A stretch of 64,000 nucleotides of DNA, from contig OX637291.1 of NCBI GenBank assembly GCA_951799445.1, positions 436,501 to 500,500 on the forward strand. The letters are read 5' to 3'. Both the position numbers and the translations under genes were made by a program. The stretch comes from Pseudisothecium myosuroides (taxonomy: Eukaryota; Streptophyta; Bryopsida; Hypnales; Lembophyllaceae). The notes below the pieces were generated by a model that saw nothing but the letters and a program-made list of their open reading frames with translations, did no database searches and was not told the DNA's origin. Below are positions 1-64,000 of the stretch, in pieces; within the stretch, counting starts at the first letter, position 1; every line of letters starts with the position of its first letter.

Positions 1-600
1 TCCTAAAGCTCCCCCCGCAGCGCCTTGGCTTTGCCGCCCACTGGGGGGTCTTTTAGTGTTTAAGGATTGTATTTTCCAACTCGCGTGTCTAGATTAACCT
101 CCGAGTGTTTCTCTCTCAGTCGGAGAACTCTTTTGCTCTCTCTAAGAACCCTTGGCGTGTGGTCCTCCCCCCGTACGGTGGAGTTGTGGGCCCCCCAGGG
201 TGGTTATGTCCTAACGGTTTTCTTCCTCTTTTGAAATTGCTTGTGGTCACGTGGGCCCTCCTTATTGACGGCGAAGCTTTGACTATTAACCCCCCCTAGT
301 CCTAGAGTGCGTGTTAAGAAAACCCGCCATACGGCGAAGCTTTGAACCTACGGGTAGGGAGAAATCCTAGAGTTGGTGTTAAACCCAACTCGACGGCAAA
401 GCCTTGATCTCTCCAGAGAACTCGGTTCAAAGTTTAGTTTCCAAGACAAGTTTGGAAACTCTCAAAGTTTAGCCTCCAAGAAATAGATTCCACGAAAGGG
501 TAAACTCCCCCTTAGGGGTAGACTAAGTTAGGCTTAGGATTTGGTAAAAACATTATCGTACCTCCCCCGGGAGTAGACTAGGTTAGGATTTAGAATTAGG
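1..600. repeat. Intergenic DNA with about 62-bp tandem repeat
   Basis: No convincing gene. Between about 240 and 410 the phrase CGGCGAAGCTTTGA (or close variants) recurs at about 270, 331 and 393, each in a unit of about 62 bp that also contains TCCTAGAGT and GTGTTAA. Around 430-480 GTTTAG and CCAAGA phrases are also repeated. The short open frames here start without ATG and look incidental. Confidence 0.5.
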
Positions 601-624
601 TGAAATTATCATAAATCCCGACTT

Positions 625-1035
625 CCCCGACAGCTGGACTCTCAACCCCGGCAAGCAGCTGGACTCCCAACTCCTCCGGCAGCTGGACCCCGACTCCCCG
701 GCAAGACCCGGACCCCGACTCCCCTGGCAGTTGGACCCGACTCCCCGGCAGCTGGACCCGACCCCGGCAAGCAACTGGACTCCCGACTCCCCCGGCAGCT
801 GGACCCGACTCCCCGGCAGTTGGACCCGACCCCGGCAAGCAGTTGGACTCTCGACTCCCCTGGTAGTTGGACCCGACTCCCCGGCAGCTGGACCTGACCC
901 CGGCAAGCAGCTGGATTCCCGACTCCCCCGGCAAGACCCGGACCCCGACTCCCCCGGCAGCTGGACCCCGACTCCCCGGCCATTGGACTCCCGACCCCGG
1001 CAGCAGCTGGACTCCCGACTCCCCCGGCCAGATCA
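625..1035. repeat. GC-rich minisatellite, 21-28 bp units
   Basis: Dense tandem array built from units like GGCAGCTGGACCCGACTCCC, alternating with a longer form carrying GGCAAGCAGCTGGACTCCC. Units are about 21 and 28 bp and form a higher-order pattern. All three frames stay open on both strands because the unit lacks stops, so the Pro/Gly/Ser-rich open frames are products of the repeat and are not listed as genes. A run of about 18 T follows at about 1050. Confidence 0.85.
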
Positions 1036-1840
1036 GTCCTTTGGTCTGGTTTTTTTTTTTTTTTTTGGTACTTTTAGTTGATTAGAAAGGACAATTAGAA
1101 AGGATAATTAGGAAAGGAAATTAGGATAGTAGAGGTAGGAAAGAAAAAAAAGAAGACTAAATAGGAAATTAGGATAGCAGAAGTGGGGATATCCTCAAAG
1201 TGGAAGGAGGAAAATGGAGAAAGTAGATTAAGGGGTACGTGTTGTAATAGAAATGGTCATTAAAACACACAAACAACCTGCAAAAGCTCACACAATCACT
1301 CCACGCACGACTCATCCAAGCTCTCCACACACCATGACCAAAAAACCTTGAGCATCACAAGCAAAGAGGGAGATGAAATAGGAGAGAAGCATGCTAGTGG
1401 ATGGATTAGGGAAATCTCAACTAACAAATTTGGACCACTAAAGGAGTGAGCGTAAGAGTAAAATAGAGCGTGCCCTTGGGGTGTAAGAGAGAGGTCAACC
1501 ACATAAGCACTTGGGAAGGCCAAGGTGTAAGAGGTGTAAGAGCAAAGTCAACGTGTAAAGAACTTTGGAAGACAAAGTCGGTTGGTGTAAGAAGGGGTGG
1601 AAAGAAGACGGAGAAAGAAATTCCACCGCATCTACCACTTCGTCCCAAAATCTTCTCCAATCCAAGAATCACTCAAGGAGCCAAGAATCCAAGAAGGAGG
1701 GACATGGCCGAGGGGGGGAACCTCGACCATTTGATCCAAGACCTTCAATATGAGGTGGGCCCCTAAACACCTCACTCTTCCGTGTTTAACTTTGTTTTAT
1801 CAAGATAATTAGGGGGAGGCCGAGAGTTAGAGTAGGGAAG
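1036..1840. other. Intergenic, no gene recognised
   Basis: Begins with a poly-T run, then purine-rich DNA with repeated AGGA and ATTAGGAAAG phrases (1085-1180), then mixed sequence. Open frames at about 1296-1766 overlap on both strands, have no recognisable motif and are probably chance. Confidence 0.4.
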
Positions 1841-2620
1841 AACCAAAGTCAGGGTTAAATTAAGTTTAGAACATTGTACTAAACGTTCCCGGGATTCCAA
1901 AAAGTCATCATTCATCCAAATCCGAGCTAAAACGAAGGAGTTATAGGCGGATGAAGTTAGGGAGTCATGTTGGATGAAACTTAGCAAAATTCATCTAAGA
2001 GGAACAAGGAATAGTATTTGAAAAGATAAAGTGATTAGGAACCCAACCGTGAAATTAGAAGTTAGTTTTGGAATTAAGGCTAGCCGTAATTAGCAGATGA
2101 AGTTTGAAGGACCGATTAGCGGTCAAACTTCATCCATGGATAACTTTTGATAGGAAAACCCAAATCTAATGTGATTAGTCAAAGTAGAAAGCTAAAATCA
2201 GGATCTCCTCGGAACAAGTCTTAAGTTCTACAATTGGTACATTGGTAACCACACTTAAAATCCTTAAGTAAGATTAGAAGGCGGATTAGGGGCTTTTAAG
2301 ATTAAGGTTAAGGTTAAGTATAGATTTAGAACATCTTAGAGCAAGTTTAGGGTAACCCAAAACTAAACCCAGCTTAAGGAAAGACCTAAATCCAAAGCAG
2401 TTAGGGAAGGATGAAGTTCGGGGCAAGTAATGGATGAACCCTAGAAGATTTCATCCAGTTGAGTCAAGGCTTGATAATTAGGTTAACATTAGGGGGTTAG
2501 GCCCATAGTCCAAATCCCAAGTCAAATCAAAATCAGTAGTCCGTAGAAAAGCATGGATGAAGTTTGAGGGACCAAGTAGCGGTCAAACTTCATCCGTCCA
2601 TAACTCTCTCTAGGAGAGTC
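1840..2620. repeat. 460-bp tandem duplication carrying perfect hairpins
   Basis: Two diverged units offset by 460 bp. GGATGAAGTT phrases lie at 1949 and 2409, and a strict hairpin lies at 2096-2134 and 2555-2595. Each hairpin has a perfect 12-13 bp stem (GGATGAAGTTTGA pairing with TCAAACTTCATCC) around a 15-nt loop that ends in AGCGG. The same stem recurs at 46755 and 47048. The 1949 and 2409 copies are weaker foldbacks. No coding potential is evident. Confidence 0.7.
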
Positions 2621-3046
2621 CAAATCAAACAAGCTTTCTACTTTTAGAAATGGCGTGAGGTACTCTTTCATCTAGAATAGATAAGTTTAGACTAGGATTA
2701 ACTCCTCTCCCGAACCACCAAGCCTCTTAAGCTATGATCCAGACTTAGTAGTCATAGCAATTCCAATTAGGGTTTCGTTTTGTTTTCTTCATTTTCCAAA
2801 TTAGCGAGTCTTAGGAGTATAGAAAAGATCCATTGCTTAGAAGGCACAATGGATTGGCGCTAGACACCCATAGATCGAGTCAAAACGGTTGTTTAACCGA
2901 GAGCCTGGTTGTGCTCGCTTCTTTACCAAGGGTGGGTAAACAAGCGCTCACACAACCCCTCTACCATAGCAATCGTCTTAGACAAAAATGAAGAGCCATT
3001 TGGGGAGTTGAAAGGATTGGGGGCTTATGGCCCTAAACCGCTTCTA
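2621..3046. other. Intergenic, no gene recognised
   Basis: Mixed, moderately AT-rich sequence between two repeat blocks. No open frame of note, RNA gene or repeat recognised. Confidence 0.35.
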
Positions 3047-3285
3047 TGTAGGGTTTAGGGTTTAGGGTTCACTAAAAACAACGATATTAGGGGGAATGAG
3101 GGTTGATTTCATTGACCTTTGGGTAGTATAGCCATAATCAAAACTAATTTTCAGAAGGAAAAAGGGTTTAGGGTTTCAGGGTTTAGGGTTCATTAGAAAC
3201 AACAGTAGTGGGGGGAATGAGGGTTGATTTCATTGACCTTTGTGTAGTAGGGTCATAAATAAATCTAATTTAGATTTATGTATAT
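3047..3285. repeat. Two tandem TTTAGGG-linked units of about 120-130 bp
   Basis: Each unit starts with GGGTTTAGGGTTTAGGGTTC or a close variant and continues into AATGAGGGTTGATTTCATTG and ACCTTTGGGTAGTA. Unit starts are near 3047 and 3165. A third copy, with AAGGGTTGATTTTGTTGACC and the same downstream phrase, is at about 47345-47455. These are short plant-type telomere-like tracts embedded in a dispersed repeat, not a chromosome end. Confidence 0.65.
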
Positions 3286-3289
3286 GGAT

Positions 3290-3465
3290 TTATATATATG
3301 TGGAAAGCTTTGAATCATCTCATTTTGATTTATGAGTCAAACGTTACAAGGATTTTTAGTTTGCAAGCAGTTATGGATTGTCTATTCTAAAATAAACTTT
3401 AAAGTTGTTTATTTCACTCAATTTTCAATTTTTTTCAAAAAAAATAAAATTGTAAGATGTAGATT
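3290..3465. repeat. AT-rich dispersed repeat, left half, interrupted by the 21-kb insertion
   Basis: Reads through CATTTTGATTTATGAGTCAA, TTATGGATTGTCTATTCTAA and AAAGTTGTTTATTTCACTCA, and ends TGTAGATT exactly where the 24-bp inverted repeat of the large element begins. The complement of 25680-25870 follows the same order with substitutions, ending AATGTAGATT, and the complement of 28735-28860 is another relative. The right half of the interrupted copy resumes at 24612. Confidence 0.7.
3462..3465. other. Left target-site duplication GATT
   Basis: GATT immediately precedes the left inverted repeat and is matched by GATT immediately after the right one (24612-24615). The uninterrupted relative (complement near 25682-25690) has a single GATT at this point. 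Confidence 0.65.
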
Positions 3466-3489
3466 ATGCCATATTTAACTACTTCTGGA
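3466..3489 (+). repeat. Left 24-bp terminal inverted repeat
   Basis: Begins ATGCCATATT and ends CTTCTGGA. It is the exact reverse complement of 24588-24611. Confidence 0.85.
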
Positions 3490-3509
3490 CTTTCAATAGT
3501 CCAGAAGTA
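3480..3509. repeat. Terminal hairpin at the left end of the element
   Basis: TACTTCTGGACT (3480-3491) pairs perfectly with AGTCCAGAAGTA (3498-3509) across a 6-nt loop. It overlaps the inner half of the left inverted repeat. The right end has only a weaker, interrupted equivalent (AGTCCAGAATT near 24567 followed by AATTCCAGAAGTA), so the two ends are structurally asymmetric. Confidence 0.75.
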
Positions 3510-4814
3510 AAGAGGCGGTGAAATCCCCTGATGTTTTTCTATGGATCTGGAGATCTCCTGAAATAGGAACGCTTTGCATGCATCCAATTCAGCACCCACA
3601 AGTATGTCGGGGAGTGCTTCATGTGCTTGGAAATGAAAGAAATCGTGTAGTTGTAACATAGCGGATCCGTGGTAGAGTTCACATGATTGTATTGGGAGAT
3701 CTGTGGACCGGGTTTCCGTAGTTTAGGCATCCAATTTACAGCACAACTGAAGTCTCAGAACCTATCGAGAGATCCCCCGATGACCACCACTTGTTGCAAA
3801 CATGGCCCCCATCCCATATTAATCCCTCAGTGAGCGCTGATCTTCACATAATTCTATCGGGAGATCCCCTGACGGGGGTGTAGAATATGAGTCGGCTTCA
3901 CTGACAATCTTGGTGTTGAAGTGGGGTACAACTTGATTCCTGTGCTAAAATGCAAGTGATATCGGAGTTCATCAGACAAGAATGATTCACAATAAGGCAC
4001 GAGGGGGGCGATTCTTTCAAAGATATATGGTATCCCGAGAGTTCAAAGGAAGTACACACAAGTGGATTTGAAATTCAAACATCAGTTGACAATTACCAAA
4101 TGAGCAATTGCTCTTGGGAATAAGGAGTCCGGTTCTAGGATTCACCGGGAGATCTTCCGACGGACTGCTAACATAGTGGAGCTAAGGTAGTCAGGATATG
4201 ACGAAGTGACAGGGGCATATCACAGTAACTTACTCACAGTGACATTTGAAGAACTGTAGACCACTGAGTCACAGGTGCTCAGACGTTCAACATACATCTG
4301 AAGATGTATAACGGCTAAGTAAACATAATATTCCATCCGAAATAATGACAGTAGTTTCAGTTTGTGAAAGAACATCAAGGTTCTTTCACTGCAAAAAATA
4401 GTAAAATTCGTATTTAGTTGAATGTCCGCTATATAATTGTGAAGATGCAAAACCTAGAAGACTAGAATTCCAACAGTGTAACTGTGAGAGAAAAGAAATG
4501 CATTATTCAGACTCATTTGAGTGCATGTGTGACCCGAGCAATGTATTCTGTTCCGGACACAAACATAAACCACTTCCATTTCAGGAGACGAGAGGAAGAA
4601 AGAGATCCCGCGCTTCTGCTATCAAGTCGTTGCCCCCGTGCCGCACGCAAAGAATAGAAATCATAAACATATTAATATATTCATACAGATTTATTTTACA
4701 TATACAAGTCACAAAAAGCAGCTCTGAAAAACTAATCGAAGAACAGTCCTACTAACTCAACGGACTGTACTTCGAAACCCCCACTTGCGGTTGCGCTTAC
4801 TGGATGTAGAATGC
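3510..4814. repeat. Intergenic end region with four degenerate palindromes
   Basis: Imperfect members of the 18-bp palindrome family lie at 3549-3558 (core GGAGATCTCC), 3764-3781, 3856-3873 and 4144-4161. No supported gene: the open frames on both strands are short. A canonical poly(A) signal for the minus-strand gene (AATAAA on the minus strand) lies near 4688-4693, about 250 bp past its stop. Confidence 0.55.
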
Positions 4815-4914
4815 GTCGTGCGATATCACGATGGCAGTCGCGCCCCGCAGAATGCATCGTGACATCTCACAATTGCCGCGACGACCGACACAGTGCGTCG
4901 GGAGTTCCCACGAT
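4815..4914. repeat. 41-bp tandem repeat, each unit carrying an 18-bp palindrome
   Basis: Palindromes start at 4815, 4856 and 4897, exactly 41 bp apart: GTCGTGCGATATCACGAT, ATCGTGACATCTCACAAT and GTCGGGAGTTCCCACGAT. Spacers share GGCAGT, GCG and CCCCG phrases. The array ends about 30 bp beyond the stop codon of the minus-strand transposase-like gene. Confidence 0.8.
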
Positions 4915-4944
4915 GGCAGTAGCGACCCCGGACTAGGCACTCAA

Positions 4945-7900
4945 TCATGGGTCCACCACGTTTGCCCGATTCAAATTCACTAAGGCAGCCTCCCTACTCT
5001 TCTGAGGAATCGTCCGTGATTTTTGATCCACTCTCCTGGACCAATTCGCATACACTGCAGCACCCGCGTCCACCCAGGTGGGGGGACTTTTTTCAACGAC
5101 CCATTTACCGTACCAGCAATTCCGATAAAGCAATTCCAGCCTCGTTTCGGAGTTATCGGGTCGCCAGTATTGAAGCAAGAACTTCCCGTTATTTACATCT
5201 CCTTCCACTCTGCATACAGTAGACAATGCTCTTCCCTGCCAAACAGCACATGATTCCGGGACTTCCGGTCTGACAAGTACCCAACAGCCTGGTCGTATGT
5301 CTAGCCATGGATTAAAGCTTTCCCTTGGCGCTTCATTTGCAGGGCCGCAGTAAGGCTCCGGCTCCTCTTCTTCCTCCGGAATCACGTCCATGGGATTCAC
5401 CGTCGATCCTGGGCGAGGGACTCCATTACGCGCCACCCTCCAATCGTGTTGTGGCCAAAAGCCTTCCACCAACTCCGGAGGACACTCGGGTAATGGTTCC
5501 TTCAGCTCATCGAGAACACACTTCCAGTAATCCACGTATGGACCGAACGCAGTTGCAAATCCTTCGCATCTAGAAATACCGTATTGCCAGTACTGAATGT
5601 ATTTCTCGAGTCCTACCAGCATGAAACCCTTGTTCAAGGTAGCTTTCCGCGCCGCTTCCCTTGCCTTCTCTTGATTTCCATGCGGTATCGGAACCTTGCT
5701 GCCCCACATGGGCTTAAACGGAACAGGCTTAGGACAGCCGTGAGGGAGCATGGGCCGACCATTGCTGTCTGTCTTCCAAATGCGTTCAGAAGGTTTCTTC
5801 GACGGCAACCAGTTCGAATCAACTGCTGACCTTTTGAAGTTCATGACGGGGACCCCATCAGTGTCCACGTAGAACTTGAACAGGTGCATCTCCCCCAATC
5901 CAATTAATTTTTCCCCGCGATCGCATTGGTAACCCTCCACGAACGACTTGAAATCCCCCACCTCCTGTATGAACTCCGAAATAAATGACAGTTCTTGGGA
6001 CTGCATGAAGGCTTTCATGAGGTCAGCGACGACAAAAGTGTTCTTGGTCTTCAGGGCCTTGGAAAGGTGGCTGAAATATGCATCGATGTCCTCGTGAGTG
6101 TGTCCGACTAGTAGAAACCCAACCTGAATTTCCTTGAAGACACCTCGTGCAGTGAGCAAGGATAAGAACGCCATCAGATATTTGTTCTTGTTATCCTTGG
6201 CAGAGTTGTCAAGCTGAAGATATAAATTTTCAGGAAGAGGGGTACTTCCAACCCGAGCTCCAGGTTCGGTGAGGGTTAGGCTGTCCATACATCTAGACTT
6301 TCCTCTAAGCAGTGCCTCGAACAATGAGTTAGCCGGCGGATATGGAAAGAGGTCGCCTGCCTCTCGAATAGGTGGACCCTCCAGCCGGCGCAACAACCTC
6401 GCCAAAGACGAAATGGTGAAGTTGGAGTCCGCCGGCCAGCAAGATGGAGCATAATGGGCGTAAGCACCGTCACCATGGCCATGAGCTACCATTCCAGTAA
6501 CGCTCATCGGAAGCTACCCCAGACCGGCTGTGGCCTTTGTTGTCACTCGGAGTTTGGGTAGAGCCGTCTTGGATGTATCCATCTTGTCGTGAATTATACA
6601 TAAAATTCTTCGAGGATCTCGTTTGGATTCCTCACGCCAAGACGCATACAAACGACGGCAAGAAGCTTGGTGATTCAGATGATGAGTCCGCTGCTTCACG
6701 AACTCCACGTACTCGGGGCTTCCTTTCGGAGACTTCAGAATAAACTGCTGTAGGTCGTTGCACGTAGTACATTTTGCAAACGAACTTCCGACAGGCTTAA
6801 TGGAGACGTTGTTGAAGTTCTCCCGCTTGAGTCTACTAATAGTCGACTGGCTCACGGGCGGCAGACCGTGGTCGGCATTCAACTGCACATCCAGAATCGG
6901 TACGCTTAAGCATCGATACGAGCGAAGGGGAAGGAATGCAAATGACAAGCAATGCACCAGAACAGTGATCGTGATATCTCACGATCATTGATCTTGTCGG
7001 GAGATCTCACGATCAATAAAGCAGTGACAGGAGATAAGGGGCACTACCTCGTTGGCGTCTGCTCGGACTCGTTTCCAATTTCTTCCGGGAGGAAGGAATT
7101 TTAGAGTGTCCGTTCTTCCGTTCCCGATGCCGCGCATTTGGTGGGGCATTTGATCAGCATTCTCGTCAATAATGGCTTTCATAGTCCCAGCGACCTGAAC
7201 AGTCCGAGCCCGCGGGCGCTTAACCCCTGTGTTTCCGTGCGTCCCTGATACGACGCCGTCGTTGTACATCTCGATGTAACTGTGGTAAGTGGACTTCGGG
7301 ATGCCGTGAATTATGTACCACGCCTTGCCACAAACATCAACTCCCTCTAGCGTGACGTATTTCCGCTTCCGCTCCCCGTACCTTTCGTGTAGTTGTCCTC
7401 CCACTCCAATCCCATATTCACGGCGCTCGTCAAACGACTTCAAGTAGTACTTCTGCCTTACTAACAGCGTGAACTCCTGGTTATAATGCTGACAACACAG
7501 ACGTCTGCAGCACTTCTCCGAGCTGACTTTCCAAATCTCCTCGTCTGCCGTTTTGCGGGAGTACTGCGATTCCTTCAGTTCCAGATTGGGTTTGCGAACT
7601 ATAAACCGATATGGTGCTTTCATTCTACCTCCGAGGTAAGCGAGAGGGTCGTCCATATCGGGAATGGCGGCAAAATGATCCACTGTCTCCTTCAACGAAC
7701 GACCGTTGGGAAACCAGCACTCCGAAATTGGCCACCTGTCGTGAGACATTATGGCTTCGGTGTCACCCACAAAAACATCGAGGACTGTCACACCTAGGAA
7801 ACCTTCACCAAGTGTCTCCTCTTGGAAATGATCCTCCGGACTCCAGTAAATGATACGACCCGAGGAAACGAGGAGTCCGTCGGCGTCCTTCCGATGCACA

Positions 7901-8328
7901 TCAAGTCCAAACCAGGCTCCTTGACGAATATACGGACATGGATCCATCGGGGGATCCCCCGACGCTCTAACAACGTCGGCGGCTCTCCACAACACTACAT
8001 TCTCTTGAACATCCTCTAATGTGTTCATACCCCTCTGACAAGGAAAGCATTTCAAATCCTGGAATTCTAATTTGACAGAATGAGGTCGCACCAGAATGTA
8101 AATCCAAGGCTCAACAGGTATGGGCACACCCAGCCACTGGCCCTGGGGACGAACCTCTTTAACGATTCCTGATCCAACTTCACCGAATCCAGGCACAAAC
8201 AGCTTAACCCAATCACCATTCACAAACGCTTCACATCCACCGGTGGAATCCTGTGATTCACCCTCTACATGCGTTCCGTCCACATACGGAACTATCGCGT
8301 CAGCAGCAGACTCACAGAATGAATCCAT
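4945..8328 (-). CDS. DUF7869-type transposase-like protein with an in-frame TAG
   Basis: Exon 1 runs from a true ATG at 8328 to 7048. A 165-bp phase-0 intron (7047-6883, GT-AG) contains two palindromes, and exon 2 continues from 6882 to 4945. One TAG (6514-6516) interrupts exon 2 in frame, inside conserved-looking sequence. In the N-terminal part a Cys cluster CCRRLCCQHY lies at residues 273-282, followed by a GVDVCGKAWYIIHGI segment (about 329-343). Exon 2 carries LCIIHDKMDTSK, then QLDNSAKDNKN and GHTHEDIDAYFSH. These resemble the conserved acidic blocks of DUF7869 proteins, probably an RNase H-like transposase fold (inference). The C-terminus is rich in WRPDNSETRL-type sequence. It is the best candidate for the element's mobilising enzyme. 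The TAG means pseudogene, readthrough, or an unseen splice. One palindrome (7946-7963) lies in the coding sequence as Ser-Gly-Asp-Pro. Confidence 0.75.
6883..7047 (-). other. Predicted 165-bp intron with two palindromes
   Basis: On the minus strand the donor is GAG/GTAGTG (7048/7047) and the acceptor GTGCAG/TTGAAT (6883/6882). Both are phase 0, joining ...RADANE to LNADHGL.... Palindromes lie at 6968-6985 (ATCGTGATATCTCACGAT, near perfect) and 6996-7013. Without splicing, a TGA at 6985-6987 stops the frame. Confidence 0.7.
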
Positions 8329-8488
8329 TGTCAGAGTGAGCTCTATCGAATCCCGTGGACGAGATTAAAACGATCCGTAAAACCTGTACATCATACATTC
8401 AAGGAGTTAGGCATGTCTACAGAAGAGCGCTGCATTCATGGCATTGTAACCTCACGACATGAAGGACATAAGCATCAACGTCTGTACA

Positions 8489-9167
8489 GTCGTGGGAACT
8501 CACGATCACACGGCAACGCAACATGAACAAGTGAATCTAGTTACTGTCAACAAGAAGTTCGAAAGCCCAGACGCGATAGTGCGATCTCAAGAAGGCCGTC
8601 CCAGAACCACTGGGAAGAAGCCAAGGCATCCAGGAAAACGTCGCAGAAGTTTAGAAGACATTAACCAAAGAACGTTCAGTACATCGTGGGATCCCACGAC
8701 ACTGTTGGCACTTAATCACTTAAACCAAAGATCGCGGTATTCCAAGATCCTCCTAAGGGATCACATAGACCGCTACAGAAATATAAATGAAGTACTGGAT
8801 CAAACTGAATCACTCTGATGAGTCCCCGACATATTATCAATCAATCGTGGGATCCCACGAGTTCGGTATCCTGTAAAATCCGGAAGAGTGTTTGTGAACC
8901 CCCCCAAGTAGGAGAACCTGGTGCCAACCGAAAATGTGATCGTGAGATCCCACGATGCTTATACAAGATCGACGAGGAGTATGACGGTCATCGAAAAGTA
9001 AGGCACCTAGACGTACACCAGGAAGGCCACAGCCAAGGTTCAATCGATCGTGGGATCCCACGACGAAATGATAGAACATCCCTCGACTACCAGACCGCGA
9101 TATCTCTATACTCGAAGACTGAGAGGTCTCGCCCACGCTCAATAAGCGGAGATCGTGGGATCCCACG
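8489..9167. repeat. Six-palindrome cluster upstream of the transposase-like gene
   Basis: 18-bp palindromes at 8489, 8683, 8844, 8939, 9047 and 9150; ATCGTGGGATCCCACGAT at 9150 is perfect. Centre spacings are 194, 161, 95, 108 and 103 bp, with spacers that do not look alike. The cluster starts about 160 bp upstream of the ATG at 8328, where promoter or operator sites of that gene would lie. Open frames through the cluster exist only because the GGATCC form of the palindrome has no stop in any frame. Confidence 0.85.
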
Positions 9168-10480
9168 ATGCTTACGTATGTTGGATATATACACGTATTC
9201 TACTGTCGTAGACTAACGTATCTACAGATGATCGTGAAATTAGGTTTCCTGTCACCGGTTTCATGACATTCGACACTCTATAACTATTCTCAGTTACTGT
9301 ACAAAAATTCTCTACTTTTAAAGTGGATTTTGTTGTAATTCAGACTCCTGAACCTCCATGGGTACAATAAGAAACGTTCTTAGAAGTAGTTGAATTTGAT
9401 GGCTGGGTTTTCCTCATGTAAGTTCGCCTAATTCCTAGCGCAACCTAATTTCACTACTTTGTGAAGACGTTCTGACCGGTTGTCATCCACGTACAAGGTT
9501 CTCATATCAACTTGCCCTCAGGGCAGTGCCGTTCCGCGATTCAAAAGGAACCTCGGTGTCACCACAACATGGTGATCCCTTAAGCACGTGAGTTTTTCGC
9601 AAAATGAGACCAATGCGCGAAGAAAATTATCGCAGACTCCGTTTCACTTTCAATCTACGACATACTCAGTTTGTGACAGAGTGCAGTGGCGTCAATTCGA
9701 CTACAAAATCCTCGACATTGGGAATCGCATAACACTTGCAAGGGATGCATTCTTACCTTGCAGCAACTGGCTCGGTCAGAACTTCGTGCGCCTCCACGCC
9801 CACTCTGTCGCCAACGCCGGCAGACACCCACTCGCCACTCCGCAGCCTACTCCGCGTGTTCACGTGTGCAGACAAAAAGAGCAAGCTCCAGGTTCTTTTC
9901 GGGTTATGAACCAGGTGGCTGGTTCGAATTCTTCAGCTCTGAATTCCCGCCGCGAATTTTGAAATCACCAAGCGATCCTTGATTTCGAATGTTGGATGCG
10001 TTCTTGAATGTCGTGCCACAATCAACAACGGCCTGGGGGTACGTGCGGTCCTTCACTTCGGAAGTTGATTGCATTCTCGAATTCCGCGCATCTCTGACTA
10101 CAAGGAGGGAGGGCGTGAGGCTCTTGACTTTCTGACTGGAACTTCGCAAATCCAGGCTTCACTGAAATTCCGATTCTTCACTGACATTTTGAAATTCGCC
10201 GCATTCAAGGATGGTATCGTTGCACCGTTTTCTAGGAGTCAATGATGCTTTGACCAAAGCGGATCAAACTCTGAAGACTTTCACTTGACAGAATGTCACA
10301 CGCTTCCCCGATCAATACTCGGAATTCTTCCCCTACACGACCTGATTATACGTATCCTACAGAAACGAACTGTACCAAATCTCGTGAACCCAAAAGCTTG
10401 AGCACCTGAAACATGTGGAACACCTCACTTACAAAAAGAATCAACAAAAAGTTTGAACTCCCGAATGTTCATATTTGTTA
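9168..10480. other. Intergenic inside the element, no gene recognised
   Basis: Moderate GC and no palindromes. Several GAATTC or GAATTCC phrases occur at 9927-10090 without clear periodicity. Open frames (for example 9588-9962 plus) show no motif and no splice-supported extension. Confidence 0.35.
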
Positions 10481-10497
10481 TTTTCTATTCCAATGAA

Positions 10498-10735
10498 TGC
10501 AATCTTAGGGTCTAGGGTCCACAATCATAGGGTCTACAGTCCACGGTCATAGGGTTTAGGGTACATGTTGTAGTGTATTGTTCACGGTTTCAAGGTCATG
10601 GTTCTTGGTTTCAGGGTTCAGGGTTTCAGGGTTTAATAGGGTTTAGGGTATACAATGGCAGCGCTTTACATTAACGTTTTCAGGGTCTGCAGTTCATGGT
10701 TTACGGCTTTTAGGGTTTAGGGTATTATGAAAAAT
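10498..10735 (+). repeat. Degenerate interstitial telomere-like tract
   Basis: Repeated TAGGGTTTAGGG, GGGTTCAGGG and GGGTCTACAG variants, often seven bases apart, derived from the plant telomere unit TTTAGGG. Perfect units occur near 10620-10650 and 10710-10725. Confidence 0.7.
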
Positions 10736-10981
10736 GAAAATGACGCTGATTATTTGTTTCCAATTTTTTCCTCAATTAAGTTTACGTCATCTCAGACTGG
10801 GAACATATAAACTTAAAATTCAATCTAACTCAATATTGCTAATTAAAAATGTCAGTTAATAGATTGATTTCATATATAATTCTTGTTATGTAGTACAACA
10901 TCCTATGGTTTAATATGGGACTTTACGGATTAAACAATGATTGACACAATTTTTATTTCATCTACGAATTTTTAAATAAAG

Positions 10982-11142
10982 CACCAGGGGCTTTTTTGCG
11001 TTTCCCTCTCTCATTTTTTCCTGCGTAAACGGCAATCCATGACTTCTCGTTGTGTCACAATCCGTTGACACAATGAAAAGTCATAAGATTGTTGTTTACA
11101 TAGGGGAAAGTGAGAGAGGAAAACGCAAAAAAGCCCCTTGTG
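10982..11142. mobile_element. CACTA-like foldback MITE of 161 bp
   Basis: The two halves are reverse complements over nearly the full length, giving one long imperfect hairpin with its centre near 11062. The ends read CACCAGGGGCTTTTTTGCG and, on the opposite strand, CACAAGGGGCTTTTTTGCG. AAG flanks both sides (10979-10981 and 11143-11145). A CAC terminus and 3-bp duplication fit a CACTA-type non-autonomous element (established feature of that superfamily; assignment is inference). Confidence 0.7.
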
Positions 11143-11430
11143 AAGGACTTTGGATGTGCAATCATGATGGAACAAAGAACAAACTAAACCATTTATTTAT
11201 TTTGTATTTTAAATCTCAGTCTGAATGATTTAATGAGTTAAATGCTTTCAAATTTGTTAATGCACTTTGACGGGTGATGAATGCTTAAACCTGGAATCAT
11301 GTCATTCATGAGAATATTGTAGGTCATGCAATCTTCCTCTGGATTTTTGAAATGATCGAACGTGGTATACATCTACATCATTATTTGACAACGATGTACG
11401 TAATATTGTTATTTGTTATTGTTATTTGAA
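11143..11430. other. AT-rich spacer, nothing recognised
   Basis: AT-rich sequence between the foldback element and the tandem array, with no gene or repeat identified. Confidence 0.3.
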
Positions 11431-12610
11431 CAATCTCCACCGATGTGAAACAAAAAATCGGGAATGAAATGCATGATGGCTTGAAACGGCTTAAATCATA
11501 TTTAAAAAGTCATGAAATTTCATACATGCATGCATAAAATTTGATTTAGAAAAATGTAATTGCTCCAACCTTAAATTCCACCACTATTTTCTAGTCTTGC
11601 CCGTTGAAAAATTCTAATTCACATGAAAATAAAAAAATTGGGAATGAAACGGGCCCTGCCATTGAACTATGACTTCATTTTAAAAATGTCATGGAATTTC
11701 ACACGTGCATGCATAAAATTCTACTATGAAAGTTGGAATTGCTCTCAGGATTTAGATTCCACCACTATATTCACTTCTTGCCCCTTGCAAAATTCTAATT
11801 CACGTGAAGAAAAAAAAATTGGGAATGAAACAGTTAGGCCCTGCCATGGAATGGCTTCATTTTAAAAACGTCATGGATGGTTCATACATGCATGCATAAA
11901 ATTCTATCGTGGAAGTTGGAATTGCTCTCAGGATTTAGATTCCACCACTATTTTTACTTCTTGCCCGTTGAAAAATCCATCTTAACGTGAATTAAAATAA
12001 ATGGGGAATAAAAATATTGGGCCCTGCCATGAAATGGCTTCATTTTAAAAATGTCATGGATGGTTCATACATGCATGCATAAAATTCTATTGTGGAAGTT
12101 GGAATTGCTCTTAGGATTTAGATTCCACCACTATAATTATTCACTTCTTGCCCATTGCAAAATTCTAATTCACGTGAAGTAAAAAAAATTGGGAATGCAA
12201 CGGGCCCTCCCATGGAATGGCTTCATTTTTAAATTGTCATGGATGGTTCATACATGCATGCATAAAATTCTATCGTGGAAGTTGGAATTGCTCTCAGGAT
12301 TTAGATTCCACCACTATTTTTACTTCTTGCCCGTTGAAAAATCCATCTTAACGTGAATTAAAATAAATGGGGAATAAAAATATTGGGCCCTGCCATGAAA
12401 TGGCTTCATTTTGAAAATGTCATGGATGGTTCATACATGCATGCATAAAATTCTATTGTTGGAGTTGGAATTCCTCTTAGGATTTAGATTCCACCACTAT
12501 AATTATTTACTTCTTGCCCATTGCAAAATTCTAATTCACGTGAAGTAAAAAAAATTGGGAATGAAACGGGCCCTCCCATGGAATGGTTTCGTTTTAAAAA
12601 TGTCTGGCAA
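11430..12610 (+). repeat. Tandem array, about 180-187 bp units, 6-7 copies
   Basis: Each unit contains GGGAATGAAACGGGCCCTGCC or a variant (near 11460, 11640, 11820, 12002, 12191, 12368 and 12556), then a TCATTTTAAAAATGTCATGG phrase, CATACATGCATGCATAAAAT, TTGGAATTGCTCTCAGGATT and TAGATTCCACCACTAT. Units alternate between AATGAAAC and AATAAAAATATT forms (12002 and 12368), suggesting a later duplication of two-unit blocks. The spacing is satellite-like. Confidence 0.85.
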
Positions 12611-13812
12611 TTTCATGCATAAGACAGTGCATGTCGATATGGAAAAAAAGGTACAAGTTCAAAATACTCCGCTCATGAAGTGAAGAGGCATGAGTGGGAG
12701 AAGTCCATGCTACATTTTTCCGAACTTACCACGTAACCTAAAAAGGTCCTCCTCCGCCTGCGGTTCATTCAAAGAACTCTCATTCCATAAATCATACATA
12801 AAACAGTACATGTCGGTATCAAAAAAAGAATGTATAAGTTCTTAATCTTCCGCTCATGAAGTCATGAGCAAGAAAAGTCCATGGATTGGTACGTTTTCCA
12901 AAATTGCGATACATATTACATGTCGATTTAAAAACAAAAAATTGAAGTTGTAACTTAATATTATTTTTTTTTTCATAAATTGAAGATCATTTTTGAACGT
13001 CCTTTGTTTGACATTTTTTTTTAATTTCCATTTTTTGCAAGTAATTCCAAGATCATGGGCGGCTGGGCTTGGTCACGTACTTTGGAGAACTGTCTCCAGA
13101 TATGCTCCAAAACACAAGTAAATTAAATAGATTAACACCTAGTATGCCCCTAAAACCGCGAGCAATCACGCTCTTGTCCACATCTATTCAATGATCATTG
13201 GAAGACAATTTATATAGAAGACAATAAGATAATTTAGATATTATTTCTTCATTACACATTTGCCAATCATGTTGATTGTGTACATGAAAATGATTGCAAA
13301 GGAGATGAATGAGAAAGAATTATATAGGAAAATCATCAACAATGTTCCCTGTACTTATGTAATCGTTACAGTCATTTCTATTTAATTAAATAATTTGGAC
13401 TAATCATTTTCTAGAGAAATGACACAAGTGCAAACTAGAAATCAAAGTTCATTATGTTAAAGGCATATTTAGCGGCTTGTAAAAAAATAATAATCATCGA
13501 AACCAAAGGTTAAACCTAGAAATCAATGTAGCAATCTATGAAATTAAACCGCTCATGATTCGTAACTAATGTTTGCATGGGCAGAGTATTTAAAATAGTA
13601 AATCTACATTTTTTTTTGTTAAAATTAACTCGTACAACATCATGCATGATTTATGGAATGAAGGGTCTTTGAACCGCAAGACCGAGTTTTTTTTTTTAGA
13701 TTACGTGGTAAGTTTGGAAAAACGTAGCACGGACTTTTTCCGCTCAATCATGACTCTTCACTTCATGAGCGGAGTATTTACAACTTGTACATTTTTTTCC
13801 CATACCGACATT
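12606..13812. repeat. Inverted-arm structure, about 200-bp arms, 1.2 kb overall
   Basis: The left arm (about 12606-12815) is the diverged reverse complement of the right arm (about 13625-13812). Shared phrases include ACTCCGCTCATGAAGTGAAG, AACTTACCACGTAA, GCGGTTCA and CATTCCATAAATCAT. Part of the left arm is repeated directly at 12798-12910. The interior (12910-13620) is AT-rich with no open frame. It could be a non-autonomous transposon or a tandem-unit relic; no target duplication was identified. Confidence 0.6.
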
Positions 13813-14429
13813 TAAAATAGTATAACTAGGTTCCCTTATTTCAACAAAGTTACTTTACAAGCCATCAAAGTAAATAAACGTTTCTACAATTATTTTTATT
13901 TGTAGACATGGAGTTTCGAGAGTTCCAATAGCAACAATACTTAAATAACAAATAGTGCATTCTTATAGAGAAACAAAAAAAATGTATGTGGTAATTATCG
14001 AATGTCACGAAATTAGTGAGGTGCAAGTGTGCGACCTAATTTCAGCATTTTGTGTAATGAGTGATTATTTAGCTTAAGACTTCTATTCAAGCCCTCCTCA
14101 TGATGTCAGTAATCATGAGGACGGTGGGCAGTCATGACCTCCGCCGTCTTGCACCTGACAGCGCCATGTCAGCATTTTTCCTCGACGGTTTCCTCTCCTC
14201 CTGGTTTCCTTTCCTCTTCACGATGTCTGCTTGCAGTGCTTTTCTCCCGACGTCGTGTGCTTCTCCGTTCTCCGTTTTGCTCAGTCGTGCGCTTCTCCGC
14301 CTTCCTTGTGCATTCATTCTCAGTTCCTGCAGTCCGTGAGTTTGGGTCAATTTCTAAAGGTTTGCATTTGGAGTGAGTTTGGTTGTTTGGAGGTTCTCTG
14401 TTTGGTTCAACATTTGTGCGCGGAGCTGA
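13813..14429 (+). promoter_or_regulatory. Probable promoter/5' region of the ParB-like/FCP1-like gene
   Basis: AT-rich DNA changes to CT-rich sequence at about 14170-14340 (repeated TTCCTCTCCTCC and TTCTCC phrases), typical of plant 5' leaders. The first supported coding exon follows at about 14430. I could not fix a transcription start, TATA box or initiating ATG; upstream short exons are possible. Confidence 0.35.
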
Positions 14430-17400
14430 GTGCGTCGGGGGACATCCAAGGAGCGTGTTCAAATTTTGCTGGCGGAGTCTGTGGACGTGCGCGGAGAACG
14501 ACACTGCTATCTCGTGGTGGAGTGTGCGGAGCATTTCTTGGCGGAGGCGGTGCGCAAGCTTTCAGATCCAGTGCGCGAGAAGGACAAGGTGTTGGATTTC
14601 ACCCGGCTCATCCAACAGGTTAGTTTGTCATAGTCAAGCCTCCAAAGCAGCATTTTGATTTTGTAGTTTTGACTCCATCTGTAAGGTTGATTTACTTCTT
14701 TGTTGTGGATTTCTGATTGCATAGAGCTGCGCGTTTGCTGTGGAGTTCAGCTTCTAGGCTTGGAAAGAATTGATGATCCCATTCAAGCTTGTAGATTGCA
14801 TCATTCTAGTACATGGATACAATGAATGTTTAGCACTCGCCTTCCTTGCAGCTGTAGGCTCTCCTCACGCATTGTAGTTGTCGGTTCATATGAACTGTAG
14901 ACCCTAAAATGCTAAATAACCTTGATGTAGTTCACGAACTAGAGTTCAATGTGTATGGACTGCTGTGAGTGTTTGAATTGAAGCAAAGTGAAGTAAGGAA
15001 TGGGAATGTTGCTCCCAAAGAGGAATGGAGCGAAGAGTTCATTGTATATTATTTAGTTAGACAGTACTCGTTTGTGAATGATATTAGGAACATGGTTTGT
15101 GCAGGGATTTTATGACTATGATCAGACACGCTTGTTTTCTGTGCGATAGGCTACTTAGTCCGTCGCTTTAGAATGATTTAAGTTTACCTTCTCTTCAATT
15201 AAATTCACTTTGCTAGTCATGAAGAAACAAGTTAGGAGTTTGTGATTCTCAGTGGATGATTGAAGCTACAATTTCTTTTGCATTTGAATTTCATGCCACA
15301 GTCTTTCGAAGAGCGGAAGGGCATTTCTGTAGTAGCTGAAAACAAGGCCGGACCCGTGCAAGCGGAAGCTACGATGGCAGCAGCTCCATCCCAGCGTACA
15401 GCAGACCTCCCAGTTTGGAAGGACCCGTAAGTTACTTTGAACTATATTCTCATTACTTTCCGTTTCTTGCTTGCAATGTCTACGTTATAAACAATACCAA
15501 TAATTAGGGTATGGCTATTTGCAATTGCATTGGTACGCACTTTGCTGAAAACGAGGGTAGTAGAGCCTCTGTCATGGTGGCTGTTATAAACATGGCCGAG
15601 AAATACGGTAGTACATATGCCGAGAAGAACACACGGTAATGAGTACGTGACTCTGTCACCGCAGATAGTGACCCTAAAACCGTGCATCGTGGGATCCCAC
15701 GACAGGGCAGTCCCTGTGTAGATTCGAGCATCGTAGGATCCCTGACTTGAAACCCTAGCCGCCCACCACTGCGCGGCCACACGAGTTTTAGGGTTTGTGG
15801 CCCATCGTGGGATCCCCCGATGATAAGATGTGAAGACGCAATCTAAACCCAGAGCACAAGTTAGGCACAGACCAGGCAATGGATTAGTAACCCATCGTGG
15901 GATCCCCCGATGGAGGATAGTAAGGACCGCGTCTGACCCAGACTTAACAATTAGAAGGCCACCTACATAGAGCATTCAAGTACTAAACCGTCGTGGGAAA
16001 TCACGATGAGAGAGTCTAGCGTGGGTAGAGAAATTGAGATGAAGGCGCGTTAATAAATAGCGCTGATTATGTGAACAATCAATCGTGGGATCCCACGACA
16101 GACAGTAGTTTCACAGATCATCACCGATCACCTTCTAAGATATTCCAATATCCATTCTATGTTATTTGGTGCCGTCGTCATATGCCGGGACGCCTTCAGT
16201 TAGTGAGTTGAGATGCAGTAACCACCTGCCCACTACTGTCCGTGAATGTAACCGATCGTGATATCCCACGACAACGGTAATTTGTGAAACCAGATCATCA
16301 AAATGATCACGAAACCATTCCTTCGCTTTCATAACATCCGTCGTGGGATCCCACGACTAAGGATAAAAATTAAAGTTAGAACGAGAATAATATCGCACCA
16401 CCATCTGCTCTATCGGACAATGTAGAAACTAACATCTCTTTCTACCATGCTGCAGTGAAATGCAAGTCGACGAAGGTCCAGAAGAACTGACACCAAGGAA
16501 GCTTGGTACCTTCATCGACTGCTACATTACGTCTTTGGAGTACACAGGTCCACATCCACCACAAGCCTTTTTCCGATGCGACGAGCAGATTACGCATTGG
16601 GGAATCGCCTGGAAAGCAGAGAGTGACGGCTCCGCCACTATTCTTCCCACGCTGGTGAATGGGACAATGGGGCACCTAACTGCCGGACTGAAGGTACTAG
16701 AAATGAAGGGGCTTGACGACGACACAGCGCTCCTAGTTGTAGAGGAGAAGGTTCCCCTTTCCGGGGAGATCATAACATTTGGGCTGATCCTTGACTACGC
16801 GAAGTTCAGCCTCACTCTTTGCGAGTCTGTGACTGCAAGATCACATCTGATGTGCAAGGACACGTCTAAGCCTCGGTGGAAGCCTAAGGAGCTGAAGAAC
16901 CAGTGGGACATAATCCTGGAAGACTTAAGAGATACAAACGCTCCCCCGCAAGCCGTGACAGCGGTTACTCCTACACCGTCCCCCAAAAAGAAGACCAGGA
17001 AGAGGAAGTCTGCAGTTGGAGCTCCCGGGGACGAAGTTGAAGCCGCAGCTGCGACATCCGGAAAGAAGAAAAAACCGGATACCCCGCTTCCGCTTCACAA
17101 GGCTGTGGCTCTAGGGGAGGCAGACGTGAAGAAGATGACACCGAAAGAGATGAATAAGATGAGGACCCTGTACGAGAACTCTTTTGGTGGCCTGTACAAA
17201 TGGGGCAAGAAACCAGTCTGTGACAGCAAAGGAGAGCTCATCCGCGTGCACTACGACTATCTGCACCAGGCACCTGTAGCACTGCTCGTGTACAGGGGAA
17301 TTCAGGCAGAGCGGCTTGATTCGCTGACAAGGAAGGCACGAATCACACCTGATTATGACTCGGAGAACAGAGTCATAACAGTGCTTCCCCTTAAAGCGGG

Positions 17401-20400
17401 ACCTTACGGCCCGGCGAAGGTAGTGTCGTACTATGAGAAGCAAGCGCCGAAAAAGGAGATCTTGGAAAACCCCAAGACGCACTACTACATTATAGGGGGC
17501 CAACACACTGTCCAGGCATTCAAGGACCTGATTAGGCTTAGTGTGATTCCCGAGAAGGACAAGAAGCTCGCCTCCACCTTCAATATTTTACCTGTGTGGA
17601 CGGACAAAGATCACCACGGAGACCTAGTGCACTTCTCGCGGGCGCTGAACCAAGATGTCATCGGCAAACAGAAGGAGCAGAACTTCACGAAGCAGCTGCT
17701 GAACGCAAGAATCAAGTGGCGGAGTATGGGAAGTCCACAGCGAGCAATATTGGGCAGATCGCACTCAGTAGAGTACAATGTAAGAATGCTGCTAGAGTTG
17801 ACATATTTTTTTTGGGGGGTCATTAGAGTGCGCTCTACCTGACCATCGTGGGATCTCCCGATGGTCCTGCACTACATCTCAGACCTTCATTACGTTAGAA
17901 CCTCGTCATCGTGGTATCCCACGACTAAGTCCTGGATTTGCGATAAGGGGTAGTTCTACGTTAGAGTGCAGCCATCGTGATATCCCACGACTTTAACATA
18001 TGAAATACCAGATAGCGCTAGTTTAGTTTTTTGTGCTGGCGGTTCAGTGCGTGGTGTTTTCAAATTGTGCATGTAGAAGATAGTGGCTCATCGTGATATC
18101 TCACGACTGCCTGTTGCCTAAACGACTTCCTCGTGGTAACTGACTGATCGTGGGATCGCACGACTGTTTATTGGACTTCTTGTGTTCACATGGTCTGTCT
18201 ACGGATCGCGTACTGACTGTTACTCCTTTGTTGGGCAGGCGTTTCAGCCGTCGGTGGCAACAATATTTGCGGGAGCAAAGGCGAAAGACATCGCCGAACT
18301 GAGAATCCCTCTACTCTTCCTGGAGAACGACGCTGATGTTGAGAGATGGATCAAGATAGAGGAGAGATTCATGACAGGTCTCCTTCCCGACGCGGCGGGG
18401 CTGGTCGATGTATCGGGGAGTACGGATCGCAAACCGTTTGCGGCAAACGACTTCAAGCCCCTTTACGGACTTAGACCGGAGGACATCAATTTCCTTGCAG
18501 ATCAAGTCGAAGCCCAGGTTATTAGCATGAAGACCTCCGTCGCAAAGTCGAAATCACAGAGAGGTGGAAAACGCATCATCTCTCTTGCAGACGCCGGCGC
18601 CAAAATTTGGTTGGTCAGGGCGATGAAGAACGAACTCTTGTCACACTACAAGGGTCATCTGCTGCTGGCGAGGAGGGTGGAGTACGAGCCTTACCCGGAC
18701 TCTTTGTGGGTCGAGTTTGTGACGGAAAGGAACATTCAGCACGAGGATGTGGAGATGTGGGTCAACAAGGCAATGGAAACCCCTGCTGGAAAGAAGTGGT
18801 TGCAGGATCGGACGAAAAATCTCAACAGGACGTTCGACCCAGCTGACCTTCCGCAGTCGGTGATCCAAATGTGGGAGTCGTACTTCAAGCTGACGGCGGA
18901 GGAAGAATCGGTGCAGGCAAATGCACGTGGTTTTTCAGAGCACTATCTCTTTAAAACCATGGAGGAAAGCAGCTGGGACATCAGCGCCACCTTGGCGGCA
19001 GGGGACGTCATAGCGTGGAGGGGAAAGAAGAAGCAGCACCTCTACATCTGGTTCATGTTCGAGTCAACGTCCTGCGGGTGTCGCGCCAAAATTCTTGAAG
19101 AGCGGAAGTTGAAGAGACTCTTTGATGCTCTGGAGTACTATGATCCGCAGGACCAGACAATCGTAGCCCGCTCTGCCGCCGTTCTCCTTACAGATGCCGA
19201 AGGGTTCCACATGATTGTGGCTCACATAGAGAAACGAAGGATGGAAGTGAAAGCTAGGTTGTGGGACTGGCACGTTGTGAACTACATGGCAGGGCCCGAA
19301 GACTTCTTCCCTCAAGCTCCGGCCGGAGACGGGTACAATGTCTTTGTTGTCTTCATTTTTGGGCACAGCGAAGAGCACGAGCGGCGGACTTGCTTCAAAA
19401 GCTTCTTCCCGGGATTGGACCGCCTGACTCAGGTGTACAAGGCGGAAGATATGCCGGACGACTACCCTTATTGGCGTCGGCAGCAGATGCCGTATCTGGA
19501 GATCAGCAGTGCGTTGATTCTATTCGAAGGACTAGCTTGCACCAACTATGTCTTTGTGAATGTCAACGGGGGTCCGGAGTTCACATATCTGGGCTTGGTA
19601 TGCACTACAACGATTGTCTTTTCTTTTGTTCTTCTGATAATCTCCTTTCGATTTCGGGGATTTGAATGTCACTAATTTCCGGTTGTTGTATTTCAGTATT
19701 CGGAAGGTGGTAAAGTGCTGGAAGTTGTCGATTCAGCGGAAGCTAAGACGTTAAGTCAGGTCTTCGCCAAGCAGATTTGGGACGACAAACATGCGCAGGC
19801 GGCACCCCTTCCTCTTCCGGAGGCCGGACACGAGGACGAGGAAGTTGAGAGTGATGATGACGATGCTGTACTCGAAGACATCACCCAACACAGACCGGGT
19901 TCAGGAACAAGGTCGGTTGAGCACCCTAAGGTTAGTGTGCATTATTTGCTGAACCATTGTGATATCTCCGGACGTTGGGCAGCGTATATCTCTCGCATGC
20001 TAATCTGGGAGGGCAAACTGAGCTCAATTGTGGTGGGATATTGCCTTTCTCGCAGGCGAAATCTCCGACTCCCTCCCCCCGACGAGAGCAGCTGATGGAT
20101 GCGCCAAGTGGAGCAGAGGATGCAGACGATGTTCCCGAAGTTCATTCGGCGCAGGCGGAGCTGGCAGATCTGGCAGAGGAGCATGAGAGTACTCCAGAGC
20201 CGTCACCAGCTGAACGAATTGTAATTCCAATATCCAGCGGGTCGTCAGGCGAAGTGAATTCAGGTATCCAATTAACGGACCCAAGGATATCCAAGAGGAA
20301 GCCGCTTAAGACGCCGGTCAAGGAACCCGACACCGCAATGGATACTGGGAGCACAAAGGCGGCCAAGCGAGCGCGGAAGACAGCACTCAAGAATCGGAAG

Positions 20401-22478
20401 GGGGGGTCCTCCAAGTGGACTCCAAGTAAGTCGTTGGTGCAGCGCAAACAGTCGCTAGCGAAGCCGACTGGGAGTCCCAATCCCGAAGCATCAGTCGTGG
20501 CAGAAGCGCTTCTGACTTGTGCCTTGGGACCGTTACCATCGAGGCCTGTGAAGTCGACTCAGCCGCAACAGGAGGATGCGCAGGCATCTCGTGCTTCAGG
20601 AGCTGACAGACAGCTTCCGGACCTCGACTTATTAACCCTGGAAGACACTCACCGACCAGCATCGAGGGATCCCACGATGACGAACGAGTCACTGGTCAAG
20701 AGCGGGGAGGATGCTGCCGACCTCAGCGAGGGGAGGAATGAGTCGAAGGGGGATGATGACCACCTCGGATCGGGGGATCCCACGACGGGCCATGCATTAC
20801 CTGTGGAGACTGTGTTAGCTGTCTCTCGACGTGGTGCAGGGAGGGATGACCAAGGCCGAACACCGGGACCTGAAGGATCGGGGGATCCCACAATCGTTGA
20901 AGAGTCAGTGGTCTCAATTCATCATGGCGATCCGGCAGAGAGCGAGGGGGGTGAACATCAGGAAGGAGTGGTTGCATTGTCTTCGTCGGGGGATCCCACG
21001 ACTGTGCGAGAGCGATTGCTCCCGCCGATGGGCATCACGGTTGCTGTACTGAACGACACCCTTGTTGACTTGGTCCCCCTGAGTCCCAAACCTGTTCCTG
21101 GAAGGAAGAATAAACCTGTCATAGGGCGGGCGAGGATTGTCGACATTGCTTCACTGGCCTCCAGTGTTCCACTGGAGGTTGCAGGAGAGGTGGTTCCTGA
21201 TGACGGTGAGTGCCATTCTGACGAAGTGCTAGAGGCCATACCTTACGAGGCCGAAGAAATAATGAAGTTCTGTCTTGTTGATCGTATGAGAGCATTTGGT
21301 CATTTACCGAGTCTAAACCACTATGGGAAGAAGCGTCTCGATAACAACAAGGATATTCATTTGGAATCCGTAAGGCGAGCGAACCGTTTCCTTTACAAGC
21401 CCGTCTTTAAATGGATATTTCAGGATGGTCCGCGTGCAGTGTATGATGGAGGGGATCCACCTGATGCAGACGAAGAGTGGGAGGCATTGGAAGGCGGCGT
21501 TAGAGGGAGGAGGGTGGTGGTGGCTTCGAGCGATGACGACCTTGAGCCGGGATCTTTCAGTGGTGACCAGGGGGAAAGAGGACCAGTGAGCGCCGACGAG
21601 AGAGGAAAGGGGCAAATGCTCGTCGAGAGGAGGGGGGAAGGATCAGTGAGCGGTGGCGAGAGGGAAAGAGGACGATTGGGCGACGAAAGGAGGGCGGAAG
21701 GGTCGCCAGCTTGTAGCGTCCGAGCTCCCGCAGGTAACATGCCTACATTATTGTCAATGTACATACGAGATAACGAATCTTGAATTGGCCGGTCACTGAC
21801 TCTGTGCTTCTCTTGTATTCTGCAGTTTTTCGAGTGCCTGCTGAACCGGTGGTGAAGTCGTCGAATCAGGTAGAAAAGCGGCGGTATTATGTGGTCTTCG
21901 ACCTTAATGGAGTTCTTGTTCACAGGTCATTCAATGATTTGAACAGACGCGTCGTAACACTTCGACCGAATGTTGGTCATTTACTTGACTTTGTGCACAG
22001 ACATGCAAACATTGCATTCTGGAGCAGTATGACACCGGCAAATGTGACGAAGGTATTGAATCAAATGCTACCGGGGACGTCTGTTAAGGCGAAGGACGTG
22101 CCTGTTCTCACGCAGGAAGACTGCACAAAGTCGTCCTACAGAGACCCCAAACACCCGGACAGGCCCTACTTCCTCAAGGATCTAAATCATTTCGCCACTA
22201 AGCTGGGTTTGAGGTCAACCGAGAATGTTCTCCTCGTTGATGACGATCCTTTTAAGAACCTCCTGAATGATTGTCATAGCGCCATTTTCCCCCACAAATT
22301 TGATGGGGACTGGAGGGACCAGTACCTTGTGGGGGTGCTCAGTCCTTGGCTTGGAGGTCTGTTTAAGTCACAGGAAGCTGTGCCGGCGTATGTCAAGAAG
22401 CATCCGCTCCACAATGGTCTGCCACCGGCGGTCCCGTTGACCAGACCGGGCTCTGACATTTTGAGGGCAGTAGTTTAG
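14430..22478 (+). CDS. Seven-exon ParB/Srx-like and FCP1-like fusion gene
   Basis: The exons are compatible in phase throughout: about 14430-14620, 15301-15428, 16457-17779, 18239-19597, 19697-19930, 20056-21733 and 21826-22478 (stop). All junctions are GT-AG. The product is about 1,840 residues. Exon 3 has a basic NLS-like KKKTRKRK and HYYIIGGQHTVQAF, resembling the GxxR/GGxHR-type nucleotide-binding motif of ParB/sulfiredoxin folds (tentative). Exon 4 is a long unrecognised domain. Exon 6 is acidic and low-complexity and contains four palindromes. Exon 7 is an FCP1/NLI-type HAD domain with VVFDLNGVLVH, FWSSMTPANV and VLLVDDDPFKN. The usual DxD is DLN, a variant known in some plant and fungal relatives, which puts phosphatase activity in doubt. 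The first exon has an upstream in-frame TGA (14427) and no ATG, so the 5' end is unresolved. Confidence 0.7.
15686..16357. repeat. Eight palindromes in intron 2
   Basis: Copies at 15686, 15730 (17 bp, imperfect), 15804, 15894, 15990, 16082, 16255 and 16340. Most read RTCGTGGGATCCCACGAY or have one change. Spacing is often 85-96 bp with unrelated spacers. The intron (15429-16456, 1,028 bp, phase 2) otherwise lacks recognisable features. It also holds a TTTTAGGGTTTGTGG phrase near 15786. Confidence 0.88.
17845..18164. repeat. Five palindromes in intron 3
   Basis: Copies at 17845, 17908, 17974, 18090 and 18147 within the 459-bp phase-0 intron 17780-18238. Centres alternate between GGATCT, GTATCC, GATATC and GGATCG. 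Spacings are 63, 66, 116 and 57 bp. Confidence 0.88.
20661..21002 (+). repeat. Four in-frame exonic palindromes exactly 108 bp apart
   Basis: Palindromes start at 20661, 20769, 20877 and 20985. Each is read in the same frame as Ser-(Arg/Gly)-Asp-Pro-Thr. The 108-bp period equals 36 codons. The spacers are diverged but partly alike (NESLV versus EESVV after the first and third). The region is the disordered acidic stretch of exon 6. Confidence 0.9.
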
Positions 22479-22506
22479 TTTTGGTTTCTCTTCCTCGACG
22501 GACTTC

Positions 22507-23588
22507 ATCGTGATATCTCACGATCTCCTTTTGGCGTGCATATTATTGCTTGTAGCTTAAAACTCTTGAACATACTGTAAATATTGTAAATGCATTTTCG
22601 AAATACTGGACATTCTTTGTTTGTAGGAGGCATTGATTCTGCCTCGTAGTAAATGTGAAAATAAATTTTTTTCCTAAATGCCTTTGATTAAGATAATTAT
22701 GAGTTTGAAGGGATCACCTCGACCTTGACTATTAATCCGCGTGCATGCACATCTAGAGATCTAATGGTATACCGTGGAAGTGGATTCTATCGGTAGATCG
22801 GACTGTTCTGGGCATTTATCCTTGTCTTTTAAATCTAATGTGAATGCATTTCCGGAGCATGACCCTCACTTAGAATTGTTTTCTTACTCTTGGTTTGCAG
22901 CTTTAATCTAAATTTGGTTCTGAAATTGTTTATCATATTACTCGGAAGAGTGGAATTTTTTGAACACTTCACTAGATTTTAACACTGGGCGTCATCATCT
23001 TGCGCGGCAAGCTTCATCAGGAGATCGCACGATACGACGTGACGTGTGAACATTGAAATGTCGTTTCCGTCCTTGTATTGTCTCGTGATATTGTTTTTGT
23101 ACTTGTAGATGACAGTGAAGTTGTAGTTGTGCTTCTACTGTTTGTTTGGGAGTTCTCCTGCAGTTCCGGTTTGCTGAAGTACGGATTTGAAATTGATAAT
23201 TTTGTCCTGTGTCTTCGGCTTGATCGGAAGATCTCACGATCATTTTCCCTTGCATGGAATTATTAGTCTTAGGCGGATTATGTAATGTCCATTTTTGTTG
23301 CTTCAATCGAATGCAATTGAATTTCTGCTGCGTAACTTCCTTTGCTTGAGTATTTTCGGTCTTCTAGTATGTCACCCTAAACCTTTTTTTGTATTTGACG
23401 CGAATTCTAAATCTGCATCCCTTGTTAGTGCTGTATTCTGGGCTGCAGTGACACCGTAGAAGTATTGCTAATTTCCTTGCACTATGCAGCAAATAAGACA
23501 TTCAGTCGCTGTTCTTCAAATAACTACCCATGCGTATTTTCAATTAGCGGTTCTGTTGTATTGCATATTGGTCGGGGGATCTCACGAT
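22507..23588. repeat. Palindromes between the two FCP1-like loci
   Basis: Copies at 22507-22524 (ATCGTGATATCTCACGAT, 28 bp after the stop codon of the fusion gene), 23016-23033, 23223-23240 and 23571-23588. The last lies just upstream of the acceptor of the degenerate FCP1-like exon. Confidence 0.8.
22658..22665 (+). terminator. Candidate poly(A) signal of the fusion gene
   Basis: AAATAAAT, about 180 bp after the stop at 22478, followed by a T-rich run. Confidence 0.4.
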
Positions 23589-23648
23589 CAATTGACGTCG
23601 TTTCTGTATGTACATGTCTGCGTACTGAGGCTTACTTGGTCTTTGCAG

Positions 23649-24131
23649 AAGGCAATGCTCTTAGTACTAACAGGGGATCTCTGCGTGAAGGGCGGTGTGG
23701 CGGATCTCCCACAGAATATCGAAATTCGGCCCGGCTTCCGTGGTCTTCTCCGACATTTCGTTCATGAAACTCACTGTGGTTTGTGGTCCGCAATGCAACC
23801 TTCAACACTGGCCGCTCTTCTTCGACGTATTCTACCGCCGGAAATTCTGTCAAGGTTTCTATTTTTTGCCGGGTCTGACAATCCACGGAAGAACCAGGTG
23901 TATCCCCATCGTCGTGCAATACTGAAGACTGTCTTGAACATTCCTCGGACGCGCAGGGTACTCTTGAATAACAGTGTTGTAATGCTTGTCCTAGATCCTC
24001 TTGATTGGGAACGTCCGCACTTGCTTCGACCGGCGTTGCATGTGAGGGATGATGTAGGTCCTGTAGAGTTAGATCGTCCGCACATTATAGCACCGCCTTT
24101 TGATTGGTCTTGGGCCCCAAAAAACATGTAG
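23649..24131 (+). pseudogene. Degenerate FCP1-like locus lacking catalytic aspartates
   Basis: An acceptor (TTTGCAG at 23642-23648) opens a 160-residue exon ending at TGA/TAG near 24131. It aligns to the neighbouring FCP1-like domain: IRPGFRGLLRHFVHET matches LRPNVGHLLDFVHRHA, and CGLWSAMQPSTLAALLRRIL matches IAFWSSMTPANVTKVLNQML. The nucleophile motif FDLNGVL is here LVLTGDL, losing the first Asp, and the DDDP motif is not preserved. Upstream exons were not identified. It could be a pseudogene or a pseudophosphatase. It lies within the 21-kb element, with palindromes upstream and downstream. Confidence 0.6.
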
Positions 24132-24530
24132 TTGGAAGTGGACTAGCTGGGTTATATATCACCTGTTTGTTGCATCCAAATGATTATATAAGTGGCGAAT
24201 CCACCTTTTCTATCTGACTGTGATTACACCTTACCAAATGTCTGTAATTGCATTATGTTGCTTCATCCATTCTTTTGTGTTATGTGATACTTTGGGAAGT
24301 ATCTTCTGAGCTCTCCCGATCTGTGATGTCGCATATTAATGCAACCCCGGATACAAATGTACCGCTTACAGCAAATGTCGGAGTTGACATCATCTCAAAT
24401 TCATTGATTTGTTTGAACACTCTATCCCGAAGGAGTATATTTCCTTGCACCGGGAAATCTCCAGACCACTTAGCATCCCAAAGCGATTTAAATCTCCTTT
24501 GAACGGCATTACGGACTCATTGTACATACC

Positions 24531-24549
24531 ATCGGGAAGATCTCCCGAT
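24531..24549. repeat. Right-most palindrome of the element
   Basis: ATCGGGAAGATCTCCCGAT, 19 bp with one inserted base, 39 bp inside the right inverted repeat. The left end also has palindromes close to the terminus. Confidence 0.8.
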
Positions 24550-24587
24550 GGACAGGACCTTCACAAAGTCCAGAATTCCCCGTAAAT

Positions 24588-24611
24588 TCCAGAAGTAGTT
24601 AAATATGGCAT
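24588..24611 (-). repeat. Right 24-bp terminal inverted repeat
   Basis: Begins TCCAGAAG and ends AATATGGCAT. Exact reverse complement of 3466-3489. GATT follows. Confidence 0.85.
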
Positions 24612-27600
24612 GATTTTTTATTACAATATTGCTACCATTGGGATTGGCATTTTCCAATTCCATAATTAAACTCTTAACAATTTAGTTTTGAACCATTCTC
24701 TACTTTTTTCTACATACTATTTTGTTAGGGTATGTTGTACAATTCCAAATAATCTGAAAAATTTCAAGCATGTAGCCAACTTGTCCCAAAGAATGAATTC
24801 AAAGAAGCACAACCACTTTGGAATTTTTTTCATAATAATCTGACCTTGTGAAGTATAGCTACCCGATTTTTTGCAGGGCCCAAAAGGAACTATGCCACTT
24901 CAATTGCTAATATCTTCCAATCTAGACAACTGAAATTAGATTAATTTCTTCCATATATTTACAAACCAAATTACTACAAGATCGTATAGTTACATGTGTC
25001 CAAAATGGATAATTTTCAAAATTTTGGTACTTGTACTAGAAATGGCAATTTTGGAGCATTTTTGGTGAGAACACAATCAAGGAACTTTAGGGGTTAATTT
25101 AACACATCTCAAACCAAATTGCAAGGTTGAGGGGGACTAATGGGAATTCATATTGGGGTTCGGATAGCTTGTAAAAGAAGCTACGCCATAGTAGGTATTT
25201 TGTCTACAGTTCAATTCCTAGTTCATTTAACCCCTAAAGGTCCAAGCATCCAAAATGTAGATGTGCCTTGGTTAACCCCTAAAGTTTAGCTTTTGGAAAA
25301 TAAGGCAACTGTACTTTAGAAGGTGGGTTACAAGGGTATCATATGGCTTTTTGACATCTTATTTATAGCTTTTTAATATTGGACCTCCCCCCTATTTTAG
25401 AGGTCTACAAATTCAATGGTGTAAATAAATAGCCATAAAATTTCACGGTTTGTGAGATATGGCAACTTTGACTTTAGAGTCGAGAAGGTTGACTTGGCAA
25501 TTGCGGATCCAATTTGAAAAGTTTCAAAGTGAGAGGGACATTGATCAAAATGGTTTAGGGTGGATGTTGGAGCCCTTGGTTGTTGGATATATTTGGGGTG
25601 CTTTACATCTAAATTATCAAAATTCTTATCATGGAATTGAAAAATTGACAATCCAAATGATTTAGATACAATAATAAACAATCTACATTCTATATTTCTA
25701 TTTTTTTTCAAAAAATATTGGAAATAGAGTTAAGTAAACAACATCAAAAGTTATTTTAGAGTTTACAATCTATAACTACTCCAAAACAAGAACTCTTTAT
25801 AACTTAAAACTTGCTTATCAAAATGGAATGATATAAATTTTTTTGTATATACATGAATCTTGGAAAAACAATTTCAAATTTTGGTTCTTAAAATAGTGAT
25901 TCAGGGTGGATCATTGCAAGAAAGGGCGTCCAAAAAGCATAGTTACAATATTCAATTTTTTCTTTGGGTTTAAAGTCTTTAAAATTTTAAAAAATTAGGG
26001 TTTAGGGTATAAATGATATGCTTGGGACATGTAAATGAACCATTCAAAAAATTCCATTGGATTCAGAAACATATCAAGATGTGGTAGCCATAGATTTAGG
26101 AGATCAGGGTGTGCTAAAAGGGTCCCTAGTCATTGATATAAAGCCTCCATGTCCATTTCTTCCGGTACTATTTTGTTGCAATTAGATATGAATGAAAAAA
26201 CTTCATTCTTTTTTTTCAAAAAAATGAGTTATCCATTTACTTCAAGTCAAGAATTTTCATCTTTTTGGGGAAGAATTTAAGTTGGTGTTAATGTGTAAAA
26301 AAATGAAGAAAATTCATATTATATAAATATTATGATAAAAAACCCAAAATTAGGGTGTTGATGTATATTATAGTGCACAACATCACGGTCAAACCAAATT
26401 TCGTGTTCACTCTAAAATAAAAAAATAAAAAAATCATGGTTCATATTTAGGGTTCATAAGCCTTAAGCTCTAGAGTTCATATTGCTTTAAAATACCCAAA
26501 TTCACAAATTTGATAAAATTTCTAGTTAGAACTTAAATTATCCTTAATGAGCCTCATTTCATTAGTTGAATTCAAAATAGTTCAAAAAACATCATTTTTA
26601 TGGATGAAATTTACATCAAGAGCAAATAACAAGAAATAGACAAAATATAGTATAACAGGGAGCTACGAACTAAGAATTTTAGGTTATAGGAAAGTCAATA
26701 CTACCATAAGGAAATTGGCAACAATATTCACTAAAGCTATGCTCAAGTACCCTAATAAGACGTGTAGGCCCTAGGAAAATCATCTACAAAATTCAACATG
26801 TTTTGTGCCATTGTCTTTGTTAACCCCTAAAGAACCGGGGGTGTTTTAGAGTAGTCCTTCAATTCTTAACTAGCTCTTGTAACAAGCATAATTCCTCATT
26901 TGTGTGGAATAATTTTGATGATCGCCACCATTGAAATGAAACAAGACTTGTTTAGCTTTCATATAAAAAATAGATCAACAAATTACATATTTTTTGAGAA
27001 AATGCCACCGTTGACAAGAGTGATGAAAGATGTTTGGTTAGGGTTTAGTTTGTATGTATGCTGAAATCCAAATGTTGAAATCGGAATGCTCAAAAGTGAG
27101 GAAGTTTTGAATTTTTGTTCCACATATGTATATCATCATAATATTGGTGTGCAATTTTTTCCAAATCATTTTGAGGTGTAGAAAAAAATATATGAGAATG
27201 TGAAGTAACGGCCAACAATGCCTTTTCCATCCTCAAAAAATTCACCAAAAATTGAACACTCAATCATTTCTCAATTGGATTTAGCCAATGGATTCAGCAA
27301 AGAAAACCATCTAGGTCCTCTTTGTTGCTTATAGATTGTTAATGAGGTTCTTATATCACATTTTTATAAATGTAGTTGTAGAAGCCATATGGTGGCCTTA
27401 TGGTTCTGTAGGGGTTACTGAACTCTGTATACTATTGTATTGTATGTTGTAAACATCAAACAAGAATATGAAATGCTTGAAGAATGGGTCAATTCCAAAA
27501 CTACTAGGGAAAACATTCTTTACGTCTATCTACTCTATGATGTATGTATTTTGAAAACCTAAAGGTTTTGCCAAATCTTTACATATAGCAAAGTCCAATA

Positions 27601-28920
27601 AATTTGTTTGCTCTGAAGTTTGGGGTTTTAGGGTTCTTGGTGCTTCCAACAAGTCATTAGGATGAAAACCATATTTTGTCTTTAATTTGAATGCTTTTTG
27701 TAACCCCCTATATACTAAGTTTTCCTATTTCTTTCATGCTAAGTATATTCCCTTACATAATGTCAATTGTGATTCGAACTCTAGAACTTCATGCCTTGTA
27801 AATTAGGGTCAAATTTTTAGAAGTTGAACACTCAAGGCCCACCAACTTCTTAACAATAGAAATTTTCAATGAAATTTTGCCTTTTTGATACTTTTTTCAC
27901 GTCGATGTGTTTTAAAATTTTAATTAGAATTGAACAAAAATAAAGACTATATTACCTAATATACATAGAAATAATTTTGAAAAATATTGACTATTGGATT
28001 TTTAGATTACAACAATTTTAGAATCTGATGATCAATTTTGTGGGCCAAAAATATAGCTTTAGAAAAAGAAGAATTATAAAATCATTGACAAAGTTTTTAT
28101 ATCCTTCAAGAATTGTATTGGAATCTGAAGCAAATGCCGTATTTTTTAATTTCAAAATAAAGAACTCTCTCAAATTTGTACACATTTTCAAAGAAAAGGA
28201 GTAGGAAGCCAAAATTAACCAAAATGGATCCTATAAAATTATAAAAAATTAATAGCTAAAATGAGGCAAATTTTAAAACTTGACAACTAACATTATTAGC
28301 ATATTATTTGGAACATCTTCCAAATTTTGAAATCATTCTAAATATTTTGTATTCTGGGTCACATGAGATTGAAATTGGTTTTTTGAAAAGATAGAGAACT
28401 ACCATATCTAGGGTTAGTATGAAGCAATAGTAACCACACCAATGGTGCAAATTTAGGGCCGTTGGCTCCCCCCCCTATGTGTGAGATGTACTTCATTCAA
28501 AAAATGTAGACTTTTCCATTGTGTAGATTGCAAGATATTAATATTTGAATGCTCAAATCTTTTTTTTTGCCTTTAGAATACAAGGCAACTATACTTTAGA
28601 AGGGGACAATCATATGTACAATGGTCCAAATCAATGGTGCTTCCGTGGATTCATTGTTGAGGTCAAGTAGGGTACTTCTATTGCAAAGGATTTTGGCAAT
28701 GAAAAAAATATTGAAAATTGAGAAAAATAAAGGATGTCAAAGTTTATTTTAGAATAGGAAATCCATAACTACCCACAAATAAAAACTCCTCATAACTTTT
28801 GACTCATTGATCAAAATAGAATGACTCAAAGCCTTTCACGCATGTATAAATGAAGAAAACCAATTTCAAATTTTGGTTTTTGAAAAAAAGGGATTTTTCA
28901 TGTTTGGTGTCCAAACTGCC
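24612..28920. repeat. AT-rich dispersed repeats; right half of the interrupted copy
   Basis: 24612-24700 continues the repeat broken at 3465 (GATTTTTTATTA, GGATTGGCATTTTCC, CAATTCCATAATTAA). Its further part (24672-24800, CATGTAGCCAACTTG and TGTTGTACAATTCCA) recurs at about 33885-34010. Related repeat copies are at about 25610-25870 (uninterrupted, opposite orientation) and 28735-28860. A short TAGGGTTTAGGG tract is at 25997. Open frames are short and show no motif. Confidence 0.55.
25610..25870 (-). repeat. Uninterrupted relative of the insertion target
   Basis: Read on the minus strand it runs through the phrases of 3290-3465, crosses AATGTAGATTGTTTATTATT and continues into the phrases of 24612-24680 (TTGGATTGTCAATTTTTC, CAATTCCATGATAAG). 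It therefore serves as a natural empty-site comparison. Confidence 0.65.
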
Positions 28921-29657
28921 TAGTTACAAAAAAAGGGTTTATATTTGGCCATCACTTTTGACTTGTAGGGCCAAATGTCTTAAATTTAGGGGCACATGAA
29001 ATATATTCCTTGTCTCCACCTTCTACTAAAATTATAGTGTTTTCCTGAAACAATGAAGGGGTTGGGTACAAGGGTGAAAATTCCCCCTAAGGGGCTGCCT
29101 AATGGAATCCTTAATATCCTTGGATCAATCTTTGAGCATTGACATCGACATCAAAAAAATTTGACTTGCAATTCATCTTCTATTTGGTATCAGAACAATT
29201 TGCGGTCAGCCTTGCTGTCATCCCCTGCTGCAGTAAACTACTTATATCAATGCCACCCTCTACATTTTACTACTTCTATGGCCATGAAGGTCTCCCGCTC
29301 TAGCCTTGAAAGTTTTCACATTTAAAAGGAGACACAGTCTAATGAGGCATTCAACAAAGTCAAGTGTAACAACCCCATTCAAGAAAAGATGGCATGCGTA
29401 CTGAGTTTCAGTATCTTCGTGATACAAATCTGCAAATACACCACCAAGGTGTCTAAATTTAGTAACAAACTTTGACAAATTATTTGCAGTAGAATTTTCA
29501 CTAAGTGAGCAATGGAAGAGGGTGGGTAATTGTCAAGAACCATAAGTACTGAAATTTGTCAAATACATCTCACAATTTGATGCCCATGAGATGTTAAGCC
29601 TCATATGTATAGTATAAATGTTTTGTTCCCTCATTACACAAGGTAGTGCTAAAACTG
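28921..29657. other. Intergenic, no supported gene
   Basis: GGTATCAGAACAA at about 29189 is close to the tRNA-iMet-type primer binding site of plant LTR retrotransposons, but no flanking LTR or gag was found. Otherwise AT-rich. Confidence 0.3.
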
Positions 29658-32600
29658 CTATCCAAAATTGAATTCTAAATCAGAACATTTATCAGCAATC
29701 CTAGTCTTTAACCAACATAATATCCAAGAAATTACATACAATTGGTGTAAATAGTAATCCAGCCGACTAGAGGTCTTAGGGTAATCGCCATCATGTAACA
29801 GCTTCATCGCATCCTCTGTCAGCCAATCGATCAAAAATTTGTTTGGTCTCCAACCATCAGCGGAGTCCAATTCTTGTCCTTCATTACTTCTTGCAAAATC
29901 TAAAATCCAAAGCGATGCAAGTTGGTAAAGTGATACACCATTTGGCACTTGATGCCAACGCCTGAAAGATTTTCATTTTGCAAAAGTGACCGAAAGACTT
30001 GGCTAAAGAACAAGATGGCCTAAAAAACATAGGGAAAGCAACTGTTTTGCCTGGCAGAAGAGTATTTGCAATTTGCTTCTGAAGTCGACCCTAAACGCAA
30101 CAGGAGATCGATTCTGACATCAAAAAATTCTATCATCTCGCATCCCCTAACGCCCCAGTGCCCAAAAAAAAATGTAGCCCTAATCTTGAAAACCGCCAAG
30201 CGTGATTCTTCGTACTCCAAACACGGATTAACTCCAATCGTATTAACAACTCTGAGATGATGCTGGTTTAAGTCTCTAGGAGTAGTTCTAGGAGTGAATT
30301 TCTAAGCAATGCGACATGAAATTTGAACGGGCACAAATACGTCACACAAGTCTCTGCTCTCGTGAAAGTGTCGATACAATTGCCAGAGCAATCGTTTCTG
30401 CAATCTAGTAGCATCGTGGGGAGGCTTTGAAATTCCATGTGAGGCTAGCAGGAGCCTTAAACCTGAACTGCTGTGCACTGATTGTCAGTATTTCAATCCT
30501 AAGCCTCACCATTCCAAACCCCAATTCCAGACTCCTAGTCACATGCACAATTCCAAGATTCATAAGCACATACCAAATGCCCTAAAATGTTCAAGCCGAG
30601 ATAACACCCCCTGATGTCGTAGTTCCAACTCACTCTCTCAAAATATATAGTTTAGAGAAGCTTCCAGCAGGCCAATTTGTCCTGCATAAGGAGGACAACT
30701 AAAAGCTGAATTGAAGAACAAATTGAAATTTGTGTGCAAAAATGAAATCCTAGAGTTGACAAGAAATACAATTCAAAACTTCATACCTTGAATTCAACGG
30801 TAGTGCATTCCTTAATGGCATCAATAGCATCCAAGTCAACCTTCTCTGCATCTGATTGTGCATTCACTCTAGCCGACACAAATAGAGCCATGGTGATTCA
30901 ATCAAACAGGCCATCGGTGAACTCTCAAAACCTCCTGTCCACGCTGACTCTCCACAATTCCGTGGAGAGTCGATACTCTTCAAGGAATCAGTGTATGCAA
31001 CGTACCTCCACCGATACACTGACAAATCTTGCTTTGATGTCAAGGTCCACCTACTTCCGGGCATCTGCATGCCAAACCCCAATTCCAAGTTAGATTTAAT
31101 AATCAAAAGCATCAATATGTGTCCGGAATCCACCACAACCAGTGTACAACAGCAACAACAATATTGTCTATTCAATACAATTGCCAAAATTCAATAATTG
31201 ACCTCAAATACTCTATCTCAGTTAAAGCCATAACATAGTTTGAAAGACATACATGTTGCAAGAAGCATTGAGCTAGTATCCAAACACTCAAAGAACTCGT
31301 CGACACAATTTGTCTCTAACCTCTCAAGACGTTCTCCCTTCTTCTCCACAATCCGCCCGGTCTCTTCCATGGCACGCTTACTACTACTTACCGAATGCAC
31401 TAGAGTAAGTATTTGCTCTATCCTCTAGATAGATGAATAGACCTTGAAAGGTTGAACCAAACACTCCGTGTCGATTTTTGGAATATCCAAAGATCCTTCT
31501 CGTAAAGGTATCGTAATTGAATGGATCCAAAAATTCCACCTCCATCTGCTCCTCCTAATACTGGAACCATGCCATATGAATCGCCACACGAATTGCTTGC
31601 GCTTAAGAAGCTTTGCCAATCAGGACATTCTGCGGGACTACAAGGGCAAAATCCTAATCTGAGCGCTCCCGCCGTTCACGCACCCGCTGTTAAATAAGTC
31701 TGCGTGCAGGATCATGAATTTCAGACAACTTATAAAGTAGATTGCTACAACAAATCACTGTAAATCAATAACATATAGAACTCGAGACCCATACACATTC
31801 CATTGACCCACACACATTCCATTGGTGAAAAGCTGCAAGTAGTGTCGCAATGAGATCAGAGAACTGAAACATACAGGAATCCATAGGTGGAAGAAGTGAA
31901 GTATGTTGAGGAAACGATCCTAGCTATTGAGTCGCCACTTGCTGTACGTTACGTTACTTACTGAGATCCTACATGCACTAAAGAGCTGCGTCAACTTGAG
32001 ACCGAGCAACGCAGCTTAGCTTCATCTCGGACTCATGGAGCCATGGCGATTTGGCGATGATCCACAGCCTGCAAGTTTTGGAAGATCGCAGTTCGCCACC
32101 CCGCATGCAACAACAACTACTCTTGAGCACAAGTCATGAATGAATGGGGCCCTCTTGCCACCTAATACAACACCTAACCCTCGGAATCACTTAACGTCAG
32201 TCAATTAACGAGTTCAAAATCAGAGAGACGGGAGGGAGGGGGTCGTAGGGGAGTCGCCCACAGTATTGCATTGAAGTCTGCAACCACATTCTAATAACAA
32301 GCTGAAGAACATGTCGCCTTCTTGCTGTTGATTCGTGCGTCTCCGAAGCAGAAACTGTTGAAATATGAGAGATCGGTGGATGTAGTGTAAATGATGCAAC
32401 CTGGCACAAATCTAACATCACTGATGAGCTAAAAACCCTATCTCAAAGCACAAAACCAACATCACTGCTGATATTGAACCCTATCTTGAAGCACAAAACC
32501 AACAACACTGCTGATATCAAACCCTATCTCGAGGCACAAAACCAACATCTCTGATGAGCTTGAACCCTCTCTCAAAGCACAAAACCGACATCATTGATGA

Positions 32601-33892
32601 GGTTGTACCCTATCTCAAAGCATTTCGCCCCATCGCACATCCTTGCCAACAGGTCGTTAGGAAACTATGCAAGAACGAGTCTAAACATGAGGTCGATGCA
32701 AGAGTACATGTGAGATCAATCCAAGCTCTTAGTATTGATGATTAATACCCTTCCTAAAGCTCACCAAAATAGAGAAAGCCAGTACCTGAAAAGAACATGA
32801 GGAACATGAAGCAAGTGGAACATGAAGAACAGAGAATCCCAACAAGGCAGGTAGGTACAAACCTTCATCGAAATTGCTGTCCGCCACCTCCTCCATGGCT
32901 CCCACCTGGGAACACAATACACCTTCAAAATGAGAGAAACAAAACCTAGACACTAAAACCCTAAGGTGTAGGACCCAACTCTAACATGTATAATCACAAA
33001 AACATATACTAGATCATATTTTCAACTATTTGTAGCATCTACGGAAAAGATAGCTAGTAAAACATCATAAAGATATCGATGAATCAACACTGCTTTCATC
33101 GCTCCCGAACCGCAACCAGAGAATCCTAAACCATTGAAAAACAATGCATTGAGATCTCAACCCCATCAAAATGATTGGGATACAACGAAACTAAAGAAAG
33201 AAGCATGCAAGAGCCGGAAAAAGTTTCATGCACAAGAGCTAACTTAGCATGAGAAAATAAATGTTCACACTAACTAAGGCACTTTCAAATTACATCCACT
33301 CCACTCTAAATTGAACCCTGCACTGATCTTTGCAATGAGGAAAAAACGAAGAAACCGTTGTCAAGGTGAAAAAGAGCCAAACTTAACACTACTAATTAAA
33401 ATTATGAAACAAAGGCATCCCAAGAACTACCAAAACGAGTAGCTCGAATGGTACAACCCCATGTCACGCCTTTCATGAAAATGGAGCTTCGTCGATCTGC
33501 TCCACTCAGATCTGCTCCACACCCTGTCTACCCTAAATACTTGAAATCTAAATATCATGTCTACCCTAAGGTTACAATCGCAAAGCAGGCAAAAGATTCC
33601 GCAGGCACTCTCTAGCAGCACGTCTCAAATCCAAAATCATTGGAAAATCTCAACGTTAGTCTCTCATCCTAAACACAAACTTCACACCAAAATTGCAAGA
33701 ACACTTACTTGAACGAAATGCACTCGAAGTCGTCAAATTCTAGCAATCTCTTAGCAGCATCGCTCCAAGACAATGCGAGCCCTCTCCGCCATTCACAAAA
33801 ACACAACGCCAGTGCTAAATTCCTCCTGCCAAGTTTTGTCGGCTCAAGAGTGTCACCCTTTACAACGGGGGCATTAAATAAATCATTCACAA
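29658..33892 (-). CDS. Candidate multi-exon minus-strand gene, unrecognised
   Basis: Several short coding-like blocks on the minus strand have plausible splice signals. 33892-33709 (GRRNLALALCFCEWRRGL..., donor GTAAGTG), about 32909-32870 (GAMEEVADSNFDEG, donor GTTTGT), about 31520-31440 (GSLDIPKIDTECLVQPF), 31394-31250 (MEETGRIVEKKGERLERLET..., donor GTATGT), about 30890-30787 (MALFVSARVNAQSDAEK..., donor GTATGA), and a last exon from 29969 (acceptor CTTTCAG) to the stop at 29658 (SLYQLASLWILDFARSNEGQ...). I could not confirm phases across all junctions and do not recognise the family. It could be one gene, or parts of two. Confidence 0.35.
32421..32637 (+). repeat. 43-44 bp tandem repeat, five copies
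   Basis: Units start at 32421, 32465, 32508, 32551 and 32594. Each reads CTGATGAGCT or CTGCTGATAT, then AACCCTATCTCAAAGCACAA and AACCAACATCA. It lies in a presumed intron of the candidate minus-strand gene. Confidence 0.85.
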
Positions 33893-34027
33893 TTTGGTAT
33901 TTTGAATCATTTTGTAGTTCTTTCTACTTACTATTTTTTCCTATATGTTGTACAACTCCAAATGGGTTGAAAATTTTAAAGCATGTAGCCAACTTGCCTT
34001 GAAAAATGAATTTATAGAGTAACCATC
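33893..34027. repeat. AT-rich repeat copy
   Basis: Shares TATGTTGTACAACTCCAAAT and GCATGTAGCCAACTTG with 24720-24800. Confidence 0.6.
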
Positions 34028-34517
34028 ATTTTGCGTGGTCTGGAGTTTGCACGGTCTAGAGTTGATTCCCTAAACTTTTTGTTTAATATGTATGGGCTTT
34101 CTACATGAGGATTTTAATGTGTTTGGGGTGTATTTTAGTATGTATAGGTATTTTGCTAACCTTGTGATGTAGAAGCACTATGTTCGATTCTATGGCTATT
34201 AAATTTTATTTAGTAGATTTGGCTATCCTAAAGAATTGGCATATTTTGATTTAAATTCGCGTTTTGAAATTTGGCATGTATAGGCCACAAATAATGGAGA
34301 ACACATTTGAATTTAGTTTCACAATTTATTTTCATAAAGATGATTTAATGAAGGCTATTTAGGAATTTCATGATATTTTATAAAAAAAAAATAGCAATTC
34401 CGTCAATAGAATTTAGAAATTGAATTGGAACATATTGGAATCTATTTTTAATTTCATGAAGGCAGGGCTTCAACAAAATTTGGACAACTACATACTCTTA
34501 AATGAAATTGAAACAAA

Positions 34518-34589
34518 ATACCAGAAGACCAGTGGGAACTTCCAATCACAATCAATTGTGGTAGGTAGTCCCCCCTGGTCTTCTAGTAT
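34518..34589. repeat. Hairpin inside the 1.73-kb element
   Basis: ATACCAGAAGACCAG (34518-34532) pairs with CTGGTCTTCTAGTAT (34575-34589) with one mismatch, and the inner bases GGGAACT / AGTCCCC extend the pairing. Confidence 0.6.
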
Positions 34590-35647
34590 GTCTCAACATC
34601 CTTCGTAAGTCCTATTATAGTTGCTCATGCTTGAAGTACCAAATGTTATGGGATATTTAAAAGGTCGAGGTTTGAGGCAAATTGACTTAGTCTATCTAAT
34701 AAGCAATTCAGTCCTACAATATTTGTATACACTATTTTATTTCATTTTTGGTAACTGAGTATGAAATTTAAACAAATTCATGAAATTTTCGCCATACTGT
34801 CAAATACAATTAATTGTGCTCACTAGTTTAGCAAAAAAATCATGACGTCTAATCAACCATGCATGGCTCTTTTTACATTAGTTCATGTAGAGGAGACCAA
34901 TAGTTATGGGGCAATCGAAAGGTCATCCTTGTACTAATATTGCTAATTGAAGAGGATTATCCATTTTAACTTTGAAAGCGCTAATGTAAATGAAATAATT
35001 CAAAGTTTCCCATGTACATGAATTGGAACTTATAAAAAATAATTCAAGTACATAACAAATCAAGTTCTAAGAAAACAAATATGTATAATGGTGTAGTTGA
35101 AATTGTAGTGGAATTACTTGAAATATATGGTAATAAAACTAAATCTATGGATTTTAGGGTGAACACCCCTACTTTCTGAATTAATTAGTAACTAATTTAC
35201 AAACTAGTTCAAAATCCCTTAAGTATAATGAACGAGTACTCAATTCCAATTTCTAAATTTGAAATACTAGAAGCAATTCCACTTTTTTGTGCGTAAGTTC
35301 ATAAATGAACTTGTTCACTCTAGCTAAATAAATCTTTAGTAAGTTACCAGAAAAGTATCCGTATGCAGGTTATATTAACTGCATGAGCTGGAACACGTCT
35401 ATGCAAAAGCAACATAGGCCGGCTCTGTTCAGTCAAAAAATTGAAGCCTGATACCCCATTGGGAAGCCAAGAATGGGCAGATTGAAATTCACAGGGGCCA
35501 GATTGAATGCCGTTGAGGTGAGGGATGAAAACCGCCTGGCTCCCAAAATTTGGAGCCATGAGCTTTACTTATCTTTGAAAGTGGTCCAACTGATTGGGAG
35601 GGTGGGTTGTTTAAAAATTTAATCAATTGACATCGGTGTCCAATGAT

Positions 35648-35722
35648 ATTCAATTACATTCAATTATATTATATTCAATGATATTCAATGATATTCAATT
35701 CAATGATTTTCAATGATTTTTG
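35648..35722 (+). repeat. ATTCAATG-type microsatellite
   Basis: Repeated ATTCAATGAT, ATTCAATTAT and TTTTCAATGA units just inside the right end of the 1.73-kb element. Confidence 0.75.
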
Positions 35723-35988
35723 CCCTCCATCAACTCCAGACCGCACAAACTCCAGACCGCATTTTGGTCCATAATTTTTAGTGACATTCATTATGACTTG
35801 GCTACTTATTCAATTTGGTGGTTGTGATTTGGCTATTCGTCCTCTCATCATTTCACAAAGAATGGTAAATTTGTACAGGTGATGGTAATGCATTAAATGA
35901 ACTAAATGGAAGTAATTTACCATGACTAATGGTTGCTTTTTTAAAATAAAGGATGGTGATCATTGCATTAAAAAATACAAGAAGAAAA

Positions 35989-36264
35989 CTAACGGTTGCT
36001 TTTATAAACCTCCATTGATTGTTGTGGAATAAGATTGAACAAAAGCCAACTTCTATAGTCATATTGTAGAACAAGATTGATCAAGATACACCATATGGTA
36101 TTGAAGTTATGTTCCATAGCCATTTCAATCCATTGTTCTCTTGAAGATTGTATAATGCATTCATTAATCCTAGTTGTTGAACCTCTTTTTAAAATAGAAT
36201 TTTGGCCACCATTAACCCTTGAAGGACTCAGGCACATTTTGGATAAACATTGTTCAACTACCAC
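35989..36264 (-). pseudogene. Degraded Ty1/copia-like reverse transcriptase fragment
   Basis: The minus-strand frame contains SSREQWIEMAMEHNFNTIW, resembling the conserved start of copia reverse transcriptase (W..AM..E...I..N.TW). The following sequence is not recognisable. A relic; could be coincidence. Confidence 0.35.
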
Positions 36265-36629
36265 TTTTCAAAGTTGGAAGAAGAAAATGCAAAAGGAAAG
36301 TTGCTTGTTTTTTTCTTTCAAAATTCAACCATACAAATATGTACTACACTTGTGTGGAAATTTGTGGATAAAAATTCAAAAACTTTGACTGCACGGACTG
36401 AAAATTTGTAATGTTTTCAGTTATTGCAAAAAAAAAAATTCTCTCAAACCTCATCCAACAAATTTCTTTTCTTTCTAAAGTGAGATTTTTAAACTACACA
36501 CAGTTATATTTATTGACATGCTACCCAAAAAATTCAAGGGAGCTAATTTTTGATTTGGGTACTAGATGGAAAAATATCACTAATTATCACTAATCAAGGA
36601 ATTACACATTTATATCTTGTGTCAATATT

Positions 36630-36720
36630 TCAAGAAAATCCAATCAAAACCAAGTTAATAAAAACCTAGCCGACATTTTGACCAAACTCTTTAATAAAAG
36701 TGGTGTTGTACGTTTAAAAT
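36630..36720 (+). pseudogene. Degraded Ty1/copia-like polyprotein C-terminus
   Basis: NQVNKNLADILTKLFNKSG followed by a TGA stop matches the usual ending of plant copia polyproteins (NLADIFTKPL). It lies on the opposite strand to the fragment at 35989-36264, so this is a scrambled relic. Confidence 0.5.
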
Positions 36721-37772
36721 GAATAGAACACTCTATCGCTGGTCATTGACAATGGAATCAAGGAGGTCTACTTTGTTGTTCCAGCTTGTTTTCATTATCG
36801 ATTTTGGTTGATTAGAGACTTTTGCGTCTAGGTAGGAAATTAGTTTGCTACAATACTCACTTCTCCAAATAGTATGTTGAAGGATGCCAAGGTATTGATC
36901 ATCCAAGACTTGTCCACAATCTTCAATGATCACAGGGATCCTATTCATCAATTTTTTGTGATGTATATCAACGGAAGAAATAGTCTAGAGTGTTGGTTGT
37001 ACTCAAGTGTTGTAAGATGAAGAAGATGGATCAAGCAAATAAGGCACATTTTTTTGGAAGTTCATGATCAGGTATGCATTCTTGACTCATGAAATTAGAC
37101 TTTTCATCTAGACTCTAATATACTTATAGTTGTATATTTCATGTTGTCGTAAGTAATATGCTTTCATTTCCTCCATTATATGAATTTTCAATATCATTGA
37201 ATTGTACCTATTGATGCATAAACCAAAGTTTCCAGCTTGGTACACTTGCTACTTCCCTTTTCTTATCAATTTCATTTTACCTTTTGATAATTTAAAGGAC
37301 TCTAGGATTCCTCCATATAAATTCATAGGTTATAGAAATGTTGTGATGTCTAAGTCACTGTACAACTTTTCATTTCATTGAGTTACCGTTGTCTTCATTT
37401 GATACTTTTTACTTCCATTGCTTCTGCTCAGAATGTTGTTGTTTTTGTATTTAGGGTTTGGATCCTTTGTTTAACTAGCTTGTTCTTTCGGATCCAATAC
37501 ACTTGTCAAATTGTTGCTCTACAAGTGGATACAGTGAACTATATTATTTGTGACTAGCATTAAATTCATTATATATTAATAATATTTTATATTCCTTGAT
37601 TGGATATTTCTAATTTGTTTTACTCCATCCTTTTATTAACTTCTTATTTAGGGTTGTCTCTTTTTTTCCTTGTTCTATATGTCTTGCTTTGCATATCAAG
37701 GAAAAGTTAAAAACATATTCTTTTGTATCAACGCAGGAGATTATAGCTCAATCACTTACCTCATCTTCAACA
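36721..37772. other. Intergenic, no gene recognised
   Basis: AT-rich DNA upstream of the zinc-finger/recombinase-like pseudogene; an in-frame extension upstream of 37773 to 37689 lacks support as coding. Confidence 0.3.
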
Positions 37773-40596
37773 ATGAGCTCAACAATGCCTTACCAATGCA
37801 CAAAATGTGACTGTCTGGCATTCAATACAAAGGACCAGTTGACAAATCACGCAAGAATCCATACTCCAATGTGCAATGTGACATTTCCATTGGATGGCTA
37901 TGGACTACAAGAGGAGGTCACTTTGCGTCGAGCGGACACACAACTATTCAAATGCCCACGTTGCATGAAATTTGAAAGCAAATACCCAGGAAAAATGCAA
38001 AAATATTGTAAAACTTGCAGAGAAGCAGATTTTATGACCCCTTCTGAAGGATCCACCTCTCAGGTATTTGTTCCCATCGAGCCATTCATCTCTATAAGCA
38101 ATGACCAGGAGTCGTATATTGAGTCAAAGTTGGAGTTCTTTGTGAATAAGCACCTTTCCATAGCCATTTGTCGACCTTGCAAATATGTGGTTGAGGTTGG
38201 AAGTATTGTCCGGCATGCAGCTAGACATGGACATAAGGTAGATTTGGGACTGTTGTCGACAGATATTAACAAGTTTCAACTCAATCCGGGCATTGGTCAT
38301 CTTGCTCAATATAGAATTGGTACTTTTGCATTGAAGGATCCCATCGAAGGTCTCGAAGTAGTGGATGGATTTGGATGCAAGTTCTGTATCTTTTATTGTA
38401 GAAAATTGTCCACCTTGAAAGCTCACCTTTGCATTATTCATGAGTCCAATTGCTCTATCTAAGGTAGCCACAAAGCTTGCTTTGTACAACGTTTATTTTG
38501 CTCTCCTGGGAATAATAGTTGGTTTGGAGTAAGCCAACCTATTGGAAACATTGCCCATGGTTCTCTTATTGATGTAATTAGAAGAGAAGCCGAAGAACGC
38601 CGGAAGGAGGCTCAAGTGGCATCATTTGATGAATCTAGACAATTACCTTTGTTCATCAAAAGGCTCAATTGGGATCAATTTATACAAAATTTGGGTCAAG
38701 ATATTGGTACAATGGCTGCTTTGATATCAGCACCAAGACAAGGAGATGCCCGTTTCTTTCCCAACCGATTGCGTGAAGTTTGTAGATCTTTGATGTCCGA
38801 CTTTCAATACAACAATAATACAGCAGAACCCCTATTGAGGAAAAAGGTCAAATCTACAAAGGCTATAGACACCTCTATAGATTGTTTTTCACGATTGGAA
38901 CAGTCTTCTGAAGATTATGTAGTAACATTGGTGCACCTCATCAATTTGCTACTCAAGTCTCTTGATAGTGACAACAACGATGATGATGAAGATGATATAC
39001 TTTCTATCTTGGTTCCACTTGATGAACCACTACAACAGTCTCTACAAAGCCTTTGGAATGGATTGCATACGGAAGATGAAGATGGGCTGTTTACCAATGA
39101 ACACATTGGCTTGTCCAAGTCTCATTGCATACAGGTTCTCGAGGATCTTTTCTTTATTCAACGGCCATCTCACCTTGTTCTTGAGACCTCTTTACTTGTA
39201 TATCGGTTTGTTGTTTTTACAGCAATACAACATCACCATGTGATAACAGCAAATGAGGTAACTCAACGCATTTCTAGGTTGATGTATTGGTGCCGTTCTC
39301 TTGTCCTCTATAAGATTGTCTACACTTCAAACCTAGCAATAGATGGTACAAACCAAGTTGAAGAATCTTTATTGTTGTTTATTCAAGAAGGCTATCGAAC
39401 ACCTTTTGCTGCAATATTGGATGCAAAAAGGCTGATTTTTAAAGTTACAAAGAATGAGATGATCCTTCCAAATGTGGTGTGGGTCGGAGATGGACAAATT
39501 GTTGATGGTGTTTATGTGGATATCCAAGGCATATCAAATATGATTCGTGAGTCAATCAAAGAGTTATACAGGGAGTTGAAAAGAGACTTACTTTTTGATA
39601 TGCCTGAGTATCATTTGAACAAAGATAGGATACTCCAAAGTAAAGCTGGAAGTAGAATAGAAGACAATCTCCGAGAAAATAGAGCTGGGTATTGGTTCAT
39701 TTGGAATGAGAATAACCAGTGTTCTAGTTACACCCTTGGACTTATTCATCACATTGTCACTAATGCTACATTACGTTGCCACTTTATTGTTTGCACTGAA
39801 GATGCTGGTAGCAAGATTATTTGGAACCAAGGGGCATTGAGTAGTTGGATGCATAAAGCTGGAAAATGGTTGCAAAAACTTTTGTCCATTGTGCATCTCA
39901 TTGCAGGACAACCAGGACGTGGTGTTGAATTTCTATCTTCTGCAATCCGCAACACCCCTACTCAACTTTGGGGGGGTGTATTTTGTAGATGGTCTTGTGA
40001 TGCTCCTCTCTCTTTATGGAAAAGCAGATACTCTTCGTGGAACACAAAGGCCTATTGCTCGATTTCTATGTAAAGATACTTCTTTTTTATTGATTAACTA
40101 TCTTACATATGTTCGGGAGATGGAGAAAGTTGCTTCCAAGGTTTTATACAAAGAGGATCAAACTACCTTGTACGGTCTATTATTAGCTATGAAGGAAGGA
40201 CAAGCTTTTTCCAGTCGTGATTTATCTGAAGGAATCTCAAGAATATTTTTGACTCATTTGAAAGTTGCACAACCTCTCAAATCTTGGCGACACATGGCTA
40301 TTGCTTTGGCAGATAGATTTTTGAAGTATAGCAATGTTTCGGAATTAACACGTGATGGACCTTTGGATAGCCAAGCAGGGCACTCCCAACAAACAGCAAG
40401 TAGGATTTATGGTCGCTCTAATTTTGACCATCCAGGTATTGGATGAGATGAGTTCCAATTGTATCGACTGGCATCTGTTGAATGGCATCAACTTTTACAT
40501 CTTGTTTCTGATAGTCTTCCTTCAGATCAAGCTTCACCGCTTCAAAGAAATTTTGAAAAGGTCAGGTTGCTCTCAATACATCAATGATTATAAATT
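37773..40596 (+). pseudogene. Crypton-like zinc-finger/tyrosine-recombinase-like gene, decayed
   Basis: From an ATG at 37773. Residues 9-30 hold a C2H2 finger (CTKCDCLAFNTKDQLTNHARIH), followed by a CPRC...CKTC pair, a RPCKYVVEVGSIVRH segment like the DUF3505 (OrsD) region, and a second C2H2 (CKFCIFYCRKLSTLKAHLCIIH). An in-frame TAA (38460-38462) interrupts it before a CFVQRLFCSPGNNSWFGV segment. The same frame then runs to about 39970, where a G7 run causes a shift; the other frame continues, with an in-frame TGA (40444-40446), to a TGA near 40594. The C-terminus has SWRHMAIALADRFL and DSQAGHSQQTASRIYG, resembling the H..R and GHS..T...Y boxes of tyrosine recombinases and the C-termini of related fungal DUF3505/helicase-linked proteins. 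No helicase domain was seen. A truncated relative is at 56616. Confidence 0.62.
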
Positions 40597-42660
40597 TGCG
40601 GAGTGGTTGACAAATCCAAATGTAGAGTATCGATCAAATGCCATTTATTTGCTCATTTTGTACGTAAATACTTTGAAATGACAAGGACTTAGAGGAGGAG
40701 TACTCACAAGGAACATGGCATTTAGGAATAGCTTGTACAGACGACAACTAGTCTAAATTCAATAATATTTGAATTCACTCCCTTACTAGGCTTGGCCACT
40801 AGATTTGGTGATTACAATATGTGGAATTTGAAGGGATTTGTTCATTTTTTGGGTCTCTTTTTTGTTGGCAATCTCATTTTGCTTGTTATCTCTTCATTTC
40901 CAATCTCTGGACTTAGTTGATGTTTTGTAAAGTCTTTTTAATGCAATGGTTTTCCATTGCATCAAAAGATTAACAAAAAAAAAGTTGTATTATTGGTATA
41001 TCCTTTTGTTGTTCTTTTTCCTTTAGTTGCCAAAATAGTCACAAATTACGGCTTCATGATTATAAATGAATTACTTTGTAATAGCTAAAATTAACTTTAA
41101 ACTTTGAACTACAAGACAATGTACAAAACAACAAATGAAATTATTATTTCAAAGGATGCATATTTTACATATACTTTACTAGTTCTAGGCAAAATTAAAG
41201 TCTATAAATAATAATTGTTGTATTATGGCTAAAGTCTTATACTAGTATAATAGACCATCTATGACATCAATGCTGTACAATTAAGATAGATAGTTTTTCT
41301 ACATGATTGAAAATAATGCTACAGATAGGGTAGAAATAGGCATGGAAAATATGCAAAAATGGTCCTACACTTGTGTGATTGCAAAAAACACCTGTCCTAT
41401 TTTGTATCACACATTGCATGTAGAAGTATTACAGAAATTATGAAATGAACTTGAAATTTGGAGTGCACCTTTTCCTATTAAGAAAGATTTTATTTGAATT
41501 TTTTCGACTATGCAGCTTGTGTGTTTTTCAACTATTATGGAGTACCTTTATTTAAAGATTTACATTGTGAAATTTGGTGTACTTTTCTAAAAAAAATGCA
41601 CTTTCTCAAAAGAGGAATTCCAAAATTATGTTCAAATGGTGCTCTGTATTGGCCTAAAATATGCTTTATTGAGGTTGAATGTATATTGAATTAAAGATGT
41701 TTTTGTAGTTCTAGCCTTAATATTCTTTTTTTGCTCTTAGTTGGCAATGATATCGACTTTTAAAATGAATTTTTCAAGTGAATGTTCTAGTTTTTAAAAA
41801 TAAAAATACAAAAGTCTCATGTTCTAGCATAAATTGTAGTATGTGGCATAAAATAGTATTTTAGGGTATACAAAAAAACTCAATAGTATAGCTGACCATA
41901 GTCCATATTGCCTCCAATCTATTCATAAATACTTTTTTTTGTGGCAAAAGAAGTATTGCCATTCATCCTTGCTGATTACTAACAAACATCACACGTTGTT
42001 AAAATAGTAGATTTGAAATCCAATCAACTATTTAGATGTCATATTCCATGCTCCAAATAGTACTATACTGCAAGTGACTAGTAGTACAAGAAGGACTGAA
42101 ATGCTAAGAATAAAAAATGCAACAAAGAATACAAGTGCTTCTTGCAATCATTAAATTTTGGTACTATCATATTAGCAAGAATGGATATTAGGGGAAAAAT
42201 TTAGAATACAAAAGTCATACTTAGCAGCGCTATTAGTGCTCAAGTGGCACAGGGTGAGGATATTGGAATGATGGGATAAGACATAAAGTTATACAAAAAA
42301 ACTTCACTATTGGGGGGCTCATTGGAAATTTTTGCTATTATAAAGCAAGGGCTTATGATTTTCAATTCAACATTCTCTCTAATTAAACATGGAATCAACT
42401 CTAAGCTAATTTTTCATACTTTAGAGTCTACTTTAAAACTCTATTTATACTATCTAAAGACAATAATTAAGTGTAGATCCTAGTCTATCAACTTCAACAA
42501 TCATAATGTAATTTAGGGTCTTTAGAGCCAAGATGGATTACAGAAGCATTTCAATCAAGTCTTATTTACTCAAATAATCCTAGAATGTCATGACAAATTT
42601 GGAATGCATTTTGTTATAACATTCATTCCATCTACTTCATATTCATCCATTCACTTTCAC
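40597..42660. other. AT-rich intergenic DNA, no gene recognised
   Basis: No supported gene, tandem array or RNA gene. The open frame at 41494-41694 has no recognisable feature. Confidence 0.35.
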
Positions 42661-42673
42661 AGTTTTACTAAGT

Positions 42674-42865
42674 GTTTTTTTTTGGGACACAAATGAAACG
42701 GAATTTCATTGCGAAGGAAGAGGACCAAAAGCCACCAGCCACAAGTGGCCTGGTGGAGACAAAAAAGACAACAACACAGGATATGAAACAGACCAGGGAC
42801 AAGCAAGCAAGGGGAACAAACAAGACGCAGCACAGAGAGAGGCCGTGAGGCCTCTCACGGCCAGT
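42674..42865 (-). mobile_element. Short retroposon (SINE or LINE 3' end) with poly(A) and target duplications
   Basis: On the minus strand the insert starts CTGGCCGTGAGAGGCCTCAC, with a perfect 9-bp stem hairpin (GGCCGTGAG/CTCACGGCC, 42841-42862), and ends in TGTGTCCC followed by a run of nine A and C. AGTTTTACTAAGT (42661-42673) and AGTTTTACCAAGT (42866-42878) flank it as 13-bp direct repeats with one difference. It is far richer in GC than its surroundings. A second nested hairpin (CCACCAGGCCACTTGTGGC...) precedes the tail. Confidence 0.78.
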
Positions 42866-42878
42866 AGTTTTACCAAGT

Positions 42879-43347
42879 TTAAGATCTTGCCAATGGCATT
42901 TGACTATTATAATTGCAATCACATTCCTTCAAGACTAAAACATATTTCAACATTGCAAATAATGAGATTGAAACATTCATTAAAGTCTTCATACACTTGC
43001 CTAAAACCAAATTTTACAAAATCTCAATTTGAAAATGGTTGGACATTAAGTCCTATATATTATTTTCATGTCAAGAAAACTACATAACTACTTCAGGTAA
43101 AGATACTAATATGCAAAATTTCAAGACAATGTAATAGATGAAATATAGTATAGAATCCATCCAATAATGTCTGAAATCATTGAAACTATCAGATAGATAG
43201 ATATAAAACTAGGCAGAGCGTGGTCTATACAAAATGGTTCTCTAGGCTAGAAGTAACCGAGAATCAAGCATGTGCCAAAGAAAGTCTATAGCCTTGAATA
43301 CATTAAAAGTGAATACACATGTCACACATAGTTAAAATATATATGTC
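42879..43347. other. AT-rich intergenic DNA, nothing recognised
   Basis: No gene or repeat identified. Confidence 0.35.
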
Positions 43348-43986
43348 CTAAATTGGAGGAGACACATTGGGCTCGTCAGATGCATCAATTTCAGGGAAAC
43401 TAGAAGCAATGTCTTGAACATCATCAGTTGTATAGTATGTGGTCTCAGTTGGAGCCATCCATTCTTGAGAGTAACAAAATACTTCTGTCTCTTCATCCAT
43501 GAAGTGTTGATCCGAAATTGGTGACCAATATGGCGGTTGACGATCGTCAGGAAATACACACTCTATGAGCGCTCGGTTAACAATTGCAGGAATGTGACCT
43601 GTTCGAAGTATTAGTCCTGAGATATGATCTATTTCACCATTGGGTTCAGAACAAGGGTCAGGTAAGTCAAAAATCTTAGCACAATAATGTCGAAAGAGTG
43701 CACGGCGGTCAAATGGAGTTGGAGGATTGGAAATCCAAAGACAAGTGACTGGCCCATGTTTCTGGTGATATGTAAGAAGGCCCTCTTCACTTAACAACTC
43801 CCATAGTTCATGGTCTAAAACATCCGATTCAGTAGGGCCATATGATTCTGCCCAACACTGAAGTACATCAAAGTGAGAATGAGTAGATGGAGCCTTCTCA
43901 AGGCTTGAGTCTAGAGGATGAGCAAAGGGTTTGGGTTCTGAGTGGACAGAGAAAATCCCTTGAAAGAACAAAGGAGGAGAAGACAT
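43348..43986 (-). CDS. Intact 212-residue hypothetical protein
   Basis: Uninterrupted from the ATG at 43986 (MSSPPLFFQGIFSV) to the stop at 43348. I do not recognise the family. It is acidic, with repeated aromatic and Pro-rich blocks: WISNPPTPFDRRALFRHYCA, ILRTGHIPAIVNRALIECVF and PYWSPISDQ. No signal peptide or membrane segment is evident. An upstream frame extension to 44040 has a hydrophobic lead (IIFSYHLLYLYSPF) that would look like a signal anchor if used, but no ATG supports it. A TATA-like ATATATATATT lies at about 44055-44068, roughly 75 bp upstream. The GC content is clearly higher than the flanks, supporting a real gene. Neighbours are repeats and the recombinase-like relic at 37.8-40.6 kb. 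Confidence 0.6.
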   Translation of the reverse strand: MSSPPLFFQGIFSVHSEPKPFAHPLDSSLEKAPSTHSHFDVLQCWAESYGPTESDVLDHELWELLSEEGLLTYHQKHGPVTCLWISNPPTPFDRRALFRHYCAKIFDLPDPCSEPNGEIDHISGLILRTGHIPAIVNRALIECVFPDDRQPPYWSPISDQHFMDEETEVFCYSQEWMAPTETTYYTTDDVQDIASSFPEIDASDEPNVSPPI

Positions 43987-44054
43987 GATGAAAGGTGAAT
44001 AGAGATAAAGGAGGTGGTAAGAGAATATAATTGATTGCAATGAATGAATTTGAT

Positions 44055-44068
44055 CAATATATATATAT
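44055..44068 (-). promoter_or_regulatory. TATA-like box for the 212-residue ORF
   Basis: AATATATATATATTG on the minus strand, 70-85 bp upstream of the ATG at 43986. Confidence 0.45.
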
Positions 44069-45740
44069 TGAAGGAGGATTTAGGGCATTGGATTCTTTGG
44101 TAGTGAAGTGTGAGAATTGAGAGAAGGATTCAAATATGGAAGAGGGAAGAACTCCTAGTACAGAAAAACAAATCTTCTTCGAAGTTACTAAAGATCTTCT
44201 AGATAATAGAGAATCCAATGATATAGGTATGATCTATCTATCATCTACCAGGCTACCTATAGCTAATCATTTTGTTTTTCTTTCTTTATAATGATTCAAA
44301 TTTGTTTGTTTAGTTGCAAAATGGCAGCAAGGTGTTCAACCCAAAAAATTATTTGATTTGGATTTACTCTTTACAATAGAAAGGATAAATTTGAGTGTAT
44401 TTTGGGCAAATAAATTTGAGGGTTTTTTGGACCTGAAATGGACCTATTTTATATGTAGTATTGCATGAAATGATCTAGTCATCTAGTGTAATGACTACCT
44501 AGCAAAATGTTTAAAAATAGTTGAATATATATGTAAGAATGCAATTAGACATAAAGACTTAATATGTGTGTGTAAATATTATAATTAATAGCATGTGTAA
44601 GGTAGAAGAGATGCAATGTATTTTGTAAGTCAAATGGATTTAATCATTAAGCATTCATTACAAATAGTCTAAAGATAGTCTACATTGTTGCACCTATTAT
44701 AGTTATTTTCAATGTTTTCAAGATAAAAACTATTTAATGAAACAAAATTTAAGACTAAGCAATTGAAGCTTATTGCATTCAAATCTTCATATACTCTATT
44801 CCATCATTCAGCAATAAGCATAGTTGTTCTTAGAAGGATTCTATGAGCATCAACATGTTTTTTTAATGGATTATGTCCAAGGCCTACATTCAACAACTCA
44901 AAGAAAATAACTACTTCACAAGATATGTTGAAAGATACCTCAATTGAGACATAGCCCAATAATTGAAAGTGGTATTATTGTACCCTATGCTTTTTGTATA
45001 AACCTTGAAGCTCAATTCCTATCCCTATAAAGACTCCTTGAACTTACGATACTCCATTTCAAAGGATAAGAGAGTTGTTGAGTTGCATACAAAATGTACA
45101 AAAAATCAATCTTCAATGAAAGACACAGTCCATACCAGGCTTAGAGAGCAGCTCATGAACATCAAATATTAAATAGAAGATCACAATCTAAAAAGAACAC
45201 AATTTCCTAAGAAGTCGATGACAAATTTAGTAGAATAAAACATTAGTAGGAGGTTGCAATGAAAGATGAACTTTCAAACACAAACTAAATACTTACAAGA
45301 TTAAGAACTATATGGACACATTTTTTTAATACACTTACATCTAAATTTTATGAGTATTGTAACTTTGACTCTTCTTTAAACTACAACAAAATCATAACTT
45401 TGTTTTGAGTTTACAATTTGAATGAGGCAATCAAGTGTAATATTATTTTGAACTTCACATCTTAATAATGTATAAAACTTGTGGCTTAATTAAGTTCCAC
45501 CTCAAGCATAACAAACTCTATGACTTTTATTAATTGGGTCTATAAAATAAAATTTAACATAGATTATTTTAAAATTTTCAAAAACACTTCTCAATCCAGT
45601 CACCAAAAATCCTAAAAAAAATTACTTATATTAGAAATTTGGTTTTACAAACAAATTTGATTCTAGTTTAGAACAAGACATGTAGACCTATAGATCGCAG
45701 TGACTGGAATGTGGTGCACTTTGGGGTACACCGGTACACT
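44069..45740. other. AT-rich intergenic DNA, no gene recognised
   Basis: No supported open frame, tandem array or RNA gene over about 1.7 kb. Confidence 0.35.
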
Positions 45741-45842
45741 TTTTAACATGGCGGGGTACACCGGTGTACCTTTCCCTTCGGGAATGCACGTCGTTTTTGG
45801 GAATGCACGTCGTTTTTGGGAATGCACGTCGAAGGGCGGAAA
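45740..45842 (+). repeat. 16-bp palindrome and 19-bp tandem repeat
   Basis: GGTACACCGGTGTACC (45755-45770) is a perfect palindrome, with a related GGGTACACCGGTACAC just before it. From about 45779 the unit GGGAATGCACGTCGTTTTT repeats three times, the last with a changed end. Open frames across it on both strands look incidental. Confidence 0.8.
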
Positions 45843-46239
45843 TACACCCTGACCGGGCGCGTGCGGGCTGTTGCAGACTTGTCCTTGTACAGGCGGAATG
45901 CACGTCCGACTCTGGGATACACCATGCCTCTGCAACACTGAAGACCTGACTCCCTCTGGCACTCGTTGGACTTCGCGCCACGCCACGCTTTTTGAGTGGA
46001 ATTCACCATGGAGGTGGCCATTGAGCAAGAGGTGGCTACTGAGCAAGGCCATGGGTTTGGGGCTTGGGGTTTTTAGGTGAAGAAGGAGTTGCTAGGTTTA
46101 GGGGGTTTGGTTGGTTTTGGCAAGTTTGGCTAATCAAGATAGGCGCAAACCGATGGAATTGAGAAGAAGTGTGCAGTTTAAGGGTTTTGCGTCGAAGGGT
46201 TTCAAGAGTGTCCCCGATTTTTTGACAAACTTTTTTAAG

Positions 46240-46620
46240 GCTAAATTTTGGCCTACCCCCCATTATCATATATTGTGCTTCCAATGGTGTAAAAAAACAC
46301 CATTAAAGTATCACGATTGAAGTTGGACTTTTGGGGGGCGAGTTGACTTCCTTGATGGGATGGCATTTTGAAGTTTGAATTACGCCTACCCCCCTATTTG
46401 TGGGTGTTGTGAATCCAATGGTGGTATTGGTTTCTCCAAAAAAGTTTAGGGTTGAACACAGTGAGCGTTTCAAAAGTGTCATTTAGGGTTGCTATTTTTG
46501 TGAGGGTGAGGAATTGGAGAGATTAGAAGGTACCTACCCCCCCATTTTCAAGGGTTGTGAACACAATGGAGTAATAAAAATCCATTAGAGTGGGCTTTTT
46601 TTGGCCTATTTGACTTTCAA
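46240..46620 (+). repeat. About 140-150 bp tandem repeat, three copies
   Basis: Units begin with CCTACCCCCC at about 46250, 46385 and 46534. Each is followed by TTGTG, AATCCAATGG or ACACAATGG, and CATTAGAG-like phrases. Moderately diverged. Confidence 0.6.
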
Positions 46621-46737
46621 AACCCGTGGAGTTGACTTTTTGGAGGGAATTGATTTAGCAGTTTTGACTTGAAACAATGTTGTAGGTCTATTAATGGGTG
46701 TTCCAAATTGGTATCACACTTGTTGATACGACCTTGT

Positions 46738-47245
46738 ATGCATGAGTTACGAGCGGATGAAGTTTGGTTGGTACAAACTTCATCCGTCAATTGCCGCTAT
46801 TCTAAGAATAGGGTCAAAAAATGAAAGCCATTTTCGGAAAGGACTTGGAAGCATCTTCAAGATGGTGTCCTTACCTATCGCTAAAAATAGAAATTTAATG
46901 GGGTCAAATCACGAGGAGCCTACAAATATGCTTTTGCATGGAGAAGGGCGAATAAAATCCAAAGGTATGGCATTCTAGGTCTTCTCCACAGAATTCTAAA
47001 ATGACGTGGCACTTTGTGATTGGACATTCTATGCATGAGTTACGAGGGGATGAAGTTTGGTTGGTGCAAACTTCATCCGTCAATTGCCGCTATTTTAAGA
47101 ATAGGGTCAAAGGATATAAGGCATTTTTGGAAAGAGCTTAGAAGCATCTTCGAGATGGTGTCCTTACCTCAAAGCTAAAAATAGAAATTTAATGGGATCA
47201 AATCAGGAGGAGCCTACAAATATGCTTTTGCATGGAGAAGGGAGA
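46738..47245 (+). repeat. 293-bp tandem repeat with perfect hairpins
   Basis: Two units offset by 293 bp share the hairpin at 46755-46785 and 47048-47078. Each hairpin pairs GGATGAAGTTTG with CAAACTTCATCC around GTTGGTA or GTTGGTG (12-13 bp stem, 7-nt loop). Then come TCAATTGCCGCTATT, AGAATAGGGTCAAA and AAAAATAGAAATTTAATGGG. The stem matches the hairpins at 2096 and 2555, which have longer loops. Confidence 0.85.
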
Positions 47246-47344
47246 TTTCTAGGATCAAGGTGATTTTTGCATCCATTCCAATTGACTTAATATGCTTGAG
47301 GGTGAATTAAAAATCGCGGAATACAAGGGAACATGGATGTATAA

Positions 47345-48010
47345 AATGAACCTAGGGTTTAGGGTTTAGGATTCACTCAAACAAAAATAGTGGAGAATTA
47401 AGGGTTGATTTTGTTGACCTTTGGGTAGTATAGCCATAATCAAATTTAATTGTAAGAAGACATAATAAAGCACTTTAATAAGTTGAGCTTAAACAAGCTG
47501 TAAATATCACAAGGGTTGAGAATCTACAAAATATTGGACTCATTTTTAATTTTTGTAATCCAAAACAAGATAAAAACAGTCGATTATTTAGGGGTTGTAC
47601 TTTAAATGTTCAAATGAACAGAAGTCGTAGAAATCCTAGCAAATGCATGGAAATGAAACACCTACAAGTTGTAAATTTCCCAAAGTATTTGAATCTACAA
47701 ATATATATTGGGCTAATCTTTCATTTTTGTAATTGAAAACAAGATAAACACAGTTGGTTACTCATGGGCTGTACTTTAAGTCCTAGAATGAATAAAACTC
47801 ATAGAATTCCTATGCAAATGCATTGAAACAAAGTACCTACAAGTTGGAAATATCTCAACGTATTAGAAGTCACGAGAATATTAGGCTAATTTTTGATTTT
47901 TTTCATTAAAAACAAGATGAAAACAGTTGGTTACTCATGGGCTGTACTTTAAGTCCTAGAATGAATAAAACTCATAGAATTCCGATGCAAATGCATTGAA
48001 ACAAAGTACC
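47345..48010 (+). repeat. TTTAGGG-linked unit and about 168-bp tandem repeat
   Basis: 47345-47455 is a third copy of the unit at 3047-3285 (AAGGGTTGATTTTGTTGACC, TTTGGGTAGTATAGCC). From about 47500 a unit with ACCTACAAGTTGTAAATTTC, AAAACAAGATAAACACAG and TTACTCATGGGCTGTACTTT recurs at about 47503, 47670 and 47838, with a partial copy to 48010. Confidence 0.7.
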
Positions 48011-48029
48011 TTTGATACACAAGTCCAAT

Positions 48030-48470
48030 CTTTGAATCGGGGTTTAAGGGCCCAAGGGTTTAGGGGTTTAGAGTGATAAATATGTCTCAATTGTGCTTTT
48101 GAAATCTGTAAATAGAGTTTTAGGGTGATGTGCATCCTCATCGCCTTATCGATATCATGTCTTCACTGAGGATTTAGGAACTTCGTAAACGAAGGCTTTG
48201 CCGAAGTTTGGCAAGTAGTTTAGGATTTAGGGTCAACTCAATCGTGTCCTTGCATTATCAATATTGGGGTTTAGGGTTTGTACATATCAATGCCGTTTAG
48301 GGTTTAGGGTTTAGTTTTAGGATTCTAGTGAGGTCTGGATTTAGGATTCTCCCAATTTTGGGCTCACGATGGGCATCTGAACTCTCCATCTAGTTGCGGT
48401 TTTAGGGTTTTAGGGTTTAGGGAGGAAACTACATGTTGGGTTTAGAGTTTAGGATCCCCATGTTGTGCCA
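48030..48470 (+). repeat. Interstitial telomere-like tracts
   Basis: Scattered GTTTAGGG and TTTAGGGTTTAGGG runs at about 48055-48070, 48265-48315 and 48400-48420 among otherwise unique sequence. Confidence 0.65.
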
Positions 48471-48629
48471 TGTAGAGGACTATAGAGAAGACATCCGTCA
48501 CATGTCAAGGTTTAGGATGATTCACATTTGAAATTGAACCTATTCAAAATCCTAAAAAACCCTCTTAAATATCGACAATTATTCTTTATGGATTAGGGTC
48601 GAACCACATTGATGGAAATGAGCTTTAGA

Positions 48630-48900
48630 GATAGCAAGATAGCAAAGTATCAAACTATCGAGAGATCAATTGCATCAATATCGAGATATCAGTGCAGGAT
48701 TATCGCGATATCGGTTGCACCGATATCTCGATTTCGATATCGACGGCATCAATGTCTCAAGGTTTAGGGTGTTGACATATCGAGTGATCGAAAGGACTAA
48801 ATAGATATCGGGATATTGAGATATCAGGTACACATGTGAGGTTTAGGGTGTTGATTTTGCAACAGATATTGAGATGTCGTGATATTTGAGAGAGGAATTT
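48630..48900. repeat. GATATC/ATCGAGAT-rich tract
   Basis: Repeated ATATCGAGATATC, GCGATATCGG and CGATATCTCGATTTC phrases produce many short self-complementary sites. A similar tract is at 54530-54760. It is distinct from the RTCGTGGGATCCCACGAY family, as it lacks the GTGGGATCCCAC core. Confidence 0.5.
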
Positions 48901-49091
48901 CATAAAAACAAGATGTACACGATTGAACAAAGCTTTTGGGGCTTGATTGAAAACAACATCCACAATTGTTGAATGTATAAGAAAATTGTCAATAGACAAT
49001 AAGAACATCAGTCGAAGTACGACATAGCGCGTTCGATTCTAGGGTAAACTGAACTGAAAGTTGGCGGCTTTAGCATTGCTCCAACCCACTC

Positions 49092-51890
49092 CTACTCCTG
49101 TTAAAAAAGATGCCAATGAAAGAGTCAGTGCATTTTGAGGTGCAAGTGATGATGACAGAATCAATGGATAAAATAAGCTGTTTAGGAAATGAACAACTTA
49201 CCTTGAAGTGCGAAATGGACAAGGTGGATTCTTGCAAGCGCTGTTTGTACAACTGCTTCTTCTCGAGGAACCCTGTGCGGGTCTCCACAACCTTCTTCTT
49301 CCCATTTTTCTGCGTGTACTCCACAGATCCGATAGAACCCGGCAGAATGAGTTGGCCTAACCGTCGGTAGAGAGAGCATTTTTGGAAGAGGGCTACCCCC
49401 AAAAGGTTGGTCTCATGCAACCGCCTGGTGCAGTGGAGGTGTTGACCGGGGCGGAAACACAAGACGTCCCCGTGCTTGGGCACAAACGACACCCCAACCT
49501 CCGGAAACGCGAAAATGGCCGGCTCTACCCCCTCGGTAATGGCATCTGCAACCAACACGAATGCTAAGATTTGGATTGATGAAAGCTCCCAACAATAACG
49601 GTTCAGAGTGGCGAAAAAGTTCAAATTACCTTCCCGAAGCCACAGCATGAAGCCGTAGTCGCAGTCGTCCTCGTCTTTGTGGGGCCGGCAATTGTAATCC
49701 CTGGATGTAGAGAAGGACGAGAAGGGGCCGCCACCAATCCTCGCATCCTCCTCATGGAAACCTTCAACCCTCGGAATGCTCTCCAAATGCTCAAAGATAG
49801 CCGCATACTCACGCTTCAGGATCTTGCACACAAAGCGTGCAAAATCCTCCGACAGGCCGTAAAATCTATGATCATCCTGCACATACCATCCGGTGTTGCC
49901 ATACGCGGACCGCATCCCCCACATGCAAATCCGACTGGACCCTTTGGCCTCGGATCTACTCGCATTTGTGCCGTTCATCTCAAGATGCGAGACGACCTTC
50001 GTCATGACCTCCAACTCTGTTGGACTGAAGACATCGCACCTCAGATCAAAGATCTGGGTGCGAGATGGTGACTCCAACATGGTGATCAGACTCTCGACTC
50101 GCTTCAGGGTCTTGAAAAGTTGCTCATTGAGGGCATCGTTCGTGCTGGCAAAGTCCACGAGCTTTACCGTCTTGCGCACGAGCACCTCCATGCCCGTCGA
50201 GGGGAAGGCAATTGGCGGCACTCTGACGACGTGTGCGTGTCTGTTGGCGTACTTCTCCAAGTGATGCTGTAGGGCTTCGACACTATTGGGAAGACTCATG
50301 CAGCATATCGAGCAGAAGTACGAGGTACCTACATCGACAAGCCCCAGACACAGTTCAGGATTTTTAGGGATCAAGGTCCCCTAACACCGCAAAATCCCCG
50401 ACATCCCAACATCTCCAACACTTCAATAACACACGTCGATTCTACACCCCCTGAAACACCTTCGCACCTTGTCGCACCACCCCAACACCGGATCCCAACA
50501 CCCGAAACCTGAACACCCCAGCACAGTACCAGAAGTCTCTACACCCCGACACTTGCAAACGGCGGCCCCACACTTCGAGACGTCGACACCGCTTTCCAAC
50601 ATCGAGGACACCTTGAGCTCTCGGCACCTCTACACCTTGATTCCACGTCTCAGTACAACCCTATATTGTATGTAGATATCGATTACCCCCCGCGACGTGC
50701 CAACAGCCTGAAACCTCGACACCATGACATCTCCGTACCTCGAAACCACAGCCCAACACCCCGACACTATTTCAACAACGCCAAACCTGGTTGGGGTTCA
50801 GATTTACGGTCCTCCAACATCTCGACACCCTCACCTTGGCGCAATACACGGACACCTCACCCCAACACTTGAAACCTGAAAACTCCGACATCTGGAGATG
50901 GTAGCCCGAAACTTCGAAATGCCAACACCGCACTACAACATGGAGGACACCTCGGGCTCTCAACATCCGAACACCTCCACACCTCGGTGTCCGGACAACT
51001 CGGTTACGCGGCTAGTACAACCCTAAAATCTACGTACATCTCGATGAACCCTCGTGACGTGCCAAAGGCCCGAGAGCTTAACACCACAACATCTCCGTAC
51101 CTCGAAACCACCATCTAACCCTCCGACACTACATCGACAATGCCAAACCTGGTTTTGGGTTCAAGTTCAGGGTCCTCTAACATCCCGACATCCCCCTCAA
51201 AACACGCCGGCTCAACACCTCATAACCTTTGCGCAATACCCGGACACCTCACCCAACACCCAAAACCTAAAAAATCCAACTCAACAGTGGAAGCCCCGAC
51301 ATCTCACCCCGGCGCAGTTGCGTTTTTAATCTCAACACCTCGACGCCTCGAGAAGGCAGGCCAAGACCCCACCCCGACACCGAGGGCGGGGGAGGATCTC
51401 CAAACGTCCACACTTCGAGCTGTCGGAGCCTCGAGATCGGTTTTTAGGGTTTAGGCACCGACATATCGGTTTCATGGTAGAACACGTTGCCATTTCGGCG
51501 TCTCGACACACCACCGCGACGTCCAGACACCTCGATACCGAGGGACGTTCGTATCTGAACACCGCAACTCTCGCACGACTGTAGTTTACCATACCATGAC
51601 CCCGCCCGAGGACCCTGAATTCTACCAATGGGACGCACCTGCGGGGAAGTAGTCGAGGCCGTGCCTGGCAAAGAAGGACGCCAGCATGTGCAGCGCCTCT
51701 TTCCGCTTGTGCGACTGGTTAGAGGAGAAGTGCATGTCCAGGGAGGCCTTGTCTTTGGGCACCCCACACTCACAGGACTCGCACCACTCTAGCTCCCTAT
51801 CGCACTTCTCACTGGGATCTCGCCTCGACCCCTTGGGCTTGCGGGCCCTCTTCATCATGTCGTAAACCCCCAAACAACGGCTGAAGCGGG
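49092..51890 (-). CDS. Zinc-finger and TET/JBP-like dioxygenase gene, at least four exons
   Basis: Exon A (to 51639) carries a zinc-finger-like CESCECGV...MHFSSNQSH after MMKRARKPKGSRR; its 5' limit is uncertain. Donor CCCGCAG/GTGCGT at 51638. A 1.31-kb phase-1 intron ends at GATGTAG (50329). Exon B (from 50328) has a second finger, CSICCMSLPNSVEALQHHLEKYANRH, then a domain with NCRPHKDEDDCDYGFMLWL (His and Asp of HxD at 49681-49673). An 84-bp intron (49629-49546, GTAATT...TTGCAG) is read-through-capable. Then FPEVGVSFVPKHGDVLCF and HLHCTRR carry the distal His and a basic residue. Donor GTAAGT at 49201; a last tiny exon ends at 49092. The pattern fits a 2OG-Fe(II) oxygenase of TET/JBP type that oxidises methylcytosine or thymine (family knowledge; substrate here is inference). 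It is not a known plant demethylase. Confidence 0.68.
50377..51630. repeat. AC-rich, about 362-bp tandem repeats in the first intron of the dioxygenase gene
   Basis: Within intron 50329-51638. CTCCGTACCTCGAAACCAC occurs at 50731 and 51093, 362 bp apart, with AACCTGGTTTTGGGTTCA-type and CGCAATACACGGACACCTCA-type phrases following in the same order. CGACACC and CCAACAC short repeats dominate the tract. No coding use supported. Confidence 0.6.
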
Positions 51891-52029
51891 TAATGCACTC
51901 AGAAATTGACAATGAGAAGTTCATATCATTCCTCGGTCCAAAACCCAGCGATATCGAGAAGAAAATATTTATATTATTTTGCAGCCGCACATCGCGCACC
52001 AGTCCCTCGGACCGCCCCGATATCGAGTT

Positions 52030-52590
52030 GTCCTCCTCCGATGAGTCCAGTGGCAGTGCGCCCGTGAGAACCATGGTTCTACACGGTCTTTCCCACCTCT
52101 TTTCATCCACGAGTGCGGTCCCATTTGATGTTACTACGCCCGAGAGGACCGTGGTCCCACCCGGTCTTTTGCATCTCGGTCGAAACCCATGGGAATCCGA
52201 TTTCGAGTCAAGATCCTGTGATGAGTTCGGTGGTAGTGCGCTCGGTGGAACCGTGGTTCCAGCCGGTCTTTCCCACCTCTTCTCATCCATGGGTCCGGTC
52301 CAACTCGATGGTGCTACGCGCGGGAGAACCATGGTTCCACCCGGTCTTTCCCACCTTGGTCCAGACCTATGGGGACCTGATTGTTGAGTCATCATCCAAT
52401 GATGAGTTCAGTGGTACTACGCCCAAGAGAACCATGGTTCTGCTTGGTCTTTCCCACCTCATCTCATCCACGGGTCTCGTCCGATTCAGTGTTACTACGC
52501 CCGGATGAACCGTAGTTCCACCCGGTCTTTCCCACCTCGGTCCAGGCCCGTGGGGACCCACGGCAGTCGGTTTCGGGGTTGGTTTCGAGG
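52030..52590 (-). repeat. About 179-bp higher-order tandem repeat upstream of the dioxygenase exons
   Basis: The GGTCTTTCCCACCT phrase recurs at about 52086, 52166, 52264, 52344, 52444 and 52524, alternating 80 and 100 bp, so three two-part units of 178-180 bp. On the minus strand one frame is open across all (52395-51622 and 52669-52367) and reads as repeats of RWERPGGTTVLPG. It may be coding for a repetitive N-terminus or lie in a 5' intron or leader. Confidence 0.7.
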
Positions 52591-54477
52591 GTTTCATCCC
52601 GACGTGAGAGCCCCAACGAACAAGTAAATATGCTTCCACAAAAGTTGATTCGGATAAATTCAGGAACAACTTACAAAATGGGAATACTCCAATGAGTTTT
52701 GTTGGTGCTCAAAACATCCGCAATTGGGCCAATTGCCTGCCAAATGCTCCGATATCGCGATTCTAAAAACGCTGTTGCCCCAGTGCTGTTGTCTAAGGAG
52801 TCGAGCGGTTTCGAAATTGAGTTTGTGGAAATCACTCAAGAAACCGACTTCACTCCCGTCGCGGTAATCTCATTGCCCGAGAAATCGATACCATCAATAC
52901 TCTGTCTCCAAAATCAAAAGTCCTGTTCGCCGTCGCGAGTTATAAATTGCATACACATCAGACTCACTTCGCGCGAACCGAAACTTCCTACTACGCGTGT
53001 AAGACTCGTCCTACTCAAAGCAACGTGCCACAGGCAACAACAAGGTTTCGGGTGCAAACAACTCGTAGAGAAGCAACTGACCTGGTGGAATGCGAAGCCC
53101 TGGGCTACATGAACAAACCCGTCATCTCGAAATGCACGACCTACACAACAATCACGACTTCATCACGACATCCATATTAGGGTTTTGATGTGCACGATGA
53201 AGGAGAGATGATATCGACAATGCGACGAGCACACACATCAACATGAAATCTATACACCAAATCTTGCAATGTACACAACTGAGATTTCGGAACGGCCATA
53301 GGGTTCAGCTTGTCATCGACTCCCTAGTCGAGACTCGACGTGACGGCGCATGCGGCATCGACGAGCTGTCGCGCTCCGAAGTGCTCTCCTTCGACTCGGG
53401 GTTCCGTTTCAGGGTTTAGATGTGCACCTGTGCGGTGCCCAACTGCTTCACGTCGTTGCCTCCGCGTTCTCCTCACCCTCAAAGTGTCACGGTTTGCCCG
53501 AACCGATGTCGCGCAGCTCCCGACTCTAGCACTCTCAATTTCGTGCAGACCGAGACGATGTCGCAGTCGCGAGCACCATTCAGAGAAGGGAATACACGAC
53601 GGGAGGAGAGTTGTACCTGTCGCGATGTCGCAAGATCACCAAAAACCCGATCAGAGGCCTCGTTTGGGGGGGTGACTCGCGGGCGGCGAAAGCAGTCCTC
53701 GCCCAATCGGTTGCAGCACCTTCTCGATGAATGACGGCACTCGCTCAGCCTCACTGCGCTCTGCTTCCGTGCACACTCCGCGTGCTCTACCCGCGGCGCA
53801 CCGAAGCACAAGATCGAAGCTGCGCTGCCACGTTTGCCGGTGTTGCGCACAGTCGCGCCGCCTGACCGATTGGTGCACCTTGCGCCGCTGGGGTGAAGAC
53901 GTCGGGATCGGGGTTTAGGGTTTAGGGTTTTAGGGGGTCGCATGGGGGCATAGGGACATGAAGACACGGGGATGGGTGTGTATGGGCATGTTGGAATGTG
54001 GACATGGAGGACGACGCATCCATCCCATACGACATCGTCCCGCGCCATGGATGAAGCTTTTCATGGTTGTGAATGTTTCGCCAATAAAAAGTTGATAACA
54101 TGTGTGACTGAATCGGCCCGACTGTTGTGTTGCAAGTCACATTCAAAAACACCAAGATTTCAATTTGGAAGCCGTGTACCGCTATGCTCAATCAATAGTG
54201 CCACCACCTGAATGATAGATCATATTATAAATGGTAACTCGTGAAATCGGTTAGTTCCTAACTCACTGCATTTTAGGGTCATTCGGTGCAGGTGCAAATA
54301 TTAGGTTCATTCTGTTGATTTTGCAAAAAGTCACATTTCACATTCAACTACCACTCCCACAGGAAACCCACAAATTCTAGTCTTGTAGTAAAAGATAAAA
54401 CTTGCAAAAACAAACCCAAAACTTGGCAAAAAAAACTCAAAGAAGTTGTTGAAGCACTGTGCTAGGAATTGGTGTTA
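52591..54477. other. Intergenic, no supported gene
   Basis: Moderate to high GC up to 53930, with overlapping open frames on both strands (for example 52699-53112 plus, 53479-54048 minus) that lack motifs. A TTTAGGGTTTAGGG tract is at about 53912-53930. Nothing is confidently coding. Confidence 0.35.
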
Positions 54478-54800
54478 AAAAATCGTGTACTGTAAAAGAA
54501 GACATGGAGCGATCGAAGAGCAGGAAGAGATATCCCAATATCTCGGTGTTGGGGTGATCTCGATATCGATATGTCGGAATAACGACATGTCAGCAACAAG
54601 GGAGCAGAGAACAATTTCCAAAAAAGAAAGGTGCACAATAATAAACTCGTGTAATACAAAAGAAGACATGCGGCGATCGAAGACCAGGATGAAACGTCGC
54701 TATATCAGGATGATGAGATATCGATACATGAGGATGTCGAGATATCAAGGTTTAGGGATATTGGCATGTCAACAGCAAGGGAGCAAAGACCAATCTCTTG
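54478..54800 (+). repeat. Two tandem units of about 175 bp with GATATC tracts
   Basis: GAAGACATGGAGCGATCGAA or GAAGACATGCGGCGATCGAA begins units at about 54500 and 54662. CAGCAACAAGGGAGCAGAGA and CAACAGCAAGGGAGCAAAGA close them. Between them are CGATATCG-type phrases like those at 48.6 kb. Confidence 0.65.
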
Positions 54801-55196
54801 AAAAAGAACGTGAACAAGACTAGACACAGGAGTAGGTTGATTCAAAACATTTTCCAAAAAATGTCGGAAATCAACAGTGTGAATCCAAATATATAACTTT
54901 GAGCAATACGAGTTCCTCGATTTGAAAAGCATTGAAATGACCCTCCCTGAAAGGCGGGACCCAACAAATTTTGCATCGGTTTGGATAAACTCTTGTATTT
55001 CATAATTGAGCTCAACACACCTGATCGGCAGACCGCTCCCGAGCGTCTACATGCATCTCGCTCTACCACCTCAAAAAAAGGCCCTATCCAACATAACAAA
55101 AAGATCCACGACTCAAGAACTTGCTTGTCCTTACCTTTGAAATGGTAGTCAACTTCCCAAACCTTTAGTCCAAAAATTCAAATACTCGTCGATGAA

Positions 55197-55697
55197 CTAA
55201 AGCAAGGACTCAGACGACTCGCCCTGTCGGTCTTCTGCCTCGTGCTCCACAATGCTCTTGCTGCCACCGGAGGCGTCCTCTTCATGATCAACGTAAGTGA
55301 GGTCAGCGTCGCGGGTGAGTTCGCGGCGAAGCTGTTGAAGGGCGGATTCCGGTTCAGCGATTCGTTGCAGCAATTGCTCCAAATCGGGACGGTGCATGAT
55401 GACGGTGAAGTCCTGTATCATGTAGGATTGAGAAACTGCCTCCCTCTCCCGGGTGACAGAGGCAGCCGCACAAAGCTGGTGCGTAGCGGCCATACACCTG
55501 ATCCACGGTGGCTGTGTGATAGGAAGAAAAAGAGGGACAAGAGGGGAAGACGGAGGGGACGAAATGGGACCGACATCTGCACCAAGAACAATAGACGGAG
55601 CAGTTGAAGAAGAGCTGGAAGTCGACTGGAGTCCGGGAGTGCAGCGACACAGGCGCTTCCTCGCGGGTTCTCCGGGAATCGGATCATCGTGATGCAT
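55197..55697 (-). CDS. Uninterrupted 166-residue hypothetical ORF
   Basis: Starts at an ATG (55697) with MHHDDPIPGEPARKRLCRC, then Ser/Pro-rich sequence, a helical segment (RPDLEQLLQRIAEPESALQQ) likely to form a coiled coil, and an acidic tail ending GESSESLL. Not recognised. The opposite strand also carries open frames, so coding status is uncertain. It lies between the dioxygenase gene and the truncated zinc-finger gene. Confidence 0.4.
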   Translation of the reverse strand: MHHDDPIPGEPARKRLCRCTPGLQSTSSSSSTAPSIVLGADVGPISSPPSSPLVPLFLPITQPPWIRCMAATHQLCAAASVTREREAVSQSYMIQDFTVIMHRPDLEQLLQRIAEPESALQQLRRELTRDADLTYVDHEEDASGGSKSIVEHEAEDRQGESSESLL

Positions 55698-55699
55698 CT

Positions 55700-56610
55700 C
55701 GCAATGGGTCCTGGCAAGGATTTAGGGTAGATTTCGAAGGAGGAGGGGAACAGAGTGGTGGCAATGCTGCAGGAACGTTGCGAATGGTCCCCGCTCGTCC
55801 ATATACCAAACTCCGGCTCCTCACGCCCAATTCGTTCAATGTTCAAAAGTACTCCATTGAATCCTCAGGGCCGCCCAATGGCGGCAGCTCATCAATTGTT
55901 CCAATTGAACCGCAGTCACAAATACTGACACCATTATGTCACCTACCTCTGGAATGTTAACTTCCAAAAGTACGATTCTGAATGTTCCAAATTGTGATAT
56001 CTAACTCTAGATTCGGAGATTGAAACGTTGAAAGCATAAAATAGTGTAGAAATTTTTCAAGGTTCAGGGTGGCTGGAGGTGGCTGTTAGTGCGCCTCGGG
56101 TTTAGGACGTTGACAAACGTTCGAAACAAGCAAAGGCGAGCTGCTTTCGATGTTCATGATAGGGTGTGGAGTCTTGTTTCATAGATTCATCAAACGCTTT
56201 GTCTGCATATTGGCACGATAGCACGTGTTCAGCTCGTGCGGTCGTCATCTAGACATTGAGGTACTTTCATTTCCTAGAATTTTGAATATCACCGAAAAGC
56301 CTTGTCGTTGCATTCAGAGTTTCCTCCTTGGTGCGTTTGTTGTTTCATTGTCAAAACCGTTGCAAAGACATCTCGTGGCGGCCTCAGCACTGTAGACGTG
56401 TCGCACTTGTCAAATTGCAATGGTTTCGAGGGCCGCTTGGATTGAGTCCCCTTTCTCTTTCCCACATGCTCTATTTCATGCTTTGCTCGACTTCTTGTTC
56501 CATGTTTCGTGCTTTGATGTTGGAGTGAGGGATAACACATAATTCTTCGGCATGTAGGGTTCAAGATTGATACGCCCCAGTTCCATAGGGTGTTATTCAC
56601 AACAAGCAAG
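55700..56610. other. Intergenic, no supported gene
   Basis: Moderate GC at first (55740-55960), then mixed. No motif-bearing open frame. Confidence 0.3.
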
Positions 56611-56615
56611 CAACA

Positions 56616-57185
56616 ATGTCTCATCAATGCAAGAAGTGCAACCATCCGGTGTTTGTTACAAGAGACAGGTTGAAAAATCACTCAAGAACCCATGCTCAAA
56701 CATGCAGGGTGACGTTTCCATTGGATGGCTGCGGATTGCAGGAGGAGGTCACTTTGCATCGAGCGGACACGGGGTTCTTCGAGTGCTCTCGTTGCCTATC
56801 GTTCACCAGCAAACGCCCATTGAACATGCAGGTACATTGCAGAACTTGCATTGAAGCGAACTCCAAGACCAACGTTGAAGGGCCGAACGCCGATGTACTA
56901 TCCGCTGCCATCCATCCATTCATCCCCGCAAATGACAACCGAGACTCGTATATCCAATCCGAGTTGTACTTCTTTGTGAATGAGCACCTTCACGTAGCCA
57001 TCTGTCGACCTTGCCAATACGTAGTGGAGGCTGGGAGTATTGGCCAACATGTGAGCAGAGTCCACCGACGCAAGGTGGATCTGAAAAGGCTGGCGATGGA
57101 TATTGGTTGTTTTGGACTTCATCTTGGCAGTACTTGTGTGGGAGTACGTATCATCCGGAAATTCCCCATTAACAATTTAGTGGAG
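56616..57185 (+). pseudogene. Truncated second copy of the zinc-finger/recombinase-like gene
   Basis: ATG at 56616 opens MSHQCKKCNHPVF with a C2H2 finger (CKKC...HSRTH), the CSRC...CRTC pair, ICRPCQYVVEAGSIGQHV and a downstream segment, all aligning collinearly with 37773-38400. No stop is needed until the homology ends near 57185, where the TTCCGG-rich Gag-like elements begin; the rest of the gene is missing. The frame carries on to 57248 into unrelated sequence. Confidence 0.6.
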
Positions 57186-57430
57186 GTAAAAGTAGCAGAA
57201 CTTTTTCAATTTTTGCATTTAAATACAAAGTTAGGACTTAGATATTAGAAATAGAAATTAGTTTCTACGAAGAAAAGATAAAACTCTAAATAGGTTACGC
57301 AGTCTTCCGGAAACCGTAGCCGGAAAGCCGGAAAGCCGGAAAGTTCCGGATCGTAGGGACCTACCGCCTAGGTTCCGGCTAGGGAACTTACGGGAACTTT
57401 TTCGGCGGCGGGAACTTAGGGTTCCGACAG

Positions 57431-57568
57431 GTACTTAAACCCCACCGCCAGCCTCATTCAGTCTCTTTTTACCCGTGCTCTTCCACGGTGCGTTAGAAGA
57501 GAGAAAGAGTGGTGAGTTAGGGCGTGTTAGGGAGAGAAAGGGAGGAAGGTGCCGATTGCACCGGATTG
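57431..57568 (+). promoter_or_regulatory. Promoter and leader shared by the two Gag-like genes
   Basis: GTACTTAAAC (57431-57440) and GGTGCCGATTGCACCGGATT (57549-57568) recur in the same order upstream of the minus gene (62722-62731 and 62591-62610 on the minus strand). GGTGC/GCACC forms a 5-bp stem around CGATT. Distances to the ATG are similar (155 versus 163 bp, and 18 versus 23 bp). TTAAA may serve as a TATA element. Confidence 0.6.
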
Positions 57569-57585
57569 TCTTAGCAGTCGGTGAG

Positions 57586-59486
57586 ATGGCGGAAGCGAGT
57601 CGATCCCAGAGGTCGGTAGTGACAGCCCGGGGCGTACATCCGGTTATCCCATCGGATCCGGAGCACCTTAAGGAGTTAGAAGAAGACCTAGAAATCATGG
57701 GATGTTTAGGATTGGTAAAACGTCCATGGAACGTCCGGAGTGAAGAGATGATTGACGAGCTGGTTTCCGGAGTCGGTAATCAATTTGATTTGATGATTAG
57801 AGGTCGATCTAGGGCCTGGACTCCGGAGTTGTGGGCGAAGGCATACTTTACGCCAACCAGGGGTTCCGGAATGGCGTCCAGGACGGACACTTACACCGTA
57901 GAGGTATTCCGGAGTCATGCAGATTCCAAGGAAGGGAACATCGCGAGTGACTGTAAGAATCCCCAGGATGGGCAGTTGTTAGCATTCCTCATCCTTGTTT
58001 TGTATCCGGAAAAGCCCACCCGGATTACAATGACTGTGGCAAATACTATTTTCGGAGCGCTGGGAGATAGACAGAATCTGGCTCCCAGGCCGGTCAGTTG
58101 GGGAGTGATCATTCACTCCGTAGTGGAAAAGTTAGCGGTCAATATCGCGAACAAGAAGTCAAGTCCGATTAGCCCCTATCTTTTCCATCTGTATCACTCC
58201 GAGGATGCACTGGCCGGACCAGAAATGACAGTGTACCGGAAGGGCGAGAATCTGTTGCGGTACGGACTTCCCGCGGAGGATGAACCGGATGAGCTCGAGC
58301 CGGAAGAAGAGGAACCGGAACCGGAGTATGCATCACCTAACGTTGGAGGGACGCGCCGTAAATCGACTGATCAGGGTGCGCGGGGGAAACAAGAAGCCGA
58401 GAAGGTAGAGAAGCCCCGAGAACCACTTCCGAAAACGGATTAGCTAGAGGCCACCATCAAATGGCTGTTAGCTACCCGGGCACAGAATGAGCGGATGTCG
58501 GCACTAATCCGGGAGATGTGCGAGAAATTGGGTGTGAAGGAAGAAACCCAACTCCTAGTAGCGTTGACGGAAAGGCCGGATCCGGAAGCGGTGAAGCAGC
58601 TGGAGGACCGGATTCTGACCTTGGAGCAAGAACGGGACCGGTTTCGAGAGCAAGCTGCATGGTCAGAGAGAGAACAGATGGCCGCTGAAGGAAAGGAGGG
58701 AGAAGCCCTCGATCTGGTCCGGAATGTCCGAGGTCTGTTTGACAATCCGGAGGACATTCTTGCCAGAGCTACCCTCTGGAATTCTCAGATGGTGAAGGAT
58801 GGTCACGTGGTCGGATCCAAGGTGGTGAACATCCTCGTGGATTTTGAAGTCCGGATCAAAGGAATGCTCAAGGAAGTCCGGCAGCTGTTGGGAAACCTAA
58901 ATCCACTTGAGGGGTTAGACCAAGGCCTTTTTGACCTGGGTCATGATCTCCAAGAAGGAGGGGCACAGAACCAGCCTTCTCCGGCAAAGAGCAAAACAAT
59001 TGCCGGAACGTCGCAAGCCGGAACAGCATCGGCCCAGAAGAGGAGGTCGCTAGTGAAGTAGTTTGCGGCCACGATCCGGTGAGGGACGTTGTTCTAGGCG
59101 TTCCAGCCGGAAGAATTGCGTCGGTGGCAAATCTCTTCCCTGACAGGCCGGTTGCTTCCACTTTCCGGGAACCAGCTTTACCCGGAACGGTGTTAAACCC
59201 AGCTTGGACGGATCCGGTGAGTTTTACTCACATGCTCCAGCCCCTTCTGCAGACACCATTACCGTCCCAGCTCATCGACCTTGCTGTTCCGAAACCACGG
59301 GGACGACGGTTACTGAACGAGGCGGATTCGAAATCGGAAGAGGAGGAGGAGACGACTCAATCGGAGGAGGAAGAGTTGCAGCCTCCCCGGACCAAGTCAA
59401 AGACAAAGAACACCCCACCCAAGAAGACAGGTGGATTGCCATCACAGGGTGGCACTTCTGTGAAGAAGGCTAAGAGAAATAGGTGA
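57586..59486 (+). pseudogene. Gag-like protein, plus copy, with in-frame TAG and -1 tail
   Basis: ATG at 57586 (MAEASRSQRSVVTARGVHP). Conserved segments shared with the minus copy: GCLGLVKRPWNVRSEEM, FDLMIRGRSRAWTPELWAKA, YPEKPTRITMTVANTIFGAL, SPYLFHLYHSEDAL, an acidic linker, a coiled coil (EDRILTLEQERDRFREQA) and GSKVVNILVDFEVRIKGML. TAG at 58441-58443 interrupts the frame in place; it resumes to TAG at 59059. The C-terminal tail, ending GTSVKKAKRNR at 59486, is in the -1 frame. I do not recognise the family. The domain order is Gag-like by analogy only. Confidence 0.55.
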
Positions 59487-59639
59487 CTATCTAGGGTAGC
59501 CGTAATCATAGTTAGGATTCTTACCAGGATAGTAGTTGTCGTACGCGCAATCTAGGCGTAAGTATCCTTAACACCAAAATGATGATAAGATAACACGAAA
59601 TATCGTCCCAGGAGATTCTAGTATGTTTCAGCAAGCTAA

Positions 59640-60350
59640 GGAGTTTCCGGATTGTAATCCAAACAACAAAACCGCAAGCAGCACCTCTTTCCTTTCCTAT
59701 TTCTTATACAATGGTATTCCGGATCCCAATCCGGATCTATCTCTTTCCGGTTTCCGATTTGATCCGGATTCCGGGTCTCACTTCTTGACTTCAACTGGTT
59801 TTCTATTCCCCTGTTTTACCCTCAGGGTGTCCGCATTTGATCTTTTAGAGGGGTAGGAACGCACCACTCATAGGCATCTATTTCTCTGCACAAAACTTCA
59901 CACAAAACAATCCTAACCGAGTTTTTATTGCAGAATAGAGAAAGTAATAATCCTCACAATTCCCCGGGTAGCTTGCCCGGAAAACAGGTCACTCAGGATT
60001 GCATCCTTCCGCTTCTACTACAACGACAGATCAAGACAGCCGAAACTGGAAGAGATTCGTGCATCTATCTACGAGACTGATCCTATGGTTGGCAGACCTT
60101 CCGGTGAGTGGGGATTTTCCGCTGGCGGTCGCTTATCTCCGCTCGGAACCCTCCCTGGATTCCGGACTCGCATCCGCACCACTCCTTAGAACCGGATCAC
60201 CGTTACGGCAATTTAAAGGTACCACGCACAAGTCCTTACTCACAAGTCCAGTAAAGTTTCCTCACGAACTTACTCGCTCAAAACAAGTCCGACTAATTCT
60301 CAACCCGGATTCCTCCTCATCCGCCCTCTCTCACACTTTCACCATTCATA
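59640..60350 (+). repeat. Terminal-repeat-like segment downstream of the plus gene
   Basis: Diverged inverted copy of 63320-64000. Shared phrases in order: AGTTTCCGGATT, TGTTTTACCCTCAG, GAGGGGTAGG, CACCACTC, GGTCAC, TACTACAACGAC, CTGGCGGT, TTATCTCCGC or CTATCTCCGC, ATTCCGGACT, ACCACTCCTT, CCGGATCACCGT and ATTTAAAG. It lies about 150-320 bp after the plus gene's tail. TG...CA ends were not fixed. Confidence 0.6.
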
Positions 60351-60667
60351 AAGGACTCAAGAAAACGCACACATAGCCAGAAATCCGAATGTCCACTTAG
60401 TGGCTCAGATTAGAGAAAAGAGAATATGAACATAAACTAATGCACACAAAATGGGCAAGGATGGAATGAAAGGGCAACAAGCCGCCCTCCACTTAAAACC
60501 CAAACAAAAAGCCAAAAAAAGAACACCTGAAAATCCAGGTGACCAATCAGTAACCAACCGTAATATCCGGAAAGTTCAAAGTCAACTACTCCTAAGAATC
60601 CGGAACCGGGCCCCACGCACGGAAAATCCGCTCCAGATTAAAAATCCTAAAACTACAAACATACTAA

Positions 60668-62568
60668 TTACTTTCCCCACTTTGATTTCTTCACGCTGCT
60701 ACTTGGTCCTGCAGGTGGTTTCCTGCTCCCTTTCGGTGGAGTGGACTTCGTTGCAGCCCGGGTCGGAATCTTCCGCTGGATCGGCGGCGGGTCGTCATCC
60801 GAATCCGTCTCATCGCCGGAAGTGAATTCCCCCTTCTCGGACTCTTGGATCATCTCCACTCTGGTCTCTTTCTCTGGCGAATCGTCCAATTGAATCGGGG
60901 TTGTATTCCTCTTGGGCGATGCCTTCTGTATATGAGTAAGTCGACCGGATTGGTCTGAGCCGGATTCGACAAGGCCCCCATCCGGTGGATTAAATCGCTT
61001 CAGACGGATATCCCGGATGCCGGAACGGAACTCCTTGCTTCTATCGGAATTGACTGGACACTCCTCGTCTGGCCGAACTTCGTGGTCTTCGTCTGGATCC
61101 GTGCCTGACCTGGAGTAGGTCTTGGGGATGCCGGTAGACTCATCCCTGACCCCGGCTTCTGGGGTGTCTTCAACAAGTCGACGTTGGGCAGCTCCGGAAA
61201 GTGGGTGAAGTCCAAGGGCTTGTTGGGGTCGAGGTGCTCCAACAGTTGCGCCATCTCCTTCAAAATTCCTTCCATCCGGGCCTGGAAGTCCACCAAGATC
61301 GTTACCACCTTAGACCCGGATAAGTGGCCTATGCCACTCAGCTGATTGGTGAAGAGTCGGGATTTGACCACAGCTTCCGCGGGCTGCTCCACCAACGCGG
61401 TCAGATTGTGGACGAGTTGGAGAGCCTCCGCCTCCTTCTGCCGTGCAACTGCGGCATCCGTATCCGCCCAGTTCACACGACCTAACAGGTCATCCCTTTC
61501 CTTCTCCAAGCTCTTGATCCGCTCGTCCTTTTCACGAAGCAGATCCGGGCTCGGTAGTTTCCGGATCTGATTTATGATATCTTCCGGCTCCACCTTCAGC
61601 TCTGCAGCAATCCCCAAGATCATGTCCGACATGCCGAAATACATGTGCTTGGCCTCCTCCATCCACTGCGTTCCGGCGTCGAAGAAGTCCGACTGCGGTT
61701 CTGGTTCCGGGGGTTGACTCGGCTCTCCCTTTTCTGGGGTCAGCTGTTCCACCCTTGAGTTCGGATTGGTCGACTTCCTTCTCTTCTCCCGCTTGTCGAC
61801 TAGGTCCTGCGGCTGCGGTTCTTCTTCTTCGTCCTCGTCTTCTTCTTCTTCCTCCTCCTCTCCCTCGATCGGAGTATCCGGTGGAATTTCGTGCGTGAGG
61901 CCATACTTCACGATTTCCAATCCGGTGTTGTAAATCACCATCTCTTCACTCGTCAGCACCTCCTGATGGTGATATAGGTGAAACAGGTACGGACTGAGAA
62001 GACTCGGCTTCCCCTTCCCTACGTGCGACACGAGCTTCTTTACTATCCCGGCTAGAACTTTCCCCCAGTGAACTACCTTATCTTCTAAAGACCCAAAGAT
62101 AGTGTTGGCCACCGTAACCGTAACTCGGGTGGGCTTTTCCGGATACATGATCGGAATCAAAAATTCCAACACCCGTTTCTGCCTAGCATCCTTACAGTCA
62201 CTCACTGGGTATCCGTCTTTAGTGGTAACCGGATTGCGGAACTTCCCAATCCCGTACGTCTCTACCCGAGAACCTAATCCGGATCCGTCCTTCCCAAACC
62301 CGTATACGTCAGCCCATACATCCGCCGTCCATGCTCCGGGTTGGCCTCTCGCAGTCAACTCGAACTGATTCGGGACTCCCGAGATCAGCTGCTCCAGCAT
62401 CTCCGCGTTCTTAACATTCCACGGTCGGTGGATCAAACCTACGCACCCCATCCGGGTCAGATCTGTCTCTAACTCCTTCCGGTGCGTTGGATTGGCAGGA
62501 ATAGCCGGTCTAACTATCCGAGCTGTGACAGAAGGTCGGCGCGCTACCGGTTTGCTGGACTTTGCCAT
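60668..62568 (-). CDS. Gag-like protein, minus copy, intact first frame and -1 tail
   Basis: ATG at 62568 (MAKSSKPVARRPSVTARIV). The 522-residue frame is uninterrupted to 61000: GCVGLIHRPWNVKNAEML, FELTARGQPGAW, YPEKPTRVTVTVANTIFGSL, SPYLFHLYHHQEVL, an acidic EEEEEEEDEDEEEE linker, coiled coil (REKDERIKSLEKERDDLLG) and GSKVVTILVDFQARMEGIL. A C-terminal extension of about 120 residues in the -1 frame ends SSSVKKSKWGK at 60668. It overlaps the first frame over about 100 codons before the first stop. The + copy needs the same -1 change. An intron or programmed frameshift could explain this. Family unknown. Confidence 0.62.
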
Positions 62569-62610
62569 AGTTTACCGACACTGACTACTAAATCCGGTGC
62601 AATCGGCACC

Positions 62611-63319
62611 GACCTCACCCGTCTCTCCCTGTCGCGAAATCTAATTCACCACTCTTTCTCTCAGCTAAGTGCGCAAGACAATCAGCAAAGTGAAGAATGA
62701 GGAAGATTAGGTCTGACGAGAGTTTAAGTACTAATCAAGCTGCCGACCGTTCCCCTTGGCGAACGGAAAGAGGTCCGTTCCCGTAACGGTTCCCTAGCGG
62801 CGTAGGTCGGATACCTATTCCGTAGCTCGTTCCGATCCGACCTAACTCGGATTTAAGATCCGTTCCTGTTCTCGGAAGAACCCGGTTTACAGGATCTGAA
62901 ATCTCGGATTCTAACTATCGGAATCTATTCGTATCCGAATCTAATTTCCTACTTCTTACCAAATTTTTGAAATTTTTTACTAACTCCTAACCTATTTCTA
63001 TGCTATCTTCCTTTATTCTAAGTTTCCGTGCTCCCACAGTAGTTCCGGAAAAGGAATTTCCGGATGTGGGACCGGTAGTTCCGGACTTTTAGGAGTTTAA
63101 CGTTTTCCCGGTATTCCCAGAACGGTCTTCAGGGCCGTTGCCTTTTTCCTTTTTGTTTGGCCGTTGGCCGGTTTTTCTGATGGCTGTTTGGGCTGCCGTT
63201 TTTTGGTTTTTTAAGGGCATGCCGGCTTGTTGGCCTGTCATTCCTTTTCCTTGTTCATTTAATCTGAAGCATTCAGGAAAGCACTGGTTGGATTATTCTC
63301 TTGCGTATCGCGTCTATAG
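62611..63319. other. Spacer between minus gene leader and terminal-repeat-like segment
   Basis: TTCCGG-rich, with GGAACGG phrases at about 62745-62800. The open frame at 63138-63410 (plus) has a hydrophobic start but no ATG-supported gene. Confidence 0.3.
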
Positions 63320-64000
63320 TCACTTGTGTGGATGTGTAAGTGAGAGTGTGCAAGGGGAGGAGTCCGGATTCGTGGACTGCCGGATTAGGCTAAGTGTGTC
63401 TTGCAGATGAGTTTTTAGACTTGCGCAGTGAGAAAGTGGCGCCTTTAAATCGCTGGTACGGTGATCCGGTGGAGACCAAGGAGTGGTCCGGAAGCTAGTC
63501 CGGAATTCGCAAGGGCGGTTCCGTGCGGAGATAGGCAACCGCCAGAGGAATATTTCCATCCATCCGGAAGGCTAGTCAACCTCATGAGCGGTCGAGAGCT
63601 AGGAAGTCATTCCCTTAGTTCCGGAAGTCCGATATCCGTCGTTGTAGTAAGGAGGACCTAACGCTACCCTGTGTGACCAGCTTTCCGGATAGGCCATCCG
63701 GGATGTTGTGAGGACGCCACCCTGTTTACTCAACTAGATCTATTCTTGGATTGTGTTTTGTTTTATGTTAATAGAGTTTATGTCAGATACGGAGTGGTGC
63801 AGTTCCCTACCCCTCGGAAAGAGCAAGTGAGGAACCCTCTGAGGGTAAAACAGAGGTATCAAAAACCAACTTGTTAGAAAGACGGAACCGGAAGATTGGG
63901 TAGAGCCGGATCCGGAAGAGAATCCGGAAAGGAAGTAGTTCCGGAAAAGAGTTTGTGTGTTGAAAAGACCCCTCTCAAGGTGGTCAAAATCCGGAAACTT
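63320..64000 (-). repeat. Terminal-repeat-like segment upstream of the minus gene
   Basis: Reverse complement aligns with 59640-60350, and the similarity runs to the window edge. It lies 750 bp or more upstream of the minus gene's ATG, on its 5' side in that orientation, as an LTR would. Confidence 0.55.

Follow-up and report, generated by a model that had tools for sequence, protein, structure and literature searches.

Among the literature matches listed, the closest published relative of the element described here is Sola1-1_Ec32, a giant Sola-1 element of 21.5 kb from the brown alga Ectocarpus. According to excerpts of the source paper, it encodes a Sola-1 transposase on one strand and, on the other, a long protein of 1104 aa with a ParB-like domain and a DNA methyltransferase domain; its authors suggest that ParB-like proteins attach to the transposon encoding them and modify it, and they cite comparable proteins from green and red algae (PMC12477816). 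Those excerpts mention neither palindromic target sites nor a target sequence for this element. The Sola superfamily is described as having 4-bp target duplications, a DDD-type transposase and inverted ends of 11-1124 bp, is known from the moss Physcomitrella, and consists mostly of elements of 2-9 kb, with some >15 kb (PMC10741241, PMC9033089). A further system of interest is VANC21, a non-transposase anti-silencing protein of the plant DNA transposon VANDAL21, which recognises many short motifs in VANDAL21 introns and upstream regions (PMC5735166, PMC10398659). No land-plant element of the kind reported below was recognised among the literature matches listed.

Our study examined a window of 64,000 nucleotides from the moss Pseudisothecium myosuroides (contig OX637291.1), in which a first-pass annotation had proposed that an element with terminal inverted repeats interrupts an AT-rich repeat. 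The ends, the target duplications and the further copies agree with that proposal, and together with 12 further full-length copies they define an element of 21,146 bp (3466..24611). The perfect 24-bp inverted repeats claimed to lie some 21 kb apart are exact at 3466..3489 (forward strand) and 24588..24611 (reverse strand), each end being found once in the window; the termini read ATGCC, giving an AT...AT element. GATT is present on both sides, as had been noted, and forms the left (3462..3465) and right (24612..24615) target-site duplications under the 4-bp rule derived from the family copies. At the left end, the inner portion of the terminal motif recurs inversely, forming a subterminal hairpin with two perfect 12-nt arms (3480..3509). 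The flanks had also been said to rejoin into one repeat with an uninterrupted relative at 25.6-25.9 kb, and when joined with a single GATT they aligned across the junction to the reverse complement of 25610..25870 with a score of 212, against a best score of 65 in 100 shuffles. This reverse-strand stretch is the empty-site reference for the AT-rich repeat into which the element inserted.

The exact 24-mer end occurs 226 times in the host genome, with no occurrence of the reversed control. Among the first 100 listed sites, 72 could be paired in the expected orientation; the 36 pairs measured 20.8-60 kb, 26 of them <23 kb, and no neighbouring sites lay <20 kb apart. Perfect 4-bp target duplications, every one different, surround 13 of 13 fully read copies. 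Identical flanking 4-mers were seen in 35 of the 38 end pairs with both flanks listed, a count that draws on two of three flank lists (the list with G or C at -10 was left out) and excludes seven listed end sites on small contigs. The fifth flanking base matched in only 10 of those 35 pairs, and the duplication is therefore 4 bp. The possibility that the 24-mer belongs to the AT-rich repeat is contradicted by the 12 other copies, which share ends and interior in other flanks. The sequence is almost certainly a mobile element, and it is one member of a family of dozens of near-identical copies. Copy number of a 183-bp tandem repeat, arrayed at 11496..12604 within an AT-rich, palindrome-free core, is responsible for a large part of the variation in element length. 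The stretch at ~14.05-14.85 kb was also variable, with two copies ~84 % identical to the other five, compared to ~97 % overall.

The first-pass claim that the interior holds coding genes of transposon type is borne out by a DUF7869 transposase gene on the reverse strand. The gene model comprises exon 1, encoding the N-terminal part (7048..8328), an intron with two palindromes (6883..7047), and exon 2, encoding the DUF7869 domain and catalytic core (4945..6882; Pfam E=2.5e-43). At E up to 0.001, Foldseek alone found nothing for the transposase model or for the ParB-like model discussed below, and neither a PDB sequence search with the transposase exon nor a literature search for DUF7869 gave a match. 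Structural realignment of the Foldseek candidates, however, matched the predicted DUF7869 fold to Mos1, integrases and TnsB. Residues D115/D118, D241, D281 and D283 are invariant in the aligned rows of 34 sequences, and we infer that these aspartates are catalytic. On the predicted fold and these residues, the protein is very probably a DDE/D-type transposase. Exon 2 of the window copy has a premature stop at 6514-6516, the exon 1 region (6988-8364) is open in three of the seven copies first read, and, at 0.59, the exon 1 N/S ratio is not below that of either control frame (0.59 and 0.62). Purifying selection is seen less clearly on the transposase than on the accessory gene. Other DUF7869 frames also occur elsewhere in the genome.

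Membership of Sola-1 appears likely from a comparison of features. It is indicated by the 4-bp duplication (all 13 full copies and 35 of 38 pairs), by the DDD transposase of RNase-H fold, as judged from predicted fold and invariant aspartates, and by precedent, a published Sola1 element of 21.5 kb that also carries a ParB-like gene. The 24-bp inverted repeats fall within the 11-1124 bp range of Sola, although the element is larger than most in that superfamily. The model libraries searched contained no entry under the name Sola. CACTA/EnSpm elements have 3-bp duplications and CACTA termini, whereas here the duplication is 4 bp and the ends read ATGCC. Duplications of 8 bp in hAT and 9-11 bp in Mutator likewise disagree with the 4 bp found. 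Polinton/Maverick elements carry family-B polymerase and capsid-type genes, neither of which Pfam detected in 20 frames scanned from the interior of the window copy. Ginger elements, as excerpted, are bounded by TG...CA and have inverted repeats 40-270 bp long (PMC10741241), whereas the ends here are AT...AT with repeats of 24 bp.

Divergent from the transposase gene, the gene model places a five-exon accessory gene of 1747 aa on the forward strand. Exon 1 (16460..17779) encodes a weakly PH/PTB-like N-terminal part and a ParB/sulfiredoxin-fold domain (residues 257-411 of the model, 17201..17665, motif GGQHTVQA), whose predicted structure shows the ParB-type N-terminal domain fold on structural realignment. 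Its N/S ratio of 0.32 is below those of the two other forward frames (0.92 and 1.04) and of the reverse-strand frames (0.43-1.24). Exon 2 (18239..19597) contains no known domain that we could find and has an N/S of 0.39 over 18230-19600. It is followed by exon 3 (19697..19930) and by exon 4 (20056..21733), a low-complexity region in which four palindromes at 108-bp spacing translate as GDPT (three) or RDPT (one); one other copy is 108 bp longer here, and with an N/S of 0.71 constraint is not clear. Exon 5 (21826..22478) encodes a NIF/CTD-phosphatase domain at about 21888-22361 (Pfam NIF E=3.3e-14). Purifying selection on the accessory gene is shown by these ratios and is clear in the first two exons, and the protein is predicted to join a ParB/sulfiredoxin fold to a CTD-phosphatase-like domain. 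A second open frame (23472..24128, forward strand) had no Pfam match and is weakly phosphatase-like; a clear duplication of the phosphatase-like frame was not accepted, as identity to the NIF domain is 34 % over 41 aa. In 521 aa of the accessory middle part, Pfam matched no domain, methyltransferase or other, at E up to 10, and the middle part gave one chance-level match among PDB sequences (TcpK, E 0.18). The ParB exon gave no match in a PDB sequence search. A search of NCBIfam gave nothing above its cut-off. Weak DUF6551 matches occurred in 2 of 21 ParB-like proteins (best E 0.029) and were set aside, and a scan of viral contigs with the ParB-like alignment produced seven pattern matches and no confirmed relative.

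Allowing up to 4 mismatches, the element contains 34 copies of an 18-bp palindrome, and allowing up to 5 it contains 37; the remaining 42.9 kb of the window has none at either threshold, as the first-pass annotation had held. Five simulated sequences contained 0 each at up to 4 mismatches and 0-2 each at up to 5. The palindromes lie mostly in promoters and introns, with five in coding sequence. At up to 4 mismatches, seven cluster upstream of the transposase (8489..9169), seven 5' of the accessory gene (15686..16357), four near the left end (3764..4914) and four on the right side (22507..23588); a further cluster, of five palindromes, lies within intron 1 of the modelled accessory gene (17845..18164). 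The 29 noncoding palindromes are approximately three times less variable than flanking DNA (18/395 versus 286/1992 non-CpG columns), and for this reason we consider with good confidence that they are functional sites. They flank the AT-rich core on both sides, and the absence of all 34 from its 4858 bp has a chance of 0.00014 under random placement. The core was rejected as a nested element, being present in 13 of 13 copies with no deletion of that size; as none lacks it, the core is at least as old as these copies.

Taken as a whole, the locus is best explained as a giant Sola-type transposon whose ParB-like protein controls its own DNA via the palindromes, a reading to which we assign a probability of roughly 0.55. 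The DUF7869 transposase, as an RNase-H-fold DDD enzyme, would cut at the 24-bp ends and insert the element into AT-rich DNA through a 4-bp staggered cut. The product of the divergent second gene would be a protein of ParB fold that ends in a CTD-phosphatase-like domain and may recognise the palindromes dispersed over the element's promoters and introns; we put the chance of such binding at about even. Once bound, the protein would mark or cover the element's DNA and control its transcription or chromatin, probably to counter host silencing, although a self-marking or anti-silencing role is proposed here only tentatively. Rather doubtful is the fuller scheme of a eukaryotic transposon with its own ParB/parS-like self-recognition, in which a fusion of ParB fold and RNA-polymerase-II CTD phosphatase-like domain would load at the dozens of palindromes under selection, spread along the element, and set the transcriptional state of that family alone.

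The palindromes might instead be cis sites for the transposase, such that only full-length DNA moves, in which case the ParB-like gene would serve another purpose. En/Spm offers a parallel in its subterminal repeats, and if interior sites were needed in cis, short perfect-end derivatives would be expected to be absent; no perfect-end pair <20.4 kb was present among the 38 and 36 overlapping pairs examined, and palindromes do lie on both sides of the palindrome-free core. However, this is unlikely given that promoter and intron palindromes lie up to 5.7 kb (left) and 8.9 kb (right) from the ends and five are in coding sequence. Clustering 5' of both genes and in introns would also suit sites of a host transcription factor or host silencing factor, used or suffered by the element, but the finding of 34 palindromes within it and none in the remainder of the window makes this improbable.

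A true partition-like (parS) system, keeping hold of the element in an excised or replicating state, would account for a ParB-type predicted fold alongside many palindromic sites. It is nevertheless very improbable, as no ParA-like ATPase was found by Pfam among the 20 interior frames and all 13 copies read are integrated and bordered by duplications. An integrated virus, Polinton-like or other, has a negligible probability: the 21 kb size, several genes and terminal inverted repeats are in keeping with one, and one frame matches baculovirus TLP-20 (E 0.14, below cut-off and probably by chance), but the target duplications are 4 bp, DUF7869 is the sole integrase-like enzyme found, and, with E limits of 1 or 0.5, Pfam matched no polymerase, capsid or packaging gene in the 20 interior frames.

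Compared with the preferred reading of a self-controlling Sola-type transposon, Sola1-1_Ec32, as excerpted, is alike in size, transposase and opposite-strand ParB-like gene, but has a methyltransferase domain where the 1747 aa protein here has a CTD-phosphatase-like end and no methyltransferase was found. VANDALs are Mutator-like elements, and the likeness to VANDAL21 lies in a motif-recognising non-transposase protein with intron and upstream sites, protein binding being inferred for the moss element. VANC motifs, in the excerpts available, are 9-bp, same-orientation and tandem-repeat based, whereas the motif here is an 18-bp palindrome. Bacterial ParB, Noc and KorB share the predicted central-domain fold and dispersed palindromic sites, but the present element is eukaryotic and no ParA was found in the frames scanned. 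Bacterial ParB-type proteins also have their own nucleotide-binding signature, in place of which the accessory protein has the motif GGQHTVEA.

In summary, the phosphatase fusion and the constrained palindromes appear to be new. The palindromes provide a concrete candidate target for ParB-like self-recognition, an idea proposed for giant algal transposons (PMC12477816, as excerpted), and the domain partner here is phosphatase-like rather than a recognisable methyltransferase. With these, a single protein and a single oligonucleotide would suffice for a direct test of element-specific self-recognition, which, if true, would be a second VANC-like answer to host silencing, reached independently.

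The 24-bp ends at 3466–3489 and 24588–24611 are exact inverted copies of one another, each found once in the window, and GATT flanks the element on both left and right. Fusing the flanks with one GATT and aligning them to the reverse complement of 25610–25870 gave a score of 212 across the junction, compared to ≤65 in 100 shuffles. The alignment through the junction and the GATT on both sides indicate that a 21,146-bp segment inserted into an AT-rich repeat, duplicating 4 bp in the process. This bears out the first-pass annotation, which had proposed perfect inverted repeats ~21 kb apart and flanks that rejoin into one repeat with a nearby relative.

The exact 24-mer end was found 226 times in the 388-Mb host genome (222 contigs), and its reversed control 0 times. 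Among the first 100 listed ends, 72 formed 36 pairs in the expected orientation, spaced 20.8–60 kb apart, of which 26 were <23 kb, and no neighbouring ends lay <20 kb apart. Flanks were taken from two of three lists (92 and 73 sites, with 7 on small contigs left out), which yielded 38 pairs with both flanks. The flanking 4-mers were identical in 35 of these and were 76 % A+T, and the fifth base agreed in 10/35, which together indicate that insertion favours A+T at the target and involves a staggered cut of 4 bp. All 13 fully read copies (12 besides that in the window) carried a perfect 4-bp duplication, every one of different sequence. Pairwise identity among them was 0.950–0.991, and values as high as 0.991 suggest recent movement of the family.

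The element core contains a tandem array of 183-bp units (11496–12604) that differs in copy number and accounts for much of the length variation between copies; the unit length is satellite-like. Large insertions, each confined to one copy, were seen at 4532 (524 bp), 5427 (1644 bp, within transposase exon 2) and 13813 (628 bp), alongside smaller insertions of 103–121 bp. In the GC-rich stretch 14050–14850, 5′ of the second gene, two of the seven first-read copies were ~16 % different from the other five, compared to ~3 % overall; a replaced promoter and exchange with another element are candidate readings. One large contig, C11, held 42 of the 158 listed ends on eleven large contigs, the most of any (next 21), at listed positions extending only to ~16.6 Mb, an excess that may reflect a sex chromosome or one that does not recombine.

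At ≤4 mismatches, the palindrome ATCGTGGGATCCCACGAT had 34 sites in the window, every one inside the element as the first reading had stated, and 0 in five simulated sequences; the 13 copies held 29–34 each. Seven lie upstream of the transposase, seven 5′ of the second gene, five in the introns of that gene, two in the 165-bp transposase intron, four toward each element end and five in coding sequence, with none in the 4858-bp AT-rich core. Four coding palindromes at 20661–21002 are spaced by exactly 108 bp and translated as GDPT or RDPT, and this region is 108 bp longer in one other copy. Non-CpG columns varied at 18/395 in 29 noncoding palindromes compared to 286/1992 in noncoding flank (p=7e-9), and at 18/395 compared to 281/1990 without the window copy. 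This lower variation was seen for each base separately, although not significantly for A, and the noncoding palindromes are therefore probably maintained by selection. CpG columns varied about equally (0.283 in palindromes, 0.318 in flank), and CpGs inside noncoding palindromes still decay. Coding palindromes were no better conserved than noncoding flanks (0.178 vs 0.162, all columns).

There is good support for cut-and-paste movement in which the transposase acts on the 24-bp ends. We favour recognition of the palindromes by the element's own ParB-fold protein, whose CTD-phosphatase-like domain would suit transcription control. In VANDAL21 of Arabidopsis, the motifs of the anti-silencing protein VANC21 lie in introns of VANC21 and VANB21 and upstream of VANA21 (PMC5735166), the same anatomical places as the palindromes here. 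There is also room for use of the palindromes by the transposase itself, and the absence of short derivatives with perfect ends among the 38 pairs with both flanks or the first 100 listed ends fits a cis need for interior sequence.

Sola elements are described as having DDD transposases and 4-bp duplications, the length seen here, as being present in Physcomitrella, and as mostly 2–9 kb with some >15 kb (PMC10741241). Sola1-1_Ec32 of Ectocarpus (PMC12477816) resembles the moss element in size and in carrying a ParB-like gene and the transposase on opposite strands, whereas the moss element has a phosphatase-like domain, lacks a recognizable methyltransferase and adds the palindromes as candidate target sites. 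We put the probability of membership in Sola (Sola-1) at about 0.7, a placement drawn from structure and duplication rather than sequence comparison to a Sola reference.

Elsewhere in the window, OrsD-type frames at 37614–38459 and 56589–57245 (the latter below the Pfam cut-off) share 70 % identity over 271 bp and probably derive from another mobile family, and 49073–50380 holds a Tet/JBP-type 2OG-dioxygenase-like frame, also matching below the cut-off. Liverwort relatives and TTTAGGG-like repeats suggest a land plant, probably a bryophyte, as the host. DUF7869 frames are abundant in the host genome and include groups whose open frames have the same length (634 or 1000 aa) and whose scores are equal or nearly so, which suggests several recently active families of the DUF7869 superfamily in this moss.
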